Part shown: in pieces, positions 1 to 51,415 of the stretch
Numbering within the stretch: position 1 is the first letter of the stretch
Layout of the letters: each line of letters starts with the position of its first letter
From: Solirubrobacter phytolaccae
Lineage (GTDB): Bacteria; Actinomycetota; Thermoleophilia; Solirubrobacterales; Solirubrobacteraceae
Direction of reading: 5' to 3'
Assembly: GCF_027587195.1 (NCBI RefSeq)
Contig: NZ_JAPDDP010000053.1
Location: forward strand, 1-51,415
Length of the DNA: 51,415 nucleotides
Notes under the pieces: model-generated
Seen by the model: the letters and a program-made list of their open reading frames with translations, nothing else
Database searches by the model: none
What the model was told of the DNA's origin: nothing
Made by a program: the position numbers and the translations under genes

Positions 1-243
1 CGCGCCGCCCTCGGGCGGGCCGCCGGCACCGGTCGCGTCGGCGCCCGGCGTCGGCACCTCGGGCACGTCACCGCACGGCAGGTCGCCGGCCTGCGCCTGC
101 GCGACCGCCTCGCTGAGCGTCTCCGGCCCGCCGCCGCCCGCGAGCGCCCGGCCCGCGAAGAACGCGATCGCCGCGACCACGATCGCCACCACCGCGACGA
201 TCGCGATCCAGCTGATGCCGCCTTCCTGCACTTCCTCTTCCAT
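1..243 (-). CDS. small single-pass membrane protein, partial (C-terminus beyond the window)
   Basis: The ATG is at 243 and 81 codons are visible before the left edge. The protein starts with an acidic stretch (MEEEVQEGG), then one hydrophobic helix at about residues 10-30, then a Gly-rich hinge and an extracytoplasmic part with a single Cys in LPCGDVPEV. The start is supported by AAAGGA six bases upstream of the ATG. It is the last visible gene of the exporter operon, 11 bp after the DUF5666-like gene, so it probably shares that transcript. I do not recognise the family. No catalytic motif is visible; a membrane-anchored accessory role is a guess. Confidence 0.7.
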   Translation of the reverse strand, partial: MEEEVQEGGISWIAIVAVVAIVVAAIAFFAGRALAGGGGPETLSEAVAQAQAGDLPCGDVPEVPTPGADATGAGGPPEGGA

Positions 244-254
244 CTCGTGTCCTT

Positions 255-734
255 TCATCGACCCGCATTGCTCGCCGTCGCGACGACCGAGGTCGCGACG
301 ACCGTCCCGCTGCTCGCGGTGCGACCCGTGACGACGACCGTGTCGCCCGGGTGGATCTCCTCGGCGTCGGCCACCGCGTTGCGCGAGACCTTCGCCTTCT
401 CGTCCGCGCGCACGCGGATCGTGTTGCCGCTCGCGTCCTGCACGTAGAACGTCGTCCCGTCCACGCTCGCGACCTCGCCGGTCGTCGCGTCGGACTGGGT
501 CTGGCCGCCCTGGCCGCCGCCGGCCGCGCCGCCGAAGCCGCCGGCACCGGGGAACGCGCCCATCCGGCCCGCGCCCGGCGCCGCCGAGTCGCCCTGGGCC
601 TTCTGCACGTGCACCCCGCCCAGGAAGCCCAGCGCGCCGATCGCCACGGCGGCACAGGCGGCGCCCGCGCCGGTCACGAGCCGCCCGCGCGTGCGCACCG
701 GCAGCGGCTCTGAGAGCAAGTCTTCGTCGGTCAT
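255..734 (-). CDS. membrane-anchored DUF5666-like beta-barrel protein
   Basis: The 159-residue protein has one N-terminal membrane segment (about residues 18-40), a Gly/Ala-rich linker, and a C-terminal domain of about 70 residues with the pattern GEVASVDGTTFYVQDASG...IHPGDTVVVTG. This resembles the small OB-like folds annotated as DUF5666, which are extracytoplasmic and of unknown role. AAGGAG overlaps the stop of the permease gene and supports the ATG at 734. It follows the permease by 8 bp, so it is most likely the fourth gene of the exporter operon. Its Gly-rich linker resembles the tail of the adaptor protein in the same operon. Confidence 0.75.
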   Translation of the reverse strand: MTDEDLLSEPLPVRTRGRLVTGAGAACAAVAIGALGFLGGVHVQKAQGDSAAPGAGRMGAFPGAGGFGGAAGGGQGGQTQSDATTGEVASVDGTTFYVQDASGNTIRVRADEKAKVSRNAVADAEEIHPGDTVVVTGRTASSGTVVATSVVATASNAGR

Positions 735-742
735 GTCACTCC

Positions 743-1924
743 TTACTCGAACCGCAGTGCTTCGATCGGGCGCATGCGAGCCGCGCGCCCTGCGGGATAG
801 GTGCCGAAGAACAGGCCGGAGAGCACGGACGCGCCGAACGCGAGCGCGACGCTGTACGCGGCGATCGCCGGCTCTACGCCCGCGATCTCGAACTGGCTGC
901 CGACGATGCCGACGACCACGCCCGTGACGCCGCCGAACGCGCTGATCACGACCGCCTCGGTGAGGAACTGGGCGAGGATGTCCGCGCGCCGCGCGCCGAT
1001 CGCCTTGCGGATGCCGATCTCGCGCGTGCGCTCGGTGACCGAGACGAGCATGATGTTCATCACGCCGATCCCGCCGACGAGCATCGAGATCGCGGCGACG
1101 GCACCGAGGAGCGTCGTGAAGACGTCGGTGGACGCGGTGGCGACCTCGCGGATCGAGCTCTGGTTGATGACCTGGAAGCTGTCCGCGCTCTGCTTGCGCG
1201 TCGTCAGGATCGAGGTCACCTCGGCCTGGGCGGCGTCGAGCACGTCGCCGGACCGCGCCTCGACCGTGATCGAGCTCAAGCCGGACGCGTAGCCGGTGAT
1301 CGCGTCCTGGACGGCGGTCACCGGCGCGAGCGCGACGTCGTCCTGGTCCTGCGTTCCGTTCGAGCCCTTGGACGCCGTCACTCCCACGACCTGGAAGCTC
1401 GTGCCGTTGATGCGCACGCTCTCCCCCACCGGGTCGGCGCCGGAGAACAGGCTCTGCACGACCGTCGGCCCGAGGACGACCACGCGCCGGTGGCGGGACA
1501 CGTCCTCGGCGGTGAACATCGCGCCGCTCTGCAGCTCGTACGAGCGCGTCTGCGCGTAGGCCGGGACGGTGCCGACGACCGAGCTCGGCTCGTAGCTCTC
1601 CTGGCCCGCGAGGAACGTGGTGCCGGTGGCGTTGACGACCGGCGAGACGCGCTTGACGTCCGGCGCGTTGAACTCGTCGGCGAGCGCGTCGGCGTCGCGC
1701 TGGGTGAAGGTGACGTCGCCGCCGAACGCGCGCTGCACGAGCAGGACGTTCGAGCCGAGCGAGTTGATCGACGCCTGGACCTCGTTGCGCGAGCCGTTGC
1801 CGACCGCGACGAGGATGATCACGGCGCTGACGCCGATCGTCATGCCGAGGATCGTCAGGCCGGAGCGCAGCTTGTTCGCCGCGACGCCGCCGAGCGCGAT
1901 CCGGAAGATCTCGCGCGCGCTCAC
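743..1924 (-). CDS. MacB/FtsX-type ABC transporter permease
   Basis: The 393-residue protein has the layout of MacB-type permeases: TM1 near residues 18-42 (SGLTILGMTIGVSAVIIL), a large extracytoplasmic MacB_PCD domain up to about residue 265, then three membrane helices with the family signature RTREIGIRKAIGAR in the loop between them and a final PIEALRFE. These permeases do not form a channel; they transmit ATPase motion to periplasmic or extracellular substrate handling. The GTG start overlaps the stop of the ATPase gene as GTGA, so the two are translationally coupled. The substrate cannot be read from the sequence; lipids, peptides or antibiotics are all possible. Confidence 0.92.
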   Translation of the reverse strand: MSAREIFRIALGGVAANKLRSGLTILGMTIGVSAVIILVAVGNGSRNEVQASINSLGSNVLLVQRAFGGDVTFTQRDADALADEFNAPDVKRVSPVVNATGTTFLAGQESYEPSSVVGTVPAYAQTRSYELQSGAMFTAEDVSRHRRVVVLGPTVVQSLFSGADPVGESVRINGTSFQVVGVTASKGSNGTQDQDDVALAPVTAVQDAITGYASGLSSITVEARSGDVLDAAQAEVTSILTTRKQSADSFQVINQSSIREVATASTDVFTTLLGAVAAISMLVGGIGVMNIMLVSVTERTREIGIRKAIGARRADILAQFLTEAVVISAFGGVTGVVVGIVGSQFEIAGVEPAIAAYSVALAFGASVLSGLFFGTYPAGRAARMRPIEALRFE

Positions 1925-2628
1925 GCCGCGAACGCCTGCTGTGCGGTGTCGGAGAGGACGAGCCCGTCGGCGAGCCGGATCGTGCGCTGCGCCCGCGCGG
2001 CGACGTCCTCCTCGTGCGTGATCAGCACGATCGTCCGGCCGGCGTTGTGCAGGCGCTCGAACACGTCGAGGACCTCGGCCGTCGAGTGCGAGTCGAGGTT
2101 GCCGGTCGGCTCGTCGGCGAGGATCAGCGGCGGGTTGGTGACGAGCGCGCGCGCCACCGCGACGCGCTGCTGCTGGCCGCCGGAGAGCTCGGACGGCTGA
2201 TGGTGCAGTCGCTCGCCCATGCCGACGGTGCGCAGTGCGGCCGCGGCTCGCGCACGACGGGTCGCGCGCGGCACGCCCGCGTAGGTCAGCGGCAGCTCGA
2301 CGTTGGCCAGCGCGGTCGTGCGCGGCACGAGGTTGAAGGCCTGGAAGACGAAGCCGATCTTGCGGTTGCGCAGGTCGGCGAGGTCGTCCTCGGGGATGTC
2401 GCGCACGTCGACGCCGTCCAGCTCGTACCGGCCCGCGGTGGGCGAGTCCAGGCAGCCGAGGATGTGCATGAGCGTCGACTTGCCGGAGCCCGAGCTGCCC
2501 ATCACGGCCACGTAGTCGCCCTGGTCGATCCGCAGCGAGACGCCGCGCAGCGCGTGGACGACGACCTCCTCCGTCACCCGGTACTCGCGCGTGACGTCGC
2601 GCAGATGGATGACCGGACGCTCGCTCAC
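1921..2628 (-). CDS. MacB/LolD-type ABC transporter ATPase
   Basis: The 235-residue ATPase has Walker A GSSGSGKST near residue 40, the Q-loop FVFQAFNLVP, signature LSGGQQQR, Walker B ILADEPTGNLD and the H-loop ITHE. FQAFNL with DEPTGNLDS is typical of the MacB/LolD/FtsE group. It works with the downstream permease and the upstream adaptor. The GTG start at 2628 overlaps the adaptor stop (GTGA), and its own stop overlaps the permease start in the same way, so the three proteins are made as a coupled set. No membrane segment is present, which shows the ATPase and permease are separate here rather than fused as in proteobacterial MacB. Confidence 0.95.
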   Translation of the reverse strand: MSERPVIHLRDVTREYRVTEEVVVHALRGVSLRIDQGDYVAVMGSSGSGKSTLMHILGCLDSPTAGRYELDGVDVRDIPEDDLADLRNRKIGFVFQAFNLVPRTTALANVELPLTYAGVPRATRRARAAAALRTVGMGERLHHQPSELSGGQQQRVAVARALVTNPPLILADEPTGNLDSHSTAEVLDVFERLHNAGRTIVLITHEEDVAARAQRTIRLADGLVLSDTAQQAFAA

Positions 2629-4175
2629 GGCCCGCCCCGCGCGCCGCCGAACCCGCCGGCCGGAGGTGTGAAGCCACCGCCGCCGCCTGCGCCACCGAAG
2701 CCGCCTCGCGCACCACCCGCGCCGCCGCCGAGGCCGCCCGCGCCCCCGAGACCCTGACGCTGCTGCCCGGTGCCCTGCGCGTTGGTCACGGCGCCCTGGA
2801 TCGCGCTCGTGGAGGTGATCACGACCTTCTCGCCGGCCTCGAGGCCGCTCACGACCTCGGTCATGCTCTCCCCCACGACGCCCGTCTGGACGCGGCGCGT
2901 CTCGCGCCGGCCATTGCTGTCGACGGTGACGGAGGAGCCGCGCAGCGCCTGGCTCGGCACCGCGATGCCGGTCGCGCGGTCGACGACGATGTCCGCCGTC
3001 GCGCTCATCCCGGCGCGGATGCCGTCCGCGGACTGGTCGAGCGTGACCACGACCGGGTAGCTCACCGAGCCGCTGTCGCTCGAGCTCGAGAGCACGCCGA
3101 CGCTCGTGACCTTGCCCGCGACCTGCTCGTCGGACGCCGCGTTGACGGCGACCGTGACGGACTGGCCGACCTCGACCTTGCCGATGTCGGCCTCGCTGAG
3201 TCCGACCTCCATCTTCAGGCGCGAGAGCGCGGCGAGGGTGATGAAGCTCGTCGCGGTGGAGCTGGTGTCGCTGCCGCCGCCCGCAGCGGCGCCGGTGCTG
3301 CCGGAGCCCGCGGTGTCGCCGACCGCGCCGGTGAGCGAGGCCACGGTGCCGGCCATCGGCGCGCGCAGGCGCGTGGCCTCCAGCCCGTCCTCGGCCTCGT
3401 CGAGCGCGAGCTCCGCGCTGGCGACCGCGGCCTGGGCGGACTCGACGCTCTGGGCGGAGCCCCCGCCCTGGGTGGAGCCCCCGCCCTGGGTGGCACCGCC
3501 CGAGCCGCCACCGCCGGTCTGGGGGGTAGCGGTGGCGGCCGGGGTGCGCGTGGCCTCCGGGGTGCCGGTGGCCGACGGGGTGGCGCTCGCGGACGGCGCG
3601 GGCGCGGCGGACGGAGCCGGCGCCGCGGAGGGCGCGGGCGTGGCCTGGGCGACGACCGCGATCGCCGTACCGTCGTCCTCGACGGAGGTAGTCGACGCGG
3701 TCGTGGTCGTGGACTCGGCTTCGAGCGCGTCGCTGAGCGCGTCCTGCGCGTCGACGAGGTCGGCCTGCGCCTTCGCGAGCGCGACCCGCGCGCTGCGGTC
3801 GTCGACGCGGGCGAGCAGCTCGCCCTTGCTGACGTGCGCCCCCTCGGAGGTATAGATCTTCGTGATCCGGCCGCTCGTGGCGAAGTCGAGCTCGGCCTGG
3901 CGGGCCGGCTCGAGGTTGCCGCTGCCGGACACCACGGTCTCGATCACGCCGCGCGCGACCGTGACGGTCCGCTCGGACACCTGCACGCCGGCGCTCTCGC
4001 TGCCGATACTCAGCACCGCCGCGACCACCGCCGCCGCGGCCAGCACGGCCAAAATCCCGGTGAGCGCGCCTGGCCGGCGCTTGCCGGAACGACGCCGACG
4101 GCGACGCGGCAGCGCCACCTTCGGCCCACGGACCTTCATCGCCGCTCGCGGGCGTTGCTTCGACCTCGTCGCCAT
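2625..4175 (-). CDS. membrane fusion protein (HlyD/MacA-like adaptor)
   Basis: The 516-residue protein has a very basic N-terminus, one membrane anchor (about residues 37-58), a barrel/lipoyl half ending near AHVSKGELLARVDD, a helical hairpin around residues 115-265 that is interrupted by a long Thr/Ala/Pro/Gly-rich low-complexity stretch, the second lipoyl half (LRAPMAGTVASL), then beta-barrel and membrane-proximal domains (GMSATADIVVD, VPSQALRG). The tail is nearly pure Gly/Ala/Phe. It is the first gene of the exporter operon. The 114-bp gap to the divergent kelch gene holds only a short hairpin (GACCG...CGGTC, 4176-4191) next to the start codon; I see no clear Shine-Dalgarno sequence. Confidence 0.9.
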   Translation of the reverse strand: MATRSKQRPRAAMKVRGPKVALPRRRRRRSGKRRPGALTGILAVLAAAAVVAAVLSIGSESAGVQVSERTVTVARGVIETVVSGSGNLEPARQAELDFATSGRITKIYTSEGAHVSKGELLARVDDRSARVALAKAQADLVDAQDALSDALEAESTTTTASTTSVEDDGTAIAVVAQATPAPSAAPAPSAAPAPSASATPSATGTPEATRTPAATATPQTGGGGSGGATQGGGSTQGGGSAQSVESAQAAVASAELALDEAEDGLEATRLRAPMAGTVASLTGAVGDTAGSGSTGAAAGGGSDTSSTATSFITLAALSRLKMEVGLSEADIGKVEVGQSVTVAVNAASDEQVAGKVTSVGVLSSSSDSGSVSYPVVVTLDQSADGIRAGMSATADIVVDRATGIAVPSQALRGSSVTVDSNGRRETRRVQTGVVGESMTEVVSGLEAGEKVVITSTSAIQGAVTNAQGTGQQRQGLGGAGGLGGGAGGARGGFGGAGGGGGFTPPAGGFGGARGGP

Positions 4176-4289
4176 GACCGCGAAAACGGTCGCGGGGCAA
4201 GCGAAGAGGAGATGAAGAGTTCCCTACGAGTTCACGCTCGACATCTGTTCGGTTGAGCTTCTCTGAGCGGTGGCTTCAATACGCCGCAC

Positions 4290-5651
4290 ATGACAGGACG
4301 GACCCTGACGCTCACGGTGCTCGCCTTCGCGGCGCTCGCCTCCCCCGCCTCGGCGAACTTCAACCAGTGGTCGCTCGCCGGGCGGATGCCCTCCACGACG
4401 ACGCAACCCGCGATCGCCGTGCTGCCCGACGGGCAAGCGCTCGTGGCGGGCGGTCAGGCCCCCGGGGCGCTGATGACGGCGGCGCTGTTCGACCCGCGAG
4501 CGAACGCCTGGTCACCGGCGGCGCCGATGCGCTCCGCCCGTTCTGCGCCGACCGCGACCACGCTGCCCGGCGGCGGCGTCCTGGTCGCCGGCGGCACGAC
4601 CGCCGACCTCTACGCGGGCGGCGTGTGGACCGCGGCGGGAACGCTGAACGTGATCCGCTCCCGGCACGCCGCGGTCGCGCTCGCCGACGGCCGTGTGCTC
4701 GTCGTCGGCGGTGACGGGACCAGTGCACCGGACAAGGGCGCCGAGGTCTGGACGGGCGCCGCGTGGGCGCTCACCGCGCCGGTCAACGCCGTCCGCGTCC
4801 GTCCCGCGATCGCCCGCCTGCGCGACGGCACGGTGCTCGTCGCGGGCGGCACGAGCGGCGGCGCGGCGGTCGCGAGCGCCGAGCTCTACGACCCGGCCGC
4901 GAACGCGTGGACGCCGGTGGCCGCGATGGCCGAGGCGCGCGCCGGAGCCGGCGCCGCGCTGCTGCCGGACGGGCGCGTGCTCGTCACCGGCGGCACGACC
5001 CGCACGACCGAGATCTTCGACCCGGCGACGCGCGCGTGGACGCGCGGCGCCGACCTCACCAAGGCGCGCTCGAGCTCCGTCCTCGCCGCGCTCAGCGACG
5101 GACGCGTGGCGATCGTGGGTGACCTCACCGCCGAGGTCTTCGACCCGGCGCGCGGCACGTGGGCGCTCACCGGCGAGCTCGCGCTCCCGCGCTCCGGCCA
5201 CGCCGCCATCGGGCTGAGCGACAACACGCTGCTCGTCGCGGGCGGCAACAGCACGTGGGCCTGGGCCGAGCGGTTCATCCCGGCGCCGCTCACGCCGCCG
5301 GTCGACACGCCGATCCCGAACTCCCCCGGCACCGTCGACCCCCAGCCTGACCCCCGCGCGGGCAAGCCGACCGGCGCCCGCGGCACGCTGAAGTTCCTGG
5401 GCCCGCTGCCCAAGCGCGCGAGCGGCGGTCAGCTCACCGTCAAGCTGCGCTGCGCCGGCGGTCCGTGCGGCGACACGCTCGTCCTGCGCCGGTCCGGCAA
5501 GCGCCTGGCGAGCAAGGCCTTCTCGGTCCGCGAAGGCGGCACGGTGATCGTGCGGCTCAAGCTGAAGGCCAAGCTCCCCAAGCGCGCGACGGGCGTCCAG
5601 TACGCGCTCACCCGCCAGAAGCTGACGGTCGCGGGGAAGCTCAAGCGGTAG
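4290..5651 (+). CDS. secreted kelch-repeat (beta-propeller) protein
   Basis: The 453-residue protein begins with a signal peptide (cleavage likely after ASPASA, near residue 22). Seven repeats follow, each with a LPDGRVLVAGG-like core: AVLPDGQALVAGG, TLPGGGVLVAGG, ALADGRVLVVGG, RLRDGTVLVAGG, LLPDGRVLVTGG, ALSDGRVAIVGD and GLSDNTLLVAGG. That number fits one seven-bladed propeller. A Pro-rich linker near residue 335 leads to a C-terminal beta domain of about 90 residues with a Cys pair (LRCAGGPCGD). Kelch propellers of this kind bind sugars or proteins outside the cell; no galactose-oxidase copper domain is present. It stands alone, divergent from the exporter operon. Confidence 0.88.
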   Translation: MTGRTLTLTVLAFAALASPASANFNQWSLAGRMPSTTTQPAIAVLPDGQALVAGGQAPGALMTAALFDPRANAWSPAAPMRSARSAPTATTLPGGGVLVAGGTTADLYAGGVWTAAGTLNVIRSRHAAVALADGRVLVVGGDGTSAPDKGAEVWTGAAWALTAPVNAVRVRPAIARLRDGTVLVAGGTSGGAAVASAELYDPAANAWTPVAAMAEARAGAGAALLPDGRVLVTGGTTRTTEIFDPATRAWTRGADLTKARSSSVLAALSDGRVAIVGDLTAEVFDPARGTWALTGELALPRSGHAAIGLSDNTLLVAGGNSTWAWAERFIPAPLTPPVDTPIPNSPGTVDPQPDPRAGKPTGARGTLKFLGPLPKRASGGQLTVKLRCAGGPCGDTLVLRRSGKRLASKAFSVREGGTVIVRLKLKAKLPKRATGVQYALTRQKLTVAGKLKR

Positions 5652-5677
5652 CGGTTCTGTGCGAGGCTTCGGCGAGC

Positions 5678-6049
5678 ATGCTCCAGCACGTCACGCTTGA
5701 AGTCGCCCCCGACAAGGTCCGAGACTGCGTCGCCTTCTGGGCGCTGCTCGGCTTCGACGAGATGGACCCGCCGCCGCTGCTGCGCGACCGCTTCACGTGG
5801 GTCCAGCGCGAGGGCACGCAGATCCACTTCGTCCCGACCGACGACCCGACGCAGCCCGCCCGCGAGGGCCACGTCGCGATCGTCGCGCCCGACTACCAGG
5901 ACGTGCTGCGCGCGATGGCCGAGCGCGACGTGCCGATGCGCGAGGGCACGAACGCGTGGAACGCGCCGCGGACGTTCGTGCGCGACCCCGCCGGGCACCA
6001 GGTGGAGATCATGTCCGCGCCGCCGCACCCGCCCTGGCCGGGCGAGTGA
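5678..6049 (+). CDS. VOC (glyoxalase/dioxygenase fold) family protein
   Basis: The 123-residue protein has the vicinal-oxygen-chelate pattern: an opening MLQHVTLEVAPDKVRDCVAFWALLGF, a middle GHVAIVAPDYQDVLRAMAERDV and the closing FVRDPAGHQVEIM, whose Glu is the usual last metal ligand. The first ligand position is His4 (LQHVTLEV). The start is the ATG at 5678, because reading further upstream runs into the kelch gene. The gene lies 26 bp after the kelch gene and may be co-transcribed with it. The family includes glyoxalases, resistance proteins and ring-cleaving dioxygenases; the substrate cannot be assigned here. Confidence 0.85.
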   Translation: MLQHVTLEVAPDKVRDCVAFWALLGFDEMDPPPLLRDRFTWVQREGTQIHFVPTDDPTQPAREGHVAIVAPDYQDVLRAMAERDVPMREGTNAWNAPRTFVRDPAGHQVEIMSAPPHPPWPGE

Positions 6050-6067
6050 CGGCGGCGCGAACACCGA

Positions 6068-8860
6068 CTACGGGTTGGTCGTGCTGAGCGTGAACGTCAG
6101 CGTCTTGCTGTAGCTGCCGGTCCGCAGCGCGTCGGTGCGCTTGATCAGCTGCTTGAACGTGACGTCCACGTTCTCGTTGCTGGTCGGGCCGGACCACGTC
6201 GCCTTCGAGAACGCCACCTGCAGCGGCTCGGGCAGGCTGAACGCGCCGTTGGTCAGGAAGCCGGGCTCGGAGACGCTGAGCGTCGCGTCACCCGCGGTGG
6301 AGATCACGCTGGCCTTGGTGGTCGCCGTGTACTCCCGGTCGACGCCGGGCGTGAACGCGCCGAACGTCGCCGGGCCGCTCAGGCCGAGCGCGAGCGTCGC
6401 GGGCACGGTGCCGCCGATCGTGCCGGGCGTGTCCTTGGCGACCGTCAGGCGCGGCGCGGTGTCCGGCGCGAGGTGGCCCTTGCCGCCGAGCTGCTGCTCG
6501 AGCGCGTAGCCGAAGCCGAGCATCTTCGCGTCCTCGAACGCGCGGCCGACGAACTGGATCGAGATCGGGTCGCCGTGCGGGTTGGCGCCGATCGGGAGCA
6601 CCAGGGTCGGCAGGCCGACGTTGGACGTGAGCACGCCGCTGTTGCGGTCGCTCGACAGCGTCTGCGCGCCGTCGTTGTCGTAGACGTCCGAGCGGAAGCC
6701 CGGGTAGACGACGGCGTCGACGTTGTTCGTGTCCATCCAGGTCTTGATCCGCGCCTTGTACTCGTCGCGGTTGAGCATGATCGCCTGGTTGTCGGCGGCC
6801 GTCAGGCGGGCGCGCGCGGCGACCGTCTGGCGGTTGTACGGGAGCACCTTCGGCGAGCTCAGGATCTCGCTCGCGGTCTTGTACGGCGGGTTCTCGTGCA
6901 GGTCGAAGTACTGCTGCCAGCCCTCCTCCGCGCGGTTGCCGGACAGGGTCGGGCCGCTCGGGCCGCTCGGCGGGTTCGTGGTCAGCTCGACCATCGTCGC
7001 GCCCGCGGCCGTGATGTCGGCGAACTTGGCCATGACCGCCTCGACCGTGCCGTCGGCCTGGCCGTAGCTGCCGGCGCTGGTGAACGAGCTCGGGATGTAG
7101 CCGATCCGCTTGCCCTTGAGCGCGTCCTTGTCGAGCGCGACCTTCCAGTCGGCGGGGCGCTTGGCGTCCGCGTCGGCGTGGACGGTGGCGATGTCGTCCG
7201 GGTCGGTGCCCGTCGTGACGTTCAGGATCCGGGCGATGTCGCTCGTGGTGCGCGCGATCGGGCCCGCGAAGTCCTGCAGCCACGTGAGCGGCATGACGCC
7301 GGCGCCGGAGGCGATGCCGTCCGTGCCGCGCAGGGTCACCAGCGAGGCGCCGGTGGACGGCGCGTACAGGGACACGCCGGTCTGCGAACCCATGCCGAAG
7401 CCGGCGAGGGACGTCGCGACGGCGACGGCGCTACCACCGCTCGACCCCAGGGAGGTCTTGGACGGCTTGAACGCGTTCCAGACCATGCCGTAGCCGGACT
7501 CGCTGTAGGAGCCGGAGTTGGCGAACTCGGACAGGTTGCCCTTGCCGAGGATGATCGCGCCCGCGTCACGCAGGCGCTTGACCTGACCGGCGTCGCGCTT
7601 GGGCTGCCAGCCCTCGAACGCGAGGCTGCCGTCCGTGGTCGGCATGTCCTTGGTGTCGTAGAGGTCCTTGATGATCACCGGCACGCCGAGCAGGTCGCTC
7701 TTGACGCCCTGCGCGCGGGCGACGTCGGCCGCCTGCGCCTGCGCCAGCGCGTCCTTGGCGACGGTGATGAAGGCGTGGAAGCCGAACTGGCCCTGGTCGT
7801 AGGCCGCGATCCGGTCCAGGTACGCGCGCGTGATCTCGACCGAGGTCGTCAGACCGCTCGCCATGTCGTTCGCGAGCTGCGTGATCGACTTGTCGACCAC
7901 GTCGTAGCCGGACGCCGTCGTCTTGAGCTTCGCGTCGGGCAGCGCGGGGACGGCCGGCAGCGGCGTCGTCGCGCAGTCCTGGGCGAGCGTGAAGTTGGTG
8001 ACCGTGCACAGCGCGCTCGCGCTGAGGCCGGTGAGGTCGGGCGTGCCCGACAGGGTCGCCGCCGCGGCGCCCACCGCCGACGTCTGCGCGCCGATCGTCG
8101 CGGTCGTCTCCGTGCGGCCCGCGACCACGTAGCGCAGGAGCGACTTGGTCTGGCCCGGAGCGAGCGTGATCGTGTTGCGGTAGCCGTAGAAGTTCGACTC
8201 CAGGCCGGCCGCGGGCAGCGCCGCGCCGAACGGGTCGCGCTGGAAGTTGCCCGTGCCCTGCTGGGTGCCGGTGACGACCGCGCTCGGGCCGCGCGAGCTG
8301 ACGCCCGCCGCGTTCGGCGAGTTGATCGAGACCCACGTGTCCGCGTTGTCGATCGCCGCGTCACCCGAGGAGGTCGAAGCGACCTTGCTCTGGTTGTTCG
8401 TGGTGTTCAGGCCGGCGGTGCCGCCGAAGCTGACGTCGACCGTGATCGTGCGGCCCGTCGTGTTCGCGAACGTGTCCAGCCAGCGCGTCCAGTTGCCCGG
8501 CTTGGAGACCTTGATCGTGCGGCTGATGGCCACGCCGCCGAGGCCGACGGGCGTCGTCGTCGCGAACGAGTCCTCCCCGTCGAACGCGAGCCCGAAGCCG
8601 CGCATCAGCTCGCCGTTGAGCCGCCCGGTCGGATCGGTCGCGGGGACGTCGGCGACCTTGACGCGGATGCCGCCGAACCCGTAGAAGGCGTTGTCGCTGA
8701 TCGCGCGGATGCTGCCGGTGTCCAGGATCGGCGGCGCCGCGTCGTGGATCTGCCAGTTCGCGCCGTTGGCCGTCGTGACCGTGTTGACCGCGCCCGCGGG
8801 CGAGGCGGCGACGAGCGCTGCCGCAGCCGCCAGCGGAAGCGCGCTGATAGAGCGTTTCAA
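6068..8860 (-). CDS. secreted amidase-signature enzyme with large flanking domains
   Basis: The 930-residue protein has a signal peptide (about residues 1-24), an N-terminal region of about 285 residues rich in beta structure, the amidase-signature core (about 318-800) and a C-terminal beta domain. The Ser-cisSer-Lys triad is readable: Lys398 in PVIIKDLYD, the serines at 473/474 in LGSSGGSAV, and the nucleophile Ser497 in GSQTGVSLYAPS. The last motif differs from the usual GSDTGGSIR. The N-terminal part has two Cys (CTVTNFTLAQDC) that could pair. The TTG start is chosen because GAGGGA lies just upstream. It probably hydrolyses an amide outside the cell; plant or peptide amidases are the closest kinds. 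It stands as a single gene. Confidence 0.9.
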   Translation of the reverse strand: MKRSISALPLAAAAALVAASPAGAVNTVTTANGANWQIHDAAPPILDTGSIRAISDNAFYGFGGIRVKVADVPATDPTGRLNGELMRGFGLAFDGEDSFATTTPVGLGGVAISRTIKVSKPGNWTRWLDTFANTTGRTITVDVSFGGTAGLNTTNNQSKVASTSSGDAAIDNADTWVSINSPNAAGVSSRGPSAVVTGTQQGTGNFQRDPFGAALPAAGLESNFYGYRNTITLAPGQTKSLLRYVVAGRTETTATIGAQTSAVGAAAATLSGTPDLTGLSASALCTVTNFTLAQDCATTPLPAVPALPDAKLKTTASGYDVVDKSITQLANDMASGLTTSVEITRAYLDRIAAYDQGQFGFHAFITVAKDALAQAQAADVARAQGVKSDLLGVPVIIKDLYDTKDMPTTDGSLAFEGWQPKRDAGQVKRLRDAGAIILGKGNLSEFANSGSYSESGYGMVWNAFKPSKTSLGSSGGSAVAVATSLAGFGMGSQTGVSLYAPSTGASLVTLRGTDGIASGAGVMPLTWLQDFAGPIARTTSDIARILNVTTGTDPDDIATVHADADAKRPADWKVALDKDALKGKRIGYIPSSFTSAGSYGQADGTVEAVMAKFADITAAGATMVELTTNPPSGPSGPTLSGNRAEEGWQQYFDLHENPPYKTASEILSSPKVLPYNRQTVAARARLTAADNQAIMLNRDEYKARIKTWMDTNNVDAVVYPGFRSDVYDNDGAQTLSSDRNSGVLTSNVGLPTLVLPIGANPHGDPISIQFVGRAFEDAKMLGFGYALEQQLGGKGHLAPDTAPRLTVAKDTPGTIGGTVPATLALGLSGPATFGAFTPGVDREYTATTKASVISTAGDATLSVSEPGFLTNGAFSLPEPLQVAFSKATWSGPTSNENVDVTFKQLIKRTDALRTGSYSKTLTFTLSTTNP

Positions 8861-8908
8861 AGAGTTCCCTCTCTTCAGTTGGACCCGCCGTCGATCCTGT
8901 ACGGCGGA

Positions 8909-8931
8909 GGCGGTCGTCTGTATGGACCGCC
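8909..8931. terminator. stem-loop between the secreted-protein gene and the amidase gene
   Basis: GGCGGTC (8909-8915) pairs perfectly with GACCGCC (8925-8931) across a 9-nt loop. It lies just beyond the stop of the amidase's upstream minus-strand neighbour (stop at 8951), so it could end that transcript. There is no T-tract, as is usual in such GC-rich genomes. A role in the amidase leader is the alternative. Confidence 0.4.
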
Positions 8932-8950
8932 GGTCGGAATCAGCCGCGTC

Positions 8951-10450
8951 TCATCTGGGCAGGCGGGCGGACCGCGCGCGACCCTTGCGGGCCTGGAAGA
9001 GCTTGGCTTTGACGACGTAGCGCCGGCCGGCGCGGACGGTGATCGTGCGGCGGCTTCCCTTGTCGTACACGCGCACGGAGCCACGCTTGACCTGGGTCGT
9101 GGTGCTGCCGCAGCGGTCGATCGTGCGCCACTGCGCGTTGCGGCCGACGCCGTAGCTGCCGCCGCCGGACACGCGCACGAGGCCCGTGACCGTGGCCGTG
9201 AGGCTGCGCACGACGCCCTTCGCCGGCGGGAGGCGGCGGCAGCCGACGTCGGCCGCGGGTGGTGTGACCAGCACCAGCTGGGTCGTGATGGCGCGTGCCC
9301 GGAGCGAGGCGCGGCGCAAGCGCGCCTGGCGGATCTGGAAGATCGCGGCCGACAGGCGCGACTGGCTGAGCCGGTGTAGGCGGTCGGTCGCCGCCCGGCC
9401 GTCCGCGGCGGTCTCGAGGGCGAGCGTGCCGCGGCGCGCGTCGACGATCGTCCCGATTGGCAGCGCCGCCACGCCCTTCAGCGGCACGAACCCGGAGAGC
9501 GGGCCGGCCTGCCGCAGGCCCGGCAGCTTGACGTAGACCGTGCCGGAGACGAGCCGCGCGAGGGCGCGCTCGCCGGCGATCGGCGGCACGTTGCCGAGCG
9601 GCAGGGTCTCCTGCGCGTCGGGGATCTGGTCGCCGTCGAGGTCGGGGAGCGCGCTCGGCAGGATCCCGGCGTCGACGACCGGCTTGCCCCCGGGGGTCGA
9701 CGGGTCCGACGCCGGCTCGCTGACCGTCCACAGATACTCGGCGGGCGACGCGTCGATCGCCCCGTAGAGGTCGACCGCCGCCACGCGGAAGCGGTGCGGC
9801 CCTGGGGCGAGGCCGGTGTAGATGACCGGGGGCGTGCAGGGCGAGAACGCGGCGCCGTCGAGGGCACAGCGCCACTCCCTGACGTCGGGGCGGTTGGCGG
9901 CGAACGAGAACCGCGCCTCCGTCGCGTCGCTCCGGAGCCCGGGAACGAGCAGGTTCGTGTCCGGCTGCGGACGTGTGGACAGCGCGAGATCGTCGACCCC
10001 CACGTTCGCGCCCTCCGCGCGCACGTCGACGTAGGCGATCGACGCGGCACCGTCCGGCGTCGCGAGGCTCACCGGCTTCCAGCTCGACGGATCGCTCACC
10101 GTCACGGCCCCCAGCGGCAGGCCCGCCGCCGAGTAGGCCTTCGCGACGAGCTGGCTCGCGGGCAGCACGAGCGCTCGCACCATGACCTGGACCGACGCCT
10201 GCGCGGACGGGAACGACAGCCGCAGCGTCGGCCGGCAGGGCGCGAACAGGAACGTCGGCGCGCTGACGGGGACGCTGTCGTCGAACACCGGCTGCCCCGG
10301 ACAGCCCGGCCCGTGGTCAGCGAGCGTCGCGCTGTACACCCCGGGCGGATCGCCGGCGTCGAACCGCACGACCGTGGGCGCCGGGGACTGCGCGGAGGCC
10401 GGCGCGGCGACCACAAGCGCGACCACCAACAGGGCCAGGGTCCACCTCAT
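8951..10450 (-). CDS. secreted multi-domain beta protein with a FecR-like C-terminal region
   Basis: The 499-residue protein starts at the ATG at 10450 with a clear signal peptide ending at APASAQS. A jelly-roll-like domain of about 150 residues follows (TVVRFDAGDPPGVYSATL ... NVGVDDLALS), then a fibronectin/animal-type module (RFSFAANRPDVREWRCALDG ... GLAPGPHRFRVAAVD), a short calcium-binding-like DLDGDQIPDAQE stretch, and a C-terminal region with FecR-like strands (GTIVDARRGTLAL; RGSVRVYDKGSRRTITV). Actinobacteria have many such secreted proteins of unknown function. Its role is unknown; an extracellular binding protein is the most that can be said. It is transcribed alone. Confidence 0.75.
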   Translation of the reverse strand: MRWTLALLVVALVVAAPASAQSPAPTVVRFDAGDPPGVYSATLADHGPGCPGQPVFDDSVPVSAPTFLFAPCRPTLRLSFPSAQASVQVMVRALVLPASQLVAKAYSAAGLPLGAVTVSDPSSWKPVSLATPDGAASIAYVDVRAEGANVGVDDLALSTRPQPDTNLLVPGLRSDATEARFSFAANRPDVREWRCALDGAAFSPCTPPVIYTGLAPGPHRFRVAAVDLYGAIDASPAEYLWTVSEPASDPSTPGGKPVVDAGILPSALPDLDGDQIPDAQETLPLGNVPPIAGERALARLVSGTVYVKLPGLRQAGPLSGFVPLKGVAALPIGTIVDARRGTLALETAADGRAATDRLHRLSQSRLSAAIFQIRQARLRRASLRARAITTQLVLVTPPAADVGCRRLPPAKGVVRSLTATVTGLVRVSGGGSYGVGRNAQWRTIDRCGSTTTQVKRGSVRVYDKGSRRTITVRAGRRYVVKAKLFQARKGRARSARLPR

Positions 10451-10519
10451 GTTTGCTAGCTGAACACACAAGGCCATCCGAGCGCAAGCGATCCCGTGCG
10501 GCGGTCAGATCCTGAACGA

Positions 10520-11083
10520 TCAGCGCCTCCGGCGATCGAGCCCGTCGAGCAGCACATCGATGGCGCCCAGCAGCCGCCGGCGGTCGCTGCCCGCGGTGAT
10601 GTCCCGGTGGGCGTCGGGGCGCAGCGGCGCGAGCAGCACGTGCGCGAGCACGTCGGCGTCGAGCGGCGGGTCGAGCTCGGCGAGGAGCATCCGCACGTGC
10701 GCGTGCCAGGCGGTGTAGACGCCCCACGTGAAGCGCTCCCCCGCCGGCACCGAGCGCTCCGCCTCCGCGATCAGCTCGCCGTACTCGCGTATGTGGTCGC
10801 TGAGCGCCGCGAAGAACGCCGACAGGCGCTCCCGCGGCGGCGCGCCGGGCCCCAGTGGCGGCGCGCCACGCACGAACGCCTCCTGGAAGGCCGACTGGTC
10901 GGCGTTCAAGAGCGCGACCGCGAGGTTCGCCCGGTCGCCGAAGCGACGGTAGAGCGTGCCCTTGCCGACGTTCGCCGCGGCCGCGATCTCGTCCATCGTC
11001 ACGTGCTCGACGCCGCGCTCCGCGAACAGCCGGCCCGCGACCTGGAGGATCCTCTCGTGGTTTCTCGCTGCGTCGGCCCGCAC
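10520..11083 (-). CDS. TetR-family transcriptional regulator
   Basis: The 187-residue protein opens with a TetR-type DNA-binding domain: ILQVAGRLFAERGVEHVTMDEIAAAANVGKGTLYRRFGDR (helix-turn-helix about residues 28-48), followed by an all-helical ligand domain of normal size. The GTG at 11083 is the start. It sits 17 bp after the YceI-like gene on the same strand, so both are probably on one transcript. The perfect operator-like repeat at 11648-11664 upstream of the YceI gene is the likely binding site, which would make this an autoregulated pair. The ligand is unknown. Confidence 0.9.
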   Translation of the reverse strand: MRADAARNHERILQVAGRLFAERGVEHVTMDEIAAAANVGKGTLYRRFGDRANLAVALLNADQSAFQEAFVRGAPPLGPGAPPRERLSAFFAALSDHIREYGELIAEAERSVPAGERFTWGVYTAWHAHVRMLLAELDPPLDADVLAHVLLAPLRPDAHRDITAGSDRRRLLGAIDVLLDGLDRRRR

Positions 11084-11100
11084 GGGAGGGCCAGCCTAGA

Positions 11101-11628
11101 TCAGTCCTGCTTGACCAGCTGGAGCTGCACCTCGAGCGCGACGTTCCAGCCGACCGCGTCGGCGCCGTTGGGCAGCTTCTGCTGCCAGTCGATCCCGAAC
11201 TCGCGCCGGTCGATCTGCGCCTTCAGGTCGAAGGCGACGCGTTCACCGCCGCTCGGGTCCTGGCCCGTGGCGAGCTCACCGCGCGCCGTGACGGGACGCG
11301 TCTCCCCGTGCATGGTCAGCTCGCCGTCGAGCTCCAGGCCGCCGGCCTCGTCCACGCGCAGCGCGCTGGAGGTGAAGGTGACGCTCGGGTGGCTGGCGGC
11401 GTCGAAGAACTGCGACGACAGGAGCGTGGCCTTCAGGTGCGGCTCGCGGATCTGCAGCGAGTCGAGCTCGCCGCTCCCGCTCAGCACGCCGTCCTCGAGC
11501 CGGGCGTCGAACGCGCCGAACGCGCTGCGGAAGCCGGCGAGCCCGGCGGCCTTGATCGCGAAGCCCACGTTCGAGTGCACGGGGTCGCTCAGGTAGGCGC
11601 CTTCCAGATAAACGGACTGAAGTTCCAT
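11101..11628 (-). CDS. YceI-family lipocalin-like protein
   Basis: The 175-residue protein shows the YceI pattern: AYLSDPVHSNVGFAIKAAGLAGFRSAFGAFDARLE at the start, then SQFFDAASHPSVTFTSSAL, LTMHGETRPVTARGE and REFGIDWQQKLPNGADAVGW near the end. YceI proteins form an extended lipocalin-like barrel that binds long isoprenoid or other amphipathic molecules. This one has no signal peptide, as in most actinobacterial members, so it is probably cytoplasmic. No Shine-Dalgarno sequence precedes the ATG. It lies directly behind an operator-like repeat and in front of a TetR gene, so it is likely repressed by that TetR until a ligand appears. Confidence 0.92.
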   Translation of the reverse strand: MELQSVYLEGAYLSDPVHSNVGFAIKAAGLAGFRSAFGAFDARLEDGVLSGSGELDSLQIREPHLKATLLSSQFFDAASHPSVTFTSSALRVDEAGGLELDGELTMHGETRPVTARGELATGQDPSGGERVAFDLKAQIDRREFGIDWQQKLPNGADAVGWNVALEVQLQLVKQD

Positions 11629-11647
11629 TTGATGGAAGCTAGCAGAT

Positions 11648-11664
11648 ACGGACTATGAGTCCGT
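11648..11664. promoter_or_regulatory. operator-like inverted repeat upstream of the YceI/TetR pair
   Basis: ACGGACT-ATG-AGTCCGT is a perfect 7-bp inverted repeat with a 3-nt centre, ending 19 bp upstream of the YceI start codon. The length and symmetry suit a TetR dimer. The position overlaps where RNA polymerase would bind, which suggests repression by the TetR at 10520-11083. Confidence 0.65.
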
Positions 11665-11674
11665 TTACGTAGGC

Positions 11675-12370
11675 TCACAGGCTCACGATCAGGTCGCGGA
11701 CGGCGGCCGGCTGGGAGAGGAACGGGTGGTGGCCGGTGTCGAGCTCGACGACGCGGCCCGCGCGGCGCGCGAACTCGCGCTGGCGGTCCGCGGGCGTGCC
11801 GCGGTCCTCGGCGCACACGAGGTACGTCGTGTCGATGTGGTGCCAGGCCGCCGTCTCCACCGGCTGCTGGAGCACCGCGACGCTCTGCCGGGCGATCTTC
11901 TCGAGCGCCTCGCGCTGCAGCTCCGGGCCGCAGTCCTGCAGGAACGTCCCGACCAGGTCGTCGGCGCGGACGGTGAACGTGCCGCCCTCGGGATCCACCT
12001 CGAGGAACGGGGCCGGCGCCTCGCCGCCGAACGTGGACAGGCTCTCCCCGACCTCGGGCAGGTAGCTGGAGATGAGCAGCAGGTGGCGCACGCTGTCGAC
12101 GCCGGCCGCGGCCTCGGCGGCGATGATGCCGCCGTAGCTGTGGGCGACCACGACGGTCGGCTCGTCGCTCGCCATCAGCACCGCCCGGACCGCGGCGACG
12201 TCCGCGCTCAGCCCCGGTCCTTCCGCGCCGACCGGCTCGCCGGACTCGCCGCAGCTCGGCAGGAGCGGAGCCACGCTGGCCACATCCTGCTCGGCGAGCA
12301 GCTCCGCGGTCGGGTGCCACCACCACGACCCGTCCTTGACACACGCGCCATGCACGAAGACGACTCTCAT
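11675..12370 (-). CDS. alpha/beta hydrolase (EstC/hydroxynitrile-lyase-like)
   Basis: The 231-residue protein has the opening VVFVHGACVKDGSWWWHPTAELL, with HGA forming the oxyanion region, the nucleophile elbow AHSYGG (Ser78), the acid Asp in VCAEDRGT and the catalytic His in DTGHHPFLS. This set is typical of small soluble esterases of the hydroxynitrile-lyase-like branch often named alpha/beta fold hydrolase. No signal peptide is present. It is divergent from a TetR gene with only 47 bp between them, so it is probably that regulator's target. The substrate is unknown. Confidence 0.92.
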   Translation of the reverse strand: MRVVFVHGACVKDGSWWWHPTAELLAEQDVASVAPLLPSCGESGEPVGAEGPGLSADVAAVRAVLMASDEPTVVVAHSYGGIIAAEAAAGVDSVRHLLLISSYLPEVGESLSTFGGEAPAPFLEVDPEGGTFTVRADDLVGTFLQDCGPELQREALEKIARQSVAVLQQPVETAAWHHIDTTYLVCAEDRGTPADRQREFARRAGRVVELDTGHHPFLSQPAAVRDLIVSL

Positions 12371-12384
12371 GACAAGCGACGGTA

Positions 12385-12402
12385 GACGAACCGATCGTTA
12401 CG
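12385..12402. promoter_or_regulatory. imperfect palindrome in a hydrolase/TetR divergent intergenic region
   Basis: ACGAACCGATCGTTACGT matches its own reverse complement at 14 of 18 positions and fills the centre of the 47-bp space between the hydrolase start (12370) and the TetR start (12418). It is a reasonable operator for the TetR at 12418-12960, controlling both directions. Symmetry is weaker than in the other operators of this region. Confidence 0.45.
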
Positions 12403-12417
12403 TGAAAAAGTGGCGCC

Positions 12418-12960
12418 GTGGGGAGGCATCCGCAACCGGAGATCAAGCAGCGCCTCCTCGACGCCTGCACGGACTACGCGCTCGCGCACGGGCTGCCCGA
12501 CCGGCTCGGCCCGCTGGCGACCGCCACCGGCGCCTCGAGCCGGATGCTGATCTACCACTTCGACACGCGCGACAACCTGCTCCGCGAGATCCTCGGACAG
12601 GCACGGCAGCGCCAGCTCGACGCGTTCACGGACCTGCTGCGCGTGCGCGCCGACGAGCCGTACACGGCGACGTTGAGCCGGGCGTGGTCCGGGATGGCCG
12701 GCCCGCTCGGGCGCCCGTATCTGCGCATGTTCGGCCGCCTCCACGACACCGCCGGCGAGCCGCTGTGGCCCGGGTTCCGCAAGGGCGCGACCACCGACTG
12801 GCTCGCGCCGCTGGAGGAGGGTCTGCGCACGCTCGGCCGGCCGGAGCTGGCCACGGTCGTGCTCGCGGTCATCCGTGGCCTGCTGATGGACCTCGACGCG
12901 ACCGGCGACGCCGACCGCACCGACCGCGCGTTCGCCGACTTCCTCACCACGATCACCTGA
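12418..12960 (+). CDS. TetR-family transcriptional regulator
   Basis: The 180-residue protein starts at a GTG. Its N-terminus EIKQRLLDACTDYALAHGLPDRLGPLATATGASSRMLIYHFDTRDNLLREIL has the length and helix pattern of a TetR DNA-binding domain, with YHFDTRDNL matching the usual YYHFGSKEEL. The rest is a helical ligand domain (DGLRTLGRPELATVVLAVIRGLLMDL). It is divergent from the alpha/beta hydrolase and probably represses it. Its last 8 bp overlap the end of the convergent LysR gene. The effector is unknown. Confidence 0.85.
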   Translation: MGRHPQPEIKQRLLDACTDYALAHGLPDRLGPLATATGASSRMLIYHFDTRDNLLREILGQARQRQLDAFTDLLRVRADEPYTATLSRAWSGMAGPLGRPYLRMFGRLHDTAGEPLWPGFRKGATTDWLAPLEEGLRTLGRPELATVVLAVIRGLLMDLDATGDADRTDRAFADFLTTIT

Positions 12961-13789
12961 GCGCCGCGGCCGAACGCACGAGCGCGGCGACCGCCGGAAC
13001 GCGGCTGCCCGCCGGCCACGCGAGGACGGTCGTGATCTCCGGCGCGTCGACGACGGGCACCGCGACGTGCTCGGGCCACTGCCACGCGCGGCTGGAGGCG
13101 GGGATGACGAGCAACGTCCGCCCGAGCGCCACCAGCTGGGCGATCTCCGACTGGGTGCGCACCTCCGGCCCGGGCCCGTCCGGGTAGGAGCCGTCGAGCC
13201 GCGGCCAGCGCGCGATCGGCAAGTCCGCGACGGCGCCCGCTTCCGCCAACGTGAGCCGTTCGCGCGCCGCGAGCGGGTGCTGCGCCGGCACGATCGCGAC
13301 CTGGGGCTCCGTGAGCAGGTCCTCGGTGTCGAAGCCGGCCAGGTCGTCGACCGGCCGATGCATGACGGCCACGTCGGCGCGCCCGTCGCGCAGGAACCGC
13401 GCCTGCTCTCCGACTTCGCACAGCAGCACCTCGATCGGCGCCGTCGACGCGTCGAGCAGCCGCTGCAGCAGCGCGTGGGACGCCCCGGCCTTGGTCACGA
13501 GCACGAGCGGCCGCTCCGGGTCGGCCGCGCGCTGCGTCCGCCGCGCCGCGGCCGCGATCGCGTCGAGCGCCGGCCGGGCCTCACGCAGCAGCACGCGGCC
13601 GGCGTCGGTGAGCGCGACGCCGCGCCGGTCGCGCACGAAGAGCTGGACGCCGAGCCGCTGCTCGAGCTGGCGGATCGCGCGCGAGAGCGGCGGCTGCGCG
13701 ATCCCGAGCGCGGTGGCGGCGCGCCCGAAGTGGAGCGCCTCGGCGACCGCGACGAAGTACCGCAGCTCACGGGTCTCGAGGTCGTGCAC
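12953..13789 (-). CDS. LysR-family transcriptional regulator
   Basis: The 278-residue protein has the classic LysR winged helix: LRYFVAVAEALHFGRAATALGIAQPPLSRAIRQLEQRLGVQLFVRDRRGVALTDAG (residues about 8-65), a linker helix and a two-lobed substrate-binding domain (VLLCEVGEQARFLRDGRADVAVMHRP, ... VALGRTLLVIPASS). LysR proteins usually activate a divergent gene in response to a metabolite and repress themselves. Here the divergent gene is the SDR at 13872, and a perfect LysR-type palindrome lies between them. The ligand is unknown. The 3' end overlaps the convergent TetR gene by 8 bp. Confidence 0.93.
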   Translation of the reverse strand: MHDLETRELRYFVAVAEALHFGRAATALGIAQPPLSRAIRQLEQRLGVQLFVRDRRGVALTDAGRVLLREARPALDAIAAAARRTQRAADPERPLVLVTKAGASHALLQRLLDASTAPIEVLLCEVGEQARFLRDGRADVAVMHRPVDDLAGFDTEDLLTEPQVAIVPAQHPLAARERLTLAEAGAVADLPIARWPRLDGSYPDGPGPEVRTQSEIAQLVALGRTLLVIPASSRAWQWPEHVAVPVVDAPEITTVLAWPAGSRVPAVAALVRSAAALR

Positions 13790-13804
13790 GGACCGAGCCT
13801 AGCG

Positions 13805-13827
13805 CCTGATACCCACCGGGTATCAGG
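13805..13827. promoter_or_regulatory. LysR-type operator (perfect inverted repeat)
   Basis: CCTGATACCC and GGGTATCAGG form a perfect 10-bp inverted repeat around a 3-nt centre. The inner part reads ATAC-N7-GTAT, which matches the LysR-family recognition pattern. It lies 15 bp from the LysR start and 44 bp from the SDR start, the usual place for a site that represses the regulator and activates the divergent gene. Confidence 0.8.
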
Positions 13828-13871
13828 GCGTACCGAGATGGTCTTGGAAACCCGCGCCCGACCCGCCCAGC

Positions 13872-14588
13872 ATGACGTTCGTGAACGAGAAGAAGACCGC
13901 GCTGGTCACCGGCGCGAACAAGGGCATCGGCTTCGCCATCGCGCAGGGCCTCGGAGCGATCGGCTTCACGGTCGCGGTCGGCGCGCGCGACGACGCCCGC
14001 CGCGCGGCGGCCGTCGAGCGACTGCAGGCCGCGGGCGTCGACGCGTTCGGCGTCGCGCTCGACGTCACCGACGACGACAGCGTCAGCGCGGCTGCCGAGC
14101 AGTTGACCGGAGGCCTCGACGTGCTCGTCAACAACGCCGGGATCTCCGGCCGCTTCGACGACGGCGCGCAGGACCCGACGACGCTCGACCTCGACGTCCT
14201 CCGCACCGTGCTGGACACGAACGTGTTCGGCGTCGTCCGCGTGACGAACGCGATGCTCCCGCTGCTGCAGCGCGCGAACGCGCCGCGGATCGTCAACGTC
14301 TCCAGCAACATGGGCTCGCTGACGCTGCAGACCGGCCCGATCATGGCCGCCTATGCCCCGTCGAAGTCGATGCTCAACAGCCTCACGGCGCAGTACGCCC
14401 GCCGGCTCGCCGAGACCGCCGTGATCGTCAACGCCTGCTGCCCGGGCTACGTCGCGACCGACTTCACCGGCTTCAACGCCCCAAGGACCGCCGAGCAGGG
14501 CGCCGCGATCGCGATCCGGCTCGCCACGCTGCCGGACGACGGCCCGCGCGGCGGCTTCTTCGACGACGCGGGCGTCGTCCCCTGGTGA
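13872..14588 (+). CDS. short-chain dehydrogenase/reductase
   Basis: The 238-residue protein has the classical SDR features: coenzyme motif TGANKGIG (residues 14-21), an Asp in VALDVTDDDSV, the NNAG motif (LVNNAGISG), the catalytic Ser in IVNVSSNMGS and the YxxxK pair in YAPSKS, then PGYVATDF. The DDARR stretch after strand 2 of the Rossmann fold would be compatible with NADPH use. SDRs of this branch (carbonyl-reductase-like) reduce aldehydes and quinones. The gene is divergent from a LysR regulator and is its likely target, so it may act on the same small molecule the regulator senses. Confidence 0.92.
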   Translation: MTFVNEKKTALVTGANKGIGFAIAQGLGAIGFTVAVGARDDARRAAAVERLQAAGVDAFGVALDVTDDDSVSAAAEQLTGGLDVLVNNAGISGRFDDGAQDPTTLDLDVLRTVLDTNVFGVVRVTNAMLPLLQRANAPRIVNVSSNMGSLTLQTGPIMAAYAPSKSMLNSLTAQYARRLAETAVIVNACCPGYVATDFTGFNAPRTAEQGAAIAIRLATLPDDGPRGGFFDDAGVVPW

Positions 14589-14607
14589 TCGCGGGTATGA
14601 GCGGCCC

Positions 14608-15393
14608 ATGACCCGCCGCCTCCTGCTCGCCGCCGCCGTGGCGCTCCTCGTGGTCGCGGCCCCCGCGGCGGGCCAGACGCCGACCCCCACCGCCCCGGCC
14701 GGCGCGTTCGTCGACCTGCACGACGTCGCGCCGACCATCGTCGTCGAGATGCGCTACCGGACGACGCACAACTTCCTCGGTCGCCGCGTGCCCGGCTACC
14801 GCGAGAACACCTGCATCCTCACCCGCCAGGCCGCTGAGGCGCTCGCGCGGGTGCAGGAGCGGGTCAGCAAGTCCCGCCTGACGCTGAAGGTCTACGACTG
14901 CTACCGCCCGCAGCGCTCCGTCGACGCGTTCGTCGCCTGGGCCAAGGACCTCGACGACACGCGCATGAAGGCCGAGTTCTACCCGCGCGTGCGCAAGAAC
15001 CGGCTCTTCAAGGACGGCTACATCGCCGCGCAGTCCGGCCACAGCCGCGGCAGCACCGTCGACCTGACCCTCGTCCGCACGCCGCCGCGCAAGCAGGAGC
15101 AGTACACCCGCGGCGAGCGGCTGCGCGACTGCACCGCCAAGGCCGGCGTCCGGTTCGGCGACAACTCGCTGGACATGGGCACGGGCTACGACTGCTTCGA
15201 TCCGCTCTCGCACACCTACAACGCGCGCGTCGGGGACGAGCAGCACCAGAACCGACTCCTGCTCCGCGAGCCGATGTACGACGCCGGCTTCAAGGGCCTC
15301 AAGGAGGAGTGGTGGCACTTCACGCTGCGTGACGAGCCGTTCCCGGAGACGTTCTTCGACTTCCCCGTGGAGCGGGCCGCGCTCAGCCGCTGA
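14608..15393 (+). CDS. secreted D-alanyl-D-alanine dipeptidase (VanX/DdpX family)
   Basis: The 261-residue protein has a signal peptide (cleavage after PAAGQ, about residue 23) and the M15 metallopeptidase set: Arg100 in CYRPQ, the zinc motif SGHSRGSTVD (His145, Asp152), and EWWHF with the base Glu234 and third ligand His237. The family cleaves D-Ala-D-Ala, in VanX to lower the vancomycin target, in DdpX for nutrient recovery. A signal peptide and the absence of vanH/vanA-like genes nearby argue for cell-wall recycling rather than glycopeptide resistance. It starts 19 bp after the SDR gene and may be co-transcribed. Its end overlaps the convergent gene by 11 bp. Confidence 0.9.
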   Translation: MTRRLLLAAAVALLVVAAPAAGQTPTPTAPAGAFVDLHDVAPTIVVEMRYRTTHNFLGRRVPGYRENTCILTRQAAEALARVQERVSKSRLTLKVYDCYRPQRSVDAFVAWAKDLDDTRMKAEFYPRVRKNRLFKDGYIAAQSGHSRGSTVDLTLVRTPPRKQEQYTRGERLRDCTAKAGVRFGDNSLDMGTGYDCFDPLSHTYNARVGDEQHQNRLLLREPMYDAGFKGLKEEWWHFTLRDEPFPETFFDFPVERAALSR

Positions 15394-15733
15394 CTTCGTC
15401 CAGGTGCTGCAGGAGGTCGTGCGCGGCGAGCTCGACCGCCTTGTGGCGCCACTCCGCGGCCCGGTACACGCAGGCGATCAGGCCGGAGCGGTGGATGCGC
15501 CGGAAGTCGCCGTAGACGAACGCGAAGCGGGCCTTGGTCTCGTCGTTCGCGCCTTCGGTGAGCCCGAGGTGCCAGGCCGCGTACTCGTCCCAGGAGTGGC
15601 GCTCGAGGTAGGCGTTCTGCGCCTCCGCGTTGGGCTGGACGTCGCCCCACTCGGAATCCAGCACGTACTGGCGGGCGTCGATCAGCTCGCGTGCTCGCGC
15701 CACGCCCGCCTCATTCAAGGCATAGGACGCCAC
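15383..15733 (-). CDS. conserved hypothetical protein (actinobacterial, about 116 residues)
   Basis: The protein has no membrane segment and is rich in Trp, His and Arg: DARQYVLDSEWGDVQP, HSWDEYAAWHLGLTEGA, KARFAFVYGDFRRIHRSGLI and EWRHKAVELAAHDLLQ. I recognise this pattern as a widespread, strongly conserved actinobacterial protein, but no function is known to me. The several invariant-looking Trp/His residues suggest a binding site. It lies 3 bp after the small membrane protein gene at 15737-16051 and is probably co-transcribed with it. Confidence 0.82.
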   Translation of the reverse strand: MASYALNEAGVARARELIDARQYVLDSEWGDVQPNAEAQNAYLERHSWDEYAAWHLGLTEGANDETKARFAFVYGDFRRIHRSGLIACVYRAAEWRHKAVELAAHDLLQHLDEVSG

Positions 15734-15736
15734 GGC

Positions 15737-16051
15737 TCAGGCCGCCTTGCAGCCCCGCAGCTCGAGGCCCGAGCTCGGGTGGTGGACCGTGCACGTGTAG
15801 GTCTTGCCGAGCTCGAACTTGCCCTCGCGCGCCTGGTAGGTGAGCCCGCTCTTCGCGACCACCCAGCGCGTGGTGAGGGTCTCCGGGCGCTGCTCCTGCT
15901 CCGGCAGCGGGTGCGCGCCCGAGGAGTCGGTGTTGTACGTGTCGGTGACGGTGAGCGTCAGCGACTCGGGGCGCAGCAGCAGGAGGTACCCCGCCACGAG
16001 CAGAGCCGTCAGAACGGCGGCGACGGTGACGAGCTGCAGGCGGCGGGACAC
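15737..16051 (-). CDS. small secreted or membrane-anchored hypothetical protein
   Basis: The 104-residue protein has an uncleaved-looking N-terminal hydrophobic segment (residues 5-27) and an extracytoplasmic part with two Cys (TYTCTVHH ... ELRGCKAA) that could form a disulfide. I do not recognise a family. It is followed within 3 bp by the conserved hypothetical gene and starts 10 bp after the AhpD-like gene, so the three minus-strand genes may form one transcript. Confidence 0.65.
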   Translation of the reverse strand: MSRRLQLVTVAAVLTALLVAGYLLLLRPESLTLTVTDTYNTDSSGAHPLPEQEQRPETLTTRWVVAKSGLTYQAREGKFELGKTYTCTVHHPSSGLELRGCKAA

Positions 16052-16061
16052 CTCCTTGACG

Positions 16062-16568
16062 CTACACGAGTGCGCGGAAGGCGTCGTCGACCGGGGCGCC
16101 GGAGACGTCGGCCGCGAAGTTGGCGAGCGTCGTGTAGGCGATCTGGGTGAGCACCTCGAGCGTCTCCTCGGCGTCGAACGCCGCGGCGACGTGGCCGCGC
16201 TCGGCCAGGACGTCCTCGGTGAACGCGCGCAGGCGCTCCAGGCGCTCGTCTTCCAGCGACGCGCCGTCGCGCACCGCGGCGAGCAGACCCTCCGACGCTC
16301 CCGCCGCCGCGGCGAACCGCGAGTGGGCGGCGAGCGAGTACGCGCAGTCGTTGACCCGGCTCACGGTGAGGCCGACGACCTCGCGCTCCAACGCCGTGAG
16401 CCGGCTGCCGCGCAGCGCGCTCTGCATCCCCACGAAGCCATTGAGTGCGACCGGGGAGCCGGCGATGACCCCGGCGAGGTTCGGGATGAAGCCGACGTTG
16501 CGCTCCAGGGCGGCGAGCGCGTCGCGGGAGCCGGCGGGGGCGGACGTGGCGGTGTGGACGGTGAACAT
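16062..16568 (-). CDS. AhpD-like/carboxymuconolactone decarboxylase-fold protein
   Basis: The 168-residue protein shows the peroxidase-related AhpD fold: LERNVGFIPNLAGVIAGSPVALNGFVGMQSAL, LTALEREVVGLTVSRVNDCAYSLAAHSRFAAAAG, then the second helical pair LRAFTEDVLAERGHV ... LEVLTQIAYTTLANFAADVSG. The normal redox motif is CxxCxxxH; here it reads CAYSLAAH, so the second Cys is Ser. That would rule out ordinary disulfide cycling. It is divergent from an XRE regulator with an inverted repeat between them and is the likely target of that regulator. The ATG at 16568 is chosen because the fold starts there. Confidence 0.87.
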   Translation of the reverse strand: MFTVHTATSAPAGSRDALAALERNVGFIPNLAGVIAGSPVALNGFVGMQSALRGSRLTALEREVVGLTVSRVNDCAYSLAAHSRFAAAAGASEGLLAAVRDGASLEDERLERLRAFTEDVLAERGHVAAAFDAEETLEVLTQIAYTTLANFAADVSGAPVDDAFRALV

Positions 16569-16603
16569 GCCCGGCAGCGTCCGCCGCGCGCGGTCGCGGC
16601 TCA

Positions 16604-16620
16604 ATTCCCCGCGAGGGAAT
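16604..16620. promoter_or_regulatory. operator-like inverted repeat between the AhpD-like and XRE genes
   Basis: ATTCCC-CGCGA-GGGAAT is a perfect 6-bp inverted repeat with a 5-nt centre. It lies 35 bp from both start codons (16568 and 16656), so it is centred in the divergent intergenic space. It is the likely binding site of the XRE-family regulator. Confidence 0.6.
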
Positions 16621-16655
16621 CGAATCGCGCCCTCCGCCCGCGTACAGTCCGGGCC

Positions 16656-17390
16656 ATGGCCAGCCCCGTCGGCACGCTGATGCGCCACTGGCGGCGCGAG
16701 CGCCGGATGAGCCAGCTCGTGCTCGCCACGGAGATGGGCACGACGCAGCGGCACGTGAGCTTCGTGGAGAGCGGTCGCGCGGAGCCGTCGCGCGAGCTGG
16801 TGCTGCGCGTCGCCCGCGCGCTCGACGTGCCGCTCCGCGAGCGCAACCAGCTGCTGCTCGCCGCCGGCTACGCGCCGCAGTACCGCGAGACCGGTCTGGA
16901 CGCGCCCGCGCTGAGCCAGGTCCAGCGCGCGCTGGACCGGATGCTCGCCCAGCAGGAGCCGTACCCGGCGGTCGTCATGGACCACCACTGGGACATCCAG
17001 CAGGCGAACGCCGCGGCGACGGCGCTGTTCACCTGCCTGCTCGACGGCCCGCCACCGGAGCCGGCGAACGTGATCCGGCTCATGTTCGGGCCGCTCCGCC
17101 CGCACGTCGCGAACTTCGACGCGACCGGCGACGCGCTGCTCGCCCGCGTGTACCGGGAAGCCGTCGGCGGCGTTCCGGACCCCAGGACCCAGGCGCTGCT
17201 CGAGGAGATCCGGCCGGATGCCCCGCCCGACTTCGCCCGTCCCGCCTCGCCCGTCGTCCCCGTCCACTTCGTCAAGGACGACCTCGACGTGCGCTATTTC
17301 AGCCTCGTCACCACGGTCGGCACGCCGCAGGACGTCACGCTGCAGGAGATCCGCGTCGAGCTGTTCTTCCCGGCCGACAGAGTGTCCTGA
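16656..17390 (+). CDS. XRE-family regulator with MmyB-like ligand-binding domain
   Basis: The 244-residue protein has an N-terminal HTH (LMRHWRRERRMSQLVLATEMGTTQRHVSFVESGRAEPSRELVLRVARALDVPLRERNQLLLAAGYAP, residues about 7-75), followed by the domain usual in MmyB-type actinobacterial regulators (AVVMDHHWDIQQANAAATALF, ... FGPLRPHVANFD). The second domain resembles a PAS fold and is thought to bind a fatty acid or similar ligand. Such regulators normally control a divergent oxidoreductase; here the divergent gene is the AhpD-like protein. Its stop codon lies inside the left end of the long palindrome at 17386-17539. Confidence 0.9.
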   Translation: MASPVGTLMRHWRRERRMSQLVLATEMGTTQRHVSFVESGRAEPSRELVLRVARALDVPLRERNQLLLAAGYAPQYRETGLDAPALSQVQRALDRMLAQQEPYPAVVMDHHWDIQQANAAATALFTCLLDGPPPEPANVIRLMFGPLRPHVANFDATGDALLARVYREAVGGVPDPRTQALLEEIRPDAPPDFARPASPVVPVHFVKDDLDVRYFSLVTTVGTPQDVTLQEIRVELFFPADRVS

Positions 17391-17539
17391 ATCAGAAGTT
17401 CGCGGGCGCCTACCGGACGTCTCGCCGCGCCTGGCGGCCGCCGGCGATCCCGCACGTACCACCAGTATGCGCTGGAATCACCGCCGGACCCAGCCACGAC
17501 GATCGGGCCCGCTATGCGCACGCGAACTTCCGACTCAGG
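17386..17539. repeat. 154-bp imperfect palindrome between two convergent genes
   Basis: The left arm (17386-17459) and the reverse complement of the right arm (17465-17539) align along their whole length, with a 5-nt loop (CACCA). Identity is highest at the ends: 25 of the outer 30 positions match, including AAGTTCGCG on the left against CGCGAACTT on the right. Inner parts match at roughly 70 percent by eye with small gaps. It fills the space between the XRE stop (17390) and the stop of the signalling gene (17543). It could be a bidirectional terminator, a decayed palindromic mobile element, or an ancient inverted duplication. It contains no credible gene. Confidence 0.8.
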
Positions 17540-17542
17540 CCA

Positions 17543-18865
17543 CTAGCGCGCGCCGGTCACGTCGTCGATGACCGAGACCACCAGGCGCTCGCCCTCGTCC
17601 AGCAGCGACGCCTTCACCAGCAGCCAGCGCTCACCCATCCGGCACAGCAGCGGCGGCGCGTCCAGCCCGACCAGCAGCCGCCGGTAGGGCAGCTCGTCGA
17701 GCGCGAGCGGCGTGCCGTCCGGGCGCACCATCACGACGCGCGAGAAGATGTCCTCGCCGCTGAGCGCGTTGAGCTCCGACGGGCGCTCGACGTCGAACAG
17801 CCGCGCCGCGGCCTCGTTCGCGTAGACCAGGCGGCTGTCGGCGTCGCGCACGATCACGGCCTCGCCCAGCACGTCCAGCACGCGCTCGAAGCGGTGGCGG
17901 GTGCGGCGCAGCTCCTCGATCAGCTGGGTGCGGGCCAGCGCGGCGGACGCGCGCACGCCGAGCTCGGCCAGGAACCCGACGACCGCCTCCGACGGCCGGG
18001 CTCGCGCGGGCAGCAGGCCGAAGTGCAGCAGGCCGAGCAGGCGCTGCCCCTCGCGCAGCGGGATCACGACCCACCAGCGGATGCCGGTCGCGGCCATCGT
18101 CGCCGCGTCCTCCGGGCTGGTCGTGAGCCGCTCGATCAGGTCCAGGGTGAGCTCGGAGACGTGCGGCTCGCCGTCCGCCAGAGCGGCGCGCGTGGCGGAG
18201 CGCGCGGCGTCGGACCGCGGGCGCAACGTCGCCAGCCAGCGTGAGTGCTCGTCCGAGCCGCCGACACGGCCGGCGAAGCGCTCGGGCGCGCCGTCCGCGG
18301 CGATCACGTCGACCGCGCACGCGTCGGCGACCGTGGGCACGAGCAGGTCCACGAGCCGCTCGACCCCCTCCCCCGGCCACGCGCCCTGCGCCATCCGGGT
18401 GACGGCGTCCAGCAGCTCGGTCTCGCGCCGCACGTCCGCGCCGCTCTCCGCCCGCTCGGGTCCCAGCACGCCCGGCGTCGCGAACGTCATCGACAGCTCG
18501 GTGCCGCCGCCCTGGGCCTCGCGCAGGTCCACGTGCGCCGCGAGCCGGCCGATCGTCGGCAGCCCGAGCCCGAGCCCGGGCGAGTCCGCCCGCGGCTGCA
18601 TCCCACGCCCGTTGTCGGACACGACGACGGTCAGCTCGTCCGCGGCGGTGCTGACCGTCACGCGCACGACGCCCGGCTCGCGGTCGAGGAAGCCGTGGAT
18701 GACCGAGTTGGTGACCGCCTCGGTCACGGCGAGCGTGAGATCGACGACGTCCTCCGCGGACGCGCCGTGCTCCTGCGCGAACGTCCGCACTCGCCCTCGG
18801 GACAGCGTGACGCTCTCCGGCTCTGCCGGCAGCTCCCAGTGCGCACGGGCCGCCACCGTTGGCAT
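17543..18865 (-). CDS. HATPase (anti-sigma-like)-GAF-PAS signalling protein
   Basis: The 440-residue protein has an unusual order. Residues about 10-130 form an RsbW-type histidine-kinase-like ATPase: N-box LAVTEAVTNSVIHGF, G-box SDNGRGMQP and PGLGLGLPTIGRLA. Residues about 145-310 form a GAF domain (LVPTVADACAVDVIAADG ... WWVVIPLREGQRLLGLLHFG). Residues about 315-435 form a PAS domain (ERVLDVLGEAVIVRDADSRLVYANEAAARLF). No phosphatase, receiver or dimerisation domain is seen. It may phosphorylate or hold an anti-sigma antagonist in response to GAF/PAS ligands. No partner gene is nearby. It is transcribed alone. Confidence 0.88.
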   Translation of the reverse strand: MPTVAARAHWELPAEPESVTLSRGRVRTFAQEHGASAEDVVDLTLAVTEAVTNSVIHGFLDREPGVVRVTVSTAADELTVVVSDNGRGMQPRADSPGLGLGLPTIGRLAAHVDLREAQGGGTELSMTFATPGVLGPERAESGADVRRETELLDAVTRMAQGAWPGEGVERLVDLLVPTVADACAVDVIAADGAPERFAGRVGGSDEHSRWLATLRPRSDAARSATRAALADGEPHVSELTLDLIERLTTSPEDAATMAATGIRWWVVIPLREGQRLLGLLHFGLLPARARPSEAVVGFLAELGVRASAALARTQLIEELRRTRHRFERVLDVLGEAVIVRDADSRLVYANEAAARLFDVERPSELNALSGEDIFSRVVMVRPDGTPLALDELPYRRLLVGLDAPPLLCRMGERWLLVKASLLDEGERLVVSVIDDVTGAR

Positions 18866-18887
18866 CGGCGCGGGATTCTAGGAACTC

Positions 18888-19295
18888 CTAGTCGAGCAAT
18901 GCGCCGCTGCTCACGTTCACGGTCGCCCCCGTCATCGTGCGACCGCGGTCGGAAGCGACGAACGCGGCCACGTGCCCGACGTCCTCGAGCGTCGCCGCGC
19001 GACCCAGCAGCGTCGACGCGACCAGGCTCTCCGCGATCTCCGCCTTGCCGTCGAACGCGTCCGGGATCGACTCGGGAACGCCGCCGGAGCGCAGCGTGAC
19101 GGTGCGGATGCCGTGCGCGCCCAGCTCCACCGCGAGCTGCCGGCGCATCGCCTCGACCGCCGCGAACCCAGTCTGCAGCGCCCCGAGCTGGAACCCGCGC
19201 GGCGGGTCGCCGTCACCACCGAAGAACAGGATCACGCCGCCGGTGTCCTGCGTGATCATCTGGCGCGCAGCCGCTCGCGCGGTGAGAAACGTCTG
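18888..19295 (-). pseudogene. 5'-truncated SDR gene (C-terminal half only)
   Basis: The readable protein starts at ATG 19259 and has 123 residues that match only the second half of an SDR: GVILFFGGDGD, a helix FAAVEAMRRQLAVELGAHGIRTVTLRSGGVPESI, and the end LEDVGHVAAFVASDRGRTMTGATVNVSSGALLD. Upstream of this ATG the frame continues as TFLTARAAARQ, which is still SDR-like, until a TGA at 19296-19298. The Rossmann half with the TGxxxGIG motif is missing; beyond the TGA only about 30 bp separate it from the GH13 gene. A deletion next to the GH13 stop is the simplest reading. Expression of the remnant is unlikely to give an active enzyme. Confidence 0.75.
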
Positions 19296-19327
19296 TCAAC
19301 GACGACGACGGCGTGCCGCCGCGAAAC

Positions 19328-21565
19328 TCATCGCGGCGGCGTGACCAGGAGGCAGCGCCCGGAGTAGCCGCAGATCGTGAGGCTGAACGAGTGCAGGTCG
19401 TCGACCGTGCCCAGCTCCTCGCCCGTGAACATGTCCGTCAGCAGCGCGCCGCCGGGCAGGTGCTCGGAGCGCACCGAGCCGGCGATCTCCTCGGCCGAGA
19501 AGTTCAGCGCCGTGATCTGCAGCTGCCCGCCGTCGAGCTCGTGGACCATCACCAGCTCGGCCTTGTTGGACACGTCGGGGATGTCGATCTGCTTGGCGGT
19601 CGCGATCCCGTGCTGGCCCCGCACGTCGAGGATCCGCCGCAGGCCGGAGGCGAACGACGCCGGGTCAGCGAGCTGCTCGGGCAGCGAGCCGTACAGGGAG
19701 CGGCCGGCCGGCATGTGGCCCTCGCTCGACGGGTCGGGGACGCCGCGCAGGTCGTGCCCGCCGCGGTTGAGCCAGCGCGTGTCGCCGTCGGCGATCAGGT
19801 CCGCGACCGCCGCCGCGTCGACCGTCAGCATCCCGGAGAGATCCCAGCCGCTGAGCGCGAACACGCCCGGCTGCATGGCGTTGAACATCACCAGCAGCAG
19901 GTGGACGTCCTTGATCCGGTCGCGCTCCTCGGGCGTGATCAGCGCGATGTCGCGGATGCCGAGCGTCGCGGCGATCACCGTCGCCGTCGTGCAGGCGATG
20001 CCGTTGGTGGTGAACGTGCGGTTGTAGGGCGCGCGCACGCCGGTGAGCCGCGCGTTGAGCGTCTGGCGCACCTCCTCGGCCAGGTCCTCGCCGCGCACCT
20101 GCTCCCCGTGCCACTCGAAGCACTGGTCGCGATGGACCGTCGAGAAGTGCACGAGCTCGTGCGTGAGCTCGTCGTGGTTCTGCAGCGCGTGGACTAGTGA
20201 CGCGGGGTCGATGCCCATGTCCATCGCGAGCCGCAGCGTCAGCCGCAGGAACTCGGTGTCCTCGGTCACCAGCGCGTGGTGGTACGCGGGCCGGTTGACG
20301 AAGTCGTAGGACAGGTCGGCGCCCGACTCGCCCATGCTCTTGATGTCGTCCATCGACAGGTTGAGCTCCTGGAAGGAGAACCCGCCCATCTTGCGGATCA
20401 TCGAGGCGATGAAGTGGTTCGCGGCCTCCGAGAGCGGATGGCCCTCCGACCACGCCGGCTCCTCCTCCGCGCTCTTCTCCGCACCGAGGAAGCCGTTCGC
20501 GTCCAGGCGCAGGCCGCCCGCGCCCAGGTCGGCGAGCGCGTGCAGCGCGTCCCCGATCACCAGTCGCATGCCGCTGAAGGACGGATCGAGCCAGTTGATC
20601 GAGGGCTGGCCCTCCTTGAAGTAGTGCAGGTAGACCCAGCGCCGCTCGACGCCGTCGACGCCCAGGACGGCCCGCGTGGCCGACCAGTTGGTCTCTTTGA
20701 TGCCGGGCTCGAAGAAGATCACGCGCTGCAGGCGGCCGATGATGTAGCCGCGGCGCTCGAGCACCGCCTCGGTGTCGGCGTCCAGGTTGATGCTGTCGCG
20801 CCCCTCGGGCACCTCGGGCAGCAGGTCCCAGTCCTCGGGCGCGACCGAGACCATGTGGTAGATGCCCGGGTAGTCCTGGTGGCCCATCTCGGCCAGGCGG
20901 AAGTCGGCGCCCTTGCCGGTGTGGCCCGGGACGATGTCGTCGATCACCGTGCCCTCGTACTCGGCCGCGGTGGCGCACAGCATCCGGAACTCTTCCTCGG
21001 TGCCGAACTCCGGGTCCACGTTCATCGAGATGCGGTCGAAGTGGCCGTCGATCGAGGGCGTCAGGCGGCGCCCGTTCAGGCCGCCGGCGAGCTTGACCGG
21101 CCCGGTGTGCACGGCATCGATGCCGATCCGGCGGAACGCCTCCCACAGCCCGCGGTCGGCGAGCGCGGACAGGTACGACTCGCCCTGGCGCGTGACGAAG
21201 CTCAGCGGGTAGGCCGTGAACCACACCGACGCGCGCTCGACCGCCGCGCGCGGGTCCGGGTGCGCGAACGGGTTCTGCCACATGCTGCCCGTGCCGGACA
21301 GCTGCGTGGCGAGCCGGTTGGCGTCGTAGAGCATCGACTCCTCGACCAGCCACTCGACGTACTCACGGTTGTCGGCCAGCTCCTCACCGCCGCGACGGTC
21401 CGCGAGGCGGCGCCGCAACGAGCGGCGTGCCGACGGGCGGAAGCGCTTCGGACGGGCGGGATAGAACTGCTCGTCGTACGTGATGTCGGGAGCCTGGTGC
21501 TCCACCGCATCCGCGTTCTCGTCGGGCTCGTGCTGCAAGGCTGGGTGTTCACCGGTGGTCGACAT
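19328..21565 (-). CDS. GH13 alpha-amylase-family glycosidase/transglycosidase (trehalose-synthase-like)
   Basis: The 745-residue enzyme has a GH13 barrel with readable catalytic residues: nucleophile Asp355 in [11 protein letters not shown], acid/base Glu400 in FSFQELNLS, and Asp465 in [10 protein letters not shown]. The N-terminal 60 residues are charged and not catalytic; a C-terminal beta domain ends with [14 protein letters not shown]. Enzymes of this branch are often named trehalose synthase or maltose alpha-glucosyltransferase, but these motifs are unusual for that group, so the reaction is uncertain. The ATG at 21565 is chosen because AAGAGGAAA precedes it; ATG 21604 is possible. No signal peptide. 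Dyad at 21641 upstream; a role in osmoprotection would fit. Confidence 0.88.
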
Positions 21566-21640
21566 GGCGTTTCCTCTTGGTTGCCCACCTCCGCCGCGCA
21601 CCATGCGCGAACCTAAAGCAGCCGGGCCCTTAGTAGGTTG

Positions 21641-21657
21641 TCACCCCGAGGGGATGA
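21641..21657. promoter_or_regulatory. dyad a (TCACCC-CGAGG-GGATGA), GH13/AI-2E divergent promoter
   Basis: Member of the ten-site dyad family described in the findings. On the plus side the hexamer CATCGT (21681-21686) lies 23 nt from the dyad and the GTG at 21694 follows 7 nt later. On the minus side TAGGTT (21610-21615, read on the minus strand) lies 25 nt away. The right half extends to GGGGATGAGG, which equals the known E. coli MalT box. Confidence 0.75.
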
Positions 21658-21693
21658 GGCGGTATCGCCCGCCGGGCCAGCATCGTGCGACAC

Positions 21694-22830
21694 GTGCGGC
21701 CACAGCGCGTCGAGATCGTGATCGGGGTCAAGACCCTCACGACCATCCTCGTCTTCGGCCTGCTGGTCGTCCTGGCGATCCTGTCGCTCGGCACGCTGCT
21801 GTCGATCTTCCTCGCGGCGGTGCTGGCGTTCGGACTCGACCCCGTGGTGACACGGCTCGTGCAGCGCGGCTGGGGGCGCGGAAAGGCCGCGCTGCTGGTG
21901 TTCGCGGGCCTGTTCGCGTCGGTGTTCACGCTCGTGCTGGTGACCGTCGGCCCCGTGTGGAACCAGATCGAGGAGTTCCTGCGCGCGCTGCCGGAGATGT
22001 GGGAGGACCTGCAGGCGACCGACTGGTTCGCGGACGTCTCGAGCACGGCGGGCTTCGACGACAAGGTGCGCGACTGGTTCGCGGACATCGCGAAGGAGCT
22101 CCCGGACGCGGCGACCGCGCTGCTCGGCGCCGCCGGCGGCGTCTTCGGCTCGGTGCTGAGCCTCGTGACGCTGACCTTCCTGTCGCTGTTCCTGCTGATG
22201 GAGCGCCCGCAGATCACGAGCTGGCTGTTCGGGTTCGCGCCGCCCGAGGCCGAGCAGCGCTGGAGCCCGGTGGTCGAGGAGTCGATCCGCGCGATCTCCT
22301 CCTCGCTGCTGGGCAACCTCGCGATCAGCCTCGTCGCGGGCACGATCGCCGGCGTCTCGGCCTGGCTGCTCGGCCTGCCGTTCCCGGTCGTGCTGGCCGT
22401 CATCACCGGCCTGCTGGACCTGATCCCGCAGGTCGGCGCGACGGTCGCGGCGGTGATCCTCGTCGCCGTCGCGCTCACCGTCGGCACCGGCGAGGCGGTG
22501 ATCATGCTGGTGATCCAGCTGATCTACCAGCAGGTCGAGAACTACATCGTCTACCCGATCGTCTACCGGCGGGCGGTGGAGCTGACGGCGTTCACCACGA
22601 TCGTGGCCGTGCTGATCGCCTCTTCGCTGCTGGGGATCGTCGGCGCGATCCTGGCCGTGCCGTTCGCGGCCGTGATCAAGATCCTGATCCGCGAGGCGAG
22701 CGCGCCACGCCGCAGACGGATGGACGCGCTACGTGACGGCCCCAGCGTCACGCAGAGCGGTGACGTCGTCGATGCCCCAGTCGGCAAGGACGGCGTCGGT
22801 GTCGGCGCCGGGCTCGCTCGGGGGACCTGA
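21694..22830 (+). CDS. AI-2E-family transporter (PerM/UPF0118-type permease)
   Basis: The 378-residue membrane protein has the family layout: two N-terminal helices, a soluble stretch (VWNQIEEFLRALPEMWEDLQ), a further helix pair, and the signature region GLLDLIPQVGATVAAVILVAVALTVG with QQVENYIVYPIVYRR and a final IVGAILAVPFAAVIKI. Members export small molecules or ions; the AI-2 link holds for few of them. GTG 21694 is preferred to GTG 21685 because it keeps the spacing to the dyad. The last 34 codons overlap the end of the convergent CoA-transferase gene and look like unselected read-through (DVVDAPVGKDGVGVGAGLARGT-like tail). Confidence 0.9.
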   Translation: MRPQRVEIVIGVKTLTTILVFGLLVVLAILSLGTLLSIFLAAVLAFGLDPVVTRLVQRGWGRGKAALLVFAGLFASVFTLVLVTVGPVWNQIEEFLRALPEMWEDLQATDWFADVSSTAGFDDKVRDWFADIAKELPDAATALLGAAGGVFGSVLSLVTLTFLSLFLLMERPQITSWLFGFAPPEAEQRWSPVVEESIRAISSSLLGNLAISLVAGTIAGVSAWLLGLPFPVVLAVITGLLDLIPQVGATVAAVILVAVALTVGTGEAVIMLVIQLIYQQVENYIVYPIVYRRAVELTAFTTIVAVLIASSLLGIVGAILAVPFAAVIKILIREASAPRRRRMDALRDGPSVTQSGDVVDAPVGKDGVGVGAGLARGT

Positions 22831-23862
22831 GACCGCCGCGGGCGTGCGCGAGAAGCGCGGCGCGGGCGCCGGCTGGACCTTCCCGTCGACCGTCACGAAG
22901 GCCTCGCGCGCGACGTTGTGCGGATGCTCGGCGGCCTCGGTCAGGCCGAGCACGGGCGTGACGCACGCCTCGGCGCCTTCGAGGAGCGCCGCCCACTCGT
23001 CGCGGGTCTTAGTGGCGAAGACCGTCGCGAAGCGCGCCTTGTACTCGGGCCAGCGCGGCTGGTCCCACTGCGGGAACGCGTCCGCGTCGAGCTCGAGCCG
23101 CCGCAGCAGCTCGGCGTAGAACTGCGGCTCGAGCGCGCCCACGGCCATCCACTTGCCGTCGCGCGTCGCGTAGACCTCGTAGAACGGCGCGCCCGAGTCG
23201 AGCAGGTTCGTGCCTGGCGTGTCGTTCCACAGCCCGGCGGCGCGCATGGCGTGGAACATCGTCGCCAGCAGCGCGCTACCCTCGACCATCGCGGCGTCCA
23301 CGACCTGGCCCTGCCCGGACGTGCGCGCCTCAAGCACGGCGCTGACGACGCCGAGCGCGAGCAGCATCCCGCCGCCCCCGAAGTCCGCGACGAGGTTGAG
23401 CGGGATCGGCGGCTTCTCGCCGGTCCGGCCCATCGCGCCGAGCACGCCCGCGATCGAGAGGTAGTTCAGGTCGTGCCCGGCGACGGCGCTCAGCGGCCCG
23501 TCCTGGCCGTACCCGGTCATGCGGCCGTAGACGAGCTTCGGGTTGCGGGCGAGCACGTCGTCGGGGCCGAGGCCCAGCCGCTCCATCACGCCCGGCCGGA
23601 AGCCCTCGATCAGCGCGTCGGCGCGTTCGCTCAGCCGCAGGATCAGCTCGCGCCCGCCGCCGCTCTTGAGGTTCACCGCCGCCGACCGCCGCCCGCGGTG
23701 CATGAAGTTCCACGCGCCCTCGCCGAGCGGATTGCCCGCCCCGCCCGCGCGGTCGATGCGGATCACGTCCGCGCCCAGGTCGGCGAGCAGCATCGCCGCG
23801 AACGGGCCCGGCCCGATGCTCGCGATCTCGATCACCTTGACGCCGTGCAGAGGTCCACTCAC
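22729..23862 (-). CDS. CaiB/BaiF CoA-transferase family protein (alpha-methylacyl-CoA racemase-like)
   Basis: The 377-residue protein has the family III CoA-transferase pattern: GVKVIEIASIGPGPFAAMLLADLGADVIRID, RSAAVNLKSGGG, FRPGVMERLGLGPDDV, YGQDGPLSAVAGHDLNYLSIAGVLG, LVADFGGGGMLLALGV, and VVDAAMVEGSALLA. The GHDLNY His and the ADFGGGG Asp correspond to the acid/base pair known in alpha-methylacyl-CoA racemase, and the length suits that enzyme. It would epimerise 2-methyl branched acyl-CoAs before beta-oxidation. The start is GTG 23862. It overlaps the AI-2E gene end by 102 bp. The 136-bp upstream space is shared with SulP and contains dyad b, but its own promoter is not obvious. Confidence 0.9.
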   Translation of the reverse strand: MSGPLHGVKVIEIASIGPGPFAAMLLADLGADVIRIDRAGGAGNPLGEGAWNFMHRGRRSAAVNLKSGGGRELILRLSERADALIEGFRPGVMERLGLGPDDVLARNPKLVYGRMTGYGQDGPLSAVAGHDLNYLSIAGVLGAMGRTGEKPPIPLNLVADFGGGGMLLALGVVSAVLEARTSGQGQVVDAAMVEGSALLATMFHAMRAAGLWNDTPGTNLLDSGAPFYEVYATRDGKWMAVGALEPQFYAELLRRLELDADAFPQWDQPRWPEYKARFATVFATKTRDEWAALLEGAEACVTPVLGLTEAAEHPHNVAREAFVTVDGKVQPAPAPRFSRTPAAVSGPPSEPGADTDAVLADWGIDDVTALRDAGAVT

Positions 23863-23946
23863 GGGCGAACCATCCGGGCAGCCGCTGACGCGGCGCCATC
23901 GGGGGTCGCTTTGATCATCGCTTCGCGGATGCTCACGCCCGCATTC

Positions 23947-23963
23947 TCACCCACGCGAGGCGA
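23947..23963. promoter_or_regulatory. dyad b (TCACCC-ACGCG-AGGCGA), promoter of the first SulP gene
   Basis: The plus side shows the full module: dyad, 23 nt, CACCAT (23987-23992), 6 nt, ATG 23999. This predicts a leaderless transcript. One base of the right half deviates (A for G). The divergent CoA-transferase start lies 84 bp away and does not fit the spacing, so control there is doubtful. Confidence 0.75.
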
Positions 23964-23998
23964 AGAGGCGTACGCCCGCGGCCGCGCACCATCCGCGG

Positions 23999-25429
23999 AT
24001 GCGCAAGGACGCCCTCGCGGGCGTGGCGACGGCGGCGGTCGTGATCCCGCAGTCGATGGCCTACGCGACGATCGCGGGGCTGCCGGTGGAGGTCGGCCTC
24101 TACACGGCGCTCGTGCCGCTGCTCGTCTACGCGCTGCTCGGCACCTCGCGGGCGCTGTCGGTCTCCACCACCTCCACCCTCGCCGCGCTCACCGGCGCCG
24201 CGGTCGCCACCGTCCCGCCCGATCAGGCGATGGCGGCGACCACGACCCTGGCCCTGCTCGCCGGCGGGCTGCTGCTCGCCGCGGGCGTCCTCAGGCTCGG
24301 CTTCCTCGCCGACTTCATCAGCCACCCCGTGCTCGCGGGCTTCAAGGCGGGCACGGGGCTGCTGATCGCGGCGGGCCAGCTCGGCAAGGTGCTCGGCGTT
24401 GAGCAGACGGGCGACAGCTTCTTCGCGAAGACGCGCTCCGCCCTCAGCCACCTCGGCGACATCAGCTGGCCGACCGCCGCGCTCGCCGCCGCCACGGTCG
24501 CGGGCCTGTTCGCGCTCAAGCGGACGAAGATCCCGGGCGCGCTGGTCGCGGTCGGCGCCGGCATCGTGGTCGGCGCGGCCGGGCTGCTGGACGTTGCGCT
24601 CACCGGCACCGTCCCCGGCGGCCTGCCCACGCCCGCCGCGCCCGACCTCGGGCTGATCGGCCCGCTGCTCCCCGCCGCCGCGGGCATCGCGCTGATGAGC
24701 TTCGTCGAGTCGATCGCCGCCGGACGCGCGATCGCGCACTCCGACGAGCCGGAGCCGAACGCCGACCGCGAGCTGATCGCGCTCGGCGCCGCCAACTTCG
24801 CCGGCGGCGTCTTCCGCAGCCTCCCGGCCGGCGGCGGGCTGTCGCAGACCGCGGTCAACGACACCGCCGAGACCAAGCGCGCCGGAGCGCTGACCGCGCT
24901 CGTCACGCTCGCCACGCTGCTGTTCCTCACGAGCGTGTTCGCCGACCTCCCGCAGGCGACGCTCGGCGCGCTCGTGCTCGTCTCCGCCGTCGGCCTGATC
25001 CAGCTCGAGCCGTTCCGTCAGATCGGCGAGATCCATCGCCGCGGCGTCGCCCTCGGGCTGCTGACGATGCTGGGCGTCCTCACGCTCGGCGTGCTCCAGG
25101 GCGTGCTCGTCGGCGTGCTGGCGAGCATGCTCAGCCTCGTCCACGCGCTCAACCACCCGCAGGTCACGCGGCTGGAGACCGGCGAGATCAAGGTCGTCGG
25201 CCCGCTCTACTTCGCGAACGTCCAGCGTGTGAAGCGACGCGTGCTGGAGCTCGACCCGGAGCCGGTGCTCGACATGTCCGCCGTGCATGGCATCGACGTC
25301 ACCGCCGCGCTCGTGCTGGAGGAGCTCGCGCCGCGCATGCAGGGCCTGAACCCCCAGCCGCGCGAGCTCCTCCGCCGCGTTCAGTCGCGCGCCAACGCGG
25401 CCGCCAACTCGCGCTCGACGTCCAAGTAG
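23999..25429 (+). CDS. SulP-family anion transporter with STAS domain (1 of 3)
   Basis: The 476-residue protein has the SulP signature near the N-terminus (AAVVIPQSMAYATIAGLPVEVGLYTALVPLLVYALLGTSR), about 10-12 membrane helices, the central motif LSQTAVNDTAETK and a short C-terminal STAS domain (about residues 395-470; GPLYFANVQRVKRR, VLDMSAVHGIDVTAALVLEEL). SulP proteins move sulfate, bicarbonate or other anions. The ATG follows a -10-like hexamer by 6 nt, without a Shine-Dalgarno site. Its end overlaps sulfatase 1 by 49 bp tail-to-tail. Location next to sulfatases favours sulfate, but this is inference. Confidence 0.92.
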   Translation: MRKDALAGVATAAVVIPQSMAYATIAGLPVEVGLYTALVPLLVYALLGTSRALSVSTTSTLAALTGAAVATVPPDQAMAATTTLALLAGGLLLAAGVLRLGFLADFISHPVLAGFKAGTGLLIAAGQLGKVLGVEQTGDSFFAKTRSALSHLGDISWPTAALAAATVAGLFALKRTKIPGALVAVGAGIVVGAAGLLDVALTGTVPGGLPTPAAPDLGLIGPLLPAAAGIALMSFVESIAAGRAIAHSDEPEPNADRELIALGAANFAGGVFRSLPAGGGLSQTAVNDTAETKRAGALTALVTLATLLFLTSVFADLPQATLGALVLVSAVGLIQLEPFRQIGEIHRRGVALGLLTMLGVLTLGVLQGVLVGVLASMLSLVHALNHPQVTRLETGEIKVVGPLYFANVQRVKRRVLELDPEPVLDMSAVHGIDVTAALVLEELAPRMQGLNPQPRELLRRVQSRANAAANSRSTSK

Positions 25430-27708
25430 ACGTCGTCGCCGACGTTGACCTCGACCTCGAGGATGCGGCCACCGCTGAAGGCGAAGCCGGCCGGATACTC
25501 CTGGCTCACGGGGTCGCTGGAGTCGCGCCCGATCGTGAGCCCCTCACCGCACAGCGCGAAGTGCCCGGGCTGCGTCTTCCACTCGCTCTCGGCGACGACC
25601 TCCTCGTCGATGTAGAGCTTGGCCACGCCGAGCGTCTCGTGGTGGTCGCCATGGGACGCCTTCTCGAACTCCACGCCGACCACGTGCCGGCCGGCCGCGA
25701 GCTCCTGCCCGGAGACGAGCTGCTGCTCCGGCGGGATGCCGATGAAGTTGTACGCGTACCAGAGCTTGTGGTCCTTGATGAACAGCGAATGGCCGCCGAA
25801 GCGCGCGCCCTGGGCGAAGATCACGCCCTCCGCCCCGCCGTTGCCACCGATCTCGACCTCGGCGAGGATCTTGTACGAGCGCCCACGCGTGTTCGCGGCC
25901 ACGAACTCCGGCACCTCGGTCGTGCCCGGGTAGTAGCGCCACACGCCGCCCGGCGGGATCATGGCCTCGGGCATCACGGCCACGAGCTCGGCGAGCGTGC
26001 GGTCGTCGAGCGGGAGCACGTCGTACTTGCCGGCCTCGACGAACCACAGGTCCACCAGCTGCTTGACCTTCTCGGGATGCTCGGCCGCGAGGTCGCGCGC
26101 CTCCGCGCGGTCGACGTCGGTGTTGAAGAGCTGCCAGGTCTCGTCGTCGAAACGGCCCGCGCCGAGGTTCGGGCCGCGCTCGGCCACGACCTTCCAGCCC
26201 TCGTGCCACAGGGCCCGGGTGCCGAACATCTCGTAGTACTGGATCCGCTTCATGGTCGCGGCGGCGGCGTCGTCGAACGAGTACCGCATCGACACGCCGG
26301 GCAACGCCGACTGCTCGTAGCCCTGGACCACGTCCGGGAACTCGACGCCGCAGCACTCGAGGATCGTCGGGACGATGTCCGTGCAGTGGTGGTACTGGTC
26401 GCGCACCTCGCCGCGGGCCTTGATCCCCGCCGGCCAGGAGATCACGAGCGGGTCGCTGACGCCGCCCTGGTACGTGTAGCGCTTGAACATCTTGAACGGC
26501 GTCGAGAACGCGACCGCCCAGCCGGTCGGGTAGTGGTTGTACGTCGACGGCGAGCCGAGCTCGTCGAGCTGCGTGAGGTTCTGCGCGATGTCGTCCGGAT
26601 AGGCGTTGAAGACCTTGTTCTCGTTCACCGACCCGTCCGGTGACCCCTCGCCCGAGGCGCCGTTGTCGGCGGCGTAGACGATCAACGTGTTCTCGAGCTG
26701 GCCGGACGCCTCGAGGTAGTCGACGATCCGCCCGACCTGCGCGTCGGTGTACTCGCTGAAGCCCGCGTACACCTCGGCCATGCGGCTGAACAGCCGCTGC
26801 TCGTCGGCGGACAGCGTGTCCCACGGGCGCACCTGATCCGTCGCGATCATCTGCCCCTCGGGCAGCGGGTTGATCGGCGTCAGCTCCGTGCCCTCCGGCA
26901 GGATCCCGCGCTCGACCATCCGCGGCAGCACCCAGTCGCGGTAGGCCTCGTAGCCGTCGTCGAACTGCCCCTTGTACTTGTCGATGTACTCCTGCGGCGC
27001 GTGGTGCGGGGCGTGGTTGGCGCCGGGGCAGAACCACATGTACCAGGGCTTGTCGGGGTGCGACTGCTTGGAGTCGCGGATGAACCCGAGTGCCTTGTCC
27101 GCGAGGTCCTTGGAGAGGTGGTAGCCCTCTTCCGGGGTCGCCGGCTGCTCGACGTAGTGGTTGTCCTCGGCGAGCGTCGGATACCACTGGTTGGTCTCAC
27201 CGCCGAGGAAGCCGTAGAAGCGATCGAACCCGCGCGCGAGCGGCCAGTGCTTCTTGGAGCCGCCCATCGCCCAGTCCTCGAGCGGCACGTTGTGGTTCTT
27301 GCCGACCCAGAACGTGTTCCAGCCGTTCTCCCGCAGCACCTCGGCCATCGTCGCGTTCTCCATCGGGATCATCCCGGTGTGCCCCGGGAAGCCCTGCGCG
27401 CCCTCGGCGATCTGCGCGAAGCCGTTCTGATGGTGGTTGCGCCCGGTCAGGAAGCACGAGCGCGTCGGCGAGCACAGCGCGGTCGTGTGCCACTGGCTGT
27501 AGGTGAGCCCGTTCGCGGCCAGGCGGTCGAGCGTGGGCATGTTGATGCGCCCGCCGTACGCCGACCAGGCCGCGAGCCCGGTGTCGTCATAGAGCACGAC
27601 GAGCACGTTGGGCGCGCCGGCCGGCGCGGGCTCGTCCCGGAACGCGTCCCAATCCATGACGGAGTCGCGGACATCGAGGTTGATGACACCCTTGAACGGC
27701 CTGGCCAC
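25381..27708 (-). CDS. type I sulfatase (arylsulfatase-like), 1 of 2
   Basis: The 775-residue protein has the sulfatase motif CSPTRS, with Cys79 as the residue converted to formylglycine, a second signature GKNHNVPLEDW, metal ligands Asp41/Asp42 (LYDDTG) and DN in YAADNGASGEGS. The C-terminal 200 residues form a jelly-roll-like domain (GGAEGVIFAQGARFGGHSLFIKDHKLWYAYNF). No signal peptide is visible, so it is probably cytoplasmic or exported in a folded form. It removes sulfate from an aryl or alkyl sulfate ester. It needs a formylglycine-generating enzyme, which is not in this window. Start is GTG 27708 with AAGGGA upstream. Confidence 0.93.
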   Translation of the reverse strand: MARPFKGVINLDVRDSVMDWDAFRDEPAPAGAPNVLVVLYDDTGLAAWSAYGGRINMPTLDRLAANGLTYSQWHTTALCSPTRSCFLTGRNHHQNGFAQIAEGAQGFPGHTGMIPMENATMAEVLRENGWNTFWVGKNHNVPLEDWAMGGSKKHWPLARGFDRFYGFLGGETNQWYPTLAEDNHYVEQPATPEEGYHLSKDLADKALGFIRDSKQSHPDKPWYMWFCPGANHAPHHAPQEYIDKYKGQFDDGYEAYRDWVLPRMVERGILPEGTELTPINPLPEGQMIATDQVRPWDTLSADEQRLFSRMAEVYAGFSEYTDAQVGRIVDYLEASGQLENTLIVYAADNGASGEGSPDGSVNENKVFNAYPDDIAQNLTQLDELGSPSTYNHYPTGWAVAFSTPFKMFKRYTYQGGVSDPLVISWPAGIKARGEVRDQYHHCTDIVPTILECCGVEFPDVVQGYEQSALPGVSMRYSFDDAAAATMKRIQYYEMFGTRALWHEGWKVVAERGPNLGAGRFDDETWQLFNTDVDRAEARDLAAEHPEKVKQLVDLWFVEAGKYDVLPLDDRTLAELVAVMPEAMIPPGGVWRYYPGTTEVPEFVAANTRGRSYKILAEVEIGGNGGAEGVIFAQGARFGGHSLFIKDHKLWYAYNFIGIPPEQQLVSGQELAAGRHVVGVEFEKASHGDHHETLGVAKLYIDEEVVAESEWKTQPGHFALCGEGLTIGRDSSDPVSQEYPAGFAFSGGRILEVEVNVGDDVYLDVERELAAALARD

Positions 27709-27772
27709 GATGCGTTTTCCCTTCGTCTCTTGATGTCCACTGCGGTCTATCGAGCGTCGAGGTGGGCGGGGG

Positions 27773-27789
27773 TCACCCGCGTGGAGTGA
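27773..27789. promoter_or_regulatory. dyad c (TCACCC-GCGTG-GAGTGA), promoter of sulfatase 1
   Basis: The dyad lies between the sulfatase start (27708) and the stop of the upstream gene (27794). On the minus strand TAGACC (27744-27749) is 23 nt away; it lacks the final T. The start codon is 35 nt beyond that hexamer and has its own Shine-Dalgarno site, so this transcript would have a leader. It is the one dyad not placed in a divergent space. Confidence 0.65.
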
Positions 27790-27793
27790 CCCG

Positions 27794-29998
27794 TCATCCG
27801 GTGAAGCGCGGCGCGGTCGGGGCGGACACGATCACCGTCGCCTGGGCGAGGTTGTTCGCCAGGTCGGGGTCGTCGCTGGCGCTGGACACGGCGACCTGGT
27901 TGACGCGGCGCCCGGGATCGCCCGCGACGGCGTCGACGGTGATCACGGCCTGCCCGCCGGGCCGCAACGTCCCGAGCGAGCAGTTCGCCGGTCGCGTCCC
28001 GGTGCAGGTGCCACGCGTCGAGGACAGGCGCAGCTCAGCGGTGTTCGGCGGTTGCAGCTCGCTGACCACCACCTGCAACGCCGGGTCCGGGCCGCGGTTG
28101 ACGACCGTGATCGTGTACTGGACGGCCTGCCCGGGGCGTGCCGACCGCGGTGCGGCGCGCTTGGTCACCGCCAGGTCCGCGTTCGGGCCGTCGGCGGGGA
28201 GCACCTGGCCCTGGTCCGGTGTCGGAATCGGCGGGACCGGCGCCGGCGATGGCGACGTCGTCGGGACCGGCGATGGTGGCGCCGGGGTCGGGGTCGGCGT
28301 CGGCGTGGGTTCCGGGGGCGTCGGTCCCACGGTGATGAAGCGGTTGATGAACGTGCAGTCCTTGCGCGGGTCCGCGCGGGTCAACCGCACCTGCGTGCGG
28401 CCCTGCGCGTTCGGCACCGGGCTCCCGTCGCACAGCACCGCTTCGAGGCGCCAGAAGCCCTCGTCCGTCACTTGGCGCCCCAGCTCGCGGATGTCGTAGA
28501 CGCCGAGCGGCAGCGCGGTCGTGTCGTCGCCCGTCGCCGTGACGGGGACGACCTGGCGCTGCACCCGGGCGCGCTGACGGTGGGTCACCGTGTTGTCGCC
28601 CCGCGGCGAGATCTGGAAGAACGCCGTGCCGATGTTGCCGATCGCGACCTTGCGGATGCGCAGCGCCCCGGACGGGATGAACTCGTTGGTGAACTCGCAC
28701 GCGACGCCTTCGCCCGCGCCCACCCTGAAGCGCACGGGCTCCAGCGGGTCGAACGCGCGGCCGTCGCACGACGCCTTCGCCGGCCGCCAGCGGCCCTCGG
28801 CGGTCCGTGCGGGTAGGCGTTCGGTCACCGTGTAGGCGCCGGGAGATCCCGCGAGCGGCGCGCCGGCCACCGGGACGCCGATCCGGGTCGTCGCGATCGT
28901 CTGGCTCCCGCTGTCAGGCCCGCTGATGTCGAAGCGGAAGCTGCCGACGCCGCCGAGCGTGCGCTTGACCAGCTGCAGCCCCGCGGCGGGCGGGGTCAGC
29001 CGATTCGTGTACGTGCACGTGACCGTGTCCAGCGCGCCCAACGTCACCCGCGCCTCACCCGAGGCCACCGACGTCACGGACGTGCTCGCGCCGGTCGCCG
29101 ACACACACGCGAGGCCGCTCAGCGACCAGCCCACCGGGACCTCCTCGGTGAACGTCCACGGCTGGTTCGGATCAGCGGCCCGGTAGAACGTCTCTTCGGC
29201 GGGCCGGCCGTCGGAGGCCGACAGCGTGAAGTGATGGTCCTCCGTGTAGGAGATGTTGCCGGTGAAGCCGAAGTCCTGGGAAGCGGTGGCGTCGGGGTCG
29301 TCGACGACCTTGCGGACGATGATCGTCCCGCTCGTCGGCGGCGGCTCGACGTAGTACGCGTAGCAGAGGACGTGCCTGACGCCGTTGGGGTAGGCGATGA
29401 ACTCGACGTTGTCGCCGTTGAGGTTGTCGACCGCGCACCGCAGCGCCGCGAAGCCGTACTGCTGCGGGTAGACCTTGTCGAGCACCGGGTCGTCGACCGC
29501 GCCGCCCTGCAGCCACAACGATTGGTACGCCTGTGAGCGCTGCGCCTGGTCCCCCGTCAACGCCACCGTGACGGCGCCCGGGAGATCGACCCCGACCGGC
29601 GCGCCGACGCGGTCGAGCAGCGGCGTCGAGGCCTGCGTGAGGATCGGCGTGGCGTACGGGTTGGTGACCTTCGAGAGCGACCCCCAGGTCCCGTTGACGG
29701 CCTGCGTCTGGTAGCCGGTGCCCAGCACGAAACGCCAGTTCACGAGCGGGCGGCACCGCGGCTGGCCCTCGATCTCCTTGGCGGCGGAGATCAGCTCGCC
29801 GTTCACGTAGAGCGTGTCCGCGCCGAGGTCCTTCAGGCTCTCCTGGATGTCGTTGCGCGCGAGGTTGGCGCGCACCGCGTCGTAGCTCGGGCACGCCCGC
29901 GCGGCGTAGGTCACCAGCCGCTGCTGCTGCGCGCCGGCGGCCGGCGTGAGCACCGCGGCGCCCACGATCGCGACGGCCAGGACTCTCAATGCACCCAT
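27794..29998 (-). CDS. large secreted surface protein with prealbumin-like repeats and a DUF11 domain
   Basis: The 734-residue protein starts at ATG 29998 with a signal peptide (AAVLTPAAGAQQ). About 200 residues follow with two Cys-rich regions (YAARACPSYDAVRANL, ALRCAVDNLNGDNVEF). Then come three SpaA/prealbumin-like repeats, each beginning like GTIIVRKVVDDPDA, GLQLVKRTLGGVG, GALRIRKVAIGNIG and ending near CTYTN, CEFTNEF, CTFINRF. A Pro/Thr linker (PTPTPTPTPAPP) leads to a C-terminal DUF11 domain (DLAVTKRAAPRSARPGQAVQYTITVVNRGPDPALQ). No sortase motif or membrane anchor is visible. Such proteins serve as surface or matrix structures. It overlaps the L,D-transpeptidase gene by 13 bp. Confidence 0.85.
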   Translation of the reverse strand: MGALRVLAVAIVGAAVLTPAAGAQQQRLVTYAARACPSYDAVRANLARNDIQESLKDLGADTLYVNGELISAAKEIEGQPRCRPLVNWRFVLGTGYQTQAVNGTWGSLSKVTNPYATPILTQASTPLLDRVGAPVGVDLPGAVTVALTGDQAQRSQAYQSLWLQGGAVDDPVLDKVYPQQYGFAALRCAVDNLNGDNVEFIAYPNGVRHVLCYAYYVEPPPTSGTIIVRKVVDDPDATASQDFGFTGNISYTEDHHFTLSASDGRPAEETFYRAADPNQPWTFTEEVPVGWSLSGLACVSATGASTSVTSVASGEARVTLGALDTVTCTYTNRLTPPAAGLQLVKRTLGGVGSFRFDISGPDSGSQTIATTRIGVPVAGAPLAGSPGAYTVTERLPARTAEGRWRPAKASCDGRAFDPLEPVRFRVGAGEGVACEFTNEFIPSGALRIRKVAIGNIGTAFFQISPRGDNTVTHRQRARVQRQVVPVTATGDDTTALPLGVYDIRELGRQVTDEGFWRLEAVLCDGSPVPNAQGRTQVRLTRADPRKDCTFINRFITVGPTPPEPTPTPTPTPAPPSPVPTTSPSPAPVPPIPTPDQGQVLPADGPNADLAVTKRAAPRSARPGQAVQYTITVVNRGPDPALQVVVSELQPPNTAELRLSSTRGTCTGTRPANCSLGTLRPGGQAVITVDAVAGDPGRRVNQVAVSSASDDPDLANNLAQATVIVSAPTAPRFTG

Positions 29999-30675
29999 AT
30001 CGGCGTCCCCAGTGGGAGGCGACGCACCAGCGCGGCGACGTCGCGGTTGGCGAGGCGCACGCAGCCGTGCGATGGCCGCCCCGGGATCAGGTCCGGCCGG
30101 TCCGTGCCGTGGATCCCGACGACTCCACCGCCGGGCCAGTCCGAGAGCGCCGAGTACGCGCTCGTGCCGATCGCCCACGGTCCGTAGCGGGCGCCGTCAC
30201 CGCGCAGCTTCTCGCGCACGTAGAAGCGTCCGGCCGGAGTCGGCGTGCCCTGCGCGCCGACGCCCACCCGCGCCGTCCAGACGACGCGGCCGTCCCGGCG
30301 CAGCCAAGCGCGCAGGCGCGTCCGGTCGATCTCGAGCGCCGTCCGCACGACCCGCAGGCGCGAGAGGTACGCGCGCGGAACCCAGCCTCTCGAGCCGTTC
30401 GGCCGGCGCGGCAGCCGCAGCTCGATCCACCGCCGGCCGTCGGCGCCGACCCGGTCGCGCAACGCGAGATACAGCTCGGGGCGACCGTCCTCGGTGAGCG
30501 CGCGCAGGCGCACGACCCGTCGCGCCGCCGTGCTGGGCGCGCTCCGCGCCCAGCCCAGCCGCTCGGGGTACGCCCAGCGGCTCAGCGTGTGCTCGTCCGA
30601 CAGCCGCTCGGCCTGCGCAGGCTGAGTCCACGCCACCGTGGCCACGACCGCCAATGCCAGCGACGCCCTCCTCAT
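29986..30675 (-). CDS. secreted L,D-transpeptidase (YkuD domain)
   Basis: The 229-residue protein has a signal peptide (about residues 1-22), a region of about 85 residues with an SH3-like look (SRGWVPRAYLSRL), and a YkuD domain (about 112-229). The catalytic motif is complete: His189 in GIHGTDRPD and SHGCVRL with Cys205. It forms 3-3 cross-links in peptidoglycan or attaches proteins to it. It is the first gene behind dyad d on the minus strand and overlaps the surface-protein gene, so it may anchor or support that protein; this link is inference from position. Confidence 0.93.
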   Translation of the reverse strand: MRRASLALAVVATVAWTQPAQAERLSDEHTLSRWAYPERLGWARSAPSTAARRVVRLRALTEDGRPELYLALRDRVGADGRRWIELRLPRRPNGSRGWVPRAYLSRLRVVRTALEIDRTRLRAWLRRDGRVVWTARVGVGAQGTPTPAGRFYVREKLRGDGARYGPWAIGTSAYSALSDWPGGGVVGIHGTDRPDLIPGRPSHGCVRLANRDVAALVRRLPLGTPIWVH

Positions 30676-30714
30676 CGCCCGGCGAAGTCTCCGTGGTGGC
30701 GGGGTGAGTGAAGA

Positions 30715-30731
30715 TCACCCGCCGGGGGCGA
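30715..30731. promoter_or_regulatory. dyad d (TCACCC-GCCGG-GGGCGA), YkuD/DUF389 divergent promoter
   Basis: On the plus side CACGAT (30755-30760) lies 23 nt from the dyad and GTG 30768 follows 7 nt later. On the minus side GAGACT (30686-30691, minus-strand reading) lies 23 nt away and the YkuD ATG follows 10 nt later. Both directions fit the family layout. Confidence 0.8.
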
Positions 30732-30767
30732 CGCCCGGTCCACTCCGACCCCGACACGATGCAAGCC

Positions 30768-31769
30768 GTGTCGATCGTGACCGGCTCGCGCATCACGCAC
30801 TGGCTCGGCGGCGAGCTGCGCACCGCCGACGAGGTGCGCGACGCGGTCTATCTGGACGCGCCGCCGAAGCTCACGCGCTTCTGGCTGCTGCTCGTCCTGT
30901 CGGCGGTGATCGCGTCCGCCGGCGTGATCGGCAACTCGACCGCGACGGTGATCGGCGCCATGATCATCGCGCCGCTCGCGACCCCGATCCAGGGCATCGC
31001 CGTGGCCCTGGCCGGCGGGGAGCTCGCCGCGCTGCTGAAGTCGGCGAGCACGCTGGTGACCGCCGCTGTGGCCGTAGCGGCGCTGGGCGCCGTCGCGAGC
31101 TGGGTGCTCCCCGAGGTCGTCCCGGCGGCGTCCAACGGGCAGATCACGAGCCGTGTGTCACCGACCGTCATCGACCTCGTGGCCGCCGCCGCGACGGGCC
31201 TGGCGGGTTCGCTCGCGATCGCGCGCCGCGACATCGGCGACATCCTGCCGGGCGTCGCGATCGCGATCTCGCTCGTGCCGCCGCTGGCCGTCGTCGGCAT
31301 CACCGCCGCCGACGGCGCCTGGCACGACACCGTCGGGGCACTGCTGCTGTTCACGACCAACGTGCTCGCGATCATCGTCGCCGGGACGCTGCTGTACTCG
31401 CTGCTCGAGCTGCTTCCGCAGGCGGCGGACGCGCCGAGCATGCGCCGCCGCCCGGTGTACCTCGTGGTCGCCGTCGCCGGCGCCGTGGTCGTCCTCGCGC
31501 TCAGCGTCGTGACCTACCGCACGGTGCAGCTCCATCAGCGCGAGGCGTCGGCGCGCGCGATCGCGACGAGCTGGGCCGAGCGCGGCGGCGAGGCGCTGAT
31601 CGGGGTGCGCTACGAGGGCGAGGCGCTCGTGGTGCACGTCGAAGGCGACGCCCCGGGCGCAGGCGACGCGCAGCTCCTCTCCGCGCTGACGGGTGCCGTC
31701 CCGGCCGGGACGCCGGTGGAGCTCAACCGGGTTCCGGGGGAGCGCCGAGCGCTGGGGACCGTTCCGTGA
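30768..31769 (+). CDS. DUF389 family membrane protein
   Basis: The 333-residue protein has the DUF389 core: RFWLLLVLSAVIASAGVIGNSTATVIGAMIIAPLATPIQGIAVAL, SPTVIDLVAAAATGLAGSLAIARRDIGDILPGVAIAISLVPPLAVVGI, and NVLAIIVAGTLLY, giving about six or seven helices, then a soluble C-terminal domain of about 90 residues. Function is unknown; a transport role is assumed for the family. GTG 30768 is chosen because it keeps the dyad spacing; ATG 30759 lies in the same frame but overlaps the -10-like hexamer. A GTG at 30708 would place the dyad inside the gene. Confidence 0.87.
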   Translation: MSIVTGSRITHWLGGELRTADEVRDAVYLDAPPKLTRFWLLLVLSAVIASAGVIGNSTATVIGAMIIAPLATPIQGIAVALAGGELAALLKSASTLVTAAVAVAALGAVASWVLPEVVPAASNGQITSRVSPTVIDLVAAAATGLAGSLAIARRDIGDILPGVAIAISLVPPLAVVGITAADGAWHDTVGALLLFTTNVLAIIVAGTLLYSLLELLPQAADAPSMRRRPVYLVVAVAGAVVVLALSVVTYRTVQLHQREASARAIATSWAERGGEALIGVRYEGEALVVHVEGDAPGAGDAQLLSALTGAVPAGTPVELNRVPGERRALGTVP

Positions 31770-31833
31770 GCCGTCGTGGTCGAGATCACCGGGATGTTCG
31801 GTTAGCGGTCGATTCCGGGCACAACCTCTTCTT

Positions 31834-32130
31834 GTGTCCGATGTCTGGTCGCCGGGGCTCTCGCTGCGCGAGTCAGCCGGCCGTTGTCACCTCACCCTCG
31901 CCGGGCTCACCTACGGCGTCGGGTTCTCCCTCCAAGAAGCCGCCGACGACCTGATCGCGCGGCTCGTCGGCATCGTGCTCGGCGCCCGCTCCTCCGGGTT
32001 CCAGCACACCGCCGAGCTCGGCCCGCCCGACCTGAACCTGGTCGAGTTCATCTCCGAGCTCGGCGACATCGCGGCGCGGGGCGAGGACATCCGCCCGCGC
32101 GTGTTCACTGGAGCGCCATCGCCAGGTTGA
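31834..32130 (+). CDS. small conserved hypothetical protein
   Basis: The 98-residue soluble protein starts at GTG 31834 and contains SAGRCHLTLAGLTYGVGFSLQEAADDLIARLVGIVLGARSSGF and ELGPPDLNLVEFISELGDIAARGEDIRPRVF. I recall similar proteins in related actinobacteria but no function. A HicB-like beginning (a short strand pair followed by LQEAADDLIARL) is visible, which might mean an antitoxin-like fold, but no toxin gene is adjacent. It lies 64 bp after the DUF389 gene and its end overlaps sulfatase 2 by 26 bp. Confidence 0.65.
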   Translation: MSDVWSPGLSLRESAGRCHLTLAGLTYGVGFSLQEAADDLIARLVGIVLGARSSGFQHTAELGPPDLNLVEFISELGDIAARGEDIRPRVFTGAPSPG

Positions 32131-34450
32131 CCCGGTCCTCGGGCCGGATCAGGTGGTTGTGGTCGTCGAGGCCGAGGTCGATCTCGACCCACTCGACCTC
32201 GCCGCTGAACTCGCGCTGGGAGTAGTCGGTGGTGACGGGCGAGCCGAACTCGTTGCCGACGTCGCACGTCTCGTCGGCGCTGAACAGGAACGCCTCGGTG
32301 CGCTCGATGTGGCCGGAGCCGACCGCGTTGCCGTCGATGTAGAGCGTCGCCTCACCGCCCTTGCCGACGCCGCCGCCGTCGTAGGTGAACTCCATCCGCA
32401 CCTGGTGGTCGCCGGGCGGCACCGCCTCGCTCGCCGCGACCGAGTACTCGTCGAGCCCGAAGAAGTTGTACGTGTACTTGGGCTTGCCGTCCTTGAGGTA
32501 GAGCGACTGGCCGCCGGAGACGCCGCCCTGGGCGACGATCACGCCCTCCGCCCCGCCCTCGGGCACCTTGACCTGGGCCGTGAGCGAGAACGACGTGTTC
32601 TTCATCATCAGCACGCTGTTCTCGGTCAGGCGGCCCATGCCGCCGAACAGCAGCTGGCGCTTGCCGTGCACGAGCGTCGGCCGGCCCGCCGACTCGGGCA
32701 GGCCGCGCTCGACGAAGCGGTCGTCGAGCGGCACGACGTTGTACTTGACGGCCTCGATCAGCCACAGCCGCTGCAGGTCGTGCAGCTTGTCCGGGAACTC
32801 CGCCGCGACGTCGCGCGCCTGCGTCCAGTCGCTGCGCGTGTCGTAGAGCTCCCAGACGTCGTCGTCGAACGCCGGCAGCTCGTGGGCGCCGGTCTCCCAC
32901 GGCGTCCGGTGCTTGGTGACCGCGGTCCAGCCCTTGTGGTAGATGCCGCGGTTGCCGAACATCTCGAAGTACTGCGTCTCGTGGCGCTCGGGCGCGCTCG
33001 CGTCGTCGAACGAGTAGTTCATCGCAACGCCCTCGATCGGCTTCTGCATCACGCCGTTGACGAAGGTCGGGTGCGGCAGCCCGGCGGCCTCCAGCACGGT
33101 CGGCGCGATGTCGATCACGTGATGGAACTGGTCGCGCGTCTCGCCGCTCGCGCTGAACCCGTGCGGCCAGTGCACGATCGTGCCGTTGCGGGTGCCGCCG
33201 AAGTGCGACGCGACCTGCTTGGTCCACTGGTACGGCGTGTCCATCGCGTGCGCCCAGCCGACCGCATAGTGGTTGTAGGCCTCGGGCCCGCCGAACTGGT
33301 CGATCTTCGCCGCCATCACGTCCGCGGTCTCCAGCGCCGCGAACCCGCCGAGCGTGATCATCTCGTTGAACGTGCCCTGCAGCGACCCTTCGGCGGACGC
33401 GCCGTTGTCGCCGATGATCGTGATGACCATCGTGTCCTCGAGGATGTGCAGGTCCTCGAGCGCGTCGAGCAGCTCGCCGATGTGGTGGTCGGTGTTCTCG
33501 AGGAAGCCCGCGTAGACCTCCATCTGGCGGGCGAGCACCGGCTTGAGCTCGTCCGCGATGTCGTCCCAGGCGGGGATGCCGGGGCTGCGCTCGGTCAGCT
33601 CGGCGTCGGCCGGGATCACGCCCAGCTCCTTCTGGCGCGCGAACGTGCGCTCGCGCAGCGCGTCCCAGCCGTCGTCGAACACGCCGTGGTACTTGTCCGC
33701 CCAGTCCTTGGGCACGTGGTGCGGCGCGTGGGTGGCGCCCGGCGCGTAGTAGGCGAAGAACGGCCGGTCGGGCATGAGCGCCTTCTGCTGGCGCATCCAC
33801 TTGATCGCGTGCGCCGACAGGTCGTCGTTGAGGTAGTAGCCGTCCTCGGGCGTGCCCCACGGCTCGACCGGCGTCGTGCCCTCGTACAGCGCCGGATACC
33901 ACTGGTTGGTCTCGCCGCCGAGGAAGCCGTAGAAGTAGTCGAAGCCCATCCCGGTCGGCCACTGGCGGTACGGCCCCATCGGGCTCGTCTCCCACACCGG
34001 CACCTCGTGGCACTTGCCGAACTGCGCGGTGCTGTACCCGTTGAGGTTGAGCGTCCGCGCGAGCGGGGCGCACGTGTTCGGCCAGATCGAGTTGTTGCCG
34101 GGCGCGCTGGTGGCCAGCTCGGTGATGTTGCCCATGCCGACGCTGTGGTGGTTGCGGCCCGTCAGCAGCGCGCTGCGGGTGGGTGAGCACAGCGCCGTGG
34201 TGTGGAAGCGCGTGTACTTGAGGCCCTGCTTGGCGAGGCGCTCGAAGTTCGGGGTCTGGCACGGGCCGCCGAACGCGCTGCTCGCGCCGAAGCCGACGTC
34301 GTCGATCAGGACGAGCAGGACGTTGGGAGCGCCCTGGGGCGGCAGCAGCGGGGTGATCGGCGGATAGCGCGTATCCGGATCCTTGGCGTCGTAGGTGGTC
34401 AGCCCCGGTGCCGGGATGTCCGGGATCGGCAGCACGTCGCGCGAATGCAT
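32105..34450 (-). CDS. type I sulfatase (arylsulfatase-like), 2 of 2
   Basis: The 781-residue protein is homologous along its length to sulfatase 1. Cys88 in TALCSPTRS is the formylglycine site, Asp50/Asp51 (LIDDVG) and DN in IGDNGASAEGS are metal ligands, GKCHEVPVWE is the second signature, and the C-terminal jelly-roll-like domain (GGAEGVIVAQGGVSGGQSLYLKDGKPKYTYNF) is kept. No signal peptide is seen. Start ATG 34450 lies 6 nt after a -10-like hexamer and 35 nt from dyad e; a GGGAG stretch also precedes it. It probably has a different ester substrate from sulfatase 1, since the active-site surroundings differ. Confidence 0.93.
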   Translation of the reverse strand: MHSRDVLPIPDIPAPGLTTYDAKDPDTRYPPITPLLPPQGAPNVLLVLIDDVGFGASSAFGGPCQTPNFERLAKQGLKYTRFHTTALCSPTRSALLTGRNHHSVGMGNITELATSAPGNNSIWPNTCAPLARTLNLNGYSTAQFGKCHEVPVWETSPMGPYRQWPTGMGFDYFYGFLGGETNQWYPALYEGTTPVEPWGTPEDGYYLNDDLSAHAIKWMRQQKALMPDRPFFAYYAPGATHAPHHVPKDWADKYHGVFDDGWDALRERTFARQKELGVIPADAELTERSPGIPAWDDIADELKPVLARQMEVYAGFLENTDHHIGELLDALEDLHILEDTMVITIIGDNGASAEGSLQGTFNEMITLGGFAALETADVMAAKIDQFGGPEAYNHYAVGWAHAMDTPYQWTKQVASHFGGTRNGTIVHWPHGFSASGETRDQFHHVIDIAPTVLEAAGLPHPTFVNGVMQKPIEGVAMNYSFDDASAPERHETQYFEMFGNRGIYHKGWTAVTKHRTPWETGAHELPAFDDDVWELYDTRSDWTQARDVAAEFPDKLHDLQRLWLIEAVKYNVVPLDDRFVERGLPESAGRPTLVHGKRQLLFGGMGRLTENSVLMMKNTSFSLTAQVKVPEGGAEGVIVAQGGVSGGQSLYLKDGKPKYTYNFFGLDEYSVAASEAVPPGDHQVRMEFTYDGGGVGKGGEATLYIDGNAVGSGHIERTEAFLFSADETCDVGNEFGSPVTTDYSQREFSGEVEWVEIDLGLDDHNHLIRPEDRVNLAMALQ

Positions 34451-34485
34451 GCCGACAGGCTCCCGCCGGACCGGGCGACTGCTCA

Positions 34486-34502
34486 TCACCCCGTGCGGGC
34501 GA
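34486..34502. promoter_or_regulatory. dyad e (TCACCC-CGTGC-GGGCGA), sulfatase 2/ZIP-regulator divergent promoter
   Basis: On the minus side GAGCCT (34457-34462) lies 23 nt from the dyad and ATG 34450 follows 6 nt later, the standard layout. The plus side differs: TAGCGT (34509-34514) lies only 6 nt from the dyad and 7 nt before ATG 34522, so the TCACCC half would occupy the -35 position with a 17-nt spacer. Confidence 0.78.
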
Positions 34503-34521
34503 AGCGGGTAGCGTGCGCTCC

Positions 34522-35205
34522 ATGTTGGAAGCGCTGCTCTGGGGCGCGGTGGCGGCTGGTTCACTCGTGATCGGCGGGCTGCTCGGCGTGGCTCGGGAGT
34601 GGCCGGACAAGCTCATCGGCGCCGTGTTGGCCTTCGGGGCGGGCGCGCTGATCAGCGCCGTCAGCTTCGACCTGTTCGAGGAGGGCGTGCAGCAGGGCGG
34701 CGGCCTGCCGGTGGCGATCGGGCTGACGGCCGGAGCGCTGACGTACTTCACGCTCGACCGGATCGTCGAGAAGCGGGTGCCCGGAGCCGGCACCGCGCTG
34801 GCGCTCGGCGCGCTGCTGGACGGCATCCCGGAGCAGGCGGTGCTCGGGATCGGGCTCGCGAGCGGCCAGGGCGTATCGATCAGCCTGCTGGCCGCGATCT
34901 TCGTGTCCAACCTGCCGGAGGCGATCGGCGCGTCCACCGACCTGCGCGACGCGGGCCGCTCACGCCCGTCGATCCTGCGCCTGTGGGGCGTCGTCGCCGT
35001 GGTCTGCACGCTCGCCACGGTCGGCGGGTTCGGGCTCGCGGACGCGACCTCCGGAGACTTCAAGGCGGGTATCAACGGCTTTGCGGCCGGTGCGCTGCTG
35101 GTGATGCTCGTCGACTCGATGATCCCGGACGCGACGAAGAAGGCGGGGCGGATCGCCGGCCTGGTCACCGTGCTGGGATTCGCCGTCGCGGCCGGACTAT
35201 CGTAA
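34522..35205 (+). CDS. ZIP-family metal transporter (GufA-like)
   Basis: The 227-residue protein has seven to eight hydrophobic segments and the ZIP core in TM4-TM5: LALGALLDGIPEQAVLGIGL and AIFVSNLPEAIGASTDLR. The family takes up zinc, iron or manganese, and the DG..E and N-PE residues line the metal path; the His common in these positions is absent, so the metal preference is unclear. It begins the plus-strand unit behind dyad e and is followed 11 bp later by the MalT-like regulator gene, so both are made together. Confidence 0.85.
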   Translation: MLEALLWGAVAAGSLVIGGLLGVAREWPDKLIGAVLAFGAGALISAVSFDLFEEGVQQGGGLPVAIGLTAGALTYFTLDRIVEKRVPGAGTALALGALLDGIPEQAVLGIGLASGQGVSISLLAAIFVSNLPEAIGASTDLRDAGRSRPSILRLWGVVAVVCTLATVGGFGLADATSGDFKAGINGFAAGALLVMLVDSMIPDATKKAGRIAGLVTVLGFAVAAGLS

Positions 35206-35216
35206 GGTTTCCCTCA

Positions 35217-37289
35217 GTGCTCGATCTTCCCCTTATTGAGAGCAAGATCGCGCGCCCCCTCCTGCGGACGGACGTGCTCGAGCGACCGCGCGTGACCGCC
35301 GCGCTCGAACGGGCGGCCAAGGCGGGCGTCGTGCTCGTCTCGGCGCCGACCGGTTACGGCAAGACGGTGGCCGTGAGCGCGTGGCTGCGCAACCGGCCCG
35401 CGGCCTGGGTCTCCGTCGACGAGGACGACAACGACCCGCTGCGGCTCTGGCGCTACGCCGCGGCCGCGCTCGGCGCGGACCTGGCGTCGGGCCCGCTCGA
35501 GGCGAACATCGACGCGCTGGCCGAGCTCGACGTGCCGCTCGTGCTCGAAGACGTCCACGTCCTCACGGACCGGCGCTGTCTGGCGACGCTGGCTCACGCC
35601 ACGCGGGTGATGCCGCGGCTCGTGCTGATCTCCCGCCGCGATCCACCGATCCGCATCGCCCGGCTACGCGTGCAGGGCGGGCTCGGGGAGGTGCGCGCGG
35701 AGACGCTGGCGTTCAGCACCGAGGAAGCGGCCTACGTGCTCGGCGGCGGGGACGCGACGGCGATCACCGAGCGCACCGAGGGCTGGCCGGCCGCGATCTA
35801 CCTCGTGGCGCTCTGGCTGCGCAACGGCGGCAACCCGAACACGCTGCCGCGCCACCACCTCTCCGAGCTCGTCACCACCGAGGTGCTCGCCGGCCTGGAG
35901 GCCGATCTGCACGACTTCCTCGTGCGCACGTCGGTGCTGCCGCGCCTGTCGGCGCCGCTGTGCGACCACGTCCTCGAGATCGACGATGCCGCGCAGTGCC
36001 TGCAGCGCCTGCTGGACGCCAACCTGTTCCTGGTCGCGCTCGACGACGACGCCGGCTGGTTCCGCTACCACCCGCTGTTCCGCGAGCTCGTGCGGCGCGA
36101 GCTGCCCGACCCGGCGCCGCTGCACCGGCGCGCCGCGGCCTGGTACGACGCGCACGGCCATCCGGAGGAGGCCGTCGAGCACGCCCGCGCGGGCGGCGAC
36201 CACGCGCTCGCCGCCGACCTCGTCGACCGCCATCACATCGCGCTGACGCGTACCGGCCGCACGGCGACGCTGCTGCGCTGGGTGCGTGAGCTGCCCGAGT
36301 CCGAGCTGGCCGACCGGCCCGTGACGCTCCTGGCCGCCGCGGCCGCGGCGGGCGCGACCGGCCGCCCGCCGTTCGAGGTCGAGCGACTGCTGGCCGCTTC
36401 CCAGCGCGCTCGCGAGGCGCGTCCGGACGCGTGGACGCCGTTCCACGAGACGATGGCCGCGATCACGGCGGCGCTGGCGCGCGACGAGAACGTGCCCGCC
36501 GCGCTCGCCGCCGCCGAGTCCGCGGTCGAGCACGCCGACGACGACCTGGCCGTCGGGGCGCTGGCGACGCTCGCGGCGATGCAGCTCGACACCGGCGACG
36601 AGCCGCTCGCGCGCCGCACCTGCGCTCGCGCGCTCATGCACCCCACGGCCGAGCGGCGCCCGCACGGCTTCGCGAGCGCGCTGTCCACGCTGGCGATCAC
36701 CGAGGTGGCGGCGGGCCGGCTGCCGGCGGCCCGCGAGCACGCCGACCAGGCGCTCGCGGTCGTGCGCTCGATGGGGAACATCGACAGCCGGATCGACGCG
36801 CGCGCCCACGCGGCGGACGCGATCGTGGCCCGCGCCGAGGGCCGGCTCGGCCGCGCGGTCCGCGCCGCCGAGGCCGCGCTCAAGCTGCACCCGCGCGGCG
36901 CGTTCCGCGCCCGCATCCTGCTCGAGCTGGCGCAGATCCGGGCGGCCCGCGGCGAGCTGGGCCGCGCGGAGACGACGCTGGACGAAGCGCGCACGCTGAT
37001 CGCCGACTGCGAGGACGCGGGCGGCATGCCGGCGCTGGCCGAGCGGGTGGCCGGCAGTCTCGGCGCCGGGACGCTCGGCGCCCCCGCCGAGCCGCTCTCC
37101 CCCGCCGAGGAGCTGATCCTGCTGCAGCTTCCGACCTCTCGCAGCAACACCGAGATCGCCGCCGACCTGTTCCTCTCCCCGAACACCGTCAAGACGCACC
37201 TGAAGGCGATCTACCGCAAGCTGGGCGCCCACTCCCGGACCGAGGCCGTGCACCGCGCGACAGCCCTCGGCCTGCTAAAGAATTCGTAA
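35217..37289 (+). CDS. MalT-like LuxR-family regulator (LAL type), regulator 1
   Basis: The 690-residue protein has a STAND NTPase module (Walker A APTGYGKT at 43-50; Walker B LVLED near 108-112), a winged region, TPR-like helical repeats (about 330-610), and a C-terminal LuxR HTH (LSPAEELILLQLPTSRSNTEIAADLFLSPNTVKTHLKAIYRKLG). Such proteins assemble on an inducer plus ATP and activate transcription near -35. It has no own promoter but is coupled to the ZIP gene behind dyad e, which would allow positive feedback. It is the best local candidate for reading the dyads. Start is GTG 35217. Confidence 0.92.
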   Translation: MLDLPLIESKIARPLLRTDVLERPRVTAALERAAKAGVVLVSAPTGYGKTVAVSAWLRNRPAAWVSVDEDDNDPLRLWRYAAAALGADLASGPLEANIDALAELDVPLVLEDVHVLTDRRCLATLAHATRVMPRLVLISRRDPPIRIARLRVQGGLGEVRAETLAFSTEEAAYVLGGGDATAITERTEGWPAAIYLVALWLRNGGNPNTLPRHHLSELVTTEVLAGLEADLHDFLVRTSVLPRLSAPLCDHVLEIDDAAQCLQRLLDANLFLVALDDDAGWFRYHPLFRELVRRELPDPAPLHRRAAAWYDAHGHPEEAVEHARAGGDHALAADLVDRHHIALTRTGRTATLLRWVRELPESELADRPVTLLAAAAAAGATGRPPFEVERLLAASQRAREARPDAWTPFHETMAAITAALARDENVPAALAAAESAVEHADDDLAVGALATLAAMQLDTGDEPLARRTCARALMHPTAERRPHGFASALSTLAITEVAAGRLPAAREHADQALAVVRSMGNIDSRIDARAHAADAIVARAEGRLGRAVRAAEAALKLHPRGAFRARILLELAQIRAARGELGRAETTLDEARTLIADCEDAGGMPALAERVAGSLGAGTLGAPAEPLSPAEELILLQLPTSRSNTEIAADLFLSPNTVKTHLKAIYRKLGAHSRTEAVHRATALGLLKNS

Positions 37290-37307
37290 AGGGGTCAGAC
37301 CCCTTTA
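37287..37307. terminator. bidirectional terminator-like perfect inverted repeat
   Basis: TAAAGGGGTC and GACCCCTTTA form a perfect 10-bp inverted repeat around one base. It starts at the regulator's own TAA stop and also covers the TGA stop of the convergent PH-domain gene (37295-37297). An A-tract on one side and a T-tract on the other suit a terminator for both strands. The same core (AGGGGTCAGACCCCT) is known to me as a REP-like repeat in many genomes. Confidence 0.7.
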
Positions 37308-37765
37308 GGTTGCTTTAGGTTCCGTTGGGCGTTGTCGACGGCCGCGACGACGCGGGCCGGCTCGGCGATGCCGACGAAGCGGAACTCGGAGTCGTCGCTG
37401 CCGGCGGTGTCGAAGTCGACCGTGCCGACGCGCAGCAGCCGGTCGCGGAAGCGCTGCTCGGTGTTGACGTTCTGGACGCGGTCGATCTGGGTCTGCTGGA
37501 CCTTCTTGGCGAGGATGCCGCGGCGGATGTAGAGGCGTTGGGTGGAGACCATGTAGTCGGTCGCCGTGCGCTTGACCATGCCGGCGAGCACGACGCCCGC
37601 GACCAGCAGCGCGAAAGCGAGGATGGCCAGGCCGAAACCGGCCGCGAGCCACACGATCACCGAGAGCACGAGCGCGCCGGCGACGCCGCCGATGTAGAAG
37701 CTCAGGACCGCGCGCCAGGACGGGTGGCCCTCGAAGACGATCTGCTCGTCGGGATGCAGCTCCAT
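37295..37765 (-). CDS. bacterial PH-domain membrane protein (YdbS/DUF304-like)
   Basis: The 156-residue protein starts with HPDEQIVFEGHPSWRAVL, has two membrane helices (residues about 20-65), and a bacterial PH domain with the usual DYMVSTQRLYIRRGILAKKVQQTQIDRVQNVNTEQRFRDRLLRVGTVDFDTAG. These proteins are membrane-linked and of unknown role. The ATG at 37765 lies 8 nt after the hexamer GAGCCT. It is a single-gene unit on the minus side of dyad f, tail-to-tail with regulator 1. Confidence 0.9.
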   Translation of the reverse strand: MELHPDEQIVFEGHPSWRAVLSFYIGGVAGALVLSVIVWLAAGFGLAILAFALLVAGVVLAGMVKRTATDYMVSTQRLYIRRGILAKKVQQTQIDRVQNVNTEQRFRDRLLRVGTVDFDTAGSDDSEFRFVGIAEPARVVAAVDNAQRNLKQPKGV

Positions 37766-37802
37766 GGCGCGACAGGCTCGCGCGCGGCGGGATGAGCCCG
37801 GA

Positions 37803-37819
37803 TCACCCACCGCGGGCGA
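37803..37819. promoter_or_regulatory. dyad f (TCACCC-ACCGC-GGGCGA), PH/DUF7144 divergent promoter
   Basis: Plus side: TAGCTT (37843-37848) at 23 nt, ATG 37855 after 6 nt. Minus side: GAGCCT (37774-37779) at 23 nt, ATG 37765 after 8 nt. This is the clearest symmetric example; the dyad is centred about 44 bp before each predicted transcript start. Confidence 0.85.
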
Positions 37820-37854
37820 TGCCGGGCGCTCCGGGTGCGATCTAGCTTCGGCCG

Positions 37855-38292
37855 ATGAGCATGGTCGAACCCACGCGCTTCCGGGCTGAGCAGCGCCCAC
37901 CGGACGGCGTCTTCCTCGGCGCGGACAGCTCGCCCGGCTGGGTGATGTTCAGCGCCTCCATGATCGGCCTGCTGGCCGTCATGAACTTCATCTACGGCAT
38001 CGCGGCCGTCTCGGAGTCGACGTTCTTCGTCGGCCAGGCCGAGTTCGTGCTGGGCGGGCTGAACTCGTGGGGCTGGGTGCTGATCTGCGTGTCCGTGCTG
38101 CAGCTGCTGACGTCGTTCGGCATCGCCGCGAACGTCGGCGTCGCGCGCTGGGTCGGCGTGGCCATCGTCTCGGTCAACGCCGTCATCCAGCTCCTGGTCC
38201 TGCCCGCGTACCCGTTCTGGGCCGGGATGCTGTTCACGCTCGACATCCTCGTCATCTACGGCCTGATCGCCCACGGCGCCCGGGAGGACTGA
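37855..38292 (+). CDS. small four-helix membrane protein, DUF7144-like (1 of 3)
   Basis: The 145-residue protein has a hydrophilic N-terminus of about 28 residues and four membrane helices: MFSASMIGLLAVMNFIYGIAA, WGWVLICVSVLQLLTSFGIA, WVGVAIVSVNAVIQLLVL, and MLFTLDILVIYGLIAHGA. The FxxGxxNxIxGI start and the YPFW motif before the last helix are shared with its two paralogs in this window. Function unknown. It is followed after 1 bp by the second copy. First gene on the plus side of dyad f; no Shine-Dalgarno site, as expected for a leaderless message. Confidence 0.85.
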   Translation: MSMVEPTRFRAEQRPPDGVFLGADSSPGWVMFSASMIGLLAVMNFIYGIAAVSESTFFVGQAEFVLGGLNSWGWVLICVSVLQLLTSFGIAANVGVARWVGVAIVSVNAVIQLLVLPAYPFWAGMLFTLDILVIYGLIAHGARED

Positions 38293-38293
38293 C

Positions 38294-38707
38294 ATGCACG
38301 TCGACCCCTCGACCTACGACGTCGACCCGGGCAAGCCCTGGCTCATCTTCGCCGGCGTGCTGCTCGCGATCCTCGGCGTGCTCAACCTGATCTACGGGAT
38401 CGCGATGATCGACGAGTCCTCGTTCTTCGTCGCCGACACCAAGTTCGTGCTCGCCAACCTGAACTTCTGGGGCTGGGTGCTGGCCGTCCTCGGCGCCGGG
38501 CAGCTGGCCGCGGCCGCCGGGATCTACGCCCAGAAGGAGTGGGCGCGCTGGCTCGGCATCGCCTTCGCGTCCGTGAACATGCTCGCCAACTTCCTCTCGA
38601 TCGCGAGCTACCCCGTGCTGACGATGCTGCTGTTCTTCGTCGACGTGATCGTGATCTGGGGCCTGTTCACGTACGGCGGACGAGATCGCTACAACCTCGC
38701 CGGCTGA
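38294..38707 (+). CDS. small four-helix membrane protein, DUF7144-like (2 of 3)
   Basis: The 137-residue protein repeats the pattern of its neighbour: LIFAGVLLAILGVLNLIYGIAM, FWGWVLAVLGAGQLAAAAGIY, WLGIAFASVNMLANFLSIASYPVL, and a last helix FFVDVIVIWGLFTYGG. It lies 1 bp downstream of copy 1 and must be co-transcribed. The two probably arose by tandem duplication and may form hetero-oligomers. The end overlaps the second SulP gene by 41 bp tail-to-tail. Function unknown. Confidence 0.85.
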   Translation: MHVDPSTYDVDPGKPWLIFAGVLLAILGVLNLIYGIAMIDESSFFVADTKFVLANLNFWGWVLAVLGAGQLAAAAGIYAQKEWARWLGIAFASVNMLANFLSIASYPVLTMLLFFVDVIVIWGLFTYGGRDRYNLAG

Positions 38708-40094
38708 GCATCGCGGCCGCGCGTGGGTGGACGTTGATCAGCTCTACGTCGAGGTCGGCGAGCATGTCGACGGTCTCGACGTCGAGGTCGAAGGAGTGCT
38801 GGAGGTCGAGCGTGACCGGTGCGGGCTGGGAACGCACGACCTCCCGCACGACGTGCGCGTTGGCGTAGAACAGCGGCGAGTGCGGCGTGACGACGCCGTC
38901 GGCGACCGTCACCCGCGGCCGGCTGATGCGCTTGACGACGATCGCGAGCGAGAGCGCCGCGGTCACGATCAGGCCCTCGAGCACGCCGAGCCCGACCACG
39001 GACACGCCGGCGATCACGGCCAGCACGATCGCGGTGCGGCGCAGCCGCGCGATCCGGCGCAGCTCCCGCACGTTGAGGAAGCTGGACACGGCGACGATCA
39101 CGATCGCGGCCAGCGCCGTCTGCGGCAGGTCCGTGAACAGCGGGCCGAGGAACGCGCCGGTGAGCAGGATCAGCGCGGCGGCGATCAGCGCGGTGAGCTG
39201 CGTCCGACCGCCCGCGTTCTCGGCCGCGGCGGTCTGGCTCGCGCCGCCCGACTGCACGAAGCCCGACGACAGGCCGGCGAGCAGGTTCGACGCGCCCATC
39301 GCCGCCAGGTCGCGGCTCGTGTCCACCTCGTAGTGGTGCTGCGCCGCCAGCGCGCGTGAGACGCCGACGGCCTCCGTGGAGAGGATCAGCACGCCGAAGG
39401 CCATCGGCAGCAGCGCGACCAGGTCGTCGCCGTGGACGTCGGGCCAGGTCGGATCGGGCAGCGCGCGCGGGACCTCGCCCACGACCGCCACGCCGTGGTC
39501 GGACAGGCCGAGCGCCCAGGAGACGAGGATCGCGCCCGCCACCACGAGCGACATCGCCGGCCACCCGGGTCGCAGGAACTTGAACGCCAGCAGGACGGCG
39601 ATGCAGACGAGCCCGAAGACGACGGTCGTCGCGTTGTCGCCGGTCAGCGCGTCCAGCTGCGCCTCCATCACGACCAGCCCGAGCCCGAACAGGAAGCCGG
39701 TCATCACGGGCTTGCTGACGAAGTCGGAGATCGCGCCGAGGCCGAGCAGGCCGCCGGCGACGAGGATCACGCCCGCGAGCAGCGCGAGCGCGGCCGACAG
39801 CGCGGCGTAGCGGACCGGGTCACCGTCGGCGAGCGGACCCACGGCGGCGGCGCTGAGCGCGGACGTCGCCGTGGTGGCGCTCACGATCAGCGTCCGCGAG
39901 GTGCCCAGCAGCGCGTACCCGACCAGCGCGCCGGGCGCCGCCATCAATCCCGCTTCGGGCGGCAACCCGGCGATCTGGCCGTACGCCACGGCCTGCGGCA
40001 CGACCACGCTCCAGACGACGACGCCCGCAACGATGTCGCGCCGCAGCCACTCCCGCCGGTAGCCGGCGAGGAAGACGGGTGTGAAGCGGCTCAG
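38667..40094 (-). CDS. SulP-family anion transporter with STAS domain (2 of 3)
   Basis: The 475-residue protein has the SulP signature SVVVPQAVAYGQIAGLPPEAGLMAAPGALVGYALLGTSR, about ten helices, the motif GGASQTAAAENAGGRTQLTAL and a short STAS-like end (PLFYANAHVVREVV, VTLDLQHSFDLDVETVDMLADL). There is no ATG, GTG or TTG before TM1. The likely start is CTG at 40094, whose last two bases are the first two of the TGA of the DUF1269 gene (CTGA overlap), so translation would depend on the upstream gene. The substrate may be sulfate or bicarbonate. Confidence 0.88.
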   Translation of the reverse strand: MSRFTPVFLAGYRREWLRRDIVAGVVVWSVVVPQAVAYGQIAGLPPEAGLMAAPGALVGYALLGTSRTLIVSATTATSALSAAAVGPLADGDPVRYAALSAALALLAGVILVAGGLLGLGAISDFVSKPVMTGFLFGLGLVVMEAQLDALTGDNATTVVFGLVCIAVLLAFKFLRPGWPAMSLVVAGAILVSWALGLSDHGVAVVGEVPRALPDPTWPDVHGDDLVALLPMAFGVLILSTEAVGVSRALAAQHHYEVDTSRDLAAMGASNLLAGLSSGFVQSGGASQTAAAENAGGRTQLTALIAAALILLTGAFLGPLFTDLPQTALAAIVIVAVSSFLNVRELRRIARLRRTAIVLAVIAGVSVVGLGVLEGLIVTAALSLAIVVKRISRPRVTVADGVVTPHSPLFYANAHVVREVVRSQPAPVTLDLQHSFDLDVETVDMLADLDVELINVHPRAAAMLSRRGCSDLVRRT

Positions 40095-40594
40095 ACGGTG
40101 GCCGCGGCTTCGCGGGTCTCGAGCGCGTGCCGCAGCCGCTCCTCGGCCTCGTTGTCGAGCGACGTCTGGATGACCTCGCCGCCGAAGTGCGCGATCTCCG
40201 GCAGGACCTTGTCGGCCGTGGCGCTGCGGACGAGCAGGATCAGCGCCACGCCGCCGGACTCGAGCTTGGTGCCGAGGTCCTTGAGGAAGTTGTCGTCGAC
40301 GCCGACGTCGGTCAGCGCACCGGTCGCGGCGCCCGTGGCCGCGCCCACGGCCATGCCGAGCAACGGCACGAAGAAGATCAGGCCGATCAGGCCGCCCCAC
40401 AGCGCACCGCCGACGGCGCCGCCGGCGACGAGCTTGTTCGTCTGGTGCAGCTTGACCTTGCCCTTGTCGTCGCGGGTGACGATGACGGCGTCCTCGAGCG
40501 AGATCAGGTGCTCGGTCTGCAGGCGGCTCAGCGTGGCCACCACGTCATCCGCGGTGGACTTATCGGGATAGGCGATCGCGACGAGTGTGCTCAT
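40091..40594 (-). CDS. DUF1269 family glycine-zipper membrane-associated protein
   Basis: The 167-residue protein starts TLVAIAYPDKSTADDVVATLSRLQTEHLISLEDAVIVTRDDKGKVKLHQ and has a Gly-zipper hydrophobic centre (GGAVGGALWGGLIGLIFF, GMAVGAATGAATGAL), then LKDLGTKLESGGVALILLVRSATADKVLPEIAHFGGEVIQTSL. This is the DUF1269 pattern, found in stress-related clusters; function unknown. The ATG at 40594 follows GAGGAT by 7 nt. It is first in the minus-strand unit of dyad g and overlaps the SulP start by 4 bp. Confidence 0.9.
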   Translation of the reverse strand: MSTLVAIAYPDKSTADDVVATLSRLQTEHLISLEDAVIVTRDDKGKVKLHQTNKLVAGGAVGGALWGGLIGLIFFVPLLGMAVGAATGAATGALTDVGVDDNFLKDLGTKLESGGVALILLVRSATADKVLPEIAHFGGEVIQTSLDNEAEERLRHALETREAAATV

Positions 40595-40630
40595 GGCCCC
40601 GATCCTCCGTCCGGGGTGGGTGGCCCGGCC

Positions 40631-40647
40631 TCACCCACCGTGGGCGA
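40631..40647. promoter_or_regulatory. dyad g (TCACCC-ACCGT-GGGCGA), DUF1269-SulP/GAP divergent promoter
   Basis: Minus side: GAGGAT (40602-40607) at 23 nt, ATG 40594 after 7 nt. Plus side: GACGAT (40671-40676) at 23 nt, ATG 40689 after 12 nt. The sequence differs from dyad f in one centre base only, and the flanking bases (GGGCGATGCCG) are also shared with f. Confidence 0.83.
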
Positions 40648-40688
40648 TGCCGCCCCATTCCGGCGGCGCGGACGATCCGCGCTCCGCG

Positions 40689-41357
40689 ATGGACGTCTTC
40701 CTCACGCAGTTCATCTCCGCCGCCGTGATCGGCGCCCTCTCGCCCGCGGCAGTGCTCGCGACGATCGCCGTGCTTGCCGCCGACCGCCACGCGCTGCGCA
40801 ACGCGGTCTGCCTGCTGCTCGGCTGGACGTTCGTGCTCGTCGCGCTCGCGGCGTTCATGCGGCTCGTGCTCGGCGCGGGCGGCGGCGGGCTCGCCGACTC
40901 GACCAAGGCGATCCTGAACCTGATCCTCGGGCAGGTGCTGATCTCGTTCGGCCTGCGGCGGATCGTCGGGCACCGCGTCGGCGCGCAGGTGGTGGCGCAC
41001 ACGCCGGGCTGGATGCAGGCGCTGGACGACCTCACCGCGCTGAAGGCGCTCGGGATGGGCGCGCTGCTGCTGCTCATCTCCCCCGCCGACCTCGCGGTCT
41101 ACCTGTCCGCGCTCCAGGGCATCCAGGGCGCCGACCTCAGCGACCCGATCCTCGCCAACCTGGCGCTCGTCGTCGCGATCGACCTGTGCATCCTGATGCC
41201 GCTCTCGATCTACGTGCTGATGCCGCGGCGCGCGAGCCACATCCTCGGGGCCGGGCGCACGTGGCTGATCGCGCACATGCACGCGGTCGCGGCCGGGTCG
41301 ATGCTCGTGTTCGGCGCGCTGCTCACGCTCAGCGGGGCACTGCACCTACTGACTTGA
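40689..41357 (+). CDS. GAP family (Sap-like, LysE-type fold) membrane protein, 1 of 2
   Basis: The 222-residue protein has six hydrophobic segments beginning FLTQFISAAVIGALSPAAVLATIAVLAADRHALRNAVCLLLGW. The A-SP-A motif in TM1 and the loop GWMQALDDLTALKALGMGALLLL are shared with the copy at 43396. This pattern is that of GAP proteins, related to the mycobacterial sulfolipid-1-addressing protein Sap, and resembles LysE exporters. A role in exporting a lipid-like or small molecule is plausible, not shown. The end overlaps the third SulP gene by 29 bp. Confidence 0.83.
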   Translation: MDVFLTQFISAAVIGALSPAAVLATIAVLAADRHALRNAVCLLLGWTFVLVALAAFMRLVLGAGGGGLADSTKAILNLILGQVLISFGLRRIVGHRVGAQVVAHTPGWMQALDDLTALKALGMGALLLLISPADLAVYLSALQGIQGADLSDPILANLALVVAIDLCILMPLSIYVLMPRRASHILGAGRTWLIAHMHAVAAGSMLVFGALLTLSGALHLLT

Positions 41358-42981
41358 TCGCCGCGCGCACGCTCGGATAGACGTCGTGCAGCGCCGCGTC
41401 CTCGGCCACGCGGTCGAGCATGTCGCGCACGAGGCCGACGTCCCGCGCGATCACGAGCTTCACGCCGCGTCGGCGCAGGTCGGCGGCGACGCGGTCGAGC
41501 ATCTCGGCGGCGGTGACGTCGACGAACGGGATCGTCTCGGCGTCGAGGATCACCGCGCGCACGCCGTCGCCCGCGGCATCCAGCAGGTGCGTGCGGACGG
41601 CCTCGGCGTTGGCGAAGTACAGGCCGCCCTCGACCCGCACGAGCGCGATGCCGTCGATCGGCTGCGCGTCGGTGCTGCGCGCGAGGTCCACGTACGCGCC
41701 GCCCAGCTCGCCGAGCGTCGCGACGTAGGGCTTGGACGCGCGGTAGAGGAGCAGCAGCAGCGACAGCGCGATGCCGATGAACAGGCCCGGCAGCGTGTCG
41801 AACACGAGCACGCCGAGCAGCGCGGCGAGCGCGGCGATGAAGTCCGGGCGCGCGGCGACGCCGTACGCCCGCCGCAGCCCGCTCGACGTGTCGCGGTACA
41901 GCCGCCGCAGCGCCGGGAAGTCGACGAGCTCGATCACCGCCGCGATCACGACCGCCGCCAAAGTGGCTTCCGGCAACGACTCGAACAACCCGGTGAGCAG
42001 CAGCAGCGTCACGACCGTGAGCACGGCGACGACGAGGCCGGAGAGCTGGGTGCGCGCGCCCGCGGCGCCGTTGACGGCGGTCTTCGACAGCGAGCCGTTG
42101 ACCACCATGCCCTGCGAGAGGCCGGCGGCGAGGTTCGCGCCGCCGAGCCCGAGCAACTCGCGATTGACGTCGATCTCGTAGTGCTGGCGCGCGGCGTAGG
42201 TCTTCGCGGCGCCGAGCCCTTCCGCGAAGCCGACGAGCATGACCGCGACGCCGCCCGCCGCGAGCGCGCCGTAGTCCGCGTCGGGCACGCCGAACGACGG
42301 CAGGCCGCCGTCGATGTGGCCGACGATGGCGATGTCGAGGTCCAGGACCTGCACCACGCCGATCCCCAGCAGCACCGCGACGAGCGACCCCGGCACGCCC
42401 GGCACGAACCGGCGCAACCCGAGCACGACCGCCAGCGACGCGACGCCCACCACCAGCGTGAGCGCGTCCGTGTCGCCGAGCTTGCTGATCAGGTCCCACG
42501 CCTTCTCGAAGAAGTCGCCGTCGCCCTTCTCGACGCCGAAGAGCTTCGGCAGCTGGCCGATGATGATCGTCAGCGCGAGCCCGACGATGAAGCCCTTGAT
42601 CACCGGCTCGGAGATGAAGTTCGCGAGGAAGCCCAGGCGGAGCAGGCCCGCCAGCAGGGCCGCGAGCCCGGTCGCGATCGCGAGCGCGGCGGTGAACGCG
42701 GCGAAGCGGTTGTCCCCGACCGGGATCACGTCCGCGACCGTCGCCGCCGACAGCGCGGCGGTCGCGCTCATCGGCCCGCACACGAGGTGGCGGGAGCTGC
42801 CGAGCGCGGCGTACAGCAGCAGCGCGCCCGGCGCTGCGTACAGGCCGACGACCGGCGAGACGCCGGCGATGCTCGCGTACGCGAGCGACTCGGGGATCAG
42901 CACCGCCCAGACCGTCAGGCCGGCGATCAGATCGCCGCGCAGCCCACTCCGGTCGTAGCCCCGCAGCGACGAGAACAGCAG
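41329..42981 (-). CDS. SulP-family anion transporter with STAS domain (3 of 3)
   Basis: The protein of about 550 residues has LRGDLIAGLTVWAVLIPESLAYASIAGVSPVVGLYAAPGALLLYAALGSSR, about ten to twelve helices, VVNGSLSKTAVNGAAGARTQLSGL and a complete STAS domain (PIDGIALVRVEGGLYFANAEAVRTHL ... VILDAETIPFVDVTAAEMLDRV), the best-kept of the three. The frame opens just after the SHOCT stop (42988) with no ATG, GTG or TTG before TM1; CTG 42981 or CTG 42978 is the likely start. The STAS Asp/Thr region (FVDVTA) matches the site that binds nucleotides or is phosphorylated in related proteins. Confidence 0.88.
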   Translation of the reverse strand: MLFSSLRGYDRSGLRGDLIAGLTVWAVLIPESLAYASIAGVSPVVGLYAAPGALLLYAALGSSRHLVCGPMSATAALSAATVADVIPVGDNRFAAFTAALAIATGLAALLAGLLRLGFLANFISEPVIKGFIVGLALTIIIGQLPKLFGVEKGDGDFFEKAWDLISKLGDTDALTLVVGVASLAVVLGLRRFVPGVPGSLVAVLLGIGVVQVLDLDIAIVGHIDGGLPSFGVPDADYGALAAGGVAVMLVGFAEGLGAAKTYAARQHYEIDVNRELLGLGGANLAAGLSQGMVVNGSLSKTAVNGAAGARTQLSGLVVAVLTVVTLLLLTGLFESLPEATLAAVVIAAVIELVDFPALRRLYRDTSSGLRRAYGVAARPDFIAALAALLGVLVFDTLPGLFIGIALSLLLLLYRASKPYVATLGELGGAYVDLARSTDAQPIDGIALVRVEGGLYFANAEAVRTHLLDAAGDGVRAVILDAETIPFVDVTAAEMLDRVAADLRRRGVKLVIARDVGLVRDMLDRVAEDAALHDVYPSVRAAIKSVGAVPR

Positions 42982-42987
42982 GGCGGC

Positions 42988-43305
42988 TCAGCCCCCGGCG
43001 AGCACCCGTTGCTTGGCGGTCTCGAACTCCGGTTGCGAGAGCACGCCGGCGTCCAGCAGGCCCTTGAGCTTGGTGAGCTCGGCGACGAGGTCCGAGCCGC
43101 CACCGGGCGCGGGAGCGGGCGCGGCCGGCGCCGGGGCCTGGGTGGACTCGAGCGCGGACAGCCGCGCCTCCTGCTCGGCCTCGGAGGCCTGGTCGGCGTA
43201 GGCACGCTCCTGCGCGCGGGCACCCGCCTTGCCGGCCATGTACGCGGTGCCGCCGAGCATCGCGCCACGCAGCAGCGGGCGTCGGGGACGGAAGAGAAGG
43301 GGCAT
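42988..43305 (-). CDS. SHOCT-domain protein
   Basis: The 105-residue protein has a basic N-terminus, a short hydrophobic segment (LLRGAMLGGTAYMAGKAG), a charged helix, a Pro/Ala linker and a C-terminal SHOCT domain (DLVAELTKLKGLLDAGVLSQPEFETAKQRVLAG). SHOCT is a small oligomerisation motif found in many membrane-associated proteins. The ATG at 43305 follows GAGGAT by 7 nt. It is first in the minus-strand unit of dyad h and runs directly into the third SulP gene, so it may be that transporter's partner. Confidence 0.88.
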   Translation of the reverse strand: MPLLFRPRRPLLRGAMLGGTAYMAGKAGARAQERAYADQASEAEQEARLSALESTQAPAPAAPAPAPGGGSDLVAELTKLKGLLDAGVLSQPEFETAKQRVLAGG

Positions 43306-43341
43306 GGCGCGCATCCTCGGCACGGCACGGATGAGGGCGCT

Positions 43342-43358
43342 TCATCTCGCATGGGTGA
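43342..43358. promoter_or_regulatory. dyad h (TCATCT-CGCAT-GGGTGA), SHOCT-SulP/GAP divergent promoter
   Basis: Minus side: GAGGAT (43313-43318) at 23 nt, ATG 43305 after 7 nt. Plus side: CACGAT (43382-43387) at 23 nt, ATG 43396 after 8 nt. The outer symmetry is longer than in the other sites (GCTTCA and TGAAGC). Confidence 0.8.
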
Positions 43359-43395
43359 AGCGATCCCACCCGTGCGCCGCGCACGATGCCGCGTC

Positions 43396-44058
43396 ATGAC
43401 TGAAGCGATCGGCCAGCTGCTCCCCTTCGCCGTCGGCACGGCGCTCAGCCCATTCCCGATCATCGCCGTGGTGCTGATCCTCGCGACGCCCCGGGCCCGC
43501 GTGAACGGGTTCGCGTTCCTGCTCGGATGGATCGTCGGCCTGACGCTCGTGGGCGGGCTGATCCTGCTCGTGGCCGGCGGCGCCGACGCCTCCGACGCGG
43601 GCGAGCCCGCCACGTGGGTGAGCCTGGTCAAGCTCGCGCTCGGCGCGCTGCTGCTCGTGTTCGCCGTCAACCAGTGGCGCGGCCGCGACGTCGAGAAGCC
43701 CGCGCCGAAGTGGATGCAGGCGATGGACACGCTCAAGCCCGGCAAGGCGATCGGGATCGCGATCCTGCTCGCCGCCGTCAACCCGAAGAACCTGGTCCTG
43801 ACCGCGGGCGCCGCCGCCGCGATCGCCGGCACCGGCATCCCCGCCGGCGAGCAGGCGATCGCGTTCGCCGTGTTCGTCGCCATCGGCTCGCTCGGCACGG
43901 GCGTGCCGCTGGCGATCTACCTCGCGCTCGGCGAGCGGTCCAAGCCGCTGCTCGACCGCGTCAGGTCATGGATGTCCGCCAACAACACGGTGATCATGGC
44001 CGTCCTGTTCCTGGTCATCGGCGCGAAGCTGGTCGGTGACGGGATCTCGGGCCTCTAG
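43396..44058 (+). CDS. GAP family (Sap-like, LysE-type fold) membrane protein, 2 of 2
   Basis: The 220-residue protein is a paralog of the gene at 40689: FAVGTALSPFPIIAVVLILATPRARVNGFAFLLGW, PKWMQAMDTLKPGKAIGIAILLAAVNPKNLVLTAGAAAAIA, and a final helix MAVLFLVIGAKLVGDGI. The ALSP motif in TM1 and AVNPKN in TM4 are typical of the GAP/LysE-like group. Exported substrate unknown. The last 93 bp overlap the end of the convergent membrane-protein gene. Confidence 0.85.
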   Translation: MTEAIGQLLPFAVGTALSPFPIIAVVLILATPRARVNGFAFLLGWIVGLTLVGGLILLVAGGADASDAGEPATWVSLVKLALGALLLVFAVNQWRGRDVEKPAPKWMQAMDTLKPGKAIGIAILLAAVNPKNLVLTAGAAAAIAGTGIPAGEQAIAFAVFVAIGSLGTGVPLAIYLALGERSKPLLDRVRSWMSANNTVIMAVLFLVIGAKLVGDGISGL

Positions 44059-45231
44059 CCCGAGGGCGGCGATCAACCCGCAGACGACGCCGACCGCGAG
44101 CAGCGTGACCAGCACCACGCCGCCCGTGAGCGGGCTCCAGGCGAACAGCACCAGCAGGCCGAGCCCGCCCGTGATCAGCATCAGCGTGCGCTGGTAGCGC
44201 GCGACCCAGCGGCGTTGCGAGGAGCCCCACACGCGTCGCGCGTAGCGGCCGAGCGGCATCCCGGCGAGGTAGGTCACGAGCGCCACCAGCAGCGCGACGA
44301 CGACCACGACCCGCACGCCGTCGCGCAGGAGGGCGACGAGCGTGTCGAAGATGCCGGACGCCGCGTCCCGCGGCAGCGCGCCTTGGCCGAGCGCGTCCAG
44401 GTACAGGGAGCGCGCTACGGCGAGCACCGCGATCAGCCCGAGCATCGCCAGCGCGACCCCGATCCCGGCGCGCAGCAGCCCGCGCCGCCAGCGGCTCGCG
44501 AAGTACACCGAGCCGGCGAGGCACAGCAGCGCGAGCGCCGGCAGGAAGACCGCCATCGCCTTCAGCCAGCGCACGCCGGCGCGGGCGTCCGCGAACGCCG
44601 ACGACTGCACGAGCTCGACCTGGCCGTCCACGGTCGGCGGGATCGCGGCCGCGATCCGGCTCAGCCCGCGTTCGCTCAGCGCCGTCTTCACGCGGTCCAC
44701 GACCGGCGAGAGGTCCAGGTAGAGCGTCTCGTCGTCGAGCACGAGCCGGTTCGAGCGCCCGGTGGTCAGGAGCGCCACCAGCCGCGTGTGCGCGCGCCGG
44801 TTGGCCTCCACCCACAGGGTCTGGAACTGCTCGGAGCGGGTGAAGGACGCAATCCGCTGGCTGATCACGGTCTTGGCGCCGGTCTCGATCGCGGGCGCGA
44901 GCACGTCGGCCCGGTCGGGCAGCACCTGGCGGGCGAGCGAGGTGAAGTCGACGCGGCTGTAGATCGCGGTCTCGAGCTGCTTGGCGACGGCGTCCTGGAC
45001 GGCGGGCTGCGCGGCGATCGGCGCGACCGTGCTCACGTAGCGGTCGGTGTCGAGGAGCGTGACGCGCAGCCAGATCGCCACGAGCGAGAGCACGGCGAGC
45101 CCGCAGCCGAGCACGAGGAGGAGCCCCGAGACGGTGCTGCGCCAGCGGACCCGCCGCGCGACGCGGCGCTCGAGCTCGGCGTTGCGCGCACGCAGCCGCT
45201 CGACCTCGTCGTTGATCGCCACGTCGGTCAC
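43966..45231 (-). CDS. membrane protein with N-terminal coiled coil and large extracytoplasmic domain
   Basis: The 421-residue protein begins with a short coiled coil (EVERLRARNAELERRV), then TM1 (residues about 37-58), an outside domain of about 160 residues (LDTDRYVSTVAPIAAQPAVQDAVAKQLETAIYSRVDF ... SPVVDRVKTALSERGLSRI), and four further helices from about residue 225 on. Similar proteins are common in Streptomyces and relatives; function unknown. GTG 45231 is chosen because it lies 7 nt after GAGGGT and keeps the dyad spacing. The last 30 residues are encoded opposite the GAP gene and look unselected. Confidence 0.83.
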   Translation of the reverse strand: MTDVAINDEVERLRARNAELERRVARRVRWRSTVSGLLLVLGCGLAVLSLVAIWLRVTLLDTDRYVSTVAPIAAQPAVQDAVAKQLETAIYSRVDFTSLARQVLPDRADVLAPAIETGAKTVISQRIASFTRSEQFQTLWVEANRRAHTRLVALLTTGRSNRLVLDDETLYLDLSPVVDRVKTALSERGLSRIAAAIPPTVDGQVELVQSSAFADARAGVRWLKAMAVFLPALALLCLAGSVYFASRWRRGLLRAGIGVALAMLGLIAVLAVARSLYLDALGQGALPRDAASGIFDTLVALLRDGVRVVVVVALLVALVTYLAGMPLGRYARRVWGSSQRRWVARYQRTLMLITGGLGLLVLFAWSPLTGGVVLVTLLAVGVVCGLIAALGLEARDPVTDQLRADDQEQDGHDHRVVGGHP

Positions 45232-45267
45232 GCCGTCCACCCTCCCGGCCACACGGGTGACGCGTGG

Positions 45268-45284
45268 TCATCCCGGCGGAATGA
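45268..45284. promoter_or_regulatory. dyad i (TCATCC-CGGCG-GAATGA), coiled-coil membrane protein/DUF7144 divergent promoter
   Basis: Both sides carry the same hexamer GAGGGT at exactly 23 nt: 45239-45244 on the minus strand (GTG 45231 after 7 nt) and 45308-45313 on the plus strand (ATG 45320 after 6 nt). The dyad itself is the most divergent of the set but keeps TCA and TGA. Confidence 0.78.
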
Positions 45285-45319
45285 TCCGCGCTCACCCGCG
45301 CGCGGCGGAGGGTGGCGGT

Positions 45320-45712
45320 ATGAGCGCGCAACCCTCATCCAGCCGGGGCCAGGACTGGGCCGCGTTCGTGGTCTGCCTCTTCTTCGTGCTCGGCTGCTTC
45401 AACCTGATCGACGGGCTCGCGGCGCTCGTGCAGGACGACTACTTCCGCGCCGACGAGCTGCTGTTCGGCGACCTCGCGATGTGGGGCGCGCTGTACCTCG
45501 TCGTCGGCGCGCTGCAGCTCCTGGCGGCGTGGTTGATCTACCGGGCGAACGACTTCGGTCCGGCGCTCGGCGCGATCCTCGCGTTGCTGAACGCGGTGGT
45601 CGCCCTGATGTCGCTCGGCGCGTACCCCATCTGGTCGGTCATGATCCTGGTGCTTGACGGCCTCGTCATCTACGCCCTCATCGTCCACGGGACCGGACGC
45701 GCCACCGCCTGA
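45320..45712 (+). CDS. small four-helix membrane protein, DUF7144-like (3 of 3)
   Basis: The 130-residue protein matches the pair at 37855-38707: FVVCLFFVLGCFNLIDGLAALVQDDYFRADELLF, a second helix WGALYLVVGALQLLAAWLIY, a third ALGAILALLNAVVALMSLGAYPIW and a last MILVLDGLVIYALIVHG. The YPIW motif lies at the same place as YPFW in copy 1. It is first on the plus side of dyad i and overlaps the flippase-like gene by 59 bp. Confidence 0.85.
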   Translation: MSAQPSSSRGQDWAAFVVCLFFVLGCFNLIDGLAALVQDDYFRADELLFGDLAMWGALYLVVGALQLLAAWLIYRANDFGPALGAILALLNAVVALMSLGAYPIWSVMILVLDGLVIYALIVHGTGRATA

Positions 45713-46745
45713 GGCGTTCGGCGATCGCGTCGAGCACGCGATCGAGGCGCACACCGCGGTCGAGACCGAGGCGGCGCCGCCGCGCCGCCTGGGCCGCACG
45801 ATCTTCTGGCTCGCGATCACCGGCGTGTCGGTCTACCTCGTGTTCCCGAGCATCGTCGAGGTGTTCGGGACGTGGCGGCAGATCACGCGCTTCTCGTGGC
45901 TGTCGCTGCTGGCGATGGCGGGGCTGCAGGCGGCGGCGCTCGCGTGCCTGTGGGCGCTGCAGTGGGTGGCGATGCGCGGCGTGCGCTGGCGCGCCGTGAT
46001 CAGCTCGCAGCTCGCGGGCAACGCGCTCGCGAAGGTCGCGCCGGGCGGCGGGGCGATGGGCTCCGCGCTGCAGTACAAGCTGCTCGTCCGGGCGGGCGCC
46101 TCGCCGGCCGCGACGGTGACCGCGTTGACCGCGGTCAACGTGCTCGTCTTCGCGATGGTGCTGGCGATGCCGGTGCTCGCGATCCCGGCGCTGCTGCGCG
46201 GCGGCGTGAACGACACGCTCGAGCACACGGCGTTCGCCGGCCTGGGCGTGTTCGTCGCCGCGAGTGCGCTGGGGGCGGTGCTGCTGACCAAGGACGGCGC
46301 GCTCGCGTGGGTCGGGCGTGTCGCACAGGGAGCGCGCAACCGCGTCCGGCGCGGCTCGGAGCCGCTGCGCACGCTGCCGGACCGGCTGCTGCGCGAGCGT
46401 GACCGCCTCCTCACCACGCTCGGCCCGCGCTGGAAGCGTGCGCTGCTGGCGACCGTCGGGCGCTGGACGTTCGACTACCTGACCCTCCTCGCCGCGCTGG
46501 CCGCGATCGGCTCGCACCCGCGGCCCGGGCTGGTGCTGCTCGCGTTCTGCGGCGCGCAGGTGCTCGCGCAGATCCCGGTCACGCCGGGCGGCCTGGGGTT
46601 CGTCGAGGCCGGCCTCACCGCCATGCTCGCGCTGGCGGGCGTCTCGGCCGGCGACGCGGTGCTGGCCACCTTCGCCTACCGGCTCTTCTCCTACTGGCTG
46701 CCCCTGCCGCTCGGGTTGGTGGGGTACGCGTGGGCACCCCGATGA
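45654..46745 (+). CDS. lysylphosphatidylglycerol synthase/flippase-like membrane protein (UPF0104-type)
   Basis: The 363-residue protein has about eight helices with the family signatures AGNALAKVAPGGGAMGSALQYKLLVRAG and, near the end, AQIPVTPGGLGFVEAGLTAML followed by YRLFSYWLPLPLG. This is the LPG-synthase membrane part without the aminoacyl-transferase domain, so a lipid-flipping or polyisoprenoid-transport role is possible. The only start before TM1 is TTG 45654, inside the DUF7144 gene; the resulting first 20 residues (Ser/Thr/Pro-rich) are uncertain. It is co-transcribed with the DUF7144-like gene behind dyad i. Confidence 0.83.
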   Translation: MTASSSTPSSSTGPDAPPPEAFGDRVEHAIEAHTAVETEAAPPRRLGRTIFWLAITGVSVYLVFPSIVEVFGTWRQITRFSWLSLLAMAGLQAAALACLWALQWVAMRGVRWRAVISSQLAGNALAKVAPGGGAMGSALQYKLLVRAGASPAATVTALTAVNVLVFAMVLAMPVLAIPALLRGGVNDTLEHTAFAGLGVFVAASALGAVLLTKDGALAWVGRVAQGARNRVRRGSEPLRTLPDRLLRERDRLLTTLGPRWKRALLATVGRWTFDYLTLLAALAAIGSHPRPGLVLLAFCGAQVLAQIPVTPGGLGFVEAGLTAMLALAGVSAGDAVLATFAYRLFSYWLPLPLGLVGYAWAPR

Positions 46746-46894
46746 AGAATTCCGGCGCACCCGCTGCGGCACATCCGCGGCGCCTCGCGCCACCCGCGAA
46801 GCTCAACGGGCTACCGCCCGCCTGCGCCCGCGTGCGACCCGAGGCATCCACGGCTGCACCACATCGGGCACACCGTCGATTCTCCACCGAGGCG
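46746..46894. other. 149-bp convergent intergenic space
   Basis: No gene, no dyad and no clear promoter is visible between the flippase-like gene and regulator 2. The only structure is a 12-bp perfect palindrome, GGCGCTAGCGCC (46891-46902), which overlaps the TAG stop of regulator 2 and could help end one or both transcripts. Confidence 0.4.
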
Positions 46895-49543
46895 CTAGCG
46901 CCGGGAGGAAAGGAGCCGTAGGTCGCGGGCGCGCTCGACGGCCTCGCGCCGGCGGGCGACGTCGAGCTTGCGGTAGATGCTGCGCAGGTGCGTCTTGACC
47001 GTGTTGGTCGTGACGAACAGCTCGGCCGCGATCTCGCGGTTGGAGAGCGCGGTCGGCAGGTAGCGCAGGATCGCCTGCTCGCGCTCGGACAGCGGCTCGA
47101 GCAACGGCGCGACGTGACGGGTCGCGGGCGCGCGGTCGGCGAACGCGTCCAGCAGCTCGCCGACGATCGCGCGGTGCGCGGTGCCGGCGCGGATCTGGTG
47201 GCGCAGGAGCTCCTCCATCGGCCGGCCGAGCTCCAGGAACGGCCAGCGGTGGCGGTTGGCCTCGGCCAGCGTGAGGGCCTGCTCGAGCATCCGCGTGGCC
47301 TTCAGCGGCTCGCCGTTCTCGGCGAGCGCGATCGCGAGCAGCGCGCGGGTCTCCACCGGCGTGACCGCGTGCACCGCGGGATGGCTCAGCGTCGCCTCCA
47401 GCAGCTCGACGGCGTCCGCGGGCTCACCAACCGCCAGCGCCAGGCGCGCGGCCGCGGAGCCCACCGCCATCCACGGCTCGTCCTCGACGAGCTTGAGTGT
47501 CGCGGCGGCTTCCTCCAGCTCGCCCGCCTGGATCAGCAGCCGCGCGCGCATCGCGGCGACCGAGGCCAGCTCGTGCTCGAGCCGCGGACCGCGATGGCGG
47601 TTCAGCGCCTCGTAGTCCTCGAGCGCGCGCAACCCGTCGCGGGGCGCGCCAGCCGCGCCGTGCATGCGTGCGTCCAGGTGCGAGATCACGAAGTCCAGGT
47701 GCCGGCGCCGCAGCTGCCGCGCGACGACCTTCGCGAGCTCCAGGTGCTCGGCGGCCTGCTGGGGCTGCAGGTCGTAGAAGGCGTGCAGCGCGAGCGCGGT
47801 GTGCGCGCACGCCGTCTGCGGCAGCTGCGACCAGCCGCGGCGCTCCGCCAGCTCGATCGCCTGGCGCCCGTGCCCGTGCTCGTCGGCCGGGCCGTACATC
47901 ATCACGTCGTGCAGGGCGAGGTAGCTGAGCGCCGACACCGCCACATAGTCGAGCCGGTGGGCGCGAGCGGAGGCGACCGCGCGGCGCAGCTCCTCCCCCG
48001 CGCGCGGCAGGTCGTGCGCCCACAGCGCGGTCTCGCCGAGCATCGCGTGCACGAGCGCCTCACGGGCGCCGTCATCGTCGCCCGTGTGGGTGGCGGCCTC
48101 GGCGAGGAGGTCGTCGGCGGCGCGCAGCGCGGCGTCGAAGTCGCCCTCCAGGCGGGCGGTCCCGAGCCCGGCGAGCGCCATCGCCTCCAGGTAGCGGCGC
48201 CGGCGCGGCTCGGGGAGGTCGGCGTGCTCGGCGTGCGCGATGTGCAGCTCGGCCGAGTCCGTGTCGCCCACGTCGAGCGCCGCGCACGCGAGCGCGGCGG
48301 ACAGCTCGGCGTCGCGCTCCAGGCGCTCGGGCGGGAGCTTGGCGAGCAGCCTGCGGACCGCGGCCGCGTCGCCGTGGACGTAGAGGTCGAACCAATGGCC
48401 GGCGACGACCTCCACCGCGAGGTCGTGATCCCCGGCCAGCACCGCGTGCTCGAGCGCGTCGACACAGCCGCCGCGCTCGGCGTACCAGCGCGCAGCGCGG
48501 GCGTGCAGCTTCGGCAGCTCGGCGTGCAGCTCACGCTGGGCGCGCGTGCGCAGCAGCTTCGCGAACAGCCGGTGGTAGCGGAACCACTCGCGGTGACCGT
48601 CGACGCCCAGGACGAACCCGTTGGTGCGCTCCAGCGTGGCGAGCGTGTCCGCGCCGTGACCGTCGTTGGTGAGCGCGTCCGCGAGGCTGCCGCAGATGCG
48701 GTCCACGAGGCTCGTGCGCAGCAGGAACGCGCGCAGCTTCGGCGGCTGGCGGTCCAGTACCTCGGCCAGCAGGTAGTCGCCGACGACGCGGTCGTCGCCC
48801 GCGAAATCCGCCACGAACGTCTCCGGGTCCTCGCGCCCCTGCAGGCTCAGCGCCGCGAGCCGCAGGCCCGCGCCCCAGCCCTCGGTGCGCCCGTGCAGCG
48901 CGGTGATCAGCTCCTCGTGCAGCTCGAGGCCGTGCGCCTGCAGCAGCTCCCGCGACTCGTCGAGCGTGAACGCCAGGTCGGTCGCGCGGATCTCCGCCAG
49001 CCGGCCGCGCACGCGCAGCACGTGCAGCGGCAACGGCGGGTCGCTGCGCGCGGTCATCACCAGCCGCACCGTGTCGGGCGTGTGCAGCAGCAGGAACGAC
49101 AGCTGCGTCAGGCACTCGCGGCTGCGCAGCACGTGCACGTCGTCGAGCACGAGCACCACGGGCTCCGGGAGCGTCGCGAGCGCGTTGACCAGCAGCGGCA
49201 TGAACGCGTCCCGGCTCTCGCGCACGGGCGCGGCCAGGCCCGCCAGCGCGGAGTCGCTCGGCACGGCGCCGGCCAGCTCCAGCGCGGTCAGGACCGCGTC
49301 CCACAGGCGGCCGGGCTCGTCGTCGGTCGGCTCGAGCGTCACCCACGCCGCGCGCTCCACGCTCGCCGCGACGAGCGCCGTCTTCCCGCTCCCGGCGGGG
49401 GCGCACACGAGGGTCACGGGCTCGCTGAGCCCACTGCGTAGACGCTCGGTCAGCCGCGGGCGATCCACCATGCCGAACGGCAGCGGCGGGACCGCGAACT
49501 GCGTGACCAGAGCCGGTGCCCTCCTGACGGCCGGTGAGCTCAA
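46895..49543 (-). CDS. MalT-like LuxR-family regulator (LAL type), regulator 2
   Basis: The 882-residue protein has the STAND NTPase (Walker A APAGSGKT at 48-55; Walker B VLVLDDVHVL near residue 130), a winged region with REWFRYHRLFAKLLR, long TPR-like helical repeats and a C-terminal LuxR HTH (LSEREQAILRYLPTALSNREIAAELFVTTNTVKTHLRSIYRKLD). It differs from regulator 1 in length and in the repeats, so it senses another signal. The TTG start has AAGGAG 6 nt upstream. Its promoter (49598-49626) is sigma70-like and lacks the dyad. Confidence 0.92.
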   Translation of the reverse strand: MSSPAVRRAPALVTQFAVPPLPFGMVDRPRLTERLRSGLSEPVTLVCAPAGSGKTALVAASVERAAWVTLEPTDDEPGRLWDAVLTALELAGAVPSDSALAGLAAPVRESRDAFMPLLVNALATLPEPVVLVLDDVHVLRSRECLTQLSFLLLHTPDTVRLVMTARSDPPLPLHVLRVRGRLAEIRATDLAFTLDESRELLQAHGLELHEELITALHGRTEGWGAGLRLAALSLQGREDPETFVADFAGDDRVVGDYLLAEVLDRQPPKLRAFLLRTSLVDRICGSLADALTNDGHGADTLATLERTNGFVLGVDGHREWFRYHRLFAKLLRTRAQRELHAELPKLHARAARWYAERGGCVDALEHAVLAGDHDLAVEVVAGHWFDLYVHGDAAAVRRLLAKLPPERLERDAELSAALACAALDVGDTDSAELHIAHAEHADLPEPRRRRYLEAMALAGLGTARLEGDFDAALRAADDLLAEAATHTGDDDGAREALVHAMLGETALWAHDLPRAGEELRRAVASARAHRLDYVAVSALSYLALHDVMMYGPADEHGHGRQAIELAERRGWSQLPQTACAHTALALHAFYDLQPQQAAEHLELAKVVARQLRRRHLDFVISHLDARMHGAAGAPRDGLRALEDYEALNRHRGPRLEHELASVAAMRARLLIQAGELEEAAATLKLVEDEPWMAVGSAAARLALAVGEPADAVELLEATLSHPAVHAVTPVETRALLAIALAENGEPLKATRMLEQALTLAEANRHRWPFLELGRPMEELLRHQIRAGTAHRAIVGELLDAFADRAPATRHVAPLLEPLSEREQAILRYLPTALSNREIAAELFVTTNTVKTHLRSIYRKLDVARRREAVERARDLRLLSSRR

Positions 49544-49584
49544 ACGTCACTCCTTCTACACGCGGACTTGCCCCCATGCGGCGA

Positions 49585-49599
49585 GTCCTTGCCAAGGAC
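49585..49599. promoter_or_regulatory. palindrome over the transcript start of regulator 2
   Basis: GTCCTTG-C-CAAGGAC is a perfect 7-bp inverted repeat around one base. It overlaps the end of the -10 box and the expected start point of the regulator 2 promoter, so a repressor or the regulator itself could bind here. Confidence 0.5.
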
Positions 49600-49626
49600 C
49601 CTATGTGAGCGTGCAAGGTTTGTCGA
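49598..49626 (-). promoter_or_regulatory. sigma70-like promoter of regulator 2
   Basis: Read on the minus strand, TCGACA (49621-49626) and TAGGGT (49598-49603) are separated by 17 nt. This is close to the TTGACA/TANNNT consensus. The predicted start near 49591 leaves a leader of about 48 nt with a good Shine-Dalgarno site. Confidence 0.55.
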
Positions 49627-49648
49627 GTTTTGTGAAACCCACCAGATA

Positions 49649-49666
49649 CCGGTGCGCGTGCACCGG
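49649..49666. terminator. hairpin downstream of the 49692-49904 gene
   Basis: CCGGTGC and GCACCGG pair perfectly across a 4-nt loop. The hairpin lies 25 bp beyond the stop of the upstream minus-strand gene and before the regulator 2 promoter, a suitable place for a terminator. There is no T-tract. Confidence 0.45.
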
Positions 49667-49691
49667 GAAACGGGCCGTTGGCGCCCGGGCC

Positions 49692-49904
49692 TCAGCCGCC
49701 GCCCTTGCGCGGCAATTGGCGGACCTCGACGAGCTCCAGGCCCAGCTCCTGCAGGTGCTCGAGGATCCCGTGCAGGCCCTCCTGATCCGTCACCGGCCCG
49801 CGCAGGACCGTCTCCACCGGCTCGGTCTCGGCTTCCAGCCCGAGAGCGTCGGCGAGGTGCTCGCCCACGCGGCCACGTACGCGGATCTCGTAGTTGAGGC
49901 TCAT
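49692..49904 (-). CDS. small conserved hypothetical protein
   Basis: The 70-residue protein reads YEIRVRGRVGEHLADALGLEAETEPVETVLRGPVTDQEGLHGILEHLQELGLELVEVRQLP. I recognise it as a common small actinobacterial protein with a beta-alpha-beta look and no assigned function; the DQEGLHGIL helix is the most constant part. It lies 24 bp after the B12-domain-like gene and is probably on the same transcript. Confidence 0.75.
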   Translation of the reverse strand: MSLNYEIRVRGRVGEHLADALGLEAETEPVETVLRGPVTDQEGLHGILEHLQELGLELVEVRQLPRKGGG

Positions 49905-49928
49905 ACCGCGAAGGCAGCATGTTGGGCC

Positions 49929-50549
49929 TCAGGTGGGTGAAGGTTCGTCGCTCCGCCGGGATGACTGCCGTCGCGCGAGGCCGGCGATGCGCGCGGGGGC
50001 GGTGACGGCCTCGGCGTCGAGCGCGACGCCGTCCGTCGCCTTGGCGAGCGCCGCCCGCGCGGTGCCGATGACCACGAGCGGGCAGGGCAGCGCGCGCAGC
50101 TCGGCGCCGTCGCGGCGGGTCAGCGCGCCGCGCTCGGCAGCGAGCACGACCGCGGCGGTGTCCTGACGGCGGACGGCCTCGGCGAGCGCGTCGACCGGCG
50201 TCGCGGCGCCCAGGTAGGCGATCCGGCAGTGGCGGTCGGCGAGCGCGATGCCGATCGCGATCAGCTCGAGCACGTCGTCGTCGCTGGGGGCGCAGGCGAG
50301 CACGACGAGCGGCCCGTGGACGCGCTCCCAGCCCTGGGCCTGGGCGAGCAGGCGCAGCTCGAGCAGGGAGCGGGCGAAGCGCAGCTCGGCGGCGTCGTCG
50401 AGCCGCATGAGCAGGGGCCGGCCGACGTCGCGCACGAACGCCTCGGGCGGCACGGACGCGAACGCCTCGTCGAGCAGGTTGTGCGCCGATTGCAACCGGA
50501 AGCGATGGACCGCGCGCTCGAGGCGCACGACCAGAGGCTCACTTTCCAA
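49929..50549 (-). CDS. cobalamin-binding-domain-like protein without HTH (MerR/CarH-related)
   Basis: The protein of about 206 residues has a helical bundle (LVVRLERAVHRFRLQSAHNLLDEAFASVPPEAFVRDVGRPLLMRL) and a Rossmann-like domain (GPLVVLACAPSDDDVLELIAIGIALADRHCRIAYLGAATPVDALAEAVRRQDTAAVVLAA), as in CarH-type photoreceptors. The N-terminal MerR HTH is missing, and the usual His of the E-x-H cobalamin motif is Asp here (APSDDDVLEL), so cobalamin binding is doubtful. The start is uncertain: TTG 50549 is preferred, GTG 50528 is possible; ATG 50636 would put dyad j inside the gene. Confidence 0.7.
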   Translation of the reverse strand: MESEPLVVRLERAVHRFRLQSAHNLLDEAFASVPPEAFVRDVGRPLLMRLDDAAELRFARSLLELRLLAQAQGWERVHGPLVVLACAPSDDDVLELIAIGIALADRHCRIAYLGAATPVDALAEAVRRQDTAAVVLAAERGALTRRDGAELRALPCPLVVIGTARAALAKATDGVALDAEAVTAPARIAGLARRQSSRRSDEPSPT

Positions 50550-50572
50550 GATCCCTGCCGATCCGTTGTGGA

Positions 50573-50592
50573 TTCCAGCAACTTTGCTGGAA
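50573..50592. promoter_or_regulatory. perfect 20-bp palindrome-like operator upstream of the B12-domain-like gene
   Basis: TTCCAGCAA-CT-TTGCTGGAA is a perfect 9-bp inverted repeat with a 2-nt centre. It overlaps the -10-like hexamer AAAGTT (50580-50585, minus strand) predicted from dyad j, so a repressor bound here would block the minus direction only. Confidence 0.65.
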
Positions 50593-50608
50593 CTCGGGTG
50601 ACCGAGCC

Positions 50609-50625
50609 TCACCCGGTCCGGGTGA
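50609..50625. promoter_or_regulatory. dyad j (TCACCC-GGTCC-GGGTGA), B12-domain-like/USP divergent promoter
   Basis: This is the only site with perfect symmetry in both halves. Plus side: TAGGTT (50649-50654) at 23 nt, ATG 50663 after 8 nt. Minus side: AAAGTT (50580-50585) at 23 nt, with no start codon at leaderless distance, so that transcript has a leader. Confidence 0.82.
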
Positions 50626-50662
50626 AGGAGCGTCATCCTCCGCGCCCGTAGGTTCGGCGCCG

Positions 50663-51415
50663 ATGCGGTCCACCGTGCTCGTGGCGTGCAGCGGCGACCC
50701 GGCTCCCGCGAGTTTCGCCCGTGTCATCGCGGGCGTGCTCGGAGCGCGGGTCATGACGGTCGCCGTGAACGGCGCGGACGAGCCCGACGACGTACCCCGC
50801 ATCCCCGCCGGCGCGCGCGTCGAGCGGGCCGGCTCGGCCGCGGCCGGGCTGCAACGGCTGATCGCCGCCGAGGAGCCGGTTCTGACCGTGCTCGGCTCCT
50901 CCGCGGCGGCCGGCCACGGCCGCGTCGCCCTCGGAGGCACCGCGGAGCGCGTACTGCACGGCTCGGCGCGCGCGGTCGCGGTGGTCCCACGGGGCCACGG
51001 CGAGCGCGCGCTCGGGACGATCGGCGTCGGCCTCCTCCCGACGCCGGAGTCCCTGCGCGCGCTCCACGCCGCCGCGTCCCTCGCGCGCGCGGCCGGCGCG
51101 ACGCTCCTCGTCCTCACCGTGCTGCGGCGGTCGCCTGAAGTCGCGGACGCCACCGAGCTCGCCGCACGTCTCGCGCCCGCCACCCCCGCCACGACGCGCG
51201 GTTCGGCGGCGAGCATCCTGCGCGCCGCGATCACCGCCGCGGCACGGGAGGACGAGGACGCGCGCGGCGACGACGAGCGCACGGGTGGCGAGTTCGCGCG
51301 CGGCGACGACGGCCGGGCGGCCCGCGAGTTCGTGCCCGGCGACGACGGCCGGGCGGCCCGCGAGCTCGCGTACGGCGAGGACGCGCGCGGCGGCGTCTGC
51401 GCGAAGTCGGAGGCC
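50663..51415 (+). CDS. universal stress protein family protein, partial (C-terminus beyond the window)
   Basis: At least 251 residues are visible. The first domain (residues about 1-112) ends with the USP nucleotide-binding pattern LGSSAAAGHGRVALGGTAERVLHGSARAVAVVPRG. A second USP-like unit starts at GTIGVGLLPTPESLRALHAAASLARAAGATLLVLTVL but changes near residue 195 into an acidic/basic 12-residue tandem repeat. The ATG lies 8 nt after a -10-like hexamer and 37 nt from dyad j. USPs support survival under energy or oxygen limitation; the repeat tail is unusual. Confidence 0.82.
   Translation, partial: MRSTVLVACSGDPAPASFARVIAGVLGARVMTVAVNGADEPDDVPRIPAGARVERAGSAAAGLQRLIAAEEPVLTVLGSSAAAGHGRVALGGTAERVLHGSARAVAVVPRGHGERALGTIGVGLLPTPESLRALHAAASLARAAGATLLVLTVLRRSPEVADATELAARLAPATPATTRGSAASILRAAITAAAREDEDARGDDERTGGEFARGDDGRAAREFVPGDDGRAARELAYGEDARGGVCAKSEA
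51263..51370 (+). repeat. 36-bp tandem repeat inside the USP gene
   Basis: Three in-frame 36-bp units (51263-51298, 51299-51334, 51335-51370) encode RGDDERTGGEFA, RGDDGRAAREFV and PGDDGRAARELA; a fourth, decayed unit starts at 51371. Units 2 and 3 are almost identical at the DNA level, which points to recent slippage or unequal exchange. The repeat may continue beyond the window. Confidence 0.8.

Follow-up and report, generated by a model that had tools for sequence, protein, structure and literature searches.

The ten palindromic sites (TCAYCC-N5-GGRYGA) found across a 51,415-nucleotide stretch of the Solirubrobacter phytolaccae genome (hereafter the window) are very probably operators of MalT-type LAL (STAND ATPase) activators encoded in the same cluster, most likely chiefly of the protein encoded at 46895-49543. 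The sites, their spacing, promoter geometry, conservation and linkage to LAL genes were computed here, and we infer that such proteins would bind the sites and activate the adjoining genes in response to an inducer.

The motif was initially thought to be apparently undescribed, however, its sequence, spacing, distance from the transcription start site (TSS) and activator have been published for Actinoplanes. In Actinoplanes sp. SE50/110, Droste et al. (2020) assign the motif TCATCC-5nt-GGATGA to the LuxR/LAL activator MalT, place its 3' end 34.4 +/- 1.0 nt from the TSS, over the -35 region, and describe changed transcription of the motif region upon malT deletion and overexpression (PMC7567727). 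The role in stress suggested for the window is unsupported, the reported inducing condition in Actinoplanes being maltose (PMC7567727).

Occurrence and conservation of the sites

All ten sites listed in the preliminary description are present between 21641 and 50609, six matching the pattern exactly and four (23947, 27773, 43342, 45268) with one mismatch. The set is real and far above chance: the exact pattern gives 8 strand hits in the window against 0.04 expected, a number reached by 0/100 shuffles, and with up to one mismatch there are 24 matches against 2.36 expected. With up to two mismatches the window holds no excess over shuffles (43 vs 37), and matching this loose was dropped. The first 21 kb, described as free of sites, indeed has no exact match, with a single one-mismatch match at 8361; this match and those at 35594 and 45335 lie within called genes and are taken as chance.

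Genes were called with a simple custom caller rather than a standard tool, and on these calls nine of the ten sites are intergenic, not all ten as first stated. The site at 30715 is overlapped by a called gene whose GTG start was placed 7 nt before it; an ATG farther downstream is probably the better start. Divergent genes flank nine sites, the exception being 27773, which lies between two minus-strand genes, and ten gene starts stand 35-37 nt from a site end.

The motif is not only local: the 7.74-Mb genome has 26 exact sites, of which the window contains 6, and there are 40 strand hits genome-wide compared with 1 for the reversed control. Gene calls place 21 of the 26 in intergenic DNA. Across six genomes, a site precedes 28/35 orthologues of site-bearing genes vs 3/23 for genes without a site, where orthologues at stretch edges were dropped and both genes of a divergent pair were counted separately though sharing one site. 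What stands of the original regulon reading is thus a real set of predicted operators that lie mostly between genes, keep 35-37 nt upstream of gene starts and recur ahead of orthologues; its undescribed, local and single-dimer character does not. Two outcomes had been named as refuting that reading, an equal density of matches in coding DNA genome-wide and a lack of conservation in related species, and both checks, to the extent they could be run, favoured it. Among 30 loci from one scan, many in site-poor genomes resembled chance coding-DNA matches by eye.

An alternating array of boxes

The dyad forms the centre of an array of alternating boxes, [GGRTGA-N7]-TCAYCC-N5-GGRTGA-[N7-TCAYCC], with a third box at 8/10 window sites and a fourth at 3/10, so a single dimer site is too simple a description. 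The third and fourth boxes are new relative to the published dyad motif as described in the available text. Both spacings are sharply defined, with 55 copies of N5 vs 0-2 at other spacings (in stretches chosen by their N5 sites) and 26 copies of N7 between extra boxes vs 0-2. A set of 121 was compiled with identical regions merged and sites near stretch ends skipped; each had to match either perfectly or with a single mismatch on both strands, and therefore 23947 is not among them. The predicted operators of the window are as follows, with gene families from Pfam in brackets.

21641..21670, predicted operator: dyad 21641-21657 plus a third box (1 mismatch) on the right; 36 nt before 21694 (+, AI-2E transporter) and 75 nt before 21565 (-, GH13-like)
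23947..23963, predicted operator: two-box dyad (1 mismatch); 35 nt before 23999 (+, SulP)
27773..27789, predicted operator: two-box dyad (1 mismatch), non-divergent; 64 nt before 27708 (-, sulfatase)
30702..30731, predicted operator: three boxes; between a YkuD gene (-) and a DUF389 gene (+)
34473..34502, predicted operator: three boxes, the third with 1 mismatch; 35 nt before 34450 (-, sulfatase) and 64 nt before 34567 (+, ZIP, then the LAL gene 35274-37289)
37790..37819, predicted operator: three boxes; 37 nt before 37765 (-, bPH_2) and 35 nt before 37855 (+, DUF7144)
40618..40647, predicted operator: three boxes, the third with 1 mismatch; 36 nt before 40594 (-, DUF1269) and 41 nt before 40689 (+, SfLAP)
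43329..43371, predicted operator: four boxes, one core mismatch and 1 mismatch in the fourth box; 37 nt before 43396 (+, SfLAP) and 81 nt before 43260 (-, SHOCT)
45255..45297, predicted operator: four boxes, one core mismatch; 36 nt before 45231 (-) and 35 nt before 45320 (+, DUF7144)
50596..50638, predicted operator: four exact boxes, heading the run of genes towards LAL regulator 2; 37 nt before 50663 (+, Usp) and 80 nt before 50528 (-)
49935..49964 (-), weaker operator-like site: dyad 49948-49964 with 1 mismatch

The last of these was missed by the preliminary description, as were the extra boxes. Its dyad lies 43 nt before a 70-aa gene (49692-49904) and overlaps the coding end of gene 49929-50528; a site with at most one mismatch also stands upstream of the 70-aa gene in 4/4 genus relatives that have the orthologue.

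Under the MalT-type reading, each half-site would represent one MalT-box-like hexamer (GGRTGA), the dyad in the regulator's clusters is usually extended by one or two boxes at the fixed 7-nt spacing, and the resulting three- or four-box array would suit cooperative loading of an oligomer.

LAL regulators and their linkage to the sites

The domains expected of a MalT-type protein (NTPase, MalT-like TPR and C-terminal GerE) were sought in the LAL proteins of the window and found. Two genes are concerned.

35274..37289 (+), LAL regulator 1: GerE; TPR_MalT at 35.6 bits, below the curated cut-off of 45
46895..49543 (-), LAL regulator 2: AAA_22, TPR_MalT at 49.3 bits (cut-off 45) and GerE

Part of LAL regulator 1 resembles E. 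coli MalT (PDB 8bob, E 4.3e-33, residues 82-356), as does LAL regulator 2 (PDB 8bob, E 1.9e-44, residues 26-423), whose start is placed at 49417 by our gene caller and which is most likely the chief activator. No site adjoins the start of either LAL gene of the window, a point against the MalT-type reading; both genes lie in same-strand runs starting at predicted operators, and positive autoregulation is therefore predicted.

Across 12 genomes, 43/147 sites lie <10 kb from a listed LAL gene against 2.5 expected, with an excess in each of the 11 LAL-bearing genomes counted, which belong to several families. It should be noted that ten of the genomes were picked before their LAL positions were known and two (G053, G041) were added after the linkage had been seen, and that the count mixes site patterns (GGRYGA in six genomes, GGRTGA in six) and two LAL lists. 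It leaves out G288, G156, G004, G005, G016, G052, G020, G035 and the genome of the window itself (G000); in G288, four of the 5 sites share a single sequence, on one strand or the other, or differ slightly from it. In G000, 6/26 sites are near a LAL gene vs 0.60 expected, among 10 listed of 17 LAL matches, with the other 20/26 farther from any listed match. The sole TPR_MalT match of G053 stands amid sites, and likewise in G041. G156 has LAL homologues, none of them near the 2 listed of its 8 sites. Scanning the named genomes with the protein encoded at 35274-37289 yielded six distant relatives, useful chiefly for indicating lineage, and their loci were examined for sites as well.

In this lineage, arrays accompany one LAL clade (KTH-type); a second clade, whose recognition helix is KTQ-like, is associated with plain dyads, which TGC often follows. 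This comparison covers 18 cluster groups, excluding stretches without a found LAL and one mixed stretch (L131). Contig C153 was grouped with the window on the basis of gene order in G002, and G005b, placed in the KTQ-like clade, carries KSH instead of KTQ. Third boxes number 0/18 in the KTH clusters of three distant families and 1/5 in a further KTH cluster (G002b), and clade alone is therefore not decisive for them. Tentatively, two MalT-like clades sharing a cell may read two operator grammars of one hexamer, the KTH type of this lineage using three- or four-box N7/N5/N7 arrays and the KTQ-like type a plain dyad, often GGRTGATGC. Box number and orientation, not the hexamer, would then separate parallel envelope and transport regulons that recur patchily across Actinomycetota.

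It is quite improbable that an unrelated dimeric regulator with its gene elsewhere binds the dyad instead, the LAL genes being only members of its regulon. Such a regulator would account for the 104/147 sites that do not lie within 10 kb of a listed LAL, and for G226 and G288, which carry sites and have no LAL46 homologue at E<=1e-10. However, it sits poorly with the clustering of sites near LAL genes in eleven genomes from several families, with extra boxes that track the LAL clade within this lineage, with the likeness of the half-site to the MalT box core GGA(T/G)GA (PMC7567727, PMC9628970), and with the reported effect of altered malT dosage on the Actinoplanes region bearing the same motif (PMC7567727).

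Promoter geometry

A -10-like YANNNT lies 22-23 nt past the box in 51/242 flanks and an ATG 34-37 nt past it in 72/242; judged by these two peaks, the gene-facing box lies over the -35 region. It would occupy roughly positions -41 to -36, with a sigma-70-like -10 after it and the start codon at or close to +1, which would let one palindrome serve two divergent, probably largely leaderless, promoters.

Repression by the LALs is conceivable because RNA polymerase can be obstructed by an operator that covers -35, and some LALs are reported to be negative regulators (PMC9628970). We regard it as very improbable, since the MalT proteins of E. coli and Actinoplanes are described as activating with the motif at this same position (PMC7567727). 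The idea that an alternative sigma factor uses the motif as its promoter element, in place of an operator, deserves scarcely any credence: the -35 position and fixed distance to the -10 would suit such an element, but the motif is a palindrome serving divergent genes, carries additional upstream boxes at exact spacing and precedes a -10 that looks sigma-70-like (YANNNT).

With MalT-type activation as the preferred reading, this regulon gains a named activator family and a candidate protein, and a motif published for Micromonosporaceae extends to other Actinomycetota lineages. A code of box number, suggested here, would allow promoters to be assigned to one LAL paralogue or another. Pfam assigns no function to the recurrent target families (DUF1269-like, DUF7144 and a 70-aa family lacking any Pfam match), and their predicted co-regulation therefore provides a handle on them.

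Comparison with known systems

E. coli MalT, like the LALs of the window, is a LAL/STAND activator with a GerE domain, although its mal targets differ from the genes considered here. The E. coli mal promoters contain repeats, which we take to be MalT boxes, on the same strand and 13 bp apart at malP, in contrast to the inverted repeats 11 and 13 bp apart in the window; this difference counts against the MalT reading. The gene-facing box at malP is oriented GGATGA towards malP, as here. Repeated MalT-box-like cores are found at the window's targets as GGRTGA half-sites in arrays. These boxes mostly have G or A at R together with T and are therefore close, not identical, to the E. coli core GGA(T/G)GA (PMC7567727), and the E. 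coli oligomer is reported to bind several boxes cooperatively (PMC4381067).

The Streptomyces LAL SCO6993 is of the same protein family, and short inverted repeats are suspected at its targets; unlike here, its authors report in the available text of this recent study that no consensus site could be predicted (PMC9628970).

The maltose-regulated large genomic region (MRLGR) of Actinoplanes is similar to the window, where motif and LAL genes likewise share one region: it has the same motif, a LAL activator within the region, two MalT-like genes and many unannotated and transport genes, and is described as lacking genes of maltose metabolism (PMC7567727). It belongs to another lineage and has mostly other named genes, as compared with the 10 genes of Table 1 (PMC7567727). 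The available text of that account does not mention third or fourth boxes (PMC7567727); these, and a second LAL clade with its own operator form, set the system described here apart from it.

Operator Sites in the Window, the Genome and Its Relatives

All ten dyads (TCAYCC-N5-GGRYGA) claimed in the preliminary description were confirmed at their positions, six as exact copies and four with one mismatch, and nine lie between divergent genes as stated, the exception being site 27773. The suggested start-codon spacing also stands, with 10 gene starts lying 35-37 nt from a site end. The exact pattern gives eight strand hits in the window against 0.04 expected, rising to 24 against 2.36 with one mismatch allowed; at two mismatches there is no excess in the window (43 against 37 expected). 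Within the called gene 27794-29998, ARAGORN places a 90-nt tRNA-Gly (28204-28293, +, anticodon acc), probably a false positive.

The whole genome (7.74 Mb, 169 contigs) holds 26 distinct exact sites, with 40 strand hits against one for the reversed control. On the density of matches in coding regions, raised in the preliminary description, 21 of the 26 are intergenic by our own gene calls, with coding sequence making up 92% of 800 kb (window and fetched stretches); site 30715, among the five called non-intergenic, is probably intergenic too. Conservation upstream of orthologues, also raised there, is borne out: across six genomes a site (≤1 mismatch) precedes 28 of 35 orthologues of site-bearing window genes and 3 of 23 orthologues of window genes without a site. 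A search of 61 genomes (our own and 60 relatives) gave per-strand counts of 7-31 in six genus relatives, 29/32 in the relative G035 and lower counts, mostly 0-5, in the remainder. Stretch L065 of the genome's contig C153 carries several further array sites in its 1-8 kb region (e.g., 3444, 4691, and 7397). The counterparts of its genes in the relative G002 adjoin the window's cluster, and as gene order there joins the two, C153 probably continues the cluster past the window's right end.

Array Anatomy and Promoter Geometry

Some dyads carry a third or fourth copy of the hexamer GGRTGA (box) at N7 spacing. A set of 121 non-redundant sites (242 flanks) was drawn from the window together with 40 fetched stretches. 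In it, exact GGRTGA occurs at offset -13 in 41/242 flanks, against a mean of 0.6 over all flank offsets, peaks included; with one mismatch allowed it occurs in 64/242, against 0-5 at eight other tested offsets. At least one exact extra box is present at 34/121 sites and both extra boxes at seven. Within the window, a third box (≤1 mismatch) accompanies 8/10 dyads, and the arrays at 43342, 45268, and 50609 each comprise four boxes. The TCAYCC/GGRTGA pair occurs in 55 copies at N5 (49 intergenic) against 0-2 at every other spacing from 0 to 25, a count favored by selection, as many stretches were picked for N5 sites; the N7 count of GGRTGA/TCAYCC, not directly favored in this way, is 26 (23 intergenic) against 0-2 at other spacings. 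YANNNT peaks 22-23 nt past the gene-facing box (51/242 flanks) and ATG 34-37 nt past it (72/242). Given these positions, the gene-facing box would span roughly -41 to -36, the start codon would fall near +1, and the mRNAs behind the sites would be largely leaderless.

LAL Regulators as Candidate Binding Proteins

The window encodes two MalT-like LuxR-family STAND regulators (LALs), both resembling the solved MalT part 8bob:

35274-37289 (+), LAL with a Pfam GerE match and a TPR_MalT match under the cut-off; 8bob E 4.3e-33, residues 82-356
46895-49543 (-), LAL46, with Pfam AAA, TPR_MalT (above cut-off) and GerE matches; 8bob E 1.9e-44, residues 26-423

The dyads are very probably operators of MalT-type LALs encoded in the same cluster, with 46895-49543 most likely the chief predicted binder. 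In 12 genomes, 43/147 sites are at most 10 kb from a LAL among the matches listed (2.5 expected), with an excess in each of the 11 LAL-bearing genomes (P from 3e-8 to 7e-3); in our own genome the count is 6/26 (0.60 expected). In G226, the twelfth genome, no LAL46 homologue was found at E ≤ 1e-10. The sole TPR_MalT match of each of two genomes, G053 and G041, sits among sites. Further LAL genes beside sites, such as that on the genome's contig C83, lie outside the matches listed by the TPR_MalT search.

However, 104/147 sites are not near any LAL among the matches listed. G156 has LAL homologues, yet neither of the two sites listed (of eight) is near one, and G288 has five sites with no LAL46 homologue found at E ≤ 1e-10. 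These two genomes and the distant families described below weigh against linkage, and our estimate is no higher for that reason. Four G288 palindromes (contigs C16, C79, C84, and C98) are identical or near copies and possibly part of a repeat.

Fetched stretches of G001 and G003 contain an orthologue of 46895-49543, and none of 35274-37289 was found in them. Third boxes persist there at 6/7 and 2/4 sites, respectively, which makes 46895-49543 the better candidate. A separate array beside a LAL occurs in another family of the order, where G046 contig C60 has a strong TPR_MalT match (74635-75507) with strict three-box sites on either side (74236 and 77468).

Two Proposed Operator Grammars

By recognition helix, both window LALs fall in a KTH-type group resembling E. 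coli MalT, and the C83 LAL (L058, 12068-14170, +) in a KTQ-like clade. The C83 LAL has plain-dyad sites of its own before DUF1269 genes, with which it is predicted to make up another regulon of this type alongside the window's. Third boxes (≤1 mismatch) are present at 38/68 sites in KTH-type clusters (25 exact) vs. 3/47 in KTQ-like clusters (none exact; Fisher P 1e-8), and TGC directly follows an outward-facing box at 10/68 vs. 29/47 (P 2.5e-7), both P-values being too small because sites that share a cluster do not count as independent. In the four genomes with both kinds (G000, our own, and G002, G003, and G035), third boxes occur at 23/29 KTH-type (24/34 with the second G002 cluster added) vs. 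3/24 KTQ-like sites. Against a simple clade rule, KTH-type clusters in three distant families have none (0/18). Two LAL clades may read two grammars of one hexamer in the same cells, arrays and plain dyads, a tentative reading that we place somewhat below even chances with G156, G288, and these families counted against linkage.

Target Genes and Spread

The families recurring behind sites, counted over 23 cluster groups with same-strand gene runs included, point to a putative envelope and transport programme. DUF1269-like proteins, split between two sequence clusters, recur in 13 and 10 groups respectively, alongside DUF7144 (12), one LAL sequence cluster (8), SulP (7), and AI-2E (7); SHOCT, Usp, and DUF308 recur in fewer groups than SulP or AI-2E. 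The 70-aa family of 49692-49904 (-), with no Pfam match at E ≤ 0.001, lies behind or beside operators in 10. The GH13-like gene 19328-21604 sits behind site 21641; in G002, the orthologue lacks a site within 160 bp.

Of 296 genomes sampled from the phylum, 134 hold the strict palindrome TCAYCC-N5-GGRTGA, mostly in one or two copies, with high counts in a few such as G088 (19), G073 (16), and G110 (10), against 0-2 per genome for the reversed control. The strict three-box form is found in 9/299 genomes of the class and 4/396 of the phylum sample, outside the class in G073, G088, and G259; its control pattern had zero matches in either set.

Comparison With Known Systems

The regulon had been called apparently undescribed, which does not hold for the operator. 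In the available text on Actinoplanes sp. SE50/110, TCATCC-5nt-GGATGA occurs at 17 transcription start sites of a 51-gene region, its 3' end 34.4 ± 1.0 nt from the start site, and deletion and overexpression identified the activator as the LAL MalT (Droste et al., 2020, PMC7567727). Two MalT-like genes lie within that region, to which the authors gave no function (PMC7567727). A second paper with the motif was not found among the matches listed, which covered few subscription papers. The operator belongs to a kind already in print; of its extension into arrays, and of the two proposed grammars, we found no published account in the literature searched. The array suits a MalT-type regulator, since E. 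coli MalT, as described in the available text, forms multimers that bind cooperatively to its boxes (PMC4381067); by analogy, LALs would load onto these multi-box arrays.
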